Part shown: positions 1 to 64,000 of the stretch, piece after piece | Layout: each line of letters begins with the position of its first letter | Numbering within the stretch: the first letter of the stretch is position 1 | Assembly (NCBI GenBank): GCA_039096225.1 | Contig: JBBPEB010000024.1 | Span: 248,001-312,000 of the forward strand | Direction: 5' to 3' | Source of the DNA: Blastocystis sp. Blastoise | Taxonomy: Eukaryota; Sar; Bigyra; Opalinata; Blastocystidae | Length of the DNA stretch: 64,000 bases | The notes under the pieces: model-generated | Seen by the model: only the letters and a program-made list of their open reading frames with translations | What the model was told of the DNA's origin: nothing | Databases searched by the model: none | Translations under genes and position numbers: made by a program

Positions 1-70
1 AGGGGATAAACTGGCAGAAAGACTATCAGGAATTTCCATGATTATTTAAACCTTCAAAAGTATTTTTATA

Positions 71-83
71 CAATATATTAAAT
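71..83 (-). promoter_or_regulatory. Early core motif upstream of the off-window 175-aa gene
   Basis: Reverse complement of the TTTAATATATT-type motif at 45756 in copy 2. It lies about 30 bp upstream of the 175-aa start codon, whose ATG is at 38-40 on the minus strand here. Confidence 0.35.
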
Positions 84-308
84 ATACTATTTTTAGTGTA
101 CAGTTCTTCATTTCAGTTGCTAACAAAAGCCTATTGCTTCCAGCTGGAAAATAAGCCAATAAAATAGCTTATTTCGTATGACAAGTCGTCGTCATCGTCT
201 AATTGTGTTTTACTAATTTTTTTATCCAATCAGATTACAGATGCCGACTATACTCGTCATCGAAACACAAATAAAAAATGCTAAGTCGACAAAATTAGCC
301 AATCAAAT

Positions 309-326
309 GAACCTTCTAGAACATTC
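309..326. promoter_or_regulatory. Heat-shock-element array, 4 units
   Basis: GAA-TTC-GAA-TTC at exact 5-bp spacing, about 110 bp upstream of the 207-aa start. It sits between two divergent genes, the 207-aa gene and the 175-aa gene continuing off-window. A CCAAT sequence lies just before it at about 298. The same array is conserved at 45512-45529. Confidence 0.7.
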
Positions 327-437
327 CATAGAGATTCTACACTGTCTCCTAGAATATTTAATATTCCATTTAAATGTATTATTTATTTCATTTTGATAAA
401 TACAAATTTTCTCTCTGTAACGATATTCGCGATTATA

Positions 438-1061
438 ATGCAATTTAATCTTTCTGCTGATTCCCGTAAATGTCTTCAAACTGTTCGTATGGAACTTCTA
501 AAGAATTCTAAGAAGGCTGTTGAAGTTCATAAGAATGTTCTTCGTGATATTGATTTACATCAGTCTCAATTGAATAGAGAAAAGAATCTATTGGGTATTG
601 CAAAATCTAAAGAACGTCTTGCTTCTTTCGAAGTCGAAAACTATAGATCAGCTTTAAAACGTATAAACGCGGTTATTAAAGGTCTTGAAGATTATGAAGA
701 ATTCGCTGCTGATATTTATACTCAACAACTTAATGAAGAACAAGATATTCAAGATATTATCAATACTGAAGATCTTTTAGAAAGTGATAGAACTACTATT
801 TTATGTTCTGAAGATTCTAAAGAACATTCGAATTCTCAAGATGATGATTTTGATATTATGAAATTCCATATGGAAGATGGATTCCTCTATGATGAAAAAG
901 GTAAAGTTTATTCTTATGAAGTTGTTCATGCTAAGAGTATTAACAAGATTAAAAGAGATCCTTCAAAACAAATGTATTTCTGGGATGGTATTTTATATGA
1001 TAAGAATGGATGGCCTCATTCATGTACATATATTAATAGTCAAGAACCAATTGAAATTTAA
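438..1061 (+). CDS. Viral early-type protein, 207 aa, unknown function
   Basis: Family not recognised. The first ATG of the open frame is at 438; upstream codons are open but start only at TTG. The first 110 residues are rich in Lys, Glu and Leu and look helical, followed by an acidic stretch. The C-terminal part has two copies of a short motif, DGFLYDEKG and DGILYDKNG, about 55 residues apart, which suggests a small tandem beta-module. The gene has a heat-shock-element array upstream and the 3' motif TTGTTTTGTT 60 bp after the stop. A second intact copy is at 44777-45400. Its place beside the primase gene, with the same promoter type, suggests an early regulatory or replication-accessory role (inference). 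Confidence 0.75.
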   Translation: MQFNLSADSRKCLQTVRMELLKNSKKAVEVHKNVLRDIDLHQSQLNREKNLLGIAKSKERLASFEVENYRSALKRINAVIKGLEDYEEFAADIYTQQLNEEQDIQDIINTEDLLESDRTTILCSEDSKEHSNSQDDDFDIMKFHMEDGFLYDEKGKVYSYEVVHAKSINKIKRDPSKQMYFWDGILYDKNGWPHSCTYINSQEPIEI

Positions 1062-1120
1062 TTATTTTTCTTGTTTATTTTTCTATTTTTACTTATAAAC
1101 TTGTAAAAAATCATTGAAAA

Positions 1121-1130
1121 TTGTTTTGTT
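1121..1130 (+). terminator. Viral 3'-end motif after the 207-aa gene
   Basis: Exact TTGTTTTGTT on the sense strand, 60 bp after the stop codon. Confidence 0.55.
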
Positions 1131-1171
1131 TATTGTATATACATTTAAAACACTAAAGTATAAAAAGGATG

Positions 1172-1219
1172 TTCTAGAAGGTTCTAGAAGGTTCTAGAAT
1201 GTTCTCGAAGGTTCTAGAA
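1172..1219. promoter_or_regulatory. Heat-shock-element array, 10 units
   Basis: Ten consecutive TTC/GAA half-sites, each exactly 5 bp from the next, with no mismatch. A TATAAAAAGG sequence lies immediately before it (about 1160). This is the first of two such arrays ahead of the primase-helicase gene. Confidence 0.8.
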
Positions 1220-1253
1220 CATTTAAAAATATAAAGTAATATTTACTATTATA

Positions 1254-1301
1254 GAATGTTCTAGAAGGTTCTAGAAGGTTCTTGAATGTTCTAGAAGCTT
1301 C
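1254..1301. promoter_or_regulatory. Heat-shock-element array, 10 units
   Basis: Ten consecutive half-sites from GAA at 1254 to TTC at 1299-1301, in perfect 5-bp register, and a further TTC-GAA pair at 1312-1319. It lies 87 bp upstream of the primase-helicase start. Copy 2 keeps the array at 44537-44584. Confidence 0.8.
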
Positions 1302-1321
1302 CAAAACTGACTTCTAGAATC

Positions 1322-1334
1322 TTTAATATATTAT
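1322..1334 (+). promoter_or_regulatory. Shared early core motif of the primase gene
   Basis: TTTAATATATTAT preceded by TAGAATC. Nearly the same sequence occurs at the same distance before the 124-aa gene (49564-49576), and related motifs precede the 175-aa and 197-aa genes. It is plausibly the core promoter used together with the heat-shock elements, but it is AT-rich. Confidence 0.4.
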
Positions 1335-1387
1335 TTGTTTTAAATGTTGTATTATAATTATTTTCATTATTTATAAGTCAAATAATC

Positions 1388-4300
1388 ATGGAAAATTCAC
1401 AAATTCATTTTGTTTATACTTTTGGTTCCTTTAATCATGATAATTCAAAAGATAATCATAGTGAAATTATTATACCAAATCCATTACCATTTTATAAAAG
1501 TCTATTTACTAATTATCAAAATCCAAAAGAATTATTACATTATATTGATTGTACTCCTTGTAATACATCAACTAATTATAGAAGATTATGGTTTGATTTA
1601 GATTATCACCAAATATCTGATGATTTTTCTTTTCTAACAGATTCTTTTATTCATGAATTTATTGAAGAAATATGTAATCATTGTATTCATTATTATAATC
1701 AAGAATTTATTTCGCTTGTGTATACAAAGAAAGAAGTGAATAAGAAGACAGTTCATAATGAAATACATTATTCATGGGGAATTCATATATATACGAATTG
1801 GTTTGTAAATGGTGATTATTTATTTTTCTTATATAATAGTATGATTCTGAATACCAAATTGGTTGATTTATGTAAAACATATAATTTAGATATAAAAGAA
1901 TTCATTGATTATAATGTTATTGGTAAACCCAGAAAGAATAATGGTTGTATGTTTCTTGGTTGTAGTAAAGATAATTCTCCATCTACTTATAAATTATATG
2001 AAGAATATACCAATAAAACATGGAAGAAAATAGATGATGAAATCGATGAACATTATTATTTCAAAACATTATTGAATTATAAGAATGAAGATGATCTTAT
2101 AAGTGATATTATTAATCCTATTATCTTTTCTAAATTAAAACAATATTCACGTTATAAACGTTATTATGCAAGATTAAATAATTGTTCACGTACTATATTA
2201 TGTTCTATACAAGATATTAAAGATATTCCTATGTTGATTTCTACAGATACTATATTGGATACTACAGCATCTAAAGAAGCTTTATTAGAACGATATTTAT
2301 TATTGATTGGTTCTATTGAAGATATGAATTATTTTGAATCTCATAATACTTGGTATAAATTATGTTGTGCAGCAAAACAGATTTGTAATACAACAAGAGG
2401 ATTAGAATTATTTAAAAATTATTCATTACGTTATGGTCATGATCGAAGTGATGATGTAATTGAATCTACATGGAATCATATACAAGTTGATCCTACTCAT
2501 TTATCGAATAATTATATTTTAAAGATATTAATGGAGAATAAATTATTTAATAAAGATGATGATAATGATTTCATATTTATGTCTATTTTAGAATGTATTC
2601 AATCCTTTAATCTTGTAGATTCACAAACATTAGTTATGTTATTTCAATTATTAGAATTTAATGAAATTGTATCTATTATATTAGATAAAGATAATTTTAT
2701 CTTATATACATTTGATGAATATAATATCTTAAGACGTTGTAAGAATAATTATGATATTAATTTCTTTGAAACCAAAATAACTACATTTATGAAATCGATT
2801 GTAGAGAAATTCAAACTATCAAGATTATATTCCAAAGAGAATGAACAACATCAAAAAATAGTTGATAAAATAATGTCTGCTTCTGTTACTAATGAATATC
2901 ATTATAAAGAATGGTTGAATCGTTATTTGAAGACTTATGGTAAATCTTATAAAGAATATTTAGATACGTATATGGTTCATAAAGAACGTGTTATCTATAC
3001 ACAACTTGGTTATTTATATCCAAAAGAATCTACAGAAGAAGATCCTAGACAATATTATATCCAACCATATCATAAAGAAGATATGGTGTTTGAAGATTTA
3101 TTAATTGATACTGAATTTAATGTAAGTTGGAATATTAATAATGAACAGAAAGATATTATCCAATTATTTGAACAACATATTGCAAGATATTGTGAATTCG
3201 ATAAGAAATATGAAAGTATTATGTTACGTATTCTAACCACTGCTTTCTATGTCAATACTCAGAAAACAGTTTCTTATATATTATATGGTAGTACAGGTAG
3301 TAATGGTAAAACAATAACAACTGATTTAATTTCTCGTATTGTAGGTAGTAATCAATGTATTATAGTAAATCCAGATAATTTAGAAGAAACATCTATAGCT
3401 CCTAAGATTGTAGATATGTCTAATAAAACAATGTATTATATGAATGAATTAATAGAAGAAGATGTTACTGGTAGAAAGAAAACATTTAATCCATTCTCTT
3501 CTAAAGTCTTTAAAGAAATAGCAGAAAAGAAAGAAGGTGCTAGTGCTCGTAAATTATTCAGTAATATATTTACAAAAGTTCATTTCACGGGTACTTTATT
3601 TATGACAAGTAATATCCAACCTACTGCTGTGAATGCTGGTCCTATTGAAAGAAGAGTCTGTTTCTTACCATCATGTTGTCGTTATTTCCCTCCTGGTAAT
3701 GCTAATTTATATGAAGATTATGTAGATCATAATTTACCGAAACGTAAACAGACAGTAGAAAAGAGATTGAAACCCAATCATTATGAAATGGATTATACTC
3801 TATCTGATAAATTCTATCAGAATCGTTCTATTATCTTTAGTTATCTAGTAAGTAATTATTTCTATTCTAGTATGCAATTAGATATGCATGAATTAGATAA
3901 TGAATATCATATAAGTGAATGTAAGAAACGATTCTTTGATCGTAGTACAGAAGGATATGATTTGAAATCTTTTGTTGATAACCATATTACTATAGATCCT
4001 TATTATTTGAATGTAGTTACTATTGAAGATATTTTTAATAGTTATAAGAAAGTGAATAATAATAATCAATTTACGATTAAGAAAGATTTAGATAAATTTA
4101 CAAATGCTTTATTTGGTTGTTTAAGTAGTAAAGATACATTTAATTCTATAGATATTGTGAATATTCATAGAAAACATACTTCAAATTTCTATAAGGGAGG
4201 GAATGCTATTGGTATTTGTGGTTTAATGATTGATAATACTTATAATGAATGTGTGGATACAGATTTATTCTGTTTATCCAATTGTTTATCTAAGAAAGAA

Positions 4301-4390
4301 GAAATTGTTTATAGTGAAGATCAATATCATAATACGTCATCAACAAAACGAATTTTAATAGATAATACTTTATATGCTATACCAAATTAA
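1388..4390 (+). CDS. Primase-superfamily 3 helicase (AEP-D5-like), 1000 aa
   Basis: This is the replication protein. The N-terminal half carries archaeo-eukaryotic primase hallmarks: WFDLDY (residues about 68-73, the metal-binding DxD) and HYSWGIHI (about 127-134). The C-terminal half is an SF3 helicase with Walker A GSTGSNGKT (about 634-642), Walker B around MYYMNELIEE (about 682) and motif C GTLFMTSN (about 735), whose Asn is the SF3 sensor. The length is normal for PLV and giant-virus fusions of this type. It should prime and unwind viral DNA. With no viral PolB in sight, a host polymerase probably extends (inference). The promoter region carries over 20 heat-shock half-sites, and the 3' motif follows the stop. 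Confidence 0.93.
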   Translation: MENSQIHFVYTFGSFNHDNSKDNHSEIIIPNPLPFYKSLFTNYQNPKELLHYIDCTPCNTSTNYRRLWFDLDYHQISDDFSFLTDSFIHEFIEEICNHCIHYYNQEFISLVYTKKEVNKKTVHNEIHYSWGIHIYTNWFVNGDYLFFLYNSMILNTKLVDLCKTYNLDIKEFIDYNVIGKPRKNNGCMFLGCSKDNSPSTYKLYEEYTNKTWKKIDDEIDEHYYFKTLLNYKNEDDLISDIINPIIFSKLKQYSRYKRYYARLNNCSRTILCSIQDIKDIPMLISTDTILDTTASKEALLERYLLLIGSIEDMNYFESHNTWYKLCCAAKQICNTTRGLELFKNYSLRYGHDRSDDVIESTWNHIQVDPTHLSNNYILKILMENKLFNKDDDNDFIFMSILECIQSFNLVDSQTLVMLFQLLEFNEIVSIILDKDNFILYTFDEYNILRRCKNNYDINFFETKITTFMKSIVEKFKLSRLYSKENEQHQKIVDKIMSASVTNEYHYKEWLNRYLKTYGKSYKEYLDTYMVHKERVIYTQLGYLYPKESTEEDPRQYYIQPYHKEDMVFEDLLIDTEFNVSWNINNEQKDIIQLFEQHIARYCEFDKKYESIMLRILTTAFYVNTQKTVSYILYGSTGSNGKTITTDLISRIVGSNQCIIVNPDNLEETSIAPKIVDMSNKTMYYMNELIEEDVTGRKKTFNPFSSKVFKEIAEKKEGASARKLFSNIFTKVHFTGTLFMTSNIQPTAVNAGPIERRVCFLPSCCRYFPPGNANLYEDYVDHNLPKRKQTVEKRLKPNHYEMDYTLSDKFYQNRSIIFSYLVSNYFYSSMQLDMHELDNEYHISECKKRFFDRSTEGYDLKSFVDNHITIDPYYLNVVTIEDIFNSYKKVNNNNQFTIKKDLDKFTNALFGCLSSKDTFNSIDIVNIHRKHTSNFYKGGNAIGICGLMIDNTYNECVDTDLFCLSNCLSKKEEIVYSEDQYHNTSSTKRILIDNTLYAIPN

Positions 4391-4418
4391 ATTTATATTT
4401 ATTTTTTACTATAAAGAG

Positions 4419-4428
4419 TTGTTTTGTT
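4419..4428 (+). terminator. Viral 3'-end motif after primase-helicase
   Basis: Exact TTGTTTTGTT, 29 bp after the primase stop. The next gene is convergent, so this copy cannot be a promoter for a downstream gene on the same strand. Confidence 0.6.
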
Positions 4429-4434
4429 TTAAAA

Positions 4435-6231
4435 TTAATAAAATTTAAATTGTATTCCATGAAAATGTTTTTTAGGGACTTTGACTTTAAAGAATGCATT
4501 ACTTTTATGTTTTTTCAATAAACCATGACCACGATGAATAGGTTCTAAAGGAGGCATAGTAGAAAGACTACGTAATGCATAAGTATCTGAATTATTCATA
4601 ACTATAGGTGTAGAATTTTCATCTTGAGTATTCTGTTGCATAAGAGATGCTTGTGTATTCGTTAATTCTGAATCCGTTGTATTATTATGTAAATGATCAG
4701 GTAATAATTGTTTATTACGTATAAAACGATTATAACGATCTCTAGAATTCTCTGGAACTTCTTCAGATTCTAATGAACATCCTACAGGTAATTCAGTTTC
4801 TAAATCGTTTTTATCTGGATAATGATGCTTTAATAGATCTTTATAATATCTTAATGTAATCATTATAGTATCATTATCTGATGAATATTGTTCTAATGTA
4901 GATAATATCGATTCTGATTTCATATTGAAATTCTCTTTACCAAATACATCTTCATAGTCTTCATCATATTGTTCTATACGATCATTAAATCGTTTACATA
5001 AAAATAATAATTTATTCAATTGATTAATTTCTCTTGTATAAGTAATATTATTCATATCAATATGAAATATTCTTGTTTTATTATCTAAATCTTGTAATTT
5101 AGTTGAATGAGAAGATAAATAAGGAGATATATAATTTTCCATATGTGTTGATTGACTATGTAACATCTTCATAATCGAATTTTCAAAGAGTTCTACACCT
5201 TTAGATTCATGTTCTGAATCATTATGTTGGAATTGTGCTTCTCTTGATAATCTATAATAATATTGAGCAAATAAATGTCTTATAATATCACAACCATTAA
5301 TTAAAGAATTATTCTGTTGTGTTTTATAAATCCATCCTAAATGAGGTTTTATATATTCATCACCAAATTTCAAATCACGTACTTTACCACCATTCTCAGT
5401 AACAAATAAATAATGTCTTGGAAATAAACGTAAGGATCTAGCTAAGACATTTAAATATTCTTCTGATAAATACTGATAAGTAGGATATTCATTCTTACCA
5501 ATTTCAAATCGATTCTTTGTATCATTCACATGAATAGTCAAAGTATTTAAATCAATATAATTGGTTGTTCTTCTTAACGATAAAGGAATTTGTTGACCAC
5601 GAGTATAGATTACACAATCATTATAATCATTACGAGCACATAATGTATCATAAGTTAAAACTAATAAATAACTATTCACATAATATAAATCATTAGGATT
5701 CTCTAAATAATTCTTTTTGGTGATATTAATGATTTCTCCCCAATCAGCTTCACAATTAATAATTTTCTGAGTGATTTCATAATGTCTTGAATAAGTAGCA
5801 TCAATTTGTAAAGAACCCCATAAATGTTCCCATTTCTTTATATTTTGTGGAGTAAATGCTTTATAATTAATGATATCTTCATCATCTGTACAAATAGATA
5901 TATTCTTCATTATATAAGTAATCATTTGCATATAATTAGCTACAGTAGTATTGGATAATCCACCTTGTTGTCCAGGAGCTTCTGTTTGTGTATGTTGCAT
6001 AACATTTTGAAATTGAAATGGATCTGTTAACACTTCTACACAAAAGAATGGTTCTTCCATATCATCTATTTGAATTCGTTCTTCATTACGAAATTTCTTA
6101 CATATTGTCTTTATCCATTTCTTCCAATTTATACTTGTTGATAATTGTATTTTCTTCCAATGTAATAATTGATCTATACAATTTGTAAAGAATTCTTCAC
6201 AATCTTTATCTGAATAACCTGTTGATTGCAT
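4435..6231 (-). CDS. Tyrosine recombinase-like protein, 598 aa
   Basis: The C-terminal catalytic fold is readable from residues: Arg200 in CARNDY, a possible Lys in DTKNRF (about 239), Arg318-His319 in IIRHLF, His358 in MLHSQ and the nucleophile Tyr367 in HMENYI. The order and spacing are those of tyrosine recombinases. It is a second, divergent enzyme beside the one at 50079-51014. About 230 extra residues after the catalytic Tyr, rich in Asp, Asn and Thr, are unusual and may be a separate domain. It could resolve concatemers or hairpin ends, or be an alternative integrase. There is no heat-shock array upstream, unlike the other recombinase. Confidence 0.75.
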   Translation of the reverse strand: MQSTGYSDKDCEEFFTNCIDQLLHWKKIQLSTSINWKKWIKTICKKFRNEERIQIDDMEEPFFCVEVLTDPFQFQNVMQHTQTEAPGQQGGLSNTTVANYMQMITYIMKNISICTDDEDIINYKAFTPQNIKKWEHLWGSLQIDATYSRHYEITQKIINCEADWGEIINITKKNYLENPNDLYYVNSYLLVLTYDTLCARNDYNDCVIYTRGQQIPLSLRRTTNYIDLNTLTIHVNDTKNRFEIGKNEYPTYQYLSEEYLNVLARSLRLFPRHYLFVTENGGKVRDLKFGDEYIKPHLGWIYKTQQNNSLINGCDIIRHLFAQYYYRLSREAQFQHNDSEHESKGVELFENSIMKMLHSQSTHMENYISPYLSSHSTKLQDLDNKTRIFHIDMNNITYTREINQLNKLLFLCKRFNDRIEQYDEDYEDVFGKENFNMKSESILSTLEQYSSDNDTIMITLRYYKDLLKHHYPDKNDLETELPVGCSLESEEVPENSRDRYNRFIRNKQLLPDHLHNNTTDSELTNTQASLMQQNTQDENSTPIVMNNSDTYALRSLSTMPPLEPIHRGHGLLKKHKSNAFFKVKVPKKHFHGIQFKFY

Positions 6232-6254
6232 TATTAAAAATTAAATTATTTATA

Positions 6255-6264
6255 AACAAAACAA
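6255..6264 (-). terminator. Viral 3'-end motif after the 140-aa gene
   Basis: Exact TTGTTTTGTT on the minus strand, 35 bp after the 140-aa stop and 24 bp before the 598-aa start. Confidence 0.55.
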
Positions 6265-6298
6265 ATTTATTATTAATATTTTATAACATTTCATAGAA

Positions 6299-6721
6299 TT
6301 ATAAATGAAGAGATTGAACAATAGAATCAACACTTATATTTAATTTCATTAATTGAACAGCTAATTCTTGTATTGATTCATTTTGATTCGAATCAATTTC
6401 TTCTAATTCATTCAAGACTTCTGATATATGTTTGACTTCTTCTTCAATAATAGTTTGTTGTATTTTCATTGTCTTATAATAGACTTTCTTTGTTTGTGGA
6501 TTACAACAATTACAATGAATATCTATATTTTTAACAATTAATTGAAAGAATTCAGTTGATTTTTCAAATAAACATTTTATAGCTTTTATAATAAATTCTA
6601 ATAAAGTATTTTTCTTTTCTATTTCTTCTTCGGATAATGTGGTTGTTGTTGAACTATCTGAACTTGTTGAACTTGTACTTGATAAAGAATGTAAGGATTC
6701 AGATACAGATTTAGGCTCCAT
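6299..6721 (-). CDS. Small viral protein, 140 aa, unknown
   Basis: Family not recognised. The N-terminal 30 residues are almost all Ser, Thr and Glu. Next comes a helical, moderately hydrophobic segment with HCNCCNP (cysteines that could bind metal), and then a Glu-rich coiled-coil-like C-terminus with heptad-like Leu and Ile. It lies between the 598-aa recombinase and the 828-aa capsid-type protein on the same strand, with the usual short spacers. The context suggests a virion or assembly accessory role (inference). Confidence 0.65.
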   Translation of the reverse strand: MEPKSVSESLHSLSSTSSTSSDSSTTTTLSEEEIEKKNTLLEFIIKAIKCLFEKSTEFFQLIVKNIDIHCNCCNPQTKKVYYKTMKIQQTIIEEEVKHISEVLNELEEIDSNQNESIQELAVQLMKLNISVDSIVQSLHL

Positions 6722-6749
6722 TTTTTAATAATTTTTAAATGAATAATAT

Positions 6750-6758
6750 AACAAAACA
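6750..6758 (-). terminator. Viral 3'-end motif after the 828-aa gene
   Basis: Minus-strand TGTTTTGTT, 9 of the 10 motif bases, 33 bp after the 828-aa stop. Confidence 0.45.
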
Positions 6759-6790
6759 TTTTTTAATTTAAATGAAATGAATTAAAATAT

Positions 6791-9277
6791 TTATATATAA
6801 GAGATAGTTAATAAAACAACACAAGGATAATCACATGTTATAAAGAACATATTATCATGAGGTAATAACTTTAATAATTTACGATTACAATAATAGACAT
6901 TCTTATTGATCTTATTTGATATACCTTCATATTTAATACCATTAGAATAGTAATAAGGTAGATTTGTAGTATCTATAACATGAATATTATTCTCATATTC
7001 ATTAGTAAAGCATCTTAATGAAATAGGATATAAGTAATCAGTGGATTGACCATACACTGATATAATTTGTATATTCGTTAAGTATTGATATCCATAGACA
7101 TTGGTTTTCTTCAATTCATAAATTAAATTCTTACTCGTACTAAAATCACAATATACTTCATCATAAGCTTTGAAACGTATATCACTACCATTCGGTTCAC
7201 ATATATTACAAATTATATTTCCTTTGAATAATTCATCAAATCTTAAATCTATATGATGATCAATTGTAATTGGAGAATTTATATTACTATAAGTAACATA
7301 TTTATCAGATAAAGGAAAACTAAATGTAGGATAATAAGATCCATTTATATATCCAGTACATAATTTAGATGCATTTGCTTGGATTGTATCTGTATCATTT
7401 TGAATAATAATATCTTTCAAGATCTTATTTTGAATATTCAATGTAGGATATTCAGCATAGAACTGTGTGTCTGATGTTTGACAATTCAAACATAATTTCT
7501 TAATGGTTTCACTTGGTTGAATCGTATCGACTGTATCTGAGAATTCTAAGAATCCTCTTAAAATACAATTATTATTGAAATTCACATATTGTTTATTTTT
7601 ATCAGTATATCGTATAATAATATCTTGAATAGTATTTAAATAAGGAGACACATTAATATTCATAATATCATGAAATTCATTATTGCCTTTATAATTATTC
7701 ACATTAAATGAATATAAAGAATTCTGACTATTATCTACTATATTCGATTGAGCTATTAACATTCCTTTTGGACGACTACTATCAATATTATGAACACCAT
7801 AATTAATAATTTCATCATAACCTAATTTATTATAACCTAAGATTTCACCTAATTCTTGAGCTTGAGAAAAATCTATATGATAACTATCAGTATAACACTT
7901 ATAATTACCATCTAAATCTAATGTATTCAAATCAACAGGTATACCTGATAATAATTGTTTACCATAAGATACATGCCAAGCAAAACATCCTTGTTCATCA
8001 TAAACCAGATCAGGTCGTATATTATGTAGAGCACCACGATACTTAAATAATGAATGTTCTATATCTGTGGCTGTAAATGTCCATGAACTTGAATTATAAT
8101 CGTTGTACGTTATTAAATACAAAATATAACCCTCTTTATCACCGTGAGTTTCTACATCTTTTGATATAGTTAAATTACATACCTCAATAGATCCATTGAT
8201 CGTATTTTCTAATAAATCATAGAATTCTTGTTCAGTATATTCTCCTGGAGGCATTGTGTATGTAGTTTCCATTCGACCACCCATTCCACTTATTTGTCGA
8301 ATAATCATTGTATTATATCCATCTTCAACTCTAATGTATGTTTTGATATTAAATATATTATCATCTTTAACTGGATTCTTAATTCTTTGTAAAACAATTT
8401 CTGGTTTATTTTCAGTGTATATTAGTGTTTCATTACCGTCAAATAAACCAGTAAATAAACTATTTTCCATTTTCAGAATCATATTTATATTTGGAGAAGT
8501 TACATCTGGAAAATAAAAATCATGTTCTGCATTAGTTACACATTCAATTGTTCCATCACTACTTTGTGTAGGAATATCATGAATGAACTTACTAAATACA
8601 CCGCTATTTGCATATTCTTTTAATGAATAAGTCCCTGTTGTTGTAACAGGAATATTAAAAGAAGTTGTTTTGGGTTTATATATGGTTATAGTATCATCAT
8701 CATATTTCATCATCAGTCGATTACAGTTATCTAACCATACAGAAGATACCAAACAAACAGCGATCCACCAAAATTCTATATCTGTATACGTTCCTTTTGG
8801 GAAATTAAAACCACGTCTTGTTTTAGCAATATGAAATTCACAATAGAAATCATCTGTATTTATTGTGACTGTTGGAATCTTAATATATTGAATAGTAGGA
8901 TCAATATCAGGAGATTCTTTTATTACTGGTCTATCACATATATCAAAATGACATAGTTCTAATAATTGTGGAATGGAATAATTTTTCTGATCTAAAGTGA
9001 TTGTATATACGGAACTATTACCATTGACACGAGTATTTATATATTTGAATATTTGTGTTTTTGTGAAAGTATCAAATAGAGGCACACTTTCACTACCAAT
9101 TAAATTAAGATCAATATAAGAAATGATATTTTTAGTGATATCAATAGAATTCGATAAATGTATATTGAATTGATTATCAATACAACGAACATCAATAGGG
9201 ACTACATGTGTTTTAATACGAGTATCCTTCTCTTCTAATGAAGTCTGTTCTTCTTGATTATCTTCATCAAGTTCCAT
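6791..9277 (-). CDS. Penton-like multidomain capsid protein, 828 aa
   Basis: The N-terminus (QFNIHLSNSIDITKNI) resembles that of the 221-aa penton candidate at 12330. A motif of the form G-x-Y-[ST]-x-x-[EQK]-[FLY] recurs: NFPKGTYTDIEF, TTTGTYSLKEY, TMPPGEYTEQEF and a weaker KNYSIPQLLEL. The penton has FPAGNYSLEEF. The protein thus looks like several penton-type beta modules fused, followed by a long beta-rich tail. It could form a vertex spike, fibre or minor capsid component (inference). It is transcribed divergently from major capsid protein 1 across 95 bp, which lack the TTGTTTTGTT motif. Confidence 0.6.
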   Translation of the reverse strand: MELDEDNQEEQTSLEEKDTRIKTHVVPIDVRCIDNQFNIHLSNSIDITKNIISYIDLNLIGSESVPLFDTFTKTQIFKYINTRVNGNSSVYTITLDQKNYSIPQLLELCHFDICDRPVIKESPDIDPTIQYIKIPTVTINTDDFYCEFHIAKTRRGFNFPKGTYTDIEFWWIAVCLVSSVWLDNCNRLMMKYDDDTITIYKPKTTSFNIPVTTTGTYSLKEYANSGVFSKFIHDIPTQSSDGTIECVTNAEHDFYFPDVTSPNINMILKMENSLFTGLFDGNETLIYTENKPEIVLQRIKNPVKDDNIFNIKTYIRVEDGYNTMIIRQISGMGGRMETTYTMPPGEYTEQEFYDLLENTINGSIEVCNLTISKDVETHGDKEGYILYLITYNDYNSSSWTFTATDIEHSLFKYRGALHNIRPDLVYDEQGCFAWHVSYGKQLLSGIPVDLNTLDLDGNYKCYTDSYHIDFSQAQELGEILGYNKLGYDEIINYGVHNIDSSRPKGMLIAQSNIVDNSQNSLYSFNVNNYKGNNEFHDIMNINVSPYLNTIQDIIIRYTDKNKQYVNFNNNCILRGFLEFSDTVDTIQPSETIKKLCLNCQTSDTQFYAEYPTLNIQNKILKDIIIQNDTDTIQANASKLCTGYINGSYYPTFSFPLSDKYVTYSNINSPITIDHHIDLRFDELFKGNIICNICEPNGSDIRFKAYDEVYCDFSTSKNLIYELKKTNVYGYQYLTNIQIISVYGQSTDYLYPISLRCFTNEYENNIHVIDTTNLPYYYSNGIKYEGISNKINKNVYYCNRKLLKLLPHDNMFFITCDYPCVVLLTISYI

Positions 9278-9372
9278 ATTTTTCTAATTTATTAAATAAT
9301 AATTTATATTAATTTATAAAAATTATTTAATTTTATTTATTTATTAATATTTTATTTAAAATAAAAAGAAAT

Positions 9373-10845
9373 ATGAGAATCTTAAGAATTAAAGATAATA
9401 TTCCTATTCAAAGTGATACTGATATTCTATCAAGTCCTTATATCTTTCAATATCATTGGACTAATGTGGATAATACTTATATCAATTTCAATCAATCCTA
9501 TTTGGATCTTACTGTCAAGGCAACTGTCACAGATAAAGCTGGACCAGTTTCTGTTTATTTAGATGAAACAGGTACTTCTGTTAGTTTCACTTATGATCAA
9601 TTATGTCAATATTTCTTGGATCAATTAGTTCAAAAAGCAAATATTTATTCTATTATTGATTCCACTGATGTTGAAATGGTTTATACATTACCTGATGGAT
9701 CTGATCGTGCTTTGAAATATGAAGAAAACTGTACACATGCTTCACGTGGTCGTAAAATGATTTTATTAAAAGATATCAGTAAGAATGATTTAGAAAAATC
9801 TATGTATGGTGAAGATTTATCTGCAGATACTTATGAATTGAATTCTATTCGTTATATACGTGCACATCCAAAACAATCTATTCATATTGCTATTCCTTTA
9901 TATCTTATTAGTGGTTTAGGTGTTGATGGAGATTCTTTAATATTAACTAAACATTTCAATATGTTATTTAGAACTAGTACTATTGAATCCTTAATTGATA
10001 ATAATATGAGTATTTATTTCAAGAATGGTGGTAAAGATCTATCAACACAATGGTTACATCTAACTGATGAAAAATGGTTTAAGACATTTGAATTGGAATC
10101 AGCTACTATGAATTTAATGACTTATAAAGATATTCAATTCCAAACGAATGAATTATATAAAACTATACCTACATGTATTCAAGTCGATTATCAAAATACA
10201 AGAATAACTAGTGATCATTTCAATATCAATAGAGCTTTACCATTTATACCTGAATATATATTATACTGGTTTACAAATGGGTATAGTTCAACAACTATTA
10301 GTAATGTAGCTAGTCCATCTGTATGGCCTAAATATCAAAGTTGTTTGATTGGTGATGTTCAAATGTTCCCTCAAACTGAATTCCCTACTCAAATGTATTA
10401 TCATAATCTTACTACTAAAGGTCATGTCTTCAATAATGAAGAAACTGCTAGTTTATCTTGTCCTAATAAAAATCTATATTGTTTATGGGCTGATAATTCA
10501 AATCCTGAAACTATTCTTAAATATGATGAATGGATTAAACATCCTATTTATATTATTCCAACTAAAGCATTAATGAATATCCAATCAGATAGTGGTATAG
10601 AAATGAATTTTGATTGTAATCTAGATGTTCATGATATTGAATATGGTCATGCTAATTCATCCACTGTTCCTGATGGATATACATGTACATATAATGAAAC
10701 TACTAAAATATGGACACCTGACACTGGTGCTTCTTATGCCGTTGCTTCTCATGCTGGTATTTATAAACATATTAATACTGAACTAAATGAGAAGCATCCT
10801 TATACATTACATATGATTGCTGTACGTAGTGTACGTGATATTTAA
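9373..10845 (+). CDS. Major capsid protein 1, double jelly-roll type, 490 aa
   Basis: The N-terminal pattern typical of PLV/adintovirus hexon-like capsid proteins is present: a strand followed by DNTYINFNQSYLDLTVKATV. It is clearly paralogous to the protein encoded at 11016-12239. Shared blocks include SIID, the KDISKNDLEKSMY region, IPLYLISGLG near residue 180, and the FVPDY/FIPEYILYWF and PIYIIPTKAL blocks. It carries an insert near residues 50-75 and a longer C-terminus than its paralogue. It would form capsomers, possibly hetero-oligomers with MCP2. Calling both major capsid proteins rests on pattern and context. Confidence 0.8.
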   Translation: MRILRIKDNIPIQSDTDILSSPYIFQYHWTNVDNTYINFNQSYLDLTVKATVTDKAGPVSVYLDETGTSVSFTYDQLCQYFLDQLVQKANIYSIIDSTDVEMVYTLPDGSDRALKYEENCTHASRGRKMILLKDISKNDLEKSMYGEDLSADTYELNSIRYIRAHPKQSIHIAIPLYLISGLGVDGDSLILTKHFNMLFRTSTIESLIDNNMSIYFKNGGKDLSTQWLHLTDEKWFKTFELESATMNLMTYKDIQFQTNELYKTIPTCIQVDYQNTRITSDHFNINRALPFIPEYILYWFTNGYSSTTISNVASPSVWPKYQSCLIGDVQMFPQTEFPTQMYYHNLTTKGHVFNNEETASLSCPNKNLYCLWADNSNPETILKYDEWIKHPIYIIPTKALMNIQSDSGIEMNFDCNLDVHDIEYGHANSSTVPDGYTCTYNETTKIWTPDTGASYAVASHAGIYKHINTELNEKHPYTLHMIAVRSVRDI

Positions 10846-10920
10846 ATTTAATATTTCTTACTTACTATTCTTAACGTTAACTTGTTTAATTAATTCTATT
10901 CTATTCTATATTCCAATCAT

Positions 10921-10930
10921 TTGTTTTGTT
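10921..10930 (+). terminator. Viral 3'-end motif after MCP1
   Basis: Exact TTGTTTTGTT, 76 bp after the MCP1 stop and 85 bp before the MCP2 ATG. Confidence 0.55.
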
Positions 10931-11015
10931 ATGAATTTCAAATAATTTTATAATTATAAAATATCATTATTATTTTATTTTTTATTTAAAAAATACATAA
11001 ACAATAATTATTAAC

Positions 11016-12239
11016 ATGGAAGGATTCCCAAGACAATTCTTACCTTCAAAGGCAAATCAAACTATTAAACCTGTACAAATTCCTATTCTGGTTTCTACTA
11101 GTCAGGATTTATTAAATCAACCTTATCCATTTGAATTCTTATATAATTCAGTTGATAGTCCTTTTATTGATTTCAGCAATTCATTCTTAGAACTGAATTT
11201 CAATATTACAACAAATGCAGCAACATCTAGTTCTGTTGTACAACATTCTAATATCTATAGTATTATTGATAAGATTACTACAGATCTTACGTTTGTATCT
11301 CCTACGGGTCAAGATATTCTTATTAATTATTCTGAATCTTCTATTGAATCCAGTAAAGCAAGAAAATTTGTTACTATTAAAGAATTAAGTAAAGATGAAA
11401 TTGATAAATCTATGTATAGTATGACAGAATGCTTATATAATACAACCTTAAGTAGTATTTCTGGAATGCAAAGTTCTACTAAAGCTCAAGTTATTATTCC
11501 TTTATCTCTTATTACTGGTCTTGGTACATTTGATTGTGCTATTAAAGTAAAATCTTTGAAGATGCAATTCGTTACAAATTATTTAAAGAATCTATTTACA
11601 GGTACGACTAAAATCACTGCATTAACTTTTGATCGTGTTTATATTCATCTTCAACAAATCTATGATATTAATTTTGGTAATGATCCACGTGCTTTGATTA
11701 AATGTATTCCTAATAATTGTCAAATATCTGCATTTACTACACCTGTTTATTCAGAAACATTCACAACAGCAGGTAAACCAACTCCACAACAATTCTTATC
11801 CAATAGAAGTGTTGTTTTCGTACCTGATTACTGTATGTTATATTTTACAACTCAAGAGAAGAGTATGATTCCTATTAAGACTGAATTATTGAAGATGTGT
11901 CAATTCCAAATTGGTGGTCAAAATATCTTACCAAAGACGGATTTCCCTACTACGTATAAAACAACGAATCCATCACAAATTATTCCTAATGCTATGCTTT
12001 ATAATACTTGGAGATGTAATAGTCATCCTCAATCTCCTTTAAACGGTGAGAAATGGTATGAACAACCTATTTATATATTCCCTATTTCAAGTGTTGTTGA
12101 TGTCAATACTCGTAGTGGTTGTGAAGTTAATATCTCCTTATTAACTGAATATAATGGTGCAAATATTACTAGTGGTACTTATACTTTATATGCTCATTTT
12201 ATATTTGTTAAATTTGTTAGAGATGGTGCAACCAATTAA
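11016..12239 (+). CDS. Major capsid protein 2 (paralogue of MCP1), 407 aa
   Basis: The signature DSPFIDFSNSFLELNFNIT at residues about 50-70 matches MCP1. KELSKDEIDKSMYSM, IPLSLITGLG and QPIYIFPISSV align in the same order. The protein is shorter by about 80 residues, mostly in loops and at the C-terminus. Two adjacent, full-length, diverged capsid genes suggest two capsomer types or a heterotrimer. The start has no close in-frame rival. It is followed by the 3' motif and the penton gene on the same strand. Confidence 0.8.
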   Translation: MEGFPRQFLPSKANQTIKPVQIPILVSTSQDLLNQPYPFEFLYNSVDSPFIDFSNSFLELNFNITTNAATSSSVVQHSNIYSIIDKITTDLTFVSPTGQDILINYSESSIESSKARKFVTIKELSKDEIDKSMYSMTECLYNTTLSSISGMQSSTKAQVIIPLSLITGLGTFDCAIKVKSLKMQFVTNYLKNLFTGTTKITALTFDRVYIHLQQIYDINFGNDPRALIKCIPNNCQISAFTTPVYSETFTTAGKPTPQQFLSNRSVVFVPDYCMLYFTTQEKSMIPIKTELLKMCQFQIGGQNILPKTDFPTTYKTTNPSQIIPNAMLYNTWRCNSHPQSPLNGEKWYEQPIYIFPISSVVDVNTRSGCEVNISLLTEYNGANITSGTYTLYAHFIFVKFVRDGATN

Positions 12240-12288
12240 TTTAATTATCTAATATTTTCTTTTATCAATTTATACAATTTAATAAATA

Positions 12289-12298
12289 TTGTTTTGTT
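12289..12298 (+). terminator. Viral 3'-end motif after MCP2
   Basis: Exact TTGTTTTGTT, 50 bp after the stop. Confidence 0.55.
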
Positions 12299-12329
12299 TA
12301 TCAATACATAATTAATTTATTTAATAAAA

Positions 12330-12995
12330 ATGACATCAATATCTCATCTAAGTAAAATTACAAGTCAAATCTGTCATGAACAATTCAATTATACTTTGGA
12401 TTTAGTAGGTAAAAATATAACTCATATCAATACATTAGTGAATACAAGTGATATCATTAATATTCCATCTTTCAGAATAACTGAAAATAATGCAACAGCA
12501 CATACATTTCCAGCTGGTAACTATTCATTGGAAGAATTCTTTGAGAAATTAATTGAACTTGGTAAAGATATGACAATATCTGTATCTGGACAAACGAGTG
12601 CATTCTATTATGATAAAGAAACAAAAACATTTGGTACGTATAGTGGATTCAGAAAAAGTCTTAGTAATAAAGAATTCTTTTATTATTTAGGATTAGATGA
12701 TGAATACTTTAATACACCAATTACTTACAGTGATGAATATATATCTAATAATATTTCATGGTATAAGATCTATATGTTACGTGTGTATTGTGATATTATT
12801 AATAAAGATAATGATTTGATTTCTATTCCTTTATATGCTAAACAAGGATTTGATAATACATTTGCTTTAAGTGATTTATCTATTCCATGTATTGATGGTA
12901 AATATACAGATATCCAATGGGAAGTATATGATCAATTAAATAATCCAATTGATTTATCAAATACAAATCTTTATATATACTTTACTGCATCTTAA
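12330..12995 (+). CDS. Penton / minor capsid protein, 221 aa
   Basis: A short all-beta protein next to the two capsid genes and before the packaging ATPase, the position and size usual for the single-jelly-roll penton of PLVs and virophages. FPAGNYSLEEFFEKL (residues about 57-71) is the lipid-free 'P-x-G-x-Y' turn-helix seen in penton-like N-domains, and it recurs in the 828-aa protein. The C-terminal half holds alternating hydrophobic strands ending in NLYIYFTAS. Assignment is by pattern and synteny. Confidence 0.65.
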   Translation: MTSISHLSKITSQICHEQFNYTLDLVGKNITHINTLVNTSDIINIPSFRITENNATAHTFPAGNYSLEEFFEKLIELGKDMTISVSGQTSAFYYDKETKTFGTYSGFRKSLSNKEFFYYLGLDDEYFNTPITYSDEYISNNISWYKIYMLRVYCDIINKDNDLISIPLYAKQGFDNTFALSDLSIPCIDGKYTDIQWEVYDQLNNPIDLSNTNLYIYFTAS

Positions 12996-13036
12996 TAAAA
13001 TCATATATTTATCATTAACTTATCATTAATTATTTT

Positions 13037-13046
13037 TTGTTTTGTT
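13037..13046 (+). terminator. Viral 3'-end motif after penton
   Basis: Exact TTGTTTTGTT, 42 bp after the stop and 18 bp before the ATPase ATG. Confidence 0.55.
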
Positions 13047-13063
13047 GATTAAAATCATATAAA

Positions 13064-14101
13064 ATGGTGAATAAAATAAATCCATTAAAAGAAACACGTA
13101 AAGGATGCGGAGTCTTAGAATTTAAATATGGAAAATCACATCATAAAACATATGAATCAAAATTCATATTGATTATTGCAAGAACATTCTCAGGAAAATC
13201 TTTCTTAACTGTGAATCTCTTATGTTCTATGGATCTTAAAAATAAATATAAACAAGTCACAGTAATTTGTCCTGATGCATCCAATAAGAATGAATGTTAT
13301 ACATCCTTTCAAGATATTTGTGAACATGCTGGAATTGATTATAAATGGTATGATTCTGTAGATGATAAATTTAAAAAGATTAAAACTGTTGATGAATTAG
13401 TCAATACATATAAATTACCAGAACATAATTTTATTGTATTGGATGATATCTATCCATTATCTAGACAAACCAAACAACTGATTGTATCTATATTATCTAA
13501 AGGTCGTCATTATAAACAGAATGCTATTATATGTCTTCAAAGTCATACAGATGTTACCAATCAATCTATATTAAGTCAAGTATCTCATTTCTTTATTAAT
13601 AGTCAAATCTTAAAACGTGATCCTGGATTCTTACCAGATAAATTAAAGATTATGCCATCAAATCTAAATGAAATTCTTACAGATGAAGAATTAATGAATG
13701 ATCCACATCAATTCTTTATGTTAAAACAAGGTAGTGATGATTTAACAATATGGACTAATCCTGATTGTGGTAGTAAACAGAATGTATATAAGATGGTAAA
13801 GAAAAGGAAATGGACAGAAGAAGATAGTGAAAAAGAGAAACGAGAAGAACAAGGTGAAGTATCAGGTAGTGGTATTAAACGTCCTAATGAACATATATCT
13901 ACATATGAAAAGAAAATGAAGAAGTTTTTACCTGTTGAAGAAGAAGTCTCATTGAAAGGTATTGAACGAGATGAAAAAGATAAACCTAAAGAATCCATCT
14001 TACAAATCATACAAGATCAAATCATACAAGATAGTCAACGACGCATTTTCAATCCTTATTTAAATAAAAAACATTATTCTGGTTATCCTTCTTTTCATTA
14101 A
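13064..14101 (+). CDS. A32/FtsK-HerA type genome-packaging ATPase, 345 aa
   Basis: P-loop ARTFSGKS lies near residues 39-46, with Ala in place of the usual first Gly. Walker B is HNFIVLDDIYP (about 121-131), followed by a conserved CLQSHTD stretch (about 166-172), as in A32-like packaging motors. The ATPase core takes about 230 residues. The Lys/Glu-rich C-terminal extension contains GEVSGSGIKR, one of several SG-x-G-[IVL] motifs found in virion proteins here and a candidate processing site. The enzyme should translocate DNA into the capsid. It lies between penton and virion-protein genes on one strand. Confidence 0.88.
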   Translation: MVNKINPLKETRKGCGVLEFKYGKSHHKTYESKFILIIARTFSGKSFLTVNLLCSMDLKNKYKQVTVICPDASNKNECYTSFQDICEHAGIDYKWYDSVDDKFKKIKTVDELVNTYKLPEHNFIVLDDIYPLSRQTKQLIVSILSKGRHYKQNAIICLQSHTDVTNQSILSQVSHFFINSQILKRDPGFLPDKLKIMPSNLNEILTDEELMNDPHQFFMLKQGSDDLTIWTNPDCGSKQNVYKMVKKRKWTEEDSEKEKREEQGEVSGSGIKRPNEHISTYEKKMKKFLPVEEEVSLKGIERDEKDKPKESILQIIQDQIIQDSQRRIFNPYLNKKHYSGYPSFH

Positions 14102-14144
14102 TTTTTTTATATTTTAATTTGTCATATAAACCATAATTATTTTA

Positions 14145-14154
14145 TTGTTTTGTT
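14145..14154 (+). terminator. Viral 3'-end motif after ATPase
   Basis: Exact TTGTTTTGTT ending one base before the ATG of the next gene, so the two transcription units must be extremely close. Confidence 0.55.
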
Positions 14155-15192
14155 ATGAGTTCAATTACAAAAAGATATTTAAAACAAAATTGTGATCCAC
14201 GATTATTTGGAGGATCACCACCAAAATCAAATAGACGTGATCTTTATCATAAACGTTATGTAAGATATGGAGGAACTGGTTTTGAAGAAATTGTTAGACA
14301 ACAAGCTAAAGATGCTGATTGGGCTGATTTTAAAAATGGTGTCTATACTGCATTACCTATTTTAGGTACATTAGGAGCATTTGCTGGATATAATTATTAT
14401 CAGAAACGTAAAGAACAAAAACGTCAAGAAAAAGCAAAAGAAGAAAAGAAAAGACAATTTGAAGAACATATTGAAGATGCTAATAGAGATGATGAATTAT
14501 ATAATGATGATGCTACTTATCAACCAAAGAGAATAACAAGAAAAATGATGGCTGATGATGATAAAGATTATAATAATGCAAATCTTGAAGATGAAAATTA
14601 TGATGATATATTTGGTCAAGGTATACATAGAAGGCATCAAAAACATCGTAAAGAACATGGGAGTCACCGAGAAAAAGAAAAGAAAACAAGTAAATTCGTA
14701 ACTCCTCAAATAAAAATTATTGCTAAGAAGGCTATTCGTTCTAGTAATGTAAAGTCTAATAAGAAGAAATTACAAGATATTAAAGAACGATTACCTAAAA
14801 ATGATGAGCATGTGTCTGTACGTGATATTGTTAATGTCGTTATCGATAAAGAATATCCTATGGATCCAAAACAAAAGCATTCTATTATTGCGAATACTGC
14901 TATTAAAACTATTAAAACGATTGTTCCTATTGTAGTGAATGCATTAAAATACTATTATCCTTCTCTTGGTATCCCTATTGATTTCGCTTATAATATGATT
15001 ACTACTGATGATGATAAGAAACGTAAAGAAACTGCTGATAACTACTTTAAAAATCCTAGTGGAAGTGGTGTTACAAAAGAGAATGCTGAACGTTGTGGTG
15101 GTGCTCTTGTCAACTCTACATCCTTTGATACTACTACTAATTTAATTATTAATCTTGTTCAATTCTTCTTAAAAAAATTTCATTTAAATTAA
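14155..15192 (+). CDS. Basic virion-type protein with a hydrophobic segment, 345 aa
   Basis: Family not recognised. A hydrophobic stretch (ALPILGTLGAFAGYNYY, residues about 64-80) is followed by a very charged Lys/Glu/Arg region and a basic helical C-terminal half. Short glycine motifs IFGQGI, PSGSGV and RCGGAL are spaced along the chain. They resemble adenain-type cleavage sites, in keeping with a protease gene in this virus. It may be a membrane-active or core protein that is matured by cleavage (inference). The start ATG directly abuts the 3' motif of the ATPase gene. Confidence 0.65.
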   Translation: MSSITKRYLKQNCDPRLFGGSPPKSNRRDLYHKRYVRYGGTGFEEIVRQQAKDADWADFKNGVYTALPILGTLGAFAGYNYYQKRKEQKRQEKAKEEKKRQFEEHIEDANRDDELYNDDATYQPKRITRKMMADDDKDYNNANLEDENYDDIFGQGIHRRHQKHRKEHGSHREKEKKTSKFVTPQIKIIAKKAIRSSNVKSNKKKLQDIKERLPKNDEHVSVRDIVNVVIDKEYPMDPKQKHSIIANTAIKTIKTIVPIVVNALKYYYPSLGIPIDFAYNMITTDDDKKRKETADNYFKNPSGSGVTKENAERCGGALVNSTSFDTTTNLIINLVQFFLKKFHLN

Positions 15193-15226
15193 TTATTTTA
15201 ACTTTTATTATTTCATAATTAATTAT

Positions 15227-15236
15227 TTGTTTTGTT
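15227..15236 (+). terminator. Viral 3'-end motif after the 345-aa virion gene
   Basis: Exact TTGTTTTGTT, 35 bp after the stop. Confidence 0.55.
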
Positions 15237-15268
15237 ATATAATTATTTTTAAATTAATACAATAAATA

Positions 15269-16066
15269 ATGCAAAGTAATTTAGGAGATAGTGTAACTCT
15301 CTATGATATTTTATCAAGAAATCAGAAAAAACAATCTTGGGATCCATGGTTACCCAATTCATATATTTGTCAAGATGAACAACCTGTACAACCATTAGCA
15401 CATGATCCTAATGCACAAGGATCTATGTATAGTTCAATGGCAGTTCAAGCATTAAGAAATCATGGTCAATCACCTGAAGATATGTTTATAGCTACTATGA
15501 ATTCAGCTAAAGCTAATGGTGATACAAATAGATATACATCCATGTTATCTCAATGGCAAACGAATTATGGTATTCCTACTACAAGTAAGATATGGTATGA
15601 TGCTAGTAATCCTAATAACTATCAATATGAAAAACTTATTCACACTGTAAGAAATCCTAATGAAGACTATACAGTGAAACCACAACCAGAATCCATGAAT
15701 TCTAATTTCACTGAAGAACAACCCAAACCAGAACCTGAAAAGAAACCTGAACACGAAAAGAAACCAGCTAAAGAACCTGAAACTAAACCTGAAACTGAAA
15801 AGAAACCATCTAAAGAAGATGATAATACTCCAAAGAAATTTGAATTCGATATGAATTTACAACAAGATACCGACGAAAAAACATATTATAACGCCACTTA
15901 TGGAAAGTATAAATTCAAATGGTATACTGATGGATCTATTGAATGCACCAATAGTGAAGATTTCGGAAATAATAATATATTCTACAAAAATAAAACATTA
16001 TTTGTTGAAACTGATGATAAATCAATGGATATTGACGATTATTTAAAAAATACTCATAATAATTAA
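15269..16066 (+). CDS. Viral protein with Pro/Glu/Lys repeat linker, 265 aa
   Basis: Family not recognised. The N-terminal 130 residues are globular, with several Trp and Tyr (SWDPWLPNSY). A linker near residues 148-185 is made of repeated KPE/PEKKPE units, and a C-terminal domain of about 75 residues is acidic with aromatic residues (YNATYGKYKFKWYTDG). It sits in the late cluster. The rod-like charged linker suggests a structural tether (inference). Confidence 0.6.
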   Translation: MQSNLGDSVTLYDILSRNQKKQSWDPWLPNSYICQDEQPVQPLAHDPNAQGSMYSSMAVQALRNHGQSPEDMFIATMNSAKANGDTNRYTSMLSQWQTNYGIPTTSKIWYDASNPNNYQYEKLIHTVRNPNEDYTVKPQPESMNSNFTEEQPKPEPEKKPEHEKKPAKEPETKPETEKKPSKEDDNTPKKFEFDMNLQQDTDEKTYYNATYGKYKFKWYTDGSIECTNSEDFGNNNIFYKNKTLFVETDDKSMDIDDYLKNTHNN

Positions 16067-16113
16067 TGATACTATTAATATACTAACTATATAATATAAA
16101 TAATTTCTTTTTT

Positions 16114-16123
16114 TTGTTTTGTT
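16114..16123 (+). terminator. Viral 3'-end motif after the 265-aa gene
   Basis: Exact TTGTTTTGTT within a longer T-run, 48 bp after the stop. Confidence 0.55.
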
Positions 16124-16154
16124 TTAAAATTCATAATTATTTTATTAAACTAAA

Positions 16155-17639
16155 ATGATACAAAGTGCTCGTTTAAATGTTTCAAATAAAGGATTAGTAG
16201 GCGTAAATCATCGTGCTACTGGTCATGAATATCGAAATTATATTGTTCCAGGATCTATTCCTGATGGAGAAGAACGTTATCCAATTAATTATTCTATTGC
16301 TCCAAATTCATTATATGCTGTTAAGAAAATTGAAAGTAATATGGTCAATAGAGCAACATCCAATCCATTTTTCTCCTATTTATCAGAAACCAGACAAGAT
16401 ATTATACAAAGTTCCTTAGAAGAATCAGAAGAAAGTGAACCAATAGATGAAGGATCTGGGTTATTACCTGATGGTAGAATTCCAAGGAATTTCACAAGAA
16501 AACTCATTTATGCTCATGATTATGTCTTACCTTATATGAAACAAAATCATATGTCTGATTATGCTAAATATTCTAGATTATTAAATCCTCGTACAATTGA
16601 TAGTGCAATTGATTTTACTAGAAGAGATCGTGATGGTTATTTATATTCTAGAGGTGGTAATTTATTTTCTAATATTTATCACACTGTAAGTGATGTATAC
16701 AATGTGTCTGATAAATTAACTGGAGGTATTAATAATATCACTCATGGAATAAGTAATGCTGTTGATTATGGTGCAAATAAATTTAAAGATCTCAAGAATT
16801 GGTGGAGAGATATTAATGTTGATCCAAAAGAAGGATTCAATGATATTAAAGGAAAACTTGTAAGTGATAGAAATAATTTATATGATAATTGGAAATTAAC
16901 TGATGATAATGAAGCTAAGAAAAAGAATAAATTATTAGCTGATAACTATTTTAGATTTGCTCATATGTCAGGTAATGATACTAAAGAACAAAGACTTAAC
17001 AAAACTAAATCTTTAGAAGATCAAGCAAAAACATTTCATAAAAATTATATTCCCTATGCAGAAAACCCTACATTTGTTAATAAAGTTGTTAATACTGTAA
17101 CAAATGTAGGAACACCAATTGTTAATGGTGTTAAAAAAGTTGCAAACTCTATTGTTAGTGGTACAAAGAACGTATTTAATAGTTTTTCTGATTGGTGGTA
17201 TGGTAAAAATCCAGATGAAGAAATACCACAAACAGAAAATCCAATAGAAACAAATAATAATGTTATACCAACTTCTTCATCTACTCCTGATACTCTAACA
17301 CAAGAAAATATTCATAATATTACTATAGAAGATTCAAATCCTCCAAATTTAATTCCTCTTATGAATGATCCTACTGTTCCTTTACCTGACACTGTTCCAA
17401 TGTCTCAAGCAATAACGAATAAATTCACTCCAAATATTACACCTGTAGCCCCTATTTCTAATCCAGTAGAAAATGTCACTCTTGAAAATAAAAGAAATAA
17501 AAAAGAAGATGATGAATTTCAATCATTTGATGAAGATGATGGTGAGGTATTTTATGATCTAGAAGAAGGTAATGGATTACGTAGAAAAAGACGTATTTCA
17601 AAAAATAAAAAATTAAGAAATAAACGTAGAAAACATTAG
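16155..17639 (+). CDS. Virion-type protein sharing an N-terminal motif with the 542-aa protein, 494 aa
   Basis: The N-terminus contains ATGHEYRNY followed about 25 residues on by IAPNSLYAV. The 542-aa protein at 47314 has STGKEYRRY and IGPNSSMPV in the same arrangement, so the two share a small domain. Candidate cleavage motifs are EGSGLL (near residue 100) and EGNGLR near the C-terminus. The middle has two amphipathic VxxGxxxVxNxxxS-type helices (residues about 310-350), and the last 15 residues are strongly basic, suited to DNA binding. A precursor of core or minor capsid protein is likely (inference). Confidence 0.65.
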   Translation: MIQSARLNVSNKGLVGVNHRATGHEYRNYIVPGSIPDGEERYPINYSIAPNSLYAVKKIESNMVNRATSNPFFSYLSETRQDIIQSSLEESEESEPIDEGSGLLPDGRIPRNFTRKLIYAHDYVLPYMKQNHMSDYAKYSRLLNPRTIDSAIDFTRRDRDGYLYSRGGNLFSNIYHTVSDVYNVSDKLTGGINNITHGISNAVDYGANKFKDLKNWWRDINVDPKEGFNDIKGKLVSDRNNLYDNWKLTDDNEAKKKNKLLADNYFRFAHMSGNDTKEQRLNKTKSLEDQAKTFHKNYIPYAENPTFVNKVVNTVTNVGTPIVNGVKKVANSIVSGTKNVFNSFSDWWYGKNPDEEIPQTENPIETNNNVIPTSSSTPDTLTQENIHNITIEDSNPPNLIPLMNDPTVPLPDTVPMSQAITNKFTPNITPVAPISNPVENVTLENKRNKKEDDEFQSFDEDDGEVFYDLEEGNGLRRKRRISKNKKLRNKRRKH

Positions 17640-17685
17640 TTAATTTTAATTTGTTTTATTTATTATTATTTTTAAACTAAACAAT

Positions 17686-17695
17686 TTGTTTTGTT
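17686..17695 (+). terminator. Viral 3'-end motif after the 494-aa gene
   Basis: Exact TTGTTTTGTT, 46 bp after the stop. The next ORF is convergent, so the motif is downstream of a gene and upstream of none. Confidence 0.6.
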
Positions 17696-17711
17696 ATTTA
17701 TAAAAATTAAT

Positions 17712-17882
17712 TTAAAAATCAATAAAATTCTTGATATAATCTTCATATTCATCATCTTCACTTACAGTATGAAAACTGTCCATATCAGAATCACTATCAC
17801 TTAATTCATCAACTTCAAAATTTCCATAAGGTTTCCAAGTACCTTCTTTATAATCTGGAGCAAATTGCTTTGGAGAATCCAT
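17712..17882 (-). CDS. Small acidic viral protein, 56 aa
   Basis: The ATG at 17882 begins MDSPKQFAPDYKEG; the upstream extension lacks a better start. The sequence is strongly acidic with an SDSDSDMD run resembling a casein-kinase-2 target, and ends in a hydrophobic-acidic tail. It reads out of the terminal repeat, and an eight-unit heat-shock array lies 47 bp upstream, mirroring the recombinase gene at the other end of the virus. It may be a small early regulator (inference), although such a short acidic frame could also be chance. Confidence 0.45.
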   Translation of the reverse strand: MDSPKQFAPDYKEGTWKPYGNFEVDELSDSDSDMDSFHTVSEDDEYEDYIKNFIDF

Positions 17883-17928
17883 AATAAATAGTATAAAAAT
17901 AGAAAAAAACGCATAATACAATTTGTTA

Positions 17929-17966
17929 TTCTAGAAGTTTCGAGAATGTTCTAGAATGTTCTAGAA
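17929..17966. promoter_or_regulatory. Heat-shock-element array, 8 units
   Basis: Eight perfect half-sites at 5-bp spacing at the inner edge of the terminal repeat. In copy 2 the equivalent stretch is extended to ten units and faces the recombinase gene. Confidence 0.75.
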
Positions 17967-18825
17967 AATTGATATACATCCCGCCACCTAAAATCACTGG
18001 AACACAATTAGTTTCCCCAGTTTCCCCAATATAATTGTGTTTTTGTGTTCCAAAATCCCTCATTTTTACATTTTTAAGCAATTTGATTGGACAATTCACG
18101 ATGACGCATCCTATTTCCATAACGGTTACCCTTGTTTCCAAAAGTCTCTCGTTATAATCGTGGTGGTGGGTACATCTTTTTACAAGACCACACCACCACC
18201 AGCTTTTCTTTCACCCACTATAAATACATACCTTGATCACTTTACTCTTTTTTATAAATTTTTTTATGATTATCATGACTTTTTATATTATTTATTGATC
18301 ACTATACATACATTTTTATTTTTATATATTCCCGTGATTATTCTTATTATTTCTTTTTAGATAGAACCATCCATTTCATCTTTTCTCTATATAAAGGGAG
18401 GGTCGGGGTGTGTGTTTATTTAGCACATTCTGTGCTTCTTTTCGTATTTCTTTCTGTATTCCCGTGATTATTTTACTCACTTTACCAACGATGGAGTCAT
18501 TTTCCATGAATATTCCCTGTAAAGGGGAGGGTGTGAGTGTGTATTTTATTTCTTTTATGATTACTATGAGTTTCTCCTTGATCACTTTACGTTTCACGTT
18601 GGAATCGGAACACAAATAAATTAAAAATAAATAAACATGGGAAAAAATAAATACACACACACACTACCCTACACTCCCATGGTTATTTTACTTCAGAAAT
18701 GTTATTAATTCTTCCGTCGAGAACAAAAAGGGGGGATGTCTTCCCCGCTTATGGCTGCGCGCGTCGCGCAGACTCTATGCGGGGTTTGCATACCCCCTTC
18801 TGCAGTTCGAAGAACGGAAGAATTA
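17929..18825 (+). repeat. Viral terminal repeat, right end of copy 1
   Basis: About 897 bp nearly identical, in the same orientation, to 51113-52009. Because copy 2 shows the opposite viral arm in inverted order, this is a terminal inverted repeat of the virus. It contains the heat-shock array, a CCAAT/TGACGCA stretch near 18080, no convincing gene, a CA run, and the branched palindrome at the tip. Short open frames here start only at GTG or TTG and are not called. Confidence 0.8.
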
Positions 18826-18828
18826 ATA
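18703..18828. other. GC-rich branched palindrome at the virus terminus
   Basis: The outer arms (18703-18717 and 18814-18828) pair over 15 bp. Inside are GAAC/GTTC, a GGGGG/CCCCC pair, CCCCGC/GCGGGG, and an inner hairpin CTGCGCG-CGT-CGCGCAG. The whole could fold into a nested or cruciform hairpin like a parvovirus-type end. The same palindrome ends copy 2 (51888-52009). It is starkly GC-rich against its surroundings. Possible roles are a replication-origin hairpin or a recombinase site (inference). Confidence 0.75.
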
Positions 18829-19337
18829 TGCCTTAATTATTTACGAGTTGACATTTGTGCCTTAATTATTTACAAGTTGACATTTGTGTCCTATTTTTTT
18901 ACGAGTTGACATTTGTGCCTTAATTATTTACGAGTTGACAATTATAATTTAATTTTTTACGAGTTGACAACTATGATTTAATTATTTATAAGTTAAAAAT
19001 AGTAATTTAATTATTTCAGATTTTTTAAAGAAAAATATTTTTTTTTCAGGTTTCTTTGTTAAAAATAGTCATGAAAATATTAAAAATAAAAATACAAATA
19101 AATTATTCATAATTGTCAACTCGTAGATAATTAAATCATAGTTGTCAACTCGTAAATAATTAAGACACAAATGTCAACTCGTAAAAAATTAAGGCACAAA
19201 TGTCAACTCGTAAATAATTAAGGCACAAATGTCAACTCGTAAAAAATTAGGACACAAATGTCAACTCGTAAATAATTAAGGCACAAATGTCAACTGGTAA
19301 AATGAATGTCTGAAAACTTGACTATCGGGATTTAACC
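18826..19337. repeat. Left fold-back repeat (truncated) flanking the retroelement
   Basis: About six 30-bp units containing ACGAGTTGACA, then an AT-rich spacer, then about seven units in reverse complement, ending in GACTATCGGGATTTAACCC. It is the same element as 24973-25566 but lacks the outer left terminus, because the virus end abuts it inside a repeat unit. The virus probably inserted here. Confidence 0.8.
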
Positions 19338-19346
19338 CTAATATTA

Positions 19347-20778
19347 ATGTTATCTTGGAATAGATCTATTAATCATTCTAATTTAACAAGATTAGATGCA
19401 TTCACTTTATTCTTTCCTAATATAGAAAAGAACGCTATAGATTCATTATTACGTAAGATAAGGAGTAATTATAGACAAATAAATAGAGATACTAATATTC
19501 CTACTTTAGGTAATAGAAATAATAATCGTATTCCAAATAATCAAAGATTAAGAAATAATCAAATACAAAATGGTTATATTAATATTAATAATAATAATAA
19601 TAATAATAATATTGATATTAATATAAATAACTCTGATATTAATTCTAATAATAATAATAATAATAATTCCAATAATAATGAATCAAATGAAATGGAAATA
19701 GATAATGAAATAAATAATTCTAATAATACTAATATTATTAATAATATTTCTAATTCTAATAATATTAATTCTACTTCTTCTAATTCTAATAATAATAATT
19801 CTAATAATAATAATAATAATAATAATAATCATAATAATATATCTTCTCAATCTTCACTAGATTCTGATATTGATATAGATATGAATTTAAATAATTCTAA
19901 TTCTAATAATTCTAATTCTAATAATTCTAATTATAATAATAATAGAAGAAATAATAATAATAGAAATAATACAAGACCTTCTAATATTCCTACTTTACAA
20001 ACTAGAATAAATCATAATCCTAGAACAGTTCAAGGTAGAAGAACAAGAGAATTAGAATTAAATAATAATAATAATAATATGAATAATGATAATGAAATGG
20101 AAATAGAAAATGAAGAAGAAAGAAATAATAATATTAGAAATACTAATGATAATAATAATAATCCTAATAATAATAATACAGAAATAGATTTAATATCAAC
20201 TTATTCAGAAAATAATATTAATAATATTATTAATAGATCAAATAATCTTCATTATACTTCAAATGTGAAAAGAAGATTATCTAGATTAGCTTTAAAGCGT
20301 TGGTCTAATAATAAAACAATAAATCGATTTAATAGATTTGTAGAAGAGAGATTATATGATCATATTCGATGTTATCCTATAGAAGATTCAAATCATAATC
20401 CTACTATGACTCCTGAATTAATAGAATCATTTAATAAGAGTTGTGAATATGTATTTAATGAAATATATAGATGGATATCACAATGTGATAGAGGAAGAAT
20501 AAATCATAATGATAGATATAATAATAATAATAGAGATGTAGGTAGTTCTGCTAATGAAGATCGTAATTATCATAATGAAACTAGAAATAGAAATCATCAT
20601 TTTCATGATAATAATAGATTTAATAATAATAATAATAATAGAAGATATATTAGTAGATATAATAATAATAGAAACACTAGATATAATAATAATAATAATC
20701 ATAGAAATCAAAGAAGATATAATAATAATAATAGAAATACTAGAAGATATAATAATAATAATAATAATAATAGAAATC

Positions 20779-20820
<42 letters not shown>

Positions 20821-23800
20821 GAAATACTAGAAATTTAAATACAAATAGAAATGAAAGAAGAATGAATAATGAAATGGAAATTGAAATTGAATCTGAGAAT
20901 ACTAATAATACTAATACTAATTCTAATCAAATTAATTCTTCTAATTCTAATACTTCTAATAATGATACTCAATCAGAAAGAGAATCTAATATTAATAATT
21001 CTAATAATAATCGTTCTAATACTCATTCTAATACTCATTCTAATAATAATACTCATAATAATAATAGATATAATAGAAATAGAAATAATAATACTACAAG
21101 AAATAATAATAATAATAGATTTAATTATAATATAAATGATGAGAATGAATTGAATGAAGAATTAATAAATTCAGAAATTCAATATTATAAGAAAGTATCT
21201 AAACTTCTTAATGAATGTATTCAATCTATTAATACATTTACTTCTCAAATATCTATGAATAATAATAATTCTATTTCTATTCAATCTTCTATAAATATAT
21301 TTATAGGTAAATTAGTAGAAATATATGAAATGAATACAGAAGAACCTATATTAGGTACAATATTAGAAAATCTAAATATATCAAATATTAATGAATCTAT
21401 TAATATAATGAATATAGATTTATGGAATGATAGTAAGAATTCATTAAATCATTTTAATGATAATTCAAAAAGAATGATTGAAGATTTATTAAAGAATAAA
21501 GAAAATATAAAGAATCATAGAGAAGCATCTAAAATAAGAAAAGACTTTGAAAATAATTCTAAATCTACTCTTCGTTCTCAAATATGGAATAATAATACTG
21601 GAGAACATTGTACTATTCCTCCTGATACTCTTACTCAATTATATTCTGAGTTATATTCCTCTCATGAATCTAATACTAATTCTAATTCTACTTCTCCTCC
21701 TCTATGGTTATCTACTAATATTTCTACTATACCTGAAAATTCGTCTTCTTTCAATATTATTAAATTTAAAGATGTTACTAGAATTCTAAGGAAACTTCCT
21801 AATAATAGTACTCCTGGTGCTAATGGAATTCCTTATGAAATCTATAAAAGAAGTACTTCTGCTAGATTATTATTAACTTATATCTTAGAAGTATGTAGAT
21901 ATAATGAAATTACTTTAAATAGTTGGAATGAATCTATTACTTGGTTATTAGATAAAGGAAAAGATGATAAATCTTCTTTAAATAATTGGAGACCATTATG
22001 TCTTCAAAATGTAGAATCAAAAATATTTTCTTCTCTTATAGTAGATTATATTAATAACATTAATAATTCTTATCATATTATATCTTCTTATCAAAAAGGA
22101 TTTACTCCTAGTGTAGCTGGTTGTGAAGATCTTAATTATATTCTTAGTAATATCATAGCTGATTTTAAATTAAAAAGACTAAGAAATTCTAATTTATTAA
22201 TTAATTTCTTAGATTTAGAAAAAACTTATGATACTGTTCCTCATAAGATATTATTAAATATTCTTCATATGATGAATTTTCCTAATAATATTATTAATAT
22301 AATAAAGAGTTGGTATGATAATGCTTCTACTAAAATTAGATATGATAATCATCAATATACTTCTTCTATTCATCTTCATAGAGGTATTCGTCAAGGTGAT
22401 CCTCTTTCTCCTCTATTATTTAATATTATTATAGATCCTCTTCTTAAATATATTAATAATAATAATAATATGAAAGTACAAATAAAAGATAATGATACTA
22501 TAATATTAGAATCAAATGCATATGCTTATGCTGATGATATAGTATTATTATCAAATTGTACTAATGATAATAATATTTTATTAGAAAGAGTAGGTGAAGT
22601 ATTAGATTATTATTCTATGAAATTGAGTGTTTCAAAATGTAAATGTATGGGAATGAAGATGAGTGATGATAGAAATAGAAAATTAGAATATACTATTACT
22701 CCTCCTATTTATAAGAATGAATCAATTCCTATAATGAATGAAGAAGAAACTGTAAGATATCTTGGTTGTCCTATTTCTTATATATATACAAAAAGAAGAG
22801 AATTTTGGGTAGATAATATAAAGAAAGTAAGTGAACGATTATCTTGTTTAAATAATAGTTTATTAACTCCTTGTCAAAAAATTAATGTAGTAAAACAATA
22901 TATCTTACCTTGTTTAGAATTCTTATTTAGAAATGGTGATATGAATAAGAATGATATTACTCTTATTGATACTACTATAAAACAATATATAATGAATTGG
23001 TTAGGAACTGGTACTAATCTACCTTCTCACTTCTTTAGTACTCCTATTAATAATGGTGGTTTAGGTATTATGCAATTAATTGATAGATATTATATAGGAA
23101 AGATATCTTTAATTGCTAGAATGGCTGTTTCTGATGATCCTCAAATTAGAAATATTCTTCAATATACTATTAATAAATCTTCATTAACTAATGATTTATT
23201 CATGATACCTAATCCTATTGATTACTTAGATAATAATAATGATAATAATAATAATATTCCTGAAAATCATAAGAATGATTTATTATTCTTTCAATGGTTA
23301 ATTAATGATAATCATAAAATAGTAAAAGGAAGAATAGAAAATGGTAATATAATAATACATGATACTCCTTATGAATCATTAACAAATTTCTTTCCTTATC
23401 TTCGTAAAGCTGTAGATGCTGCTTATAAACTTGGTGTTAATATAGCTTATATAGATCCTAATGATATATCTCTAGGTATTAAAATAAAATTAATAGATAA
23501 AGATATTCCTGAATTAAATACTACTATTCCTTATGAGAAAGTAAGAAGAACGATATGTAAAGAAATTAATAATTTATTGAAGAAGAAACATTCAAAACAA
23601 TTATTAAATAATTATGAGAATACTTATTATTATAAATATTTAGATAATAATATAGAAAGTAATAGATGGTTATTTAATGGTAAGAGATGTCATCCTATGA
23701 AATATTCTGCTTTAATTAATATAAGAATGAGAACAGCATTTACTGGTTCTCAATCTTTCTTATATAATAAGAAGAGATCTCCTAAGATTAATGATACTGA

Positions 23801-24468
23801 AGCTCTTTGTCCTTATTGTTTAGAACATAATAAGAGAGCTATTCATAATTTGAATCATATTCTTACTACATGTGATAGAATTACAGATAATAATGGAATA
23901 GGTGGATTAATTACAAATAGACATAATCAAATATTAAATAATTTATATAAGAAATTAATAAGAAAATATAAATTAGGAGAATATAGAATAAGTATAGATA
24001 AATCATTATCAACTTCCTTTGGTAATGATATATTCAATAGAAATATGAATAATCTTCGTCCTGATATAGTAATTATTCCTACAAATCCAAATAACAAAGA
24101 TATAATAATAGCAGATGTAGGTATAGCATATGAAGGATCTTCTAATCAAATAGATCCTCTTCAAACAATGAAACAGAAGAAAGATCATGATTATGATAAT
24201 GTAATAGAAATATTGAATAATAATGGTTATAGAGTGAGTAATTATTCTTTAATCTTTGGTTCTTCTGGAGTTATTCCTAAAGATACTTTAAATAATCTTA
24301 GAAAGATATTAGATATTTCTAAGAAGAATGTATCTTATTATGCTTCTATATTAAATAATATTATCTTAGATTGGTCATATAAATTCTGGTTAAAATCTCT
24401 TCCTGATAGTCATACTATTTCTACTCATTTAAGAGATTCTAATAATAATAATAATAATAATAATATTA

Positions 24469-24528
<60 letters not shown>

Positions 24529-24539
24529 TATCTCAATAA
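19347..24539 (+). CDS. R2/NeSL-like non-LTR retrotransposon polyprotein, 1730 aa
   Basis: The N-terminal 600 residues are mostly Asn-rich low complexity. The reverse transcriptase follows: motif A FLDLEKTYD (about 953), motif B RQGDPLSPLLF (about 1014), and the catalytic AYADDIVLL (about 1059). Near the C-terminus, CPYCLEHNKRAIHNLNHILTTC-type spacing (about 1487) is the zinc knuckle of R2-type elements. Next come RPDIVI (about 1571) and IIADVGIAYE (about 1588), the restriction-like endonuclease core. No apurinic endonuclease is present. Such elements nick a specific target and prime reverse transcription there. The ATG lies 9 bp after the left fold-back repeat. The frame is intact over 5 kb, so the copy is young. 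Confidence 0.85.
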
Positions 24540-24972
24540 TTTAAATTAATATGTCATATTAATTTATCTTTTATTGATATTTTATTCATTTACTTTCTTT
24601 TATTTTTAATTCTTTTCTACTATTCATTCTATATTATTTTAATACTTCATATTTCTATATATACTCAAAATCAATCATTTTCTTCTTATTTCTTCATTAT
24701 ATTCTTCTATTATCAATTCTATTCAAATATCTACGATTTATATGTAATTATCTTTATGTTAAATGAAGTCTTCAATTTTACTAGATTTTATATATATACC
24801 TTACATATAGTATTAATTATTAATTTTATTCAAAATTTTATGATTGTGTCCCAAAACACAATTAATAGTTGATATTATATTTATATATATATAATCAATT
24901 GAAATTTTTAAATTTCGAACTCTAATGGAATCAGGAAATCAATTTATGTTTTGGAATATATATATACTTTTA
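24540..24972. other. Non-coding tail of the retroelement
   Basis: AT-rich sequence after the polyprotein stop with no gene seen. It begins after an (AAT)n run that encodes the terminal poly-Asn and ends where the right fold-back repeat starts. Confidence 0.5.
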
Positions 24973-25566
24973 GGGTTAAATCCCGATAGTCAAGTTTTCA
25001 GACAATCATTTTACCCGTTGACATTTGTGCCTTAATTATTTACGAGTTGACATTTGTGCCTTAATTTTTTACGAGTTGACAATTATAATTTAATTTTTTA
25101 CGAGTTGACAATTATAATTTAATTTTTTACGAGTTGACAATTGTGCCTTAATTTTTTACGAGTTGACAACTATGATTTAATTTTTTACGAGTTGACAATT
25201 ATGATTTAATTATCTACGAGTTGACAATTATGAATAATTTATTTGTATTTTTATTTTTAATATTTTCATGACTATTTTTAACAAAGAAACCTGAAAAAAA
25301 AATATTTTTCTTTAAAAAATCTGAAATAATTAAATTACTATTTTTAACTTATAAATAATTAAATCATAGTTGTCAACTCGTAAAAAATTAAATTATAATT
25401 GTCAACTCGTAAAAAATTAAGACACAATTGTCAACTCGTAAAAAATTAAGACACAATTGTCAACTCGTAAATAATTAAGGCACAAATGTCAACTCGTAAA
25501 TAATTAAGGCACAAATGTCAACTGGTAAAATGAATGTCTAAAAACTTGACTATCGGGATTTAACCC
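24973..25566. repeat. Right fold-back repeat, complete
   Basis: This is a complete 594-bp palindromic element. It opens with GGGTTAAATCCCGATAGTC and closes with the reverse complement. Between them lie about seven forward 30-bp units, an AT-rich loop region and about six reverse units. As single-stranded DNA or RNA it would form a long hairpin. It resembles fold-back (Tu/FB-like) elements or MITEs with internal satellite arms. Confidence 0.8.
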
Positions 25567-27471
25567 ATAAACAATAAAGAAAAGATGGAAAAAAACATAC
25601 CTTTGAAATCAAGTTATTTCTGGTCAGCTGATCGTTATAGAAGAAGCTATATCTATAGAGTATAGTTTAAAGAGAAGAATGAAACATACTTAGAATCACG
25701 AAGAGAATCTGTGCTTATTTTTGAATAATTTGAGTTATATATACAAGCTATAGAATAATAGATATATAGGGAATGAAAAAAATACCATTTTAAAGAAAAC
25801 AACCAACTTTATAAATATTAATAAATATAAAGATTTTTGTAAGTGTTTTCTTGAAAAAAAGAATAAGCATGGCCCTGAATATGAATTTGTATGAATTTTT
25901 TTATATATAAGAAAAGTACTAAAATCCAGGGGTTATTTCGACTCTGTAATATTTTTAGTAAAACTTCACTTTGAAGTTAAGAAAAATGTATATATTGATG
26001 CTTATGTAATATGGTTGTTTATAAATATATAAATTGTACTCTGACAATGGTTTTAAGGTTACTGGTGTAAAAAACTTCCATTCTTGAAGGCAATTACTTT
26101 CATATTTGTTTTACTTATGAGCTTTATTGACATTGTAGTGTCGATTGATTGTCAGTGAGTCGTTTTGAGTCAAAATATATACAAATAATGAACTTTTATC
26201 AAACTGATTAACAAATACTGAGATAAAATATTTTATTATATTTATGTTTTCTTTTAATAGCAATACACTTGTAGAGATGAATAAGTGCAAAATTAGCTTT
26301 TAAAAAGCTTAATTGAATGGTTTTAAGGTTATTTTCAATAAATAAAAATATTTTCTAAAAATATTATAAATATATATATACAAGCTTTATTTTCAATTAT
26401 TTTCATTTAAAATCATATTAAAAACTAAAAGATTATTAATTATTATATATTATACAAAGAGAATAAATAAAATAATTTATTAATATTATAATAATAAAAA
26501 GATATATATATATATATATAATAAAAAGTAAATATAAAAACAACAATATAATATAATTACTTATAATAAGAATGAGTTAATAAATACTAGTTGATTATTT
26601 TAATTTAGGATAGATTTATATATATATAAAACATTTATTATATAACCTATATATATATATAATCCATGTATATAACCTATATGTACATATACGTATATAT
26701 TGTTCATTCTCCATTGTATATATTATCTTTTTAAAACAGGCTACTGATTAAGAGAAAGAGTAATTGTAGTAGAGAAAAGAATTACAATAATTATATATCT
26801 ATTTAATCTATATAAATATATTTAAATAGATATAAATAAATATAAATAGATATAAATAAATATAAATAGATATAAATAGATATAAATAAATATAAATAGA
26901 TATATATAGATATAAATAAGTATAAATATATTTAAATAGATATAAATAAATATAAATAAATGAATATATATATACTGAAACATTCAACACATTCCTCGAT
27001 ATAAATAAAACTCTCTCATTTCATTAGTCTTCATTTCTATCTATTATTTTTATTATATATGTATATATTAATTAGTTGAAGAATTCAATAATTAAGAGTA
27101 ATTAATCTCATTTTAAGGCATTTATTTTCTACTTAAGTATATTAATTCTAAAGGTAAAAGTATAAGAAGAATCACGGAGAAATGATCTATTTATAAATAG
27201 ATATAATAGATATAGTATTCTAAATTGTTTGTTAAACGTATATAATAACATATATGTATATATATATATAATTTTATGTATAATAATATATACATATAAA
27301 TATAAAAAATGATATAATAATAATAACATTATATACTATAGGAGAGATAGTAGTACCAGAAACAAACAACATAAATTTCATTGAGTACTCAAGAAAGAAT
27401 AATGTATTCCTACACTATATATGTTTATATAAAAATAAATATAGACAAATACATATAGAATAGTAGCTAAA

Positions 27472-27509
<38 letters not shown>

Positions 27510-28408
27510 TATTGTATATACATAATATATACTTTATGTAAACTGTGTTTCTCTACAAAAGAAGAATCATAAATATATTTAACTATATATATATTATAAT
27601 ATAAATTAATAAATATATAGTAATTTTAATATATATACTTATATGAATAATTTCGAATTCTTATTTTATATTTTATTCATATCATAACAAGCACAATATT
27701 CAAAACATATATATAATATCTCCTTGTTGATTTAATACATATATAACTATAGATAGAGAAAGCTAAAATGAATTTATAATATATAGTAATATATAATGAT
27801 ATATATAAAGAATAATAATAGTAATATATATTTTATAATATACATAATAGTATGTTAAACCATATAAAACAGATTAACTAAAAGAAAAGACATTTTTGAG
27901 GGTTCATAGTAACTTCTCTACCACTTTCTTTTCATGATACTAAACTATATATAATAGATACATATAATAATATATTTATTTGGAAATATTATAATTAAAT
28001 ATATACTTTTATAATAATATGTTTAACTTGATATAATTCCAAATAAACTGAACTCGCAATAAATAGTGAGACTCTCTAGACACTAACCCATTCTTATTAC
28101 AATCGAGAGAAGTCTATCTATATCTATATTCATATATATCTATGAAATAAAAATAGTAATAATAAAGATAATAATAATATAATTATATATAATAATATAA
28201 TAATATATATATAACTATTTTTTTACAATAATAACATTAAAATGCATATAAATAAAGATATATATATAAATATATAATCGAGATTAATCCATATAAACAA
28301 AATTATTAATATACTAATTTTCCAAATCCTTTTATTAAAAGGAATAAACTTTTCTATATTTTTCCCTATGAGAATTTATTCAATTGTCTAGTTTCTATTA
28401 TACTGAAA

Positions 28409-28454
<46 letters not shown>

Positions 28455-28480
28455 AACAATATAATAATAATATATGTATA
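25567..28480. other. AT-rich gene-poor stretch with simple repeats
   Basis: No gene can be supported. At 25601-25652 (minus) there is a short exon-like piece ending CAAAG|GTATGT with a TATAG acceptor, cut off from the rest by the fold-back element. The rest is TA-rich DNA, including TATAAATAGA-type arrays at about 26820-26970 and (TA)n tracts at about 27476-27505 and 28411-28451. Confidence 0.5.
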
Positions 28481-28527
28481 CTAGGGTAACGCCGCTGGCG
28501 CACCGCCTAACGGCGACGCGCCGCGGC
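28481..28527 (-). other. Helitron 3' terminus (hairpin plus CTAG)
   Basis: On the minus strand a GC-rich hairpin (GCCGC/GCGGC, GGCGC/GCGCC, CCG/CGG with TTA loop) is followed within about 10 nt by CTAG and then T. This matches the CTRR end and A|T-type target of Helitrons, and lies downstream of the Rep-helicase gene in the right orientation. Confidence 0.75.
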
Positions 28528-28728
28528 TGCGTTGTTCAGTTGGGTTTTAAAATTTTTTATTAAACTTTATAGAACAAAACCATTTTTTTTATTATAAACA
28601 TTTTAAAAACAAATAAAAAGTGAAAAAGTAAAAAATTAAAAAGAACAAATATTTAACAAACATAAAACAAATAAAACAAAAGAAACAAAAGAAATAAAAG
28701 AAGAGAGGAGAAAAAAAAAATAAAGCAT

Positions 28729-31700
28729 TTAATTATTTAGAGTAGACCTGAAGACCACGTTCTTAGTAAATATTTCATTACTACTACTAATCATCTTACC
28801 TTGAGAAACACTATCAACTACCTTAATAAAAAGAGAGTTGAAAGATCGGGCACGACTAAAAGCAACATAGAGTTGACCATGAGAGAAGACAGGACGATCT
28901 AAATAAACACCAACTCTTTCAAATGTTTGTCCTTGAGATTTGTTGATAGTCATTGCGAACGCTAAACGAATAGGAAATTGTCTTCTGGATATAATAATAG
29001 GAAGATCTTCAGGATTTGAATTACAGATAATTCTTGGAATAATAACAGTACGTTCATCAATAGTAAGAGAAGGAGGAGGATTTAAAATAGTAGCAGTAAT
29101 ATTATTTGATCCTAATCGAGTAACTATAAGTCTAGTACCATTACATAATCCTTTAGAAGGATTAAGATTTCTTAAAAGCATAATGATACAACCTATTTTT
29201 AAATTTAATATATGAGGAGGCATTCCAGAAGGTGTTTGAGAATTAATAAACTCGATAGGATAATTTGATTCTGGATCATCTGTTTCAGAATCAAGAATAG
29301 AATCAGAAGAGATATAAGGAGTAGTAGTTCCAGAAAGAAGATTATCTACAATGAAATCATTTAAAGTACCAACACAATCATTAGTAGAAGCTAATATAAC
29401 AGAAGAAGCTAATCGTTTAATATCAGAATCAAGAGAAGTATTGATTCTATGTCCAAATACAGTAACACATAAATCATCATTTACAATACATTGAGGAGGA
29501 ATAGGAATATAATCTATATCTAAATGATGACTAATAGTATAATTATTAGAAAGAACACCATCTCCTACTTGTAATAACCATTGTCTAAAATCATCTGCTC
29601 CTTCTAAAGCTCTCATATTTCTTGATAAATGAATGACATTATTCTTTATCGAATTCCATAAGGAACAAAACTTTATAGAAGAACTAACAATCTGAGCTTG
29701 AGTTCCTTTTCTTATAACTGGTAAACATTGTCTGAAATCTCCTCCTAATACTACTGTTTTACCACCAAAAGGAATATCTAATTCTGTATTCATTATATCA
29801 CATAATAATCTATGTACTACCATAAAGCAATCACCTTTCATCATAGGAGCTTCATCCCATATTATTAAATCAGCTATTCTTATTTCTTCTACTTTTCTTC
29901 TATCTCTAGCTAAATCTATATTTGAAGTAGAATCAGGATCAACATTCAAAGGAATACCAAATTGTTTATGAGCTGTTCTACCACCTGGTAATAAAGTAGA
30001 AGCAATTCCTGTTGAAGCTACAGGTAATACATTCTTATTATGTCCACGTAAATAACTTAATAAACTATTATATAAGAAAGTCTTTCCACTTCCACCTGGA
30101 CCATCTATAAAGAAACATAACTTATCTTCTATTCTACTACTTTCTATTGAATGAATTACTCTATCAAATGCATTTCTTTGTTCTTCATTTAATAATTCTA
30201 TTACTCTATTAGCTTCTTGTAATTCTAAAGTAGGATTATAATTATAATCATTATAATGATGTTGTTCTTCTACTTGAGGTAATCCTAAATCATTATAATT
30301 CACTCCTATACTTATCATCATCTCTTTTATATCTTGTAAAGTACGTATTTCATAATCTTGAAGAACACTATTAGTATCATCTTCTATAACACTTGATGAA
30401 TCTAAATCTTGAGCTAAAGGAGTATTTATATAATCTATTTCATTATTATGCATTGAATGTTTATAATCTTCACTAAGAAATGATTTAAATCGAATCCAAA
30501 ACTCTTTTACATTTGTTAATAATGATTCTGAAATATAAGTAATAAATAATTGTCTCAATTGACATGGAGTAGCAAAAACAATAGCTTCTGAAAATGAATC
30601 AAATACTTCTCTCTCATTATTCAATAATCCTCTTGCTATAGCTGCTTCACTAAAGGTTCTATAAGGTTCATTACGATTCAATCCTTTTACTATCTTCAAA
30701 GAATCAAAGCTATCAGCTCCTTTCGTATTCAATAATAATAATCTCAAAGCATATCGTTCTTTATCTTTTGGATTCACATAATACATTCTTCCTAAAGCTT
30801 TTATATCTCTCTGACGTCTATTCCAAGTATTTGTATTCGATTTCCATACATAATATTTTGGTATTTCATGATAAGCATAAATAGGATATTTCTCATCTAA
30901 TATTTTCAATAATTCTTCTGATATATTATCATCATCTACTTCATAACTATTTATTCTATTTATCTCTTCTAAACGAACTTGAATCAATTCTCTTTCTTCT
31001 TCTACATTATTCATATTACGAATACCATGCTTCTTCTCTATATAATAATAAGTATATATCTTTCTTTGATTCTGAACTTCTTTCTCTAAATCAAAGTATT
31101 TTGTTAATTTAGTACCTTTCTCTAAACTATTTCTTAATGCTTCTTCTTCGTGTCCTTCTCGAAATAATATATATGGATCATCAGGTAAATGAATAGGTAA
31201 TCTATTAATAGAAACAGAATTATAAGTAATTTCAAAACAATTCAAACGATAAGAAGCTTCAGGAGGAGAAACATATCGACAATCTAAATAAGCTTGAGTT
31301 TCATCTACTATTCCATTATCATTCACTCTTCTTAATTGAGCTATCACAGAATCATTTCCTTTTAATGCATATTTATATATATATTTAGTACTTTGAATAT
31401 TACAACAGACTTCTACATTAATATGAGCTTGATATTTCAATAATAAATAAGGATTATAAGGAACTACCCAACGATTATCAATAGTATAAGTATTATGACT
31501 ACGAATAAGAGTAATAGTTCTATCAGGAATATTTCTTCTTTGATATAAAGGATAAGAATTTAAATGACAATTAGTTTGCTCTATATATTCTTTTGGAAAT
31601 CTCTTACTACATTTACCTGTTGATCTATCAATACAAACACAATTCGTATCATAATCAGGACCACATGGACCATGAATCATATGTTTCTTAACTAATTCAT

Positions 31701-33735
31701 AAAGAAGAGGAGTTGATTCTTTATCGGGAATCTCTGCACTTATTATACTATCTACTTCATCTTCTGTTCTATATTTAGAATTCGTATCTAAAATAATTAA
31801 TATATGAGAATGTGGTAAACCTCTCTTTTGGAATTCTACTGAATATAATAAAGCTTCTACAGTACCAAATATATTCTTATCCTTTATATCAGAAAGCAAT
31901 TGTTTCAACTTTAAATGAAACACTCTTGAAACTAAATCTGGAAATTCATTAACAGTATAACCTTCTGGAATATTATTCTTTATTTCTAACCAATCTGGAT
32001 TGCAAGTAAATGTAATAAATAAATCAGGTTTACCATATTCTCGAACTACACTCATAGCATCCATATATTTCTGTTGTAAATTTCTTGGACTACCAACAAA
32101 AGAAGAAGGTAATATAATAGCTTTACCTATTCTATCTATATTTCTATCATTCTCATTTATTTGATCTCCTCTCTCTTCTAACATATTATTTATATTCTGA
32201 TAAGTTGAAGCTCTTAACTTATTTTGATTATTTCGTATATAATTAATTCTATTTTGTTCAACTCGGATATAATTATCAGTAATATATTGTAAAGTTAATT
32301 TCTTATATTTTAATAAATAATTATCATAAGGTGGATTTTTCATTTGAAGCATATAATTATAATATTCTAACATAGTAATAGTAATTTGATTAGAACGATT
32401 CAATGATAATAAATCTGGATACCAACCTTGTCTTCCAGTTGGAAACATAACTGGATAAACCATACAATCTATATATGAATTAGTATTCTTCATTACTATA
32501 TATTGACCTGAAGTATAACGATTCTGTTCATTATTACTATTAGTAGCTACTATTTCCATACCACTTCTAGGAAAACAACAATAACTTCTTTCTGGCATTA
32601 CTCCTCCTTCTCTATATTGATATATTACTGCTACTTCATCTACTTGAGGAGTATTATATCTTCTTATATCAGGTACTTCTCTTCTTTGTTTCTTAAATTC
32701 TATTAATAAATTAATATTACTTCTATTCATTTGACTATTCTCTTCTATTACTTCATCTACTCTTTCTCGAAGTGAATTATATATTTGAGCTAATGGATGA
32801 TATTCTCTTATTGTACTATCTAATATCTCTAAAATATTTGGTTTTAAATCACAAAAATATCGATTCATACTTCTCATATGAGTAGCTTCATCTCCATCTA
32901 TCATATAATATTGATTGAATACAGGATGTCTTGTAGGATCATTCACATCAAAATCTAAAGCACTCTTAAAAGTATGATATATATTACCTCCACATTTAAA
33001 TAATAAAGGTCCAGAAGAATTTCTTAAATCATCATCAGAAGTATTATTTCCAGCTAAAGAAGCTAAAGCAACAGAATTATTATATCGAATTATATTATTA
33101 ATAAATTCTCTTGAATCTGGATTATCTCTTCTTAATAAAGAACGAATAGTATTAGGAAGATCAGGAAGTTCAGGAAGAACTACTTTACCACTACCACAGC
33201 AAGTATAAAACTTATCATTCATTCCTTTCTCTAATTCAAAATGTTTAGCATGACAATATTCACAATGAACATTAAAATCACCTAAATAATTAGCTTTATA
33301 AGTATTCAATGCTTCATTTAATACAAAATCACCATGAGAATCTATATAAAATAATATAAAATAAATATTTATATATATAAATACTTCTTTGAATAGAAGC
33401 AATACAATTATGTAATCCAGGATATAATAATCTTTGTTGATTATCTATAAAAATAATTTATTATTTAATTATTTATAAAGAATTATAAAAAATAAATAGC
33501 ATACAAATATCTAAAGCTCTTCTTCTTCCTCTATTAATAATAGGATGAATAATTATATCTTCTTCAACTATAAATAAAATTTAATAAATATATTTAAATA
33601 ATAAAAAAACATACTATTATCTGTTATAGGTCTTCTAATAGTTCTTACAACTGGTATTTCATCATTATTTTGAGTATTACTATTAATATTAGGAAAAGGA
33701 TCAATATAATCAGAATCAGAATCATTATCAGAAAA

Positions 33736-33766
<31 letters not shown>

Positions 33767-34472
33767 TCACTTGAACTACTACTACTACTATTAGGTATTG
33801 TTGTTATAATTTCTGATTCATTATCATTATTTAAATTAATATGAGGAATATTTGTTAGAATACTTAAAGGAGGAAGAATAGGACTTAAATCAGGAATAGT
33901 TAAATAACTATTCATAATGGAATTAATAGATCTATTATTTCTATGTATTATTGTTTCATTATTATTAGTATTAGTGTTATTTCTTGAATGATTCGTATTA
34001 TCATTAATGATTGTAGAATTATTATTGTTAGATATACTTACATCAGTTGGAATAGTAGTAACAACAGATAAAGAGTGTGAAGAAGTATTAATAGAATCAT
34101 TATTATTATTAGAAACAGAAGTATTATTTTCTGTAGGTTGTATAATAGTAGTTGATATAGGAATAGATGAATTATTATTATTAATTTGACTTTGAACAAT
34201 AGATATGTTATTAATTGATTGATTAACTGGATTCATTTGATTGAATAGGTTTGAACCATTATTTAATATAGAATTATTATTATTTATTTGTGAATAACTA
34301 TTATCTATATCAATATCAATATTGTTATTTGAATTATTGTTTTGAATGTTTTGTAAAGGAATATTATTTTGAAAATTAAAAGTCGAAAACAAAGCTAAAG
34401 GTTTAGTGTTAAAACCAAATGATTTAGATAAATCATTATTATTTATTTTATCCTTATTGGAACCTATATATA
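28729..34472 (-). CDS. Helitron Rep-Pif1 helicase, four exons
   Basis: Exon 4 (33341-28729) carries an N-terminal CxxC zinc region. The Helitron-like domain has the HUH motif LPHSHILI near 31815 and KYIYKYALKG with candidate catalytic tyrosines near 31380. The Pif1 helicase has Walker A GPGGSGKT near 30100, Walker B IIWDEAP near 29855 and INKSQGQ near 28925. Upstream, GT-AG introns at 33614-33568, 33504-33445 and 33384-33342 join exons 1 (to 33615), 2 (33567-33505) and 3 (33444-33385) with the frame kept throughout. Exon 1 is Asn/Ser-rich; its start is uncertain, and the ATG inside the hairpin near 34524 is unlikely. The protein performs rolling-circle transposition. Confidence 0.8.
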
Positions 34473-34520
34473 CTAGGGTCACGCCGCAGGTCCGGGGCCT
34501 AACGGCACCGGACCGCGGCT
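34473..34520 (-). other. Second Helitron-type hairpin end
   Basis: On the minus strand: hairpin arms GCCGC/GCGGC and GGTCCGG/CCGGACC, loop TTA, then CTAG followed by TATA. The outer arms match those at 28481, but the middle stem has a different sequence that still pairs (covariation), marking a related subfamily. Confidence 0.65.
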
Positions 34521-34539
34521 GCATAAAATAATAACAGTT

Positions 34540-34720
34540 TGGCTTTTATTTTCTTTTTTTCATTATTATATATTATCTATTATATATTATTATTTATTAT
34601 CTATTATATATTATATATTATATATTATATAATATATAATATATTATATATTATATATTATATATTATATATTATATATTATATATTATATATTATATAT
34701 TATATATTATATATTACTTT
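34540..34720. repeat. TATATTA-type satellite
   Basis: Tandem TATTATATAT units without coding content. Confidence 0.8.
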
Positions 34721-34729
34721 AATAACACT

Positions 34730-34798
34730 TCTTATACTCTATATGGAGAGTTACAATCATTTATTGATTGTAATCAGGTTCAATTCCTGATATAAGAA
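34730..34798 (+). ncRNA. tRNA-like head of repeat copy A
   Basis: Cloverleaf-like. The acceptor TCTTATA/TATAAGA pairs over 7 bp, CTC/GAG forms a D-like arm, CAATC-ATTTATT-GATTG an anticodon arm, and TCAGG-TTCAATT-CCTGA a perfect T arm. The B-box GGTTCAATTCC is intact (34777-34787). The loop would show UUA, which pairs with the UAA stop codon. It is 69 nt with the position 8-9 linker missing, so it is likely tRNA-derived rather than a working tRNA. Confidence 0.5.
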
Positions 34799-37230
34799 TT
34801 AAATAAATTCTTTAAATGATATCAAAAAAACTAAAAACAATACTTGAAAGAAAATTAAAAAACTATTTTGAATCATTATACATATTATTTATTATTTTTA
34901 AAATATATTTTGTATTTATTAATAATTAAACAACTGTTTTAAACATTTTGTGAGTTTTTAAAGTCAATAACTTTAGAAATGAGTCACAATGTGAAGAACT
35001 CTGAAGTATTTTTAATTCATAAAAGTTATTTAAATAAACGTAATATAATGATTTAAACTCATTTTCATACTTTTTAAAAGAATTAGAAAGCTTTAATCAT
35101 AACAAAGTCAGCATTCATTCTAACTTTGACTAATAAAACATGGTTTAAAAAGTTAATATTTCTTCAGTTGTCTCAAATACTTATTTTAATCATAAATGAC
35201 TCGAAAAAGTGACTTTTAAATAGACTTTACCCATTCAAGATCCACTGTATCAAAACAGTTTCCGTCAGTCTTTTGATATAGTATAGAGTTTATCATACTA
35301 TTTATTAAATAAAAGTAAATGTTTTGAATCTCTTTCTTAAAGACCCTTTTTGACACATTATGAAAAGTTGACACACTTAAATTCATTTTTATAAGCTAAT
35401 ATTTACACACTATACTTAATAATACCATAGCTACACATTGGTCATCACTTTAAGACATTTCGTAAACCTTTTGCATTTGCTCATTTACTTTGACCAAAAT
35501 ATTTTCGTCCCTCCTTTTGATATAATATAGACTGTGTGGTCTAGTTATATGAAAGTGAGATGGAATTTTGAATCTCGTCCTCTAAGTCAAACATTTTCAC
35601 ATTTTTAAAAATTAAGACCCTTAGAGTTGATTTTTGAAGTTAATTTTTCTACAGTGTTCCAAAAACACGATTTTGCACAAACTGAAGTAAAAATATTTTT
35701 TCAATAACTCTCACAACCCTTTACACATGCAGTCTCTAAAAATAGATTTTGCTATATTTTTGATATGTTGTAGAGTGTCTCTTAGTGTATACTGAACAAT
35801 ATCTCGTTTCTTAAAACTCTCATTTTATGACTCTCTTTAAACATATTTTTACTAATTGAAAGACTTAAACACATTTTTAAAAGCTAATATTCACATAGTA
35901 GACTTTATATGACTCTATAATCACATTAGTCAACACTTTAGACTTATTAAGAAGACTTTACCATTTGGTCATACACTTCGACCAAAATATTTTTGTCCCT
36001 CCTTTTAACATAATATAGATCATACACTCTAGTTTAATGAATAAAAGCTCTTATTTTGAATCTCGTCCTCTAAGTCACTCATTTTTACATTTTTTTAAAT
36101 TTAAGACCCTTAGAGTTGACTTTTTGACTCAATTTTTCTACAGTGCACGAAATTCACGATTTTATATAAACTGAAGTAAAAATAAATTTTAAATAATAGT
36201 CACAACCCTTCACACATCCACTCTCTAAAAATTATTTTCTTTGTACTTTTGATATGTTGTAGAGCTACTACAGCTGTACACTAATTAATATCTCTAAATT
36301 TTTTATTCAAAGTCTAAGACTATGTTTTACACATTCTTTGAAATTTGACAACCTTAAACTATTTATTTAAAGCTCTTATTCATAGAATATACTTAATATA
36401 TGATTCGAAACACATATATAAACCCTTTTACTTTTTAAGACACATTTTGTCATTTGGTCATACACTTTGACCTTCATAATTTTGACTCTTCTTTTGACAT
36501 AGAATAGAGTATTATCTTTAGTTTACTAAATAAAAGTCATTATATTGAATCTCTCACTCTAAGACCACTTAATTCACATTTTTCAAAATTGTGACACTCA
36601 AACTCATTATTTTAAAACTTTGTTTTAACTATAGTAGTTTGAGGACCTATTGATTACTATGATACAATATTAGTCCATTATAAGAAGATCGAAGAAAATA
36701 TCGATCACTCAAAAATCGTCCTCAGGAGCTCAAAATTGGCACACCTAGGTTTTTTGACCTCCTGAATCAGAATATCATGTCAAAATAAGAATCTAAATTT
36801 GACCGTTAAGGCCTCACGTGTTCAATATGAAAAAGTATTAAAAAATAGATAAATATAAAGAATAAACACGGATAACGTATATTGTGGGATTGAGAAAAAA
36901 TCAAGTTTACCCCATGTTTATTTTTCAATTGTCTGGTCAACAATTTTTATCGGGATGATCCCAAAGAGCCAATCAAAAACGACTCAAAAATCATGTTTTC
37001 TGTTCTTTTATTAATAACTTTTTAAATATAAATAATATCGCTTAACCAAATATATGGTGCACAACTACATGTTATATCCTATTGAACTGTGTTTCAACGA
37101 AAAGTTAACTCCCCGTAAGTTTAGAGGAGTTGTGGGTACAAACTTGAGTATATAGTAGCCAATCAAATGAATTTTCCAAAAACTGACCAATGGGAATTTT
37201 TTTGCCTATTCTCATATATATAGTAATGAT
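34730..37230 (+). repeat. tRNA-headed repeat element, copy A
   Basis: It begins with the tRNA-like sequence. Degenerate units of about 480 bp follow; each carries a block reading about TTTGACCAAAATATTTTTGTC then a CCTCCTTTTGATATAATATAGA-type block, near 35490, 35965 and 36455. It ends in a tail of about 600 bp (36640-37230) shared with 42040-42632. There is no open frame of note. It looks like an unusually long tRNA-derived SINE-like or non-coding element. Confidence 0.65.
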
Positions 37231-37309
37231 TAATAGTTAGATATTAATTATATTATGTTTAAGTTTAGAATAAAGTTTAGTTGTGTATTATATAAATTAA
37301 CTTTCATTG

Positions 37310-37995
37310 TTATAGTTACTGAAGTAATTATTAATTAATATAAAGTATAACCTTTATTAATATAATATAATACATAGATATAGTATGATAATATATATAT
37401 TAATTTAAAGTATAACCTTTATCAATATAATATAAGTCATAGATATACTATGATATATATTAATTAATATAAAGTATAACCTTCATCAATATAATATGAT
37501 ACATAAGTATAGTATGATATATTAATTAATATAAAGTATAACCTTTATTAATATAATATAAGTCATAAGTATAGTATGATATATATTAATTAATATAAAG
37601 TATAACCTTTATTAATATAATAATACATAGAATATAATATGATATATATTAATTAATATAAAGTATAACCTTCATCAATATAATATAATACATAAGTATA
37701 GTATGATATATATTAATTAATATAAAGTATATAACCTTTATTAATATAATAATACATAGATATACTATGATATATTTATTAATATAAAGTATATAACTCT
37801 TATTAATATAATAATACATAGTTATACTATGATATATTTATTAATATAAAGTATATAACCTTTATTAATATAATAATAAATAGATATACTATGATATATT
37901 TATTAATATAAAGTATATAACCTTTATTAATATAATAATACATACATATAGTATGATATATTAAATAATATAAAGTAAAAACTTTATTAATTAAT
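37310..37995. repeat. Minisatellite, about 60-75 bp units
   Basis: About ten tandem copies of a unit containing TATAAAGTATAACCTTTAT and CATAGATATAGTATGATATA. Confidence 0.85.
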
Positions 37996-38530
37996 TATTA
38001 TCTTCAATACTATAATGTAATGAAAGATAATATTATAATTAATGAAAACTAATATTAAATAAGTATAGGTAATTAGTATTGTATAATTTATTAAACAATC
38101 TATATGATTCAACCTCATAGAGGACATCTATAGCTATTGTGCTTTGTTACAACATTCTATAAACATATAGCTAACTACCAGTTAATATCATATACAATGT
38201 GAGTAAGTGAAGAATCTTAACACTTAGATATCTCAATCATTGATAGTATTACATCGGTTAGACTATATAGAGTTAGAAGCGAACAATAGTCAGCAATAGT
38301 ATGAGTCATATAGGTAATCAATAGTTGTATTAATTAAATTAAATACAAATATTAAAATACTCAACACTATTTAATATTAAGTAATTCAAAAATTATCTTA
38401 ATATCCGACACCTTCCCGTATATATCGACACGATTAAAGTAAAATTAAAATAAAAAAAAAATAACAAAACAAAAAGGAAAAAAGAAAGGATTCTATTAAA
38501 TATTTAAATACTAAGTAGCTAAAGCTAAGC
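37996..38530. other. Intergenic, nothing recognised
   Basis: AT-rich sequence between the minisatellite and the 3' end of the micro-exon gene. No feature seen. Confidence 0.4.
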
Positions 38531-39881
38531 TTAGTAAATAAATATATAAATAGATAATAAAAAGAAAGCAGATAACAGAAAGCTATTATCTGTGAAAGAA
38601 AAAAAAATAATAAAACAAAAGAAAAAGAAACTAAAATAATAAATAATACTTACCCACAACTTTATTTGAACCTATATAAGTATAGAATATAATATAAGTA
38701 TAAATATACCTTGAATAATTGAAGAACCATTGACACCATCAACGACTGAAGAATTATTAACACCATCACCTATATATATATATACAATAGTATAAGTATA
38801 AATAAATAAATAATATTATATATATATATATATATATACCTTTATATATATTAGTAGTAACCATATCAAGACCAACATCAGAGTCACACGATCCCAAATT
38901 AAAAGACACACCTATATAGAATCATAAAATAGAATAAACATAGATACATATATATATGTATATACCTTCTGAAGAAGGAATAGAGGAATGACCATGTACT
39001 AACTGAGTTGAAGGACCTATATAAAAACAAATAAGAAAGAATTAAAAGAAAAATAATAAATATATATATATGATATATCTATATACCTTTAGCATTAGAA
39101 GGATGATCACCATCAGATACAGTACCATGAACAGAAGACACTATCAGAACAGAAGGACCTATATATATTTATAAAATAAAAGTATAAATCAAAAAGAAGA
39201 AAAAGAAAATATATTATATATACCTTCTTTATGAATAACATCAGCACTAACATTCACAGCAACAGAAGAACCTATAATAAAATATAAATAGGAAATAAAA
39301 GAAATAATTAAAAATAAATAAATAAATGAATGATTATATACCTTGAAGACCATGAGTAGAGTTAACACCACCATCAATAGCATCAGCAACAACATCATCA
39401 TGAGTATAAGAACCTATAGATAAATAAAAATTAAAAAAAATAAAATAAATGATTGACAACATACCTTCAAGACCGTGAGTAGAGTTAGCATCACCATCAA
39501 TAGCTCCAGCAACAGAGTCCACAACAATAGAAGAACCTATAGAAAATAAAATATAAAAATAAAAACAAATGAATGCCAACATACCTTCAAGACCACACGA
39601 TAACCTTACACCATCATCAGAATAGGACACCATGGACATAGAAGAGCCTAAGATGATATAAAATAATAAAACAAAAAGAAATGTATAAATATATACCTTC
39701 AAGACCATATTGATAAGCACCATCACCATCAATGACATCCATGCTTGCATCCATCTGAGTAGAAGAACCTATATATGAATAATAATAAAGAATGGTAAAA
39801 CATACTTGACCGTCTTTGAGAAATATAGCTTTTCCTATTTTCAGACCTCCGCCTGGACGACATCCGAGTCTTCTTAGGCAT
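38531..39881 (-). CDS. Micro-exon gene, 12 symmetric exons, 244 aa
   Basis: Exons (minus): 39881-39806, 39768-39697, 39647-39585, 39536-39465, 39413-39342, 39271-39224, 39158-39087, 39016-38966, 38911-38840, 38769-38710, 38671-38654, 38589-38531. All introns are GT-AG and 30-70 nt long. Internal exons are 72, 63, 72, 72, 48, 72, 51, 72, 60 and 18 nt, every one a multiple of three. All introns are phase 1, most splitting a Gly codon. The frame is open from ATG to TAA (735 nt). The N-terminus is basic (MPKKTRMSSRRRSENRK). The middle repeats Ser/Asp/Gly/Val modules such as HGLEG-SS. The C-terminus is a hydrophobic segment of about 16 residues. Exon skipping would always keep the frame. Function unknown. 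Confidence 0.7.
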
Positions 39882-41100
39882 CTTATTTAATAACTAATTA
39901 TAAAATAAGTATTTTTATGAAGAAAACAAAATCTTATTTTGATTTCAATTTTTGTAAAATAGGGTCAACATTTAAAATATGTATCTTTAAAAATATAATG
40001 AATCATAATTAACCTCGAATTTTTATTAATTTTATTGCTAAACTGATAATTGGGTCATTTTTTGTTAAAAACATTTTGGGTACCCAAAAACTGTAGTTTT
40101 TTACATTTTTTAATTATTTGATTATATTGATTGTCTGTATATGTTTTATTAATTAATTTGATATTGTTTAGTTATTATTTTTATATTTATATATATAGAT
40201 TTATTTATTTATTGAAAATAATACACTTTTCTATAGGATTCTTTTGTATTTGTCTTGGTTGTGGTGATAGAAGCTTCTTGAAGTGGTCCTGGTTGTGCTA
40301 CATGGCTTATTTATTGTCAGGTATATAAATATATATATTTTTTATAATATTTTCTTTTTCATTTGTCCATTCATCTGTTTTACTTATTATTTTATTTGTG
40401 TATTTTATTTATTTTTTCTTTATATATAATTTATTCTATATATTGTTAATTATTTTTATTCTATAGGAAGAAAATGTTGTTGATGTGTTGTGGTTTTCGT
40501 TTTTTTATGTCTTTCTTTTTTAATCTGTGGTTCCAGATTAATTTATAGGTATATATTTATATTTTATTTATTATTTTTATTATTTATATGTTTATTTATT
40601 TATTTATTTATTTATTATATTTATTTATTATATTTATTCATTTATTTTATTTTATTTATTAATTTTATATTATTTATTTATTTATTTATTATATTTATTT
40701 ATTATATTTATATTATTTATTTATCATATTTATATTATTTATTTATTTATATGTTTTTATTGTATATAGGTTTAATAGTCTTCTTATTCTTTCTTTCTTC
40801 TTCCTTCTTCATTTTACTTCTTCCTTCTTCCTTATTCTTCTTTCTTCTTCCTACTTCTTCCTGCTTCATCATTCATCATTCTTCCTTCTTTCTTCTTTCC
40901 CATCCTTGATTCTTCCTTCTTCCTTCTTCTTTATCCCTGATTCTTCCTTCTTCCTTATCCTTGATTCTTCCTACTTCCTTCTTCTTCATCCTTAATTCTT
41001 CCTTCTTCTTCTTCATACTTCCTTATTCCTCATCCTTCCTACTTCTTCCTCTTCATTTCCTTCTTATTATATATATATATATATATTTAATTATTATTAT
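39882..41100. other. Intergenic with low-complexity tracts
   Basis: No gene is supported. One exon-like piece (about 40238-40321, plus) has TATAG and GTATAT borders but no consistent continuation. (ATTT)n tracts occupy about 40590-40755, and a TTCTTCC-type polypyrimidine tract about 40780-41070. Confidence 0.5.
40780..41070. repeat. Polypyrimidine (TTCTTCC)n tract
   Basis: Nearly pure C/T strand of about 290 bases. Such tracts can form triplex DNA. Confidence 0.85.
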
Positions 41101-41115
41101 TACTCTTTAAACTCC

Positions 41116-41183
41116 CTTTATGCTCTAGAAGGAGAGAAGCAATCATTATAGATTGTTTTCAGGTTCAATTCCTGACATGAAGT
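41116..41183 (+). ncRNA. tRNA-like head of repeat copy B
   Basis: Same plan as 34730-34798 with independent base changes. The acceptor CTTTATG/CATGAAG still pairs (one G-T), the CTC/GAG arm is kept, and the T arm TCAGG-TTCAATT-CCTGA is identical. The anticodon loop has six bases, so decoding is unlikely. Confidence 0.5.
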
Positions 41184-42632
41184 CTTATTTTTCTTTTTTT
41201 AAATATTTTATTTACATATTATTATATATATATATATTCTCTTTTTTTAATTTATTTTAATCCAGTTTAATTTATACTTTTCAATTTTGACCTTATATAT
41301 ATATATCTAACTTTTTATAGTTTTTTTAGACTTACTCTTCTCAACAACAGTCACAATGAGAACAAATCCATTTTAACTGAAACAACTAAGTCATCTCAAA
41401 ACTGTTTGAATCAATCAGTATAGACGTGTATGACATAATTTATGTATTTAAACTCAATTTTAATAATTAAAAGTAAACAAACCAAACACACATGTTGACT
41501 TTAAAACTTTAAACTCAGTGTTAAATGGTTAGTTATAAAGAGTAGACACAAAACATTGATTTATACTAAAAGGAATGAAAACAATCAACTCTTGATACAA
41601 CTTTACCATTTGACAAAACACTCATCCACAATATTTTTCAAAGTTCTTTTAGTGAAGTGTTTATATAGACATATAATGTATAAAATGAAAGTCAACTCTT
41701 TGAATCTCTTATTTTAGGACAGTCTTTAAAACATTTTGACAAATAGAGAACATTTAACTTGTTATTTAAAGCTAATATTTTAAGAGTAGACTTGACTTGA
41801 ATGAATAAAAACAACAGCTAACACTTTAAACATTTTAAGACATACTTTACATTTTGCCGATATACACTTTGACCTTCATAATTTTGACTCTCCTTTTAAT
41901 ATAGTATGGAGTATTATCTCTAGTTTATTAAATAAAAGTCATTATATTGAATCTCTCACTCTAAGACCACTTAATTCACATTTTTCAAAATTGTCACTTT
42001 TAAACTCGTTATTTTAAGACTTTGTTTCTACTATAGTAGTTTGAGGACCTATTGATTACTATGATACAATATTAGTCAATTATAAGAAGATCGAAGAAAA
42101 TATCGATCACTCAAAAATCGTCCTCAGGAGCTCAAAATCGCTACACCTAGGTTTTTTGACCTCCTGAATCAGAATATCATGTCAAATTGACAATCTAAAT
42201 TTGACCGTTAAGGCCTCACGTGTTCAATATGAAAAAGTCTTTAAAAATAGATAAATATAAAGAATAAACACGGATAACGTATATTGTGGGATTGAGAAAA
42301 AATCAAGTTTACCCCATGTTTATTTTCCAATTGTCTGGTCAACAATTTTTATCGGGGTCATCCCAAAGAGCCAATCAAAAACGACTCAAAAATCATATTT
42401 TCTGTTCTTTTATTAATAACTGTTTAATTATAAATAATATCGCTTAACCAAATATATGTTGCAAAACTACACGTTATATCCTATTGAACTGTGTTTTAAC
42501 CAAATCTTAACTCCCCGTAAGTTTAGAGGAGTTGAGGCTACAAACTCTAGTATATAGTAGCCAATCAAATGCATTTTCCAAAAACTGACCAATGGGAATT
42601 TTTTTGCCTATTCTCATATATATAGTAATGAT
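41116..42632 (+). repeat. tRNA-headed repeat element, copy B
   Basis: Direct, shorter copy of 34730-37230, with fewer 480-bp middle units and the same tail ending TATATATAGTAATGAT. Both copies end at the same base pattern, which defines the element's 3' limit. Confidence 0.65.
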
Positions 42633-42995
42633 AGAAAACATTATATATAATAATATATATAATAATATATATAATAATATATATATACATAATTATATAT
42701 ATAAATCATTTAAGATTTGTCATAATCAACATGATAATAACTGTTTACTTTAATTCTAAATATTTTATTCTGCTATTGACATAGATATATAATAAATACT
42801 ACAATATATAATATATATATACCATATTATAATGCAAGCAAGTAGTAATAACCTATGTTCTATCTTTATGCTGATTAATTCTCAGTATTCAAATAGTATT
42901 AGATGCCTATATATATAATACAAAATCATTTTAATAATTTAAAAATATATTGAAAAAATTGAGAAATATTCTTAATAATATATATATATATATAT

Positions 42996-43057
<62 letters not shown>

Positions 43058-43930
43058 ATTTTCTATAATGAACTTTGATATAATTGTTCAATTAATCAAA
43101 TGATACTATATAAATAATAAATAGAATGAATATATAAAAAATATATATATAATAATAATGATAATAAATAATTTATAAATATATAGAGTAATAAATAATA
43201 TAAACTTTTATACATTCAAATCTATATAAAAAAGTGAATAAATAAATCTAAAATAAAATAAATATATAAAACAATATTCTCCAATATATTATAATTCAAT
43301 TTACATCTAAAATAAGAAAATAGAATATTATAAAAATACAAAACTAATAATAAAAATATTTATATATACCTAAAAATTAAAAAGAAAGAATTTATTTTCA
43401 ATTAAGCAACTCTTTCAAGACTCAATAATAACCCTAGAGTAATATAGATAGTGAATAAAGTAAAAATAAATAAAAAAATAAATAATAATAAATATATACG
43501 GAAATGAATGCCTCCCATTCTCTCACTTTTGATTTGTTTTGAATTTATTTTGATTTGAAACAATCCATTACTACCATTCAACCAAATTGAATGATCTCAT
43601 TCAATTACAACCTAAATAAATAAAATAGAAATTAGACAAAATTATTATATTTTATATTTATATACTTTTGAAGAGACCTGTGTGACTAAAGTGAAGGCTT
43701 GAAACTGTTGGTGACACCTATAAGTTCTAAAAATAAATAAACGATAACATAATTACTGATTAAGTATTTGTATATAAAATAATTATAAAATATTTACTAG
43801 TATAAAGGTTCACAGACTTCCTGAGATAGTTGATGCTCGAAAATAAATGAAAAGCAATCAACAAAGCTGGATAAGCTTAAAAATAAATTTTTGATTTTTT
43901 AAAGAAATAAATTTTTTTTATACATTTTTT
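42633..43930. other. AT-rich intergenic stretch
   Basis: TA microsatellites (about 42980-43055) and A-rich DNA. An exon-like piece on the minus strand near 43678-43724 has TATAG/GTATAT borders, but its frame could not be followed. No gene is called. Confidence 0.45.
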
Positions 43931-44460
43931 CTTTTGTTAGTTAAAGACTTTTTTTCGACCGATTTTTTTCTTTTTTTGTTTTAAACTGAACTCAAACACT
44001 AACCCTAACCCTAGACAAGAAAAATGGTCCACCAGTGACAATTTTCTGACATTCATAAGAATGGCAACTTTATCATAATTCACATTCAATTCTATGTTCT
44101 TTCGAGTCTGTGAATTCGTTAGTATACGTGAATAATTCAATTAAGTAAATTGCCGAACAAAATTAAAAATGATTGTCCTAGATATTGTGGATAATTTCTT
44201 GAATATGTTATAGAAAGTCTTAAATTATCAGTTAATATACAAATAAAACATCTTACTATCAATTTCTTAGATATAAATATATAAATATAAAACAACGAAT
44301 TTATATGAGTGTCTACACAACATTATACCAAGTTTATTTTTATTTTTGTGGTATAAATTACTTTCGTCGGTATAAAAAAAATTAAAGACCGATTTTTTCG
44401 TATTTTTGGTATAAATTTATGGGGAACCTGGTATAAAAGGGAAAAAGCTGCCCACCAGTG
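43931..44460. mobile_element. Remnant DNA transposon end(s) with CACTGGTGG termini
   Basis: Two right-hand ends in the same direction, CCACCAGTG at 44029-44037 and CCCACCAGTG at 44451-44460, each follow related sequence (GACCGATTTTTT). The second end joins viral copy 2 directly at 44461, 15 bp before where the primase ATG would lie. Confidence 0.45.
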
Positions 44461-44536
44461 CTTATAAATAATGAAAATAAATATGGTATAAAATTCAAAA
44501 CAAATAATATATTAAAGATTCTAGAAGTCAGTTTTA

Positions 44537-44584
44537 GAAGCTTCTAGAACCTTCTAGAACCTTCTAGAACATTCAGGAACATTC
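44537..44584. promoter_or_regulatory. Heat-shock-element array, 10 units (copy 2)
   Basis: Counterpart of 1254-1301, still with ten perfect half-sites although the primase gene it served is gone. Confidence 0.75.
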
Positions 44585-44618
44585 TATAATAGTAAATATT
44601 ACTTTATATTTTTAAATG

Positions 44619-44666
44619 TTCTAGAACCTTCGAGAACCTTCGAGAACCTTCTAGAACCTTCTAGAA
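44619..44666. promoter_or_regulatory. Heat-shock-element array, 10 units (copy 2)
   Basis: Counterpart of 1172-1219. Base changes occur only in the spacer pairs between half-sites. Confidence 0.75.
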
Positions 44667-44707
44667 CATCCTTTTTATACTTTAGTGTTTTAAATGTATA
44701 TACAATA

Positions 44708-44717
44708 AACAAAACAA
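44708..44717 (-). terminator. Viral 3'-end motif after the 207-aa gene, copy 2
   Basis: Minus-strand TTGTTTTGTT, 60 bp after the stop, as in copy 1. Confidence 0.55.
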
Positions 44718-44776
44718 TTTTCAATGATTTTTTACAAGTTTATAAGTAAAAATAGAAAAATAAACAAGAAAAATAA

Positions 44777-45400
44777 TTAAATTTCAATTGGTTCTTGACT
44801 ATTAATATATGTACATGAATGAGGCCATCCATTTTTATCATATAAAATACCATCCCAGAAATACATTTGTTTTGAAGGATCTCTTTTAATCTTGTTAATA
44901 CTCTTAGCATGAACAACTTCATAAGTATAAACTTTACCTTTTTCATCATAAAGAAATCCATCTTCCATATGGAATTTCATAATATCAAAATCATCATCTT
45001 TAGAATTCGAATGTTCTTTAGAATCTTCAGAACATAAAATAGTAGTTCTATCACTTTCTAAAAGATCTTCAGTATTGATAATATCTTGAATATCTTGTTC
45101 TTCATTAAGTTGTTGAGTATAAATATCAGCAGCGAATTCTTCATAATCTTCAAGACCTTTAATAACCGCGTTTATACGTTTTAAAGCTGATCTATAGTTT
45201 TCGACTTCGAAAGAAGCAAGACGTTCTTTAGATTTTGCAATACCCAATAGATTCTTTTCTCTATTCAATTGAGACTGATGTAAATCAATATCACGAAGAA
45301 CATTCTTATGAACTTCAACAGCCTTCTTAGAATTCTTAAGAAGTTCCATACGAACAGTTTGAAGACATTTACGGGAATCAGCAGAAAGATTAAATTGCAT
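44777..45400 (-). CDS. Viral early-type protein, 207 aa, copy 2
   Basis: Intact near-identical copy of the protein at 438-1061, with only isolated substitutions (for example NSKDD for NSQDD, YTYEV for YSYEV). Frame, ATG position, promoter array and 3' motif are all kept. It has not decayed in an otherwise truncated provirus, which points to recent integration or selection. Confidence 0.75.
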   Translation of the reverse strand: MQFNLSADSRKCLQTVRMELLKNSKKAVEVHKNVLRDIDLHQSQLNREKNLLGIAKSKERLASFEVENYRSALKRINAVIKGLEDYEEFAADIYTQQLNEEQDIQDIINTEDLLESDRTTILCSEDSKEHSNSKDDDFDIMKFHMEDGFLYDEKGKVYTYEVVHAKSINKIKRDPSKQMYFWDGILYDKNGWPHSCTYINSQEPIEI

Positions 45401-45511
45401 TATAATCGCGAATATCGTTACAGAGAGAAAATTTGTATTTATCAAAATGAAATAAATAATACATTTAAATGGAATATTAAATATTCTAGGAGACAGTGTA
45501 GAATCTCTATG

Positions 45512-45529
45512 GAATGTTCTAGAAGGTTC
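45512..45529. promoter_or_regulatory. Heat-shock-element array, 4 units (divergent promoter, copy 2)
   Basis: GAA-TTC-GAA-TTC between the divergent 207-aa and 175-aa genes. CCAAT-type sequences lie nearby at 45536 and 45609. Confidence 0.7.
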
Positions 45530-45798
45530 ATTTGATTGGCTAATTTTATCGACTTAGCATTTTTTATTTGTGTTTCAATGACGAGTATAGTTGGCATCTG
45601 TAATTTGATTGGATAAAAAAATTAGTAAAACACAATTAGACGATGACGACGATGTGTCATACGAAATAAGTTATTTTATTGGCTTATTTTCCAGCTGGAA
45701 GCAATAGGCTTTTGTTAGCAACTGAAATGAAGAACTGTACACTAAAAATAGTATATTTAATATATTGTATAAAAATACTTTTGAAGGTTTAAATAATC

Positions 45799-46326
45799 AT
45801 GGAAATTCCTGATAGTCTTTCTGCCAGTTTATCCCCTTTCGGTCAAGCCATGATATCCCCCTTGTTGAATCCATTTGAAAATAGTGTTTCTGCAAATCCT
45901 ATGGCTTTACCCAATGATAATGATTTCTGTTTTAATTCGCGTGACGAAATCATGTTTGAAGATCCACCTCAAGAAATTCATCCAATCAATGATGTTTACG
46001 TATCTAAAAATCCAGATAGATATCATTCGGTTAACAATCAACCAATACAATTTCAAGATCAAGTAAATACAAATCCTGATAAGAAAGCATTATTATTTAC
46101 AAATGAGGAGTTAACAAATATATCCAGTCAATTCGAATCTTTATTTCAAACTATTGAAACAGCTGATAATATATTAAATGGTATTTATTGTACTGTTGAT
46201 CATTTAAAAACAAAGATTGAAAGTCAGAAACAAGATTTGAAACAGATTCATGATGATTCTAAAGAAATTGTTTCATTATTATCCGAATATTCTATTCCTT
46301 CTATGTCTGAAATATTTGATCATTAA
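45799..46326 (+). CDS. Viral protein, 175 aa, unknown
   Basis: Family not recognised. The N-terminal part is rich in Pro, Ser and Asn (MEIPDSLSASLSPFGQAM). The C-terminal 70 residues look coiled-coil (LFQTIETADNILNGIYCTVD and onward, with Lys, Glu and Leu spacing). It diverges from the 207-aa gene over a shared heat-shock-element promoter region. Its first bases coincide with window base 1 in copy 1, which shows the orientation of the off-window arm. The 3' motif follows. Confidence 0.65.
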   Translation: MEIPDSLSASLSPFGQAMISPLLNPFENSVSANPMALPNDNDFCFNSRDEIMFEDPPQEIHPINDVYVSKNPDRYHSVNNQPIQFQDQVNTNPDKKALLFTNEELTNISSQFESLFQTIETADNILNGIYCTVDHLKTKIESQKQDLKQIHDDSKEIVSLLSEYSIPSMSEIFDH

Positions 46327-46349
46327 TTATTTTTATTTAATTAATTATT

Positions 46350-46359
46350 TTGTTTTGTT
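46350..46359 (+). terminator. Viral 3'-end motif after the 175-aa gene
   Basis: Exact TTGTTTTGTT, 24 bp after the stop. Confidence 0.55.
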
Positions 46360-46405
46360 TATTTTTTAAATTAATTACACAAAGTTTAAATGGAGAATAG
46401 AATAG

Positions 46406-46521
46406 TTTCAAATAGAATTCTTGAATGGTCTAATGGATCTATTAAAGAAATATGTAACCACAGTATCATGGTTCGATTCCGTTAAAATGTTTCCATTAGA
46501 TTATTCAAGTGTTCTTTTTTT
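46406..46521 (+). ncRNA. Candidate Pol III small RNA inside the virus
   Basis: The A-box TGGTCTAATGG (46426-46436) and B-box GGTTCGATTCC (46470-46480) both match the tRNA-promoter consensus, spaced 33 bp apart. A T7 terminator follows at 46515-46521. The ends pair over 18 bp (46420-46437 with 46492-46509, including two G-T pairs), enclosing a loop of about 54 nt. The region does not fold as a proper tRNA: no anticodon arm, and about 23 nt between the T arm and the acceptor. It sits in a gene-free gap between two viral genes and directly ahead of a heat-shock array. By layout it recalls adenovirus VA RNA (analogy only). Confidence 0.6.
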
Positions 46522-46567
46522 CTAGAACCTTCTAGAACCTTCTAGAACCTTCTCGAACATTCTGGAA
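46520..46567. promoter_or_regulatory. Heat-shock-element array, 10 units
   Basis: Ten perfect half-sites, 78 bp upstream of the 197-aa start. A TAATATATTAGTAT core-type motif follows at about 46594. Confidence 0.8.
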
Positions 46568-46644
46568 AATTGATTCATTTGAAAAGAATATCGTAATATA
46601 TTAGTATTAAAATACTTATATTTTTACTAAATACTTAACTAAAA

Positions 46645-47238
46645 ATGTCTACAACTGAATTTAAAAAACCTACTATTCTTGATACTTCTAACTTTAATTT
46701 ACAATGGGATGACACCAAAGAAAATGCTGTTCTTTTAAATAATAATCATCGTGTATGTATTTCTACTGATGCTACACCATGTTTATTTGGTTATATTGTT
46801 ACACGTGATAAATGGACTTTATTAACAATTGAAGATGATAATCAAGTATTCTTAACTGCTTATAAAGAACTTTATCGTAAATTATGTGAATTATGTCCTG
46901 ATGGTGATATTGTTAATTTTGTACGTATGGATAATGGTAAGTATAAGATTACAATTAAAGTACCTATTAATGCATCGAAGAATGTTACTATTGATATTAC
47001 TGATAAAAGAGATAAGAAGATTAATATCGGTAAAGATCCTAAGTTAACTTACGAAGAAATACGTGAAAAGTATATTCCACCAAATACGTTATGTAAAGTA
47101 TTATTTACAATACATGGTATTCATCGTTATAATAACAAGTATTATATTGGTTTATATGCTCGTTCTATTAAAGTCATCGATAAATCTACGAAGAATACTA
47201 ATAGTAATGATACTATTATTGATTTAACTAATTTATAA
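46645..47238 (+). CDS. Possible ssDNA-binding protein, 197 aa
   Basis: Compact beta-rich protein. The C-terminal half (PPNTLCKVLFTIHGIH then NNKYYIGLYARSIKVI) looks like the last strands of an OB-type fold as in viral ssDNA-binding proteins, and the chain ends in an acidic-hydrophobic tail (DTIIDLTNL), a common partner-docking tail. There are no enzyme motifs. The heat-shock promoter groups it with primase and recombinase, which favours a replication role. The family call is tentative. Confidence 0.55.
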   Translation: MSTTEFKKPTILDTSNFNLQWDDTKENAVLLNNNHRVCISTDATPCLFGYIVTRDKWTLLTIEDDNQVFLTAYKELYRKLCELCPDGDIVNFVRMDNGKYKITIKVPINASKNVTIDITDKRDKKINIGKDPKLTYEEIREKYIPPNTLCKVLFTIHGIHRYNNKYYIGLYARSIKVIDKSTKNTNSNDTIIDLTNL

Positions 47239-47273
47239 ATTTTTAATGTTAAATTTATTTTTTATTAATATAT

Positions 47274-47283
47274 TTGTTTTGTT
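47274..47283 (+). terminator. Viral 3'-end motif after the 197-aa gene
   Basis: Exact TTGTTTTGTT, 36 bp after the stop. Confidence 0.55.
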
Positions 47284-47313
47284 TATAAATAATTTTATAA
47301 TTGAAATAAAAAA

Positions 47314-48942
47314 ATGCAAAGTTGTATATTAGGAATGCCAAGTCCTGGTACTTTTGGTATGAATTTAATTTCAACTGGAAAAGAATATAGGCGATATAAT
47401 ACACAACCATTACATAAAATGGATCAATATAATCCAATATTTCATGAAATAGGTCCAAATTCATCTATGCCTGTGTCTACTTTAGAAAGTAAAGAAATAC
47501 ATGATGGTAAAGAAGATGATTATGTAGATCGCTCTAAAACATTTGGTAAAGATGCTGTTCCACAAGGAAATGGTGCTTTAATTCGTGCTAGAGCAGCAGG
47601 TAAAGGTGTAATGAAAGCAGCTGGTCCAGAAGAAGATAAAATAGATGGTGAAGATCGTCAATATAAAGTATTAAATCCATGTAAACCAAGACGTAAATCT
47701 GGTAGAGGAATTATTCCAAATAAATCAGAAATCAATAAATTAGAGAATAATCAAGGTTCTGGTATTGGTGATGCAATTAAAAATAAAGTAAAAAATATGT
47801 ATCAACGAAATGTATTAGATATAAGAGATGCTATTGTAGATAAAAAAGCTAATAGAAAAGCTCGTGATGCATTAGCTATTTTAGCTCAATATGTTGGTGA
47901 CGGTCATCATGATCTTGATGATGAATTCAAAAGATTCTATGAACATAAAATAAAACGTGGTGGAAAAATTCCTATATCTGTTGCTTCAGCAATTATGAAT
48001 GCAATTAAAAATAAGAAAATGATTAAGAATCCAAAATTAAGAAGAATGTTAAGACCTTCAATTATACCAAAATATATAGATTTAGATTCAGCTCAAAGTG
48101 GTGATGGTATATTAAGAGTAAAAAGAGGTGGTGGATTCTGGAGCGGATTAATGGATTATGCACCAGCTCTATTAGGTGTAGTTGATAAAGGTATGGATTC
48201 TTTTGCTAAAGGTAGAAAAGCTTATTATGATACACATTTGGCACAACAATCAAGTGAATTAAATGATATGGAATTTGAAATGGAAAAATTAAAACGTCAA
48301 CAAGCATTAAATGAAATGAAAAAGCAAATAGGTTCAGGAAATACAATAAATAAAATGTTTGAAGGATATTATGATGTAGCTGATGAAATGCAAGATGCTC
48401 TTGATGAAGATGATAGACTACATCCACAACCCGTTGTTCAACCTCCACCACCTCCACAACAACAAGTTGATCGACCTCCTCAATCTCAACCTCCTCAACC
48501 TTATAAACCCATGTCTCGTGATGAACAAAGTTATTATTATAAGATTTATGGTTTCCCTCAAAATGATAAAGAAAAAGTCGATAGAAAATGGAAAGAAGAT
48601 GAAAGGGATAAACGAATAGCTGCAAGAAGAGCTAAACGTAGAGGTTATGGTGGTCGAGTTAAATTAAGTAAAGAAGAATTCTTAGAACGAATGAGAAGAG
48701 GAAAAGAAGCTAAAAAGAAAAGAGGTGGTGATTTGAATCCATTAGTATCATTTTATACAGATTTTATAATACCTGCAGGAGTGGCACGAAAAAAACGTAA
48801 AATACAAGAGGCTGATTTAAAACAATTACAAATTATAAAACAGAAAAGAGATAATAATGAAACATTAAATGCAGGTGACGAATTGTTTTGGAAAAAAAAG
48901 AAATATATGTTATCAAAAAACTCAGGGGAGGGGATCTGGTAA
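47314..48942 (+). CDS. Glycine-motif virion precursor, 542 aa
   Basis: It shares the N-terminal motif TGKEYRRY...IGPNSS with the 494-aa protein. It is basic and rich in Gly-Gly. Candidate processing motifs are KSGRGI, NQGSGI, QSGDGI, IGSGN and NSGEGI, plus several RGG. A Pro/Gln linker (PPPPPPQQQ, residues about 376-386) separates two Lys/Arg-rich halves. The last zero-frame codons overlap a slippery A_AAA_AAC site that leads to the protease frame. It is probably a core or scaffold precursor (inference). No heat-shock array lies upstream, so it groups with the late genes. Confidence 0.7.
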   Translation: MQSCILGMPSPGTFGMNLISTGKEYRRYNTQPLHKMDQYNPIFHEIGPNSSMPVSTLESKEIHDGKEDDYVDRSKTFGKDAVPQGNGALIRARAAGKGVMKAAGPEEDKIDGEDRQYKVLNPCKPRRKSGRGIIPNKSEINKLENNQGSGIGDAIKNKVKNMYQRNVLDIRDAIVDKKANRKARDALAILAQYVGDGHHDLDDEFKRFYEHKIKRGGKIPISVASAIMNAIKNKKMIKNPKLRRMLRPSIIPKYIDLDSAQSGDGILRVKRGGGFWSGLMDYAPALLGVVDKGMDSFAKGRKAYYDTHLAQQSSELNDMEFEMEKLKRQQALNEMKKQIGSGNTINKMFEGYYDVADEMQDALDEDDRLHPQPVVQPPPPPQQQVDRPPQSQPPQPYKPMSRDEQSYYYKIYGFPQNDKEKVDRKWKEDERDKRIAARRAKRRGYGGRVKLSKEEFLERMRRGKEAKKKRGGDLNPLVSFYTDFIIPAGVARKKRKIQEADLKQLQIIKQKRDNNETLNAGDELFWKKKKYMLSKNSGEGIW

Positions 48943-49034
48943 AGAGTAAAGATGAGAAATTAATTCAAAATTCAATGAATTGCGATAATCCTATTATATC
49001 TGATAAAACTCGTCATGTTACTCCTAGATCCCCT
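48915..49034 (+). promoter_or_regulatory. Candidate -1 ribosomal frameshift signal
   Basis: The heptamer A AAA AAC (48915-48921) is in exactly the zero-frame register needed (codons TCA AAA AAC). After a 7-nt spacer, 48929-48937 (AGGGGATCT) can pair with 49026-49034 (AGATCCCCT), extended by GG/CC across one bulge. The zero-frame stop is at 48940-48942. The -1 frame leads straight into the protease frame, which lacks an early ATG. Confidence 0.75.
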
Positions 49035-49508
49035 GATAATTTCAAACAAACTCTATCTCAATATTGTAATATACCCAATTCTTTAATATCTCAATTATAT
49101 AATTATGCTTATTTAAATAAACCTACCTCTTCTGTTGCTTGTGATCGTGCTGAAAATGTTATGAAACAATTAAATAAAACGAATTCTCAATCTTATAATT
49201 ATTATAATAGTTATGATGATTTTGAACAAAATATAGATCAAGATCAAACTAAATTTAATATGATCTTTCATGAAAGTCCTAGTGATCCTTATAATGGTCA
49301 TTTTGAAGCTGTTATTTATAATGGTAATAAAAACATAGAACACTATTCATCATTAGGAAATGAACCTACTTTTTCAAAATCATTTATTCAAAATCATAAT
49401 ATTCAATATAATCCTATTCAACACCAAAAAACTACAAGTAATGCAAATGGTTGCTTTTATTATTCTTTACTTTATTTACTTTCTAATGGAAATCTTATGC
49501 CTTGTTAA
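48921..49508 (+). CDS. Adenain/Ulp1-like cysteine protease, -1 frame extension of the 542-aa protein
   Basis: The catalytic pattern is His in NGHFEAV (codon 49299), a polar partner near IEHYSSLG, an oxyanion Gln in IQHQK, and Cys in NGCFYYSLLYLL (codon 49452). This is the order and spacing of adenovirus-protease/Ulp1 enzymes. The frame overlaps the 542-aa gene in -1 and its first ATG is only at 48975, inside the region after LRGGD. It may therefore be made as a fusion by frameshifting, perhaps with release at LRGG, or from the internal ATG as a 177-aa enzyme. It would mature the glycine-motif virion proteins. Confidence 0.72.
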   Translation, partial: LRGGDLVKSKDEKLIQNSMNCDNPIISDKTRHVTPRSPDNFKQTLSQYCNIPNSLISQLYNYAYLNKPTSSVACDRAENVMKQLNKTNSQSYNYYNSYDDFEQNIDQDQTKFNMIFHESPSDPYNGHFEAVIYNGNKNIEHYSSLGNEPTFSKSFIQNHNIQYNPIQHQKTTSNANGCFYYSLLYLLSNGNLMPC

Positions 49509-49512
49509 AACC

Positions 49513-49535
49513 TTCTAGAATATTCTAGAACATTC
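49513..49535. promoter_or_regulatory. Heat-shock-element array, 5 units
   Basis: TTC-GAA-TTC-GAA-TTC in 5-bp register between the protease stop and the 124-aa gene. Confidence 0.7.
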
Positions 49536-49563
49536 ATTTTGAACTGGCTCTATTTGTAGAATC

Positions 49564-49576
49564 TTTAATTTATTAT
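49564..49576 (+). promoter_or_regulatory. Shared early core motif of the 124-aa gene
   Basis: TAGAATC followed by TTTAATTTATTAT, nearly the same as 1322-1334 and at the same distance (54-55 bp) from the ATG. Confidence 0.4.
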
Positions 49577-49598
49577 ATTAGTGTTTTATATAATTAAT

Positions 49599-49608
49599 TT
49601 GTTTTGTT
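49599..49608 (+). terminator. Viral 3'-end motif after protease
   Basis: Exact TTGTTTTGTT, 91 bp after the protease stop. This is the longest stop-to-motif distance, and here a promoter array intervenes. Confidence 0.5.
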
Positions 49609-49630
49609 TAATCATTGGTTAATTTAAATA

Positions 49631-50005
49631 ATGAACAAGAAATATCTTAGTTATTCTTATTTTTGTCGTGTGATGAAGAATCTAAAAGAAGAAGGAATTA
49701 AATCCAAAAAGAATGAAATAGCGAATCTATTAGAACAATTTTTAAATAATAATAACAACAAGAATCTTAGTGATTTGCAATTGAGTTACTGTAGAAACAT
49801 GTTACTTTATATAGATGATCCTGTGATTCATCAACGTCTTGAAATGCTATTGGATAAACAATATATGAAGAATGAGAATCAATATCAAGAGGATAAGAAT
49901 CTTATTCAACCAAATAATATGTTTATGCCAACTATGAAAAGTAATCAACAACAAAATCAATATCAAAATAATAATAATAATCTATCTTTCTTACCTTTTA
50001 ATTAA
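49631..50005 (+). CDS. Viral protein, 124 aa, unknown
   Basis: Family not recognised. The first 85 residues are helical and basic with regular Leu (YFCRVMKNLKEEG and onward), and the rest is Asn/Gln-rich and probably disordered. A five-unit heat-shock array and the early core motif lie upstream, so it belongs to the early-type group with the neighbouring convergent recombinase. A DNA-binding accessory or regulator is possible (inference). Confidence 0.6.
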   Translation: MNKKYLSYSYFCRVMKNLKEEGIKSKKNEIANLLEQFLNNNNNKNLSDLQLSYCRNMLLYIDDPVIHQRLEMLLDKQYMKNENQYQEDKNLIQPNNMFMPTMKSNQQQNQYQNNNNNLSFLPFN

Positions 50006-50052
50006 TTTTTATATCCTTTTATTACTAGTTGTTTAGTTATATTCAAAATTAA

Positions 50053-50062
50053 AACAAAACAA
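50053..50062 (-). terminator. Viral 3'-end motif after the recombinase
   Basis: Minus-strand TTGTTTTGTT, 17 bp after the recombinase stop, in a convergent gap with no minus-strand gene directly beyond it. Confidence 0.6.
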
Positions 50063-50078
50063 ACATAAAAACATAAAA

Positions 50079-51014
50079 TTATTCAATTAATTTTTTAAAT
50101 AAATTATTATTTTCTAAAGATACATAAGAATTAATATGTGTATAATCATTATGACATAAAGCAGAAGCAGAATTTTCTATATCTTGAAATGTATTGGTTG
50201 TAGTTGTAGCATATAATTTTCTTAATGCATTAATGGTCAATTTTGGATGGATTTGTTTTAAATGCTTATTCACAAACCAATCAAATGCTTTAGTAGTAAA
50301 TCCAGTTCGTACAGAAGATTCAAATATAAATTTACGATTTGGATTTCTTTTTAAGAGTAATTCTAGATCTTCAATCAATTCTTTTGGTGCATCTAATTGA
50401 ATTGTAGAGTATTTACCAGCAGTTTTATAATCATTTAATAGAATAGAACCAGTATGTTTCTCTTTATCATAAACAATATAATTCTTATGAATAGCTGGAT
50501 CAATAGTATCTTCTGGTGATAGAATGAATAATTGAGCATAATCAGCACGAGCAGGAGGAAGATAGGAGTAAAAATCTAATATTAATCGTAATGGATTATA
50601 ATTTTCTAATTTATCGTGATATTCATGTAAATATGGAGTCGTAATACCATCTTTAATAAGATCTTGAATTAAAGTACGTTTCTTATTATCCAGATATTTT
50701 TCATACATTGAATTGATAATCACATAAAATTCACACCATTTATTCAAAATACCTTCTTTATTTAATGAAGAAACATTACGTATAATAAATAAAATCAATT
50801 CACATAACGATTTCATTGGACTAATTTTGATTTTACGTTCATTTACCATATAATCCATGAATGAATAAGGATTCTTTAAGAATTCTGAGAACTTTTTAAA
50901 TGGTAATGGGAAAATATATAAATTGAAATAATTAGTTAAACGTTTTTTCCAAATATCAGAATAATTTGAATTCTGTATAACCAAAAGATACTTGTCATAA
51001 TTTGTATTTTTCAT
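50079..51014 (-). CDS. Tyrosine recombinase / integrase, 311 aa
   Basis: ATG at 51014; the four upstream codons begin only with TTG. The catalytic set is Arg in PPARADY (residue about 156), Lys in DYKTAGK (about 197), Arg in NALRKLY (about 265, with Lys where His is usual), His in ALCHNDY (about 288) and the nucleophile Tyr in HINSYVSL (about 297). This is the PLV/virophage integrase type. It lies next to the terminal repeat with a ten-unit heat-shock array upstream, so integration or excision may be stress-linked (inference). Confidence 0.88.
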   Translation of the reverse strand: MKNTNYDKYLLVIQNSNYSDIWKKRLTNYFNLYIFPLPFKKFSEFLKNPYSFMDYMVNERKIKISPMKSLCELILFIIRNVSSLNKEGILNKWCEFYVIINSMYEKYLDNKKRTLIQDLIKDGITTPYLHEYHDKLENYNPLRLILDFYSYLPPARADYAQLFILSPEDTIDPAIHKNYIVYDKEKHTGSILLNDYKTAGKYSTIQLDAPKELIEDLELLLKRNPNRKFIFESSVRTGFTTKAFDWFVNKHLKQIHPKLTINALRKLYATTTTNTFQDIENSASALCHNDYTHINSYVSLENNNLFKKLIE

Positions 51015-51102
51015 TGATTTTCTCAAGTAGAATCTCTAAAACTTCTATTTTCAAAAGAATAATACATAAGAAAATCAAAATAAAATATCTAAGATTCTCA
51101 TG

Positions 51103-51150
51103 TTCTAGAATGTTCTAGAAGTTTCGAGAATGTTCTAGAATATTCTAGAA
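51103..51150. promoter_or_regulatory. Heat-shock-element array, 10 units, recombinase promoter
   Basis: Ten perfect half-sites starting 89 bp upstream of the recombinase ATG and overlapping the inner edge of the terminal repeat. Confidence 0.8.
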
Positions 51151-52009
51151 AATTGATATACATCCCGCCACCTAAAACCACTGGAACACAATTAGTTTCC
51201 CCAGTTTCCCTATTATAATTGTGTTTTTGTGTTCCAAAATCCCTCATTTTTACATTTTTAAGCAATTTGATTGGACAATTCACGATGACGCATCCTATTT
51301 CCATAACGGTCACCCTTGTTTCCAAAAGTCTCTCGTTATAATCGTGGTGGTGGGTACATCTTTTTACAAGACCACACCACCACCAGCTTTTCTTTCACCC
51401 ACTATAAATACATACCTTGATCACTTTACTCTTTTTTATATAAATTTTTTATGATTATCATGACTTTTTATATTATTTATTGATCACTATACATACATTT
51501 TTATTTTTATATATTCCCGTGATTATTTTTATTATTTCTTTTTAGATAGAACCATCCATTTCATCTTTTCTCTATATAAAGGGAGGGTCGGGGTGTGTGT
51601 TTATTTAGCACATTCTGTGCTTCTTTTCGTATTTCTTTCTGTATTCCCGTGATTATTTTACTCACTTTACCAACGATGGAGTCATTTCCTATGAATATTC
51701 CCTGTAAAGGGGAGGGTGTGAGTGTGTATTTTATTTCTTTTATGATTACTATGAGTTTCTCCTTGATCACTTTACGTTTCACGTTGGAATCGGAACACAA
51801 ATAAATTAAAAATAAATAAACATGGGAAAAAATAAATACACACACACACTACCCTACACTCCCATGGTTATTTTACTTCAGAAATGTTATTAATTCTTCC
51901 GTCGAGAACAAAAAGGGGGATGACTTCCCCGCTTATGGCTGCGCGCGTTGCGCAGACTCTATGCGGGGTTTGCATACCCCCTTCTGCAGTTCGAAGAACG
52001 GAAGAATTA
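51113..52009 (-). repeat. Viral terminal repeat, copy 2 end
   Basis: Same 897-bp sequence as 17929-18825 with scattered changes. The shared sequence stops at GAAGAATTA in both, which places the viral terminus there. Confidence 0.8.
51888..52009. other. GC-rich branched palindrome at the copy 2 terminus
   Basis: Same fold as 18703-18828. The inner hairpin is CTGCGC-GCGTT-GCGCAG, so a change of one arm base shortens that stem while the outer arms TAATTCTTCCGT/ACGGAAGAATTA are kept. Confidence 0.7.
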
Positions 52010-52101
52010 TTAAATCTTTTAAAAAGTATGTTTACTTATTTATATGATAGTATATATTTTAAAAAATATTTGTATAAATTATAAAACTCTAAAGGATACG
52101 A

Positions 52102-52131
52102 AGCATCGGCGAAGCCTATGCCACCCGCTAG
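52102..52131 (+). other. Helitron-type 3' end
   Basis: Small hairpin GCATCGGC-GAA-GCCTATGC followed by CACCCG and CTAG, then T. It marks the 3' end of a short or non-autonomous Helitron lying between the virus terminus and here. Confidence 0.5.
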
Positions 52132-52393
52132 TTATTAGATAAACGAAATAATGAAGCTCAAAATATATATAACAAAAAATACTCACATTTTGGAAGGAAA
52201 CGTAAATGTCCTGAAGAAGAGTTAAATTATGGATATGTTGATGTATTTGTTTGTTTTCCTAGCAATTAGTATATATATTAATTATTATTGGTTTTAGTCT
52301 TATTATCATTATTATTTTTTTTTTCTTTCTTTATTTATTTATTTCTTTATTATATTCATTCATTTATTAATTTATTAATTAATTAGTTTATTT
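52132..52393. other. Intergenic, nothing recognised
   Basis: AT-rich sequence between a Helitron-type end and the transposon inverted repeat. Confidence 0.4.
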
Positions 52394-52540
52394 ACAGTCC
52401 TAATAAAATTTCTATGGTCTGAATAAAACTCTTGTTTCCCAGGATAATTTTAGTGATTTCGAATAAAATTATTTTCGAAATAATTTTATTTACGATTTGT
52501 ACGAATAAAATTAGACTTAACTTATTATTATTCTTATTGT
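52394..52540 (+). repeat. Inner terminal inverted repeat of an IS630/Tc1-like element
   Basis: From CAGTCCTAATAAAATTTCT to CTTATTATTATTCTT. The reverse complement is at 61428-61580, where it continues outward into the CACTGGTAGGCACG end. The outer 115 bp are missing on this side. Confidence 0.7.
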
Positions 52541-52583
52541 TTGTTATTTGCTTAATTGATTTTTTTTTTTAAAACTTCTTTCT

Positions 52584-53873
52584 ATGAGTCAAACTGATGA
52601 TTTACAGCAGGGCGAAAATGGTGTTATAAGTCAAAACTTAAATGAATATCATGATTCACTTAGTCATGTCCTGGAAACACCTCATAGATCAAGAGGCAGA
52701 CCAAGAAAGGATCAAGAATGGCAAAATCAACCAAGAAGAAAGTATTCAAAAAATACTATTCCAGATAGTGTGAAATTAGATTTCGAAAGATTGTTTGCAT
52801 TACATGGGTTTAAAAGAACTGCCAAAGACTATGCTTTGATGTTTCCAATCACCGAAGATTGTGCGAAACGGTTTATTAGATCCATTGTTAATGGCAAAAA
52901 GCTTGTTACTGAGAAGAAAAAAACTGGTCCTAAGGTTTTAATAACAAAAAATATGTCAACAAGAATAAAAAACATGTTTTTTATCAACCCAAAGTTCCGC
53001 ATCAAAGATGTTGTTCTTGTATTGTCAAATCCCAACTTTTCAGAAGCTGATATACTAAGTGACGACTCGTATGATGTATCAGAGGATAAAAGAAAAGCAA
53101 TGATTGAAGAAGTAGACAGACTTCGACAAGATCCGACAATTACTCCTATATGTAGCCGTTCAACAATTTTAGAAACATATGCATAGTCAGTTAATGTCCG
53201 AGCATATTGGAAAAACATTCTCCGTTACAAAGCTGTATCCCAGAGGAAAAGCATCAAATAGTGATCAAAACAAAAATCTTAGAATCACTGTGTTTCAAGA
53301 AGTATTTAGAACAAAACAACATTGAACGTGTATGGTTTATTTAGACGAAGTTCATTGGGGTTTTAATAACTATTCTCAAAAAGAATGGGGTTTCAAAAAT
53401 CAAAAGATTTATTATTACATGACTTCTAAACGTCTTCCTGTGACTGCTATTGCTACTATATCTTCAAATGGTAACGGCTACGCTGAAATCTTTGGGTGTT
53501 CAGTTAATGGAAATCTATTTTTAGAGTTTTTCGAGAAATGCATAAAAGAATACAAAAAAATGAAAGTGATTTGTGTTTCTACATGGACAATGCACCAATT
53601 CATACCGATGTAATTCTTGAAATTGCCAATAGATATAATGTCAAAGTTATTTTTGGTCCACCCTACACACCTGAAATGAATCCTATAGAACATATCTTTT
53701 ATTTTTGGAAACGTCGAGTTGAAGAAAGTATAGTCTCATGGATAGATCTTGATAATTTCTGTGAAAAACTTGAACAAGTCTGGAAAAATCTATCTAAGAA
53801 CGAAATTAGAAGTTGCATTGAGCACACAAATACTGTAACATTTTCAAGAGTTATGAGAAAAGAAGATTTATAA
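52584..53873 (+). pseudogene. IS630/Tc1-mariner-type transposase, frameshifted
   Basis: Three frames in series. Residues 1-200 hold a basic AT-hook-like stretch (SRGRPRK) and a helix-turn-helix region (52584-53186). The catalytic part follows at 53332-53613 with YLDEVHWG (first Asp) and, in another frame at 53538-53873, YMDNAPIHT (second Asp) and NPIEHIFYFWKRRV (Glu). The DDE order is complete, but at least two breaks interrupt it: a stop at 53184 and the frame change near 53580. It is a dead copy. The reading frame is not reconstructed here. Confidence 0.75.
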
Positions 53874-53943
53874 ATAAATGCAATAAATGTATATAGTTTA
53901 CTTAAAGTAACGATCATATCCTTTATTATATATATACATATAT

Positions 53944-54060
53944 CACTAGTAGGCACGTTTTTCGCGTTAGATATATTTTTGGGTCACGTTAGATAACGAA
54001 AACGCACCAAAGCGTTCTCGCCTTTTTTTTAGACATACTTTTAAAATTTAGACAGACTTC
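53944..54060 (+). repeat. Outer transposon terminus, left (CACTAGTAGGCACG)
   Basis: About 115 bp matching the reverse complement of 61580-61696. It reads inward to the right, so it is a left end, and it starts 71 bp after the transposase pseudogene. Confidence 0.7.
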
Positions 54061-54792
54061 TGGTTTTTTAAGAAAGGATAAAATTTGAAAAATTAGAAAT
54101 GAATTATGAATTCATATATATATTTTTAAATTTGTTGTTTATATGAACAAATTAGAACTGATTACAGTTATTATAGATGTTTCTAAGCAGTGTTCATGAT
54201 GTGTTAGTATTTATTTATAAAATTTATCATAGTGTTTTACATCATTCTTATAGGTTTTCCATTCTGGATATCCTCTTCCTTTCAGACATTCTCCTTGACC
54301 AGTTTTAGAAAGGTACATAACATGGACTCGTTGGTTTATTTATTATAAGGTATTTTATTACATTTCTTTTTTTATTCTCTTAGATTTCTTGGTTATTCTC
54401 GTCAGTACTTCTTCTAAATAACAAGTCAAGACAATATAGAGCGTATATAAATATATCTATTTAATTTTATATTGCATTGGCACATTTCTCTTTTTTCTCT
54501 TTTCCTATCAAAAATATTCATTTGATTTTTATTTACCCTATTCATATTTTATATATATTTACAATTTATATATTATATAGAAAAGTTATTTCTTACTCCA
54601 TTCTTGAATCTTGTGGTTTCTCTGATATTTTCAAATACCAAATACGATATCAGTTGTAAAATAGTTTGTATATATATATGTTTATTTATATGTATTTAAT
54701 TATTTATTTTTATCTATTTAATTATATTATTAATATAAGAATTTATTTATTTGTTTAATTATATATAACATTTATGTATTATATATATATAG
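54061..54792. other. Intergenic, nothing firm
   Basis: AT-rich. Possible non-coding leader or further 5' exons of the fibro-slime gene near 54240-54420, with TATAG/TTAG acceptors but no frame that can be supported. Confidence 0.35.
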
Positions 54793-55502
54793 ATGAGAAA
54801 GGATTTGCTATTCGTGATTGTATTATTCATTATACAGATAATTTTATTACGAAACAACCTTCAAATTATCCAAAGTATATATTTTATATTTATTATTATT
54901 ATATTTTTTTATATAGATATATATATTCAAATTTATATTCAAAAGAAGATAGAGTAGAAACAGTATGTGATAAAGTGAACGATTATGCTGATAATAATAT
55001 TCGGGCTTTTGTTGCTATTTCTCGTATATTTATATATATATATATTTATATATATATATATATTCTATAATTTTTTATATCTTCTAGTCCTACATATTTT
55101 CCTTTAACAGATGTAAAAGGAGGATATGCATTAAGTTCAATAGAAGAATATATTGGTAAGAAATATTAATTTACTATGAAAATAAATCTATTCTTCTTGT
55201 ATATTATTATTTTATATTTATATAATATTATTATTATATATATAGATATGAGAATAGAACAGATCAATTTATAGATTTTGAAACGAATAATGGATTATGG
55301 GTTTTTATTAATAAACATTTATTCTTAGATTATGGAGGGTATATATTATATTTTATATATTATTATTATATATATAGTTATAATACTCCAGTTGGTTCTC
55401 ATATTAATATAACGAATTATGCAGATAAATTAGGTCTTATTCCTGGAATCACCTATTCTATATCTATATTCTTTGCTTCTAGAACATGTGGAACTCAATC
55501 AA
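54793..55502 (+). CDS. Fibro-slime-domain protein, several exons (partial or decayed)
   Basis: Exons at about 54793-54874, 54917-55023, 55088-55153, 55246-55337 and 55379-55502 are separated by TA-rich introns. The signature reads DFETNNGLWVFINKHLFLDYGG, then, in the next exon, GSHINITNYADKLGL, then PGITYSISIFFASRTCG. This is the fibro-slime (PA14-like) fold typical of amoebal and bacterial surface proteins. The joins of exons 1-2 and 4-5 keep frame with GT-AG splicing. Those of 2-3 and 3-4 are each off by one base, so the gene may be decayed or use unusual borders. The 3' end beyond 55502 was not found. Confidence 0.5.
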
Positions 55503-56074
55503 GTATATATATGTTTATATATTATTATATATTATAATCTTTATTATTATACGTTTAATTATAATTATATTTTAGTTTATTAGTATATATACAAAAACTA
55601 TAAGAATATTAGTTTCTATATCTATATCTATTCATTGATATATATATATATATATATATATATGTTTAGAATATGAGATACAACTTGTTTTATGATTAGA
55701 ATTATATGTAAGAATAGCTATTGAACTTATTTCAATTGATATAAATATGTGAAGATTTATAGATAATAGAATATTCAAGTAAATATATTTATTATTATTA
55801 TAATTATCTTTTAGTTTATTATTCTATTAATTATCAATCTATAGATTCAAGCTATTTTGTTACCTGATGTATCATTTCTTTTCGTCATTTATTCTTACAA
55901 TATACATTCGAAATAACAACTTACTTATTACTATAAGAATAAAAAGTATATTATTTATATTATATATATATATATGGTATTTATATGATAACATATTTTT
56001 TAATCCTTTGTTTCTAATTAATATTATGCACTTATATATAATAATGATAATAGGTTTTATATAAATACTTATTT
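55503..56074. other. AT-rich gap, nothing recognised
   Basis: TA-rich intron-like or intergenic DNA. No further exon of the fibro-slime gene was identified. Confidence 0.35.
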
Positions 56075-56463
56075 ATAGTTTCGATGTACATCCAGATATA
56101 TAGAAGATTCTAGATATTTCATCATGTGATCATCTCGTGACTCCCTCAATCTCCACTTTAACGGACACTATTCTCTGTATGTACCTCAAGTTATATGTTG
56201 AGGTATATAGAGATAAACTACATTATTATTAATATTATTACTCTTTATATAAATCTATAGAGGCTTCTTTATATGAATATATGAATCTATTACAATCATT
56301 ATGGGCAGATGTTAACCTTGGAAAAGATGTATATATATATATATATATATTATGTTATTACTGTTATTACATATATAGTTTGAATACTTATTTTCTATGT
56401 ATAAATTAAGCATATATATATAGTTACTTCTCTTCCTTCACTTGAAACTATTTGTAATGAAAG

Positions 56464-56516
<53 letters not shown>

Positions 56517-56714
56517 GGTGTATTTATTATTATTATATATATAGTTATTAAAATTTTTTACCAAGTGATTTTCCCCGCCAAATTGATGTTGATGAATATA
56601 TTAATACACTGAAATTTGCTGAAAAACGAAAAATGTAATTATTATTAGTTTTTATTATGATTTATTTATATATATATAGTTATCAAGATCCTTATGATTA
56701 TCAAAAATTATATA

Positions 56715-56759
<45 letters not shown>

Positions 56760-57316
56760 ATGAGATCAAATATTTAAAATAGAATTGATGTATATAATAA
56801 TTTTATATATATATATATATATATGGAATTACTAATTTAACTACATTATTTCATGATCTTCAAACGATAAAGAAATCTGCTATTTATAAATCACTTGTTC
56901 AATACATACGAGACAGAGTATATATAACTATATATATATATTACTTATTATATATAGGATATATTAGATGTATTATTCCAACAGTGTTTAAATACACAAA
57001 CGTTACGATTGTCTCTCTCTCTCTTCTTCAACATATATGTACTGTTATCCTTGTATTTACTTATTATTATTATATTCTTTATTATTATTATATATATACA
57101 TATTCTTATTCTTATATATATAGTTAACAAATAAGGATATTGATATATTTTATGAGGCTGTTCATAATAACCGTATATATGAATCCATTCAAGCAACTAC
57201 CATTATATGTCAACTACTCCCTCTCTTCCCTAATCAACAACGTGAATATTTACAAAGTTTATTATTGAATACATGTGATAATATATGTACAGTACAAGTA
57301 TATATATATATATACT

Positions 57317-57349
<33 letters not shown>

Positions 57350-57593
57350 ATACTTATACATATATATAAATACTTATATTCATATTATATATAGAGTATT
57401 AAGGTATAAGTAAATTGCTAGTATTATATTTAAATGACATCCCTGAATCACAACCTATTCCTGATTCGATTCGAAATTCTATTAAAACAGTTGGTGAGTA
57501 TATTATCCGTTAAGGATGTTTTGTACTCCCGAATCAAATGAAGAAAAGCACGTGATATTCCATTGATTCCACTTTATAAATCAGATAGCTTTG

Positions 57594-57624
<31 letters not shown>

Positions 57625-58482
57625 ATTATTATTATATATTATCATAGACTTCTTAACAACATGGTTTAAGAATGCAATATATTTAAATGATGGTTATAAA
57701 TCATTCTTCAATTTATTATATACTTTTGAACCTTCTTCTAGAATCCATTTCAGTTATATACCTTACTATCTCGTTTCTTACTTACAATATTATATCATAT
57801 TATTATATATAATACAAAGAAGAGAAATAATATTAGTAAGTCTATATATATATAAATATGAATCGAATTATATTCCTCAAGATATTATGTATACATTATT
57901 AGCAAGAACAGAAGAAATTATGCAAATAACTCATTGTCCTTCTTCTTATATACCTCCTCAACTACATACATTAAAGAAGATAAATAGTCATTCTATTTCC
58001 TTTAATATGAGCCATAATAGTTTAGAAGTCTATAGTCCTCCTTTTCCTCCTCCTCCTCTTACTAATTATTTCACAGGTGCATATAAAGATATAGAAAATG
58101 ATTTAATGGATGATAATGATATGGAAGTACCTGAAGAAGAAGAAATAGGATTAATGAATACTTATGAAGAGAAAGAAAGAGGAGAAGGGGAAGAAAAACC
58201 TACTGGAGAACTGATTTATGGATTAAGTCATATACTGAATACTGTTGAAATTGAAGGTGAAGAAGAAACAGGAAAGAAGAAAGAAAAAGAAATGATAGAT
58301 ATATTTACTTATATAGGAAAGCGAGAAGAAGAAAATGATCATTGTATGTTTTATATTTTTTATATTTATTATATTTATTATGGTTTTATTATGTATAATA
58401 TATAGCTATTGATGTTCAATATGTATATTCTCTTCTTCGTAATCAAATGAAAACCGCGAATAAAGAAGAAAATATGATGTGA
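56075..58482 (+). CDS. Multi-exon host-type gene, unknown, 3' end at 58482
   Basis: Many short exons between TATATA introns, for example about 56269-56329 (EASLYEYMNLLQSLWADVN), 56827-56920 (THLFHDLQ-type helices), 57125-57297 (NKDIDIFYEAVHNNRIYES), 57650-58344 and 58407-58482, ending EENMM-stop. The pieces are alpha-helical and Leu-rich like a HEAT/ARM-type scaffold. The long exon has an acidic Glu-rich region (VPEEEEIG) and a Pro run. The family was not recognised, exact splice sites were not all resolved, and the start is unknown. It may be an intact host gene. Confidence 0.4.
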
Positions 58483-59969
58483 ATATGATTTTATATGTGA
58501 ATCTTTCTTCATCTACTTATATGGTCTTCTTATAAAATATTTTATTAGATATACTTAATTATTCCCGTGGTTATATACTACTTTCCTATTATCTTCTCCT
58601 TCATCTTCCCTCCTTACAGTGGCTTGTTGTCTTTATAAATCAATAATCGCGGGAAATACTTACTCTCAAGAATATTTTAATTATGTATATATATATTCAC
58701 TTTATATAACTTTTGATGTAGCATATTATATATTATTTACTCTTTTATATTTGTTATTAATTATATAATATATATATATATATATAGATAGATATTAGAC
58801 ATACTACAAACAAGGCTTATTATATACTTATGAACTACAGATACATCAATATATATACTGCTACATACCTCCTATAATACCAGCGTTTTATATCCCTCAT
58901 TGAAAACCATAATTATCAAAACATTATTATATGTCTTGTATATATATATACTATTATACTTATTATATTTAATATTTTTATTTTATTATTATATATGTTA
59001 TATAGACTGATAGATAATGCGCTTTGTATATTGTAGATGATGAAAAATGTCATATATATATATATACTAAATTATAGATATTTTTATAATTAATTTATAT
59101 AGGATAAAGAAAGAAGTCATATACATATATATATTTTTATTGTCTATTAACTTTTATATATGTCTTCTATTATGTTATATTTAATTATATATTATTCATT
59201 TTGTTTTGTAAATATTATAGAATGAGATTATTGTAAAGAATTCTTTTCGAATAAAGTAAAATGGAATACGTATTAATCCTGTTTATATTTTTATTAGATT
59301 TTATTATTTTATGTTGATAACAACTTGCAAACCTTCTCAATTCATTCACTTACTTATAATATCAACAATCCATTAAAATAAAATATATTATAATAAAAAT
59401 GTTCGTAAAATGTGAATTATGACTTTCTAAACAACTATGTCAAATATATATTTTTATTCTCTATGGCATTTATATTATGAATCAAATACTATTATATATA
59501 TATTGCTCACAAATGTTTTAAATTGAAATTACATTCTGTTAAAAATAACAATTTTTTGTTCTTTTAAGTCTAGAAACATGTTGTAATGAAGTAATCTAGC
59601 TTAATACATATAAAATACATTTATAACTCAATTTAGCATTCAAATAGACGTTTTAGTAGAAAAAAGGAGAATTTTAGAGAATTGATAACCCCTGGAAATA
59701 AAGAAATTTATAGAGACTTTTATTATAGAAAAAAAAAGATTTTCTGTATTTTTAGGGCCATGTATGTATTTTTAAAATAAATTCTAAAAAGTTTCATATT
59801 TATTTTTATTTTTAATTGATTCGCAACTATTTTATATAGTTTTTAAAATGTATACTATATAATTTATTTATTTTATATCATATAGGCTTACGGGTCCGTC
59901 GAAATAGCTTCAAATAGGTCCTGATTATTCTTCATATTTTAAAGTTAACTCATGAGTTGTGTGGTTTAG
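58483..59969. other. Gene-poor AT-rich stretch; possible upstream region of micro-exon gene 2
   Basis: No firm gene. At 59685-59760 an ATAACCCCTGG...AGGGCC pair recurs inverted at 25871-25936, perhaps a shared 5' element of this gene type. Confidence 0.35.
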
Positions 59970-60469
59970 GTGATCCGAAATCCGGTGCTATAAAAGGTAT
60001 ATTTTTTTCCATTGTTGTAGTTTTTTTATTAATATTATCTTCTATAGGTTCAGATGTTGTAGGAGGTCTCCCTAGTCGACAACTCCATGGTTCTAAAGGT
60101 ATTTAATTATATTAATATTTTTTGAAATTAACTATTTTTTATTTTTATATAGGTTCTAGGTTTTCTCAGTGGTTCCGATTGGTCAACAATTTCTTGATGG
60201 TTGAAGGTATATTATTATATTATATATATTTGTTTACATCTATTTTTATAGTTGTGGTTTTTCTTCATGGAGTCGCTTTAGAAGTTTTATTACAAGGTAT
60301 ATATTTATTTATTATCTATATTATTATTATTTCTATTATTTTTATATGTATAGTCATCAAAATGGTTCCCAACTTAGTTAAAACAAACAAAATAATTATT
60401 ATTTTTCTTATTTTTTTTATTTTTCTTATTGTTTTAATTATTATATTATTATTTATTGTCTTTTGTTAA
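59970..60469 (+). CDS. Micro-exon gene 2, last five exons (5' end unresolved)
   Basis: Exons 59970-59996, 60048-60098, 60153-60206, 60252-60296 and 60354-60469. The first four are 27, 51, 54 and 45 nt, all multiples of three, and all introns are phase 1, most splitting a Gly codon (AAAG|GT). The last exon ends TAA at 60467-60469 after a strongly hydrophobic segment of about 25 residues, a likely membrane anchor. The architecture matches the minus-strand gene at 38531-39881 although the protein sequences differ. Upstream exons were not identified. Confidence 0.55.
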
Positions 60470-60639
60470 TATAATTTTAATTATCATTCACACAACGATT
60501 AATTAAATAAATAAGACAGGTTTTATCCAACAAATAGCACCCAAATTTTATCTTAAAAATACATGATAATGTGTTTAAAATGTGTATTAGAGAAAAATAT
60601 AGATACCTTTAGAGCAGATAAAATACAAATAGACATATA

Positions 60640-61039
60640 TTTGCCTTGTGTTAGAAAAGAAAAACACCAAAAACTGCTCTTAAAAAAAAAGATGCCAGCT
60701 GGGTCAGACGTGTTAGATAACTTCCTGGCATATGGTTAGAGAAGAAAATGGCTCATTTTTTAGATAAGGTTTTGTTACCCAATAGATAGATTTTTTTACT
60801 AAAAACAAAATGCCTACTAGTGAATAGACAGATATTTGCCTTGTGTTAGAAAAGAAAAACACTAAAAACTGCTCTTAAAAAAAAAGATGCCAGCTGGGTC
60901 AAACGTGTTAGATAACTTCCTGGCATATGGTTAGAGAAGATTTTTTGTCGTTAGATAAGAAAATAGCCCATTTTTTAGATAAGGTTTTGGTTACCCAATA
61001 GATAGATTTTTTTACTAAAAAACAAAATGCCTACTAGTG
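60640..61039. repeat. Tandem pair of transposon ends (CACTAGTAGGCA)
   Basis: Two direct copies of about 190 bp, the first ending at 60822 and the second at 61039, each closing with TGCCTACTAGTG. Shared internal text includes GATGCCAGCTGGGTCA and AACTTCCTGGCATATGG. They are probably solo or nested ends of a related element. Confidence 0.7.
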
Positions 61040-61427
61040 TATATCATAAAATACTTCTTAATGAATTATTGAAAAGAATTACTCTTGAATCATTTTATAT
61101 ATATGTATTTTATAATTATTTATTTGTGAATTTATGCTGTACTACAGTATAGAAACAATTCTATTTGTTAAGAGTTTTGTTTATCATATTTACAATTCGA
61201 ATTAGTTAACTTTTTGTTAATAATAGAAATAATACTCTAATATATAGAATGATAACGATTGAAATATGTTTATAATCATATCTTTATTAATAAATTTGAT
61301 TGATTTCAAGAAACGATTACATTAAAATCTATTTTTCTAAAAACTTTATGGCTTGCCCAATTTTACATGTCAAATATGATAAAACAAAACTTGTTAAAAG
61401 TCTCAAATAGAGCTATTGAAAAATAGC

Positions 61428-61696
61428 AAAAAATAAGAATAATAATAAGTTAAGTCTAATTTTATTCGTACAAATCGTAAATAAAATCATTTCGAAAATA
61501 ATTTTATTCGAAATCACTAAAATTATCCTGGGAAACAAGAATTTTATTCAGACCCAAAGAAATTTTATTAGGACTGTAGATGTCTGTCTAAATTTTAAAA
61601 GTATGTTTAAAAAAAAGGCGAGAACGCTTTGGTGTGTTTTCGTTATCTAACGTGACCCAAAAACATGTCTAACGCCAAAAAACGTGCCTACCAGTG
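61428..61696 (-). repeat. Full transposon terminal repeat, right end
   Basis: Read inward from 61696: CACTGGTAGGCACG, the outer 115 bp also found at 53944, then the inner 150 bp also found at 52394. It shows that inner and outer parts belong to one terminus. Confidence 0.7.
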
Positions 61697-61850
61697 AATA
61701 AAAGCAAAAAGTGATTTTAATGATGCTATTTATTAAATTAAAAAAAAGTAGTTTCTATTACTTTTTAAATACATTAATAATAATAGAAGAAAAGTAGATT
61801 TTTTTTTTAATGAATAAAAACTTATTAACAAATATGCATATATATATAAA
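61697..61850. other. Short intergenic, nothing seen
   Basis: AT-rich 3' flank of the dehydrogenase gene. Confidence 0.4.
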
Positions 61851-61974
61851 TTAAATAGGTAATTGAGAAGGTTCAATAAGAATTTCATTAACACCACAAT
61901 AGGATGGTTGAGTCACAGCGTAATATTAATTAAAGAATATATATATGTATTGTATATTATATTTATATATATTG

Positions 61975-62008
<34 letters not shown>

Positions 62009-62809
62009 AAGGATATAAAATAAACAGCATTAAAAATATCTTTTGTTTTTAATATATCAACATCATTTCCATTTCCATAATATCTATATATATATATATA
62101 AAGTATTATATACACATATATAAAATAAATAGATATACTAATGGATAGAAATATGAATATATATATAAATATAATAGATAAATACATATTGGTAGATATA
62201 TATGAACATATATTTGATATTATTTAATAAATAATAAAAAAAGAAATATTAATATGTATAAAAAATAAGAATTATATATATATATATATATATATATACT
62301 GATCAATAGCATTTGTATCAGTCGATCCCCAACCAATATCAGTACTTACATCTCCGGGTTGAATAACAGTAACACGAATATTATATTTTTTCAATTCTCT
62401 TCTTAAACCTATTGATAATCCCTCAACAAAATATTTTGATGCACAATAAACAGTTAAACAATCAAAATGCTATATATATAAACATATTTTTTTAAATTTT
62501 TAGGTACAATAAAACAATAAATACATATAAATAAATATCTAAAATAAAAAATGTATATAATAATAATAGCAATAATCATTGACAAGGGATACATTAATAT
62601 AAATAATATATATTAAAGCTAATATATAACAGAAGATATATTTTAATAATATAAAAAAATATACATAAAAAAATATATACGCAAAAAAAAATATACATAT
62701 ATATATACTCTTTTACCTGCATCGCTAGAAATATTAACAATATGACCAAAATTTTGTTTTTTCATAATTTCTACGCATGCACCAACTCCATTTAATACTC
62801 CCTATAATC

Positions 62810-62842
<33 letters not shown>

Positions 62843-63292
62843 AATAGACATATCATCATAAAAATAATGTAAAAAACAAAAAGCAAAAAGAATAATAATA
62901 ATACTAACAAAATTAGAATAGAAATAGCAAATGTATTCATCATATACTTTACAGTTAACATCGACGATCGTGTTCCACTCATCTTCATGAACATTTTCCA
63001 TCAATGTAATTGGCATAACACCAGCATTATTAATCCAAATATCTATTCGGCCGAATTTCTCAAATACTTTATTAGCAAATTCTTTAAGTTGTTCACGTTT
63101 TGTTACATCAGCTACTTGATAGTATACCTCACATCCTAAAGCTTCTATTTTATGACCAAGATCAACAATATCACCTTCTTTTCTTGAACAAATACCAATC
63201 TTATAATTCTTCTTAGCAAATCCTAAAGCTAATCCAGCACCAATACCACGAGAGGCACCTGTTATACATACAACTTTCTCAGTTTCACTCAT
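61851..63292 (-). CDS. Short-chain dehydrogenase/reductase, five exons, 247 aa
   Basis: Exons (minus): 63292-62948, 62801-62709, 62469-62300, 62083-62017, 61919-61851, total 744 nt, giving the standard classical-SDR length. Motifs: TGASRGIG (cofactor loop), WINNAGV, the catalytic Ser in NISSDAG and YCASK (YxxxK). The C-terminus reads TQPSYCGVNEILIEPS, as expected for the family. The first three introns are GT-AG. The last (62016-61920) runs from ATATCCTTA to TTAC, a U12-type AT-AC intron, and only this splice keeps frame and consensus. The enzyme is a cytosolic NAD(P)-dependent oxidoreductase of unknown substrate. An upstream in-frame ATG at 63391 would add a hydrophobic leader; the ATG at 63292 is preferred. 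Confidence 0.88.
61920..62016 (-). other. U12-type AT-AC intron
   Basis: The 5' splice site ATATCCTTA matches the minor-spliceosome consensus. TTCTTTAAT lies about 10 nt before the TTAC acceptor, as a branch site should. No GT-AG alternative joins the flanking exons in frame. Confidence 0.75.
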
Positions 63293-63638
63293 ATTTGAAA
63301 AGATTAACAACTCTATAAAAATGTAAATTTTCATAAATATTTTGATACTTTCCCTTAATAAATAAAAAAAATCATATTTTACTGAAATCATTATTTTTTT
63401 AAAAATATAAACGAATTAAACTATTTATTAACTGTATGTTAACAAGTGTCAAAGGTTGTGATTATTCAAAATAAAAATATAAAAGTATCACTGAATATAT
63501 TATTTAGTAAAAGAATAATCATGATGTTTTTTTTTGTAAATTCACATGAAAGACATATTAAATAGTAAATCCAAATTATTTTGTGTAATATTGTTTAGTG
63601 AAAAATAAAAACAACATGAATAACGTTCAAAAACTTAA

Positions 63639-64000
63639 TTAATTTACTTTTTTTTCAGAAATACTTTTCATTTGAATAATATAATTGAAAGCATCCATTG
63701 GAGTCGTCTTATAAATATCAATGGAATCCAATATAGATAAAATCTATAAAATATTTCTAAACATAAAAGAAAAAATATATACTTTATTTTCTTTTTGTGA
63801 ATCGTATTCAATTATATTTGGTATAGTACATGAAGAAACAGAATTAGTTGTTTGTTCAGTTTTATGTATACTACAGTTTTTGCTAATTATATTAGGATCT
63901 ATTTTTGATAAATAACTGTTATAATTATAATTTTCATTTGAGGATTTCTCTAGTTTTTCAAGAATATAATTATATATTGAGTTATAATTATTTTTTTGTG
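63639..64000 (-). CDS. Possible MutS-family C-terminus (partial, runs off window)
   Basis: Two exons: beyond 64000 to 63783, and 63743-63639, joined across a 39-nt GT-AG intron in frame. The last exon encodes ILSILDSIDIYKTTPMDAF then NYIIQMKSIS, resembling the helical MutS C-terminus with its 'TP-x-x-A-x-x-x-I-x-x-x-K' pattern. The upstream exon is a polar linker. Only about 107 residues are visible, without the ATPase, so the family call is weak. Confidence 0.35.

What the first reader, a model, noticed from the sequence alone, without database searches (positions are those of the whole stretch)
309..51150. Viral replication and integration genes carry perfect heat-shock-element arrays; structural genes do not
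Alternating TTC/GAA half-sites at exact 5-bp spacing occur at 309-326 (4 units), 1172-1219 (10), 1254-1301 (10), 17929-17966 (8), 46520-46567 (10), 49513-49535 (5) and 51103-51150 (10), with counterparts in copy 2. They lie beside the 207-aa, primase-helicase, 197-aa, 124-aa, recombinase and small acidic genes. None was seen before the capsid, penton, ATPase or other late-type genes. This arrangement is the textbook binding site of heat-shock factor trimers. It suggests a latent integrated virus whose early genes and integrase are switched on by host stress. I know of no described PLV with such a control.
Basis: partly seen in the sequence, partly recalled or inferred. Interest (0 to 1): 0.93.

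Follow-up and report, generated by a model that had tools for sequence, protein, structure and literature searches.

The report
Virus early genes carry heat-shock switches
A DNA virus built into the chromosomes of the gut protist Blastocystis carries long, well-kept copies of the cell's heat-shock switch in front of its replication and accessory genes but not its capsid genes, which suggests, though no experiment has tested it, that cell stress turns the virus's early genes on.

Summary
The host is Blastocystis sp. Blastoise. The element is an integrated polinton-like virus of about 25.2 kb (double-jelly-roll capsid fold, packaging ATPase, primase-helicase, 900-bp inverted repeats) with about 20 copies, primase 99-100% identical. 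Arrays end 47-112 nt upstream of six start codons and are absent upstream of capsid, ATPase and protease-like genes. Across copies 886 of 890 half-sites are intact while spacers and unit number (8-14 at the primase) vary, so the half-sites look selected. The host has an HSF-type gene, and 3 of 5 full-length HSP70 loci carry short upstream elements with the same inner spacers. On contigs C1-C14 all 91 listed five-unit hits are in three virus copies or carry one transposon's 23-mer. Divergent polinton-like loci in this genome lack such arrays before the primase. Best reading: the virus uses host HSF for an early gene class. HSF binding, heat induction and a latency switch are untested. One correction: a second recombinase-like gene has no array. 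New variant of a known kind.

The parts
309..326 (.). 4-unit HSE array between divergent 175-aa and 207-aa genes; 112 nt upstream of the 207-aa ATG (copy 1)
   Evidence: intact in 20 of 20 copies read
1172..1219 (.). 10-unit HSE array a upstream of primase-helicase
   Evidence: 8-14 units in 20 of 20 copies, 200 of 200 half-sites intact
1254..1301 (.). 10-unit HSE array b, 87 nt upstream of primase ATG
   Evidence: 8 or 10 units in 20 of 20 copies, 186 of 186 half-sites intact
17929..17966 (.). 8-unit HSE array at the inner edge of the right terminal inverted repeat, 47 nt upstream of the small acidic gene
   Evidence: also 8 units in the three other copies listed
44537..44584 (.). copy-2 counterpart of array b (10 units)
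44619..44666 (.). copy-2 counterpart of array a (10 units)
45512..45529 (.). copy-2 counterpart of the 4-unit array
46520..46567 (.). 10-unit HSE array, 78 nt upstream of the 197-aa gene (copy 2)
   Evidence: 212 of 214 half-sites intact in 21 copies
49513..49535 (.). 5-unit HSE array, 96 nt upstream of the 124-aa gene (copy 2)
51103..51150 (.). 10-unit HSE array at the inner edge of the terminal inverted repeat, 89 nt upstream of the recombinase-like ATG (copy 2)
   Evidence: 208 of 210 half-sites intact in 21 copies
438..1061 (+). 207-aa gene, with HSE
1388..4390 (+). primase-helicase (1000 aa), with HSE
   Evidence: PHROG DNA primase E 2.2e-9; TIGR01613 below its cut-off
4435..6231 (-). 598-aa gene, R-H ... 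H ... Y pattern read by eye as recombinase-like; no HSE
   Evidence: structure model too poor to use
6791..9277 (-). 828-aa gene, no HSE
9373..10845 (+). 490-aa capsid paralogue, no HSE
   Evidence: 28% identity to the 407-aa protein, E 8e-40
11016..12239 (+). 407-aa double-jelly-roll major-capsid-like protein, no HSE
13064..14101 (+). packaging ATPase, no HSE
   Evidence: PHROG terminase large subunit E 1.2e-10
17712..17882 (-). small acidic gene (56 aa from ATG), with HSE
17929..18828 (.). right terminal inverted repeat of copy 1
   Evidence: 98.8% identical, inverted, to L027 3587-4485
46645..47238 (+). 197-aa gene, with HSE
48888..49508 (+). 206-aa protease-like gene (by eye), no HSE
   Evidence: no PDB match
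49631..50005 (+). 124-aa gene, with HSE
50079..51014 (-). 311-aa recombinase-like gene (motif by eye), with HSE
   Evidence: no Pfam, PHROG or usable PDB match
51113..52012 (.). terminal inverted repeat of copy 2
   Evidence: 98.4% identical to 17929-18828

Best explanation
The arrays are heat-shock elements through which host heat-shock factor drives one class of viral genes: the primase-helicase, a recombinase-like gene and four small genes. The capsid and packaging genes use other, unidentified promoters. Long arrays of 8-14 half-sites should bind several HSF trimers at once and give strong, steep activation whenever HSF is active, in stress or in infection. Shown here: the arrays, their promoter position, the split between gene classes, half-sites kept while spacers vary, and the presence of an HSF-type gene and of short elements upstream of some host HSP70 genes. 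Inferred: HSF binding, induction, and that the HSE class is the early class.
For: Exact arrays against about zero expected. Arrays end 47-112 nt upstream of six start codons and lie before no capsid-type gene. 886 of 890 half-sites intact over 102 arrays from five array sites; in 306 complete 10-bp units 2 of 1836 core bases deviate while all four spacer positions vary (pooled over sites). In 21 terminal-repeat copies the outer flank falls into two types (mean pairwise identity 0.71, minimum 0.47) while array cores stay at 0.994 and spacers at 0.924. HSF-type domain on C4, 111.5 bits, no stop inside; PDB HSF2 match E 7e-20. Of 5 full-length HSP70 loci 3 carry 3- or 4-unit elements upstream; their 5 TTCnnGAA spacers are all TA or GA, against 6 of 24 TA/GA/TC in non-viral window DNA. 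Reversed-pattern control 0 against 584 hits. A DDE_1 transposase gene has a 5-unit array about 110 bp upstream of its ORF; its exact 23-mer occurs 7 times.
Against: No expression or binding data. A recombinase-like 598-aa gene has no array. The inner 40-bp flank of the terminal-repeat array is as conserved (0.993) as its cores, and the primase flanks differ by only 1.5% and 4.8%, so part of the core conservation is simply youth of the copies. Six divergent PLV primase loci (40-45% identity) have no run of 3+ units upstream of the primase. Short 3-unit elements are not rare: 7 runs in 54 kb of other host loci, some inside coding sequence, so the HSP70 elements are weak evidence; 2 of 5 HSP70 loci and the HSP90 loci show none upstream in the stretches held. 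The second HSF-type match (C25) has two stops in the matched stretch, by intron or decay. Arrays could be sites for a viral protein. Early/late timing is assumed from gene kind.
Confidence: 0.74

Rival explanations
1. The arrays are sites for a virus-encoded regulator or replication initiator (iteron-like) that happens to use the half-site TTC/GAA at 5-bp steps.
For: Divergent PLV loci in the same genome have unrelated repeats upstream of the primase: 52 bp x 4.6 in L048, 71 bp x 2 and 11 bp x 4 in L051, so a repeat array before the primase may be a shared architecture whatever its motif. Two arrays lie in terminal repeats.
Against: A random palindromic half-site would equal TTC/GAA about 1 time in 64, and the exact 5-bp alternation is less likely still (my estimate, no call). 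Inner spacers match those of host HSP70 elements (small numbers). The arrays sit upstream of start codons at six places, not at one origin. An unrelated transposase gene in this genome carries the same kind of element. The HSF-type family search rang at C4 and C25 only, not in the virus.
Confidence: 0.14
2. A variant of the best explanation: HSF binds, but constitutively, so the arrays are strong general promoters in growing cells and not a stress-operated latency switch.
For: HSF is known to have basal activity in several eukaryotes (recalled). 20 primase copies at 99-100% identity point to recent spread without any shown stress link.
Against: Nothing here separates this from induction.
Confidence: 0.3
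3. A drifting 10-bp minisatellite without function.
For: Unit number varies 8-14 in steps of two half-sites, as slippage would give.
Against: Slippage would not keep cores while spacers vary; all the array sites keep the same core; the arrays lie only upstream of genes.
Confidence: 0.02

Closest known systems
DIRS-1 retrotransposon of Dictyostelium (Zuker et al. 1984; only its title seen, in the reference list of PMC2685390)
   Different: A retrotransposon; here a DNA virus with capsid genes and arrays before six genes, four of them not at the terminal repeats.
ONSEN heat-activated plant retrotransposon (PMC8376061, start of abstract in search listing)
   Same: Heat-activated mobile element in a eukaryotic genome.
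   Different: A retrotransposon of a plant, with no virion genes to be split into classes (recalled).
Endogenous mavirus-like elements of Cafeteria (PMC10945749, abstract and passages)
   Same: Small integrated viruses of a protist; the type that carries the inducer's promoter motif is the type that responds to that inducer.
   Different: The inducer is a giant virus and the motif is its late promoter; here the motif is a host stress element on the non-capsid class.
MELD virus sp. (BFVD A0A8S5L5M3)
   Same: Closest predicted viral structure to the capsid protein, TM 0.66/0.64, E 2.4e-17.
   Different: 14% identity; its promoters were not examined.
Viruses of animals linked to HSF (gamma-herpesviruses PMC12047821, title and abstract start; bovine leukaemia virus PMC10236774, title and term counts; both search listing only)
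   Same: Viral transcription linked to heat-shock factors or elements.
   Different: No multi-unit arrays over a gene class are described in what I saw, which was only the listing.

Membership tests
Heat-shock element (HSF site) | Three or more inverted nGAAn units at 5-bp spacing | tested here: met
   4-10 units in the window, 8-14 at the primase in other copies
Heat-shock element (HSF site) | Proximal promoter position | tested here: met
   Arrays end 47-112 nt upstream of the ATG of six genes (coordinates); transcription starts not mapped
Heat-shock element (HSF site) | Genome encodes HSF | tested here: met
   PF00447 on C4, 111.5 bits, no stop inside; a second match on C25, 56.2 bits, has two stops inside; C4 matches solved HSF domains
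Heat-shock element (HSF site) | Bound by HSF and heat-inducible | not testable with these tools
   No binding or expression data
Polinton-like virus | Double-jelly-roll major capsid protein | tested here: met
Polinton-like virus | Packaging ATPase | tested here: met
   PHROG terminase large subunit E 1.2e-10; Pfam DEAD below cut-off
Polinton-like virus | Terminal inverted repeats and a genome of some 15-40 kb (range recalled) | tested here: met
   900-bp repeats, about 25.2 kb
Polinton-like virus | Superfamily 3 helicase / primase | tested here: inconclusive
   PHROG primase E 2.2e-9, TIGR01613 34.3 bits against cut-off 108.7
Polinton-like virus | Tyrosine recombinase | tested here: inconclusive
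   Motif by eye only; no family match
Polinton-like virus | Penton and Ulp1-type protease | tested here: inconclusive
   Protease-like 206-aa gene by eye, no PDB match; penton not tested
Polinton/Maverick proper | Protein-primed PolB and retroviral-type integrase | tested here: not met
   No such Pfam match in the 27 of 34 window ORFs of 100 aa or more that were scanned

The most novel reading that the evidence does not exclude
An integrated DNA virus of a gut protist has built its early regulon from long HSE arrays, so that host stress itself switches the dormant virus from silent inheritance to replication: a eukaryotic parallel to SOS-induced prophages.
Probability: 0.45. Interest if true: 0.92.

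Novelty: new variant of a known kind. Interest (0 to 1): 0.76.

Why it matters
How integrated viruses of protists decide when to leave dormancy is known in only a few systems, such as the Cafeteria virophages, which answer a giant virus. Here the proposed cue is written in the DNA in a form readable by a known host factor, on a defined gene class, in about 20 copies, and can be tested by a single heat-shock RNA-seq run. It also bears on what stress in the gut does to Blastocystis genomes, since a transposase gene in the same genome carries the same kind of element.

Tried and rejected
TGTTTTGTT looked at first like a late-gene promoter: it lies upstream of 9 of the 12 non-HSE genes (11 in the window part of copy 1 against 0.48 expected). 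Rejected: it lies 18-92 nt after the stop codon of 15 of 19 genes, HSE genes included, and resembles the Blastocystis polyadenylation element TGTTTGTT (PMC4159000, abstract and passages; PMC5608401, passages). No promoter motif for the non-HSE class was established.

Relatives outside this genome: IMG/VR scans with the ATPase, the primase alignment and the capsid alignment gave no relative, nor did a capsid scan of bacterial and archaeal contigs. A 7-unit pattern in IMG/VR gave 9 stretches. For these I printed only ORFs near the array, ran no family search and scanned no control pattern; none was recognised as a PLV. L105 has a 10-unit array in a 62% GC contig, not followed.

Accounting: by hand count 496 of the 584 five-unit hits are placed, in fetched arrays, the listing or the transposon 23-mer; 88 were not placed one by one. 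The right terminal-repeat and 124-aa arrays of copies that I could not read would give roughly 75-80 if they have the usual unit number.

The structure model of the 598-aa protein (two sequences) had mean pLDDT 32 and was not used. The 3-sequence alignment of the 197-aa protein with neighbours of divergent primases showed 19-24% identity and no safe function. PDB sequence searches of capsid, primase, recombinase-like, ATPase and protease-like proteins gave no usable match. In print: 'polinton-like virus' with 'heat shock element' 0 papers; 'Blastocystis' with 'polinton' 1 paper, which names Blastocystis only in its reference list; 'Blastocystis' with 'Blastoise' 0; 'Blastocystis' with 'endogenous viral elements' 6 papers, listing only apart from that one. 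On rereading I added results against my reading (inner flank, 3-unit background, C25 stops); they leave the odds as they were.
Full report
What is there. The window is C23:248001-312000 of a 33.3-Mb genome. Protein labels name the organism as Blastocystis sp. Blastoise, and contig lengths given there equal those of C28, C34, C14 and C24. Copy 1 runs from about C23:241590 (L027:3590) to window 18828, about 25.2 kb with 900-bp terminal inverted repeats; copy 2 is inverted and cut, window 44461-52012.

Which genes carry arrays. Arrays end 47-112 nt upstream of the start codons of the recombinase-like, 124-aa, 197-aa, 207-aa, primase-helicase and small acidic genes (coordinates). Twelve other genes, among them both capsid paralogues, the ATPase, the protease-like and the 598-aa gene, have no match better than shuffled sequence in 400 bp. 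The 175-aa gene shares the 4-unit array at -287 with the divergent 207-aa gene. The split fits a replication/accessory class against a virion class, with one exception: the 598-aa gene, which by its conserved R-H ... H ... Y pattern may be a second recombinase. Timing was not measured.

Selection on the half-sites. I read five array sites across copies: two at the primase (20 copies each), the 207-aa site (20), the 197-aa site (21) and the left terminal-repeat site (21). Intact half-sites: 200 of 200, 186 of 186, 80 of 80, 212 of 214 and 208 of 210. The four broken half-sites are two changes, each shared by the same two copies on C15. The right terminal-repeat and 124-aa sites could not be read in most copies. 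In 306 complete 10-bp units 2 of 1836 core bases deviate, while the commonest base at the four spacer positions makes up 59-86%. That count leaves out 10 of 21 terminal-repeat copies, whose outer flank did not match the anchor, and pools sites, so part of the spacer variety lies between sites. Unit number ranges from 8 to 14 at the primase. The terminal repeats have two outer-flank types (mean identity 0.71, minimum 0.47) with the same array (cores 0.994, spacers 0.924), but the inner flank is as conserved as the cores (0.993). Pairwise differences near the primase are 1.1% (coding), 1.5% and 4.8% (the two flanks), so the copies are young; the core/spacer contrast is the stronger evidence.

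Link to the host heat-shock system. The genome has two HSF-type matches. The C4 one has an open frame and matches solved HSF domains (HSF2 E 7e-20; the top PDB row, E 1e-20, is named only 'putative transcription factor'). The C25 one has two stops inside the matched stretch. Of 36 HSP70 matches I looked upstream of the five full-length ones: L011 has two 3-unit elements, L012 one 3-unit, L014 one 4-unit; L013 and L015 have none. The HSP90 loci L058-L060 have none upstream in the stretches held. The five TTCnnGAA spacers in the HSP70 elements are TA or GA, as in most viral units; in non-viral window DNA 6 of 24 are TA, GA or TC. The background is not nil: one 3-unit run in 37 kb of non-viral window and 7 in 54 kb of other host loci, some of them in duplicated or overlapping loci and inside coding sequence. 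This is suggestive only.

Distribution. The 5-unit pattern has 290 + 294 hits, its reversed control 0. The listing shows the first 100 in contig order; up to the end of C14 it holds 91 hits: 85 in three copies of this virus and 6 with the exact 23-mer of L001, where a DDE_1 transposase gene has the array about 110 bp upstream of its ORF. Only that one of the seven 23-mer places was read; calling the others copies of the same transposon is inference. C13 and C14 each also hold a divergent PLV primase and no listed hit is near them. Upstream of the divergent primases stand other repeats; the L048 repeat contains TTCCGGAA pairs, too short to call.

How it most likely works. Host HSF, when active, binds the arrays cooperatively and switches on the primase-helicase, recombinase-like and accessory genes; virion genes follow by another route. 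Only the sequence part is shown. The chief rival is a viral DNA-binding protein with an HSE-like site; a variant of the best reading is constitutive HSF use without a stress switch.

Comparison. HSE-driven mobile elements are known: DIRS-1 has a heat-shock promoter in its inverted terminal repeats (title of Zuker et al. 1984, seen in the reference list of PMC2685390), and ONSEN is heat-activated (PMC8376061, start of abstract in the listing). Virophage-type elements in Cafeteria respond to a giant virus whose promoter motif the responding type carries (PMC10945749, abstract and passages). I found no paper that joins polinton-like viruses and heat-shock elements in this library, nor one on Blastocystis polintons beyond a citation. 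I therefore call it a new variant of a known kind.

Noticed in passing
18829-19341, 24970-25571; L027:3426-3588: Both ends of virus copy 1 abut arrays of a 29-bp repeat that also flank the reverse-transcriptase element at 19347-24539, as if the virus had gone into or next to that element's repeats.
   Followed up: partly
L001:1-1523 (C3:801207-802729): DDE_1 transposase gene with a 5-unit HSE about 110 bp upstream; the exact 23-mer occurs 7 times in the genome, and twice more with one half-site changed.
   Followed up: partly
L048:1138-1401; L051:1212-1451: Divergent PLV loci carry their own, different repeats directly upstream of the primase, so the motif but perhaps not the architecture differs between lineages.
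   Followed up: partly
L027:5988-6343: Copy 1 seems to have a direct duplication at the 124-aa upstream region, giving a 5-unit and a 4-unit array where copy 2 has one 5-unit array.
   Followed up: no
28729-33402: Helitron-like helicase ORF of 1557 aa on the minus strand.
   Followed up: no
37329-37995: 62-bp satellite array, 10.6 copies.
   Followed up: no
L105:4004-4051: A 10-unit perfect HSE-type array in an IMG/VR contig of 62% GC, origin unknown.
   Followed up: no
15 of 19 virus genes, e.g. 4419, 12289, 13037: TGTTTTGTT 18-92 nt after stop codons, a likely 3'-end signal like the published Blastocystis TGTTTGTT.
   Followed up: yes
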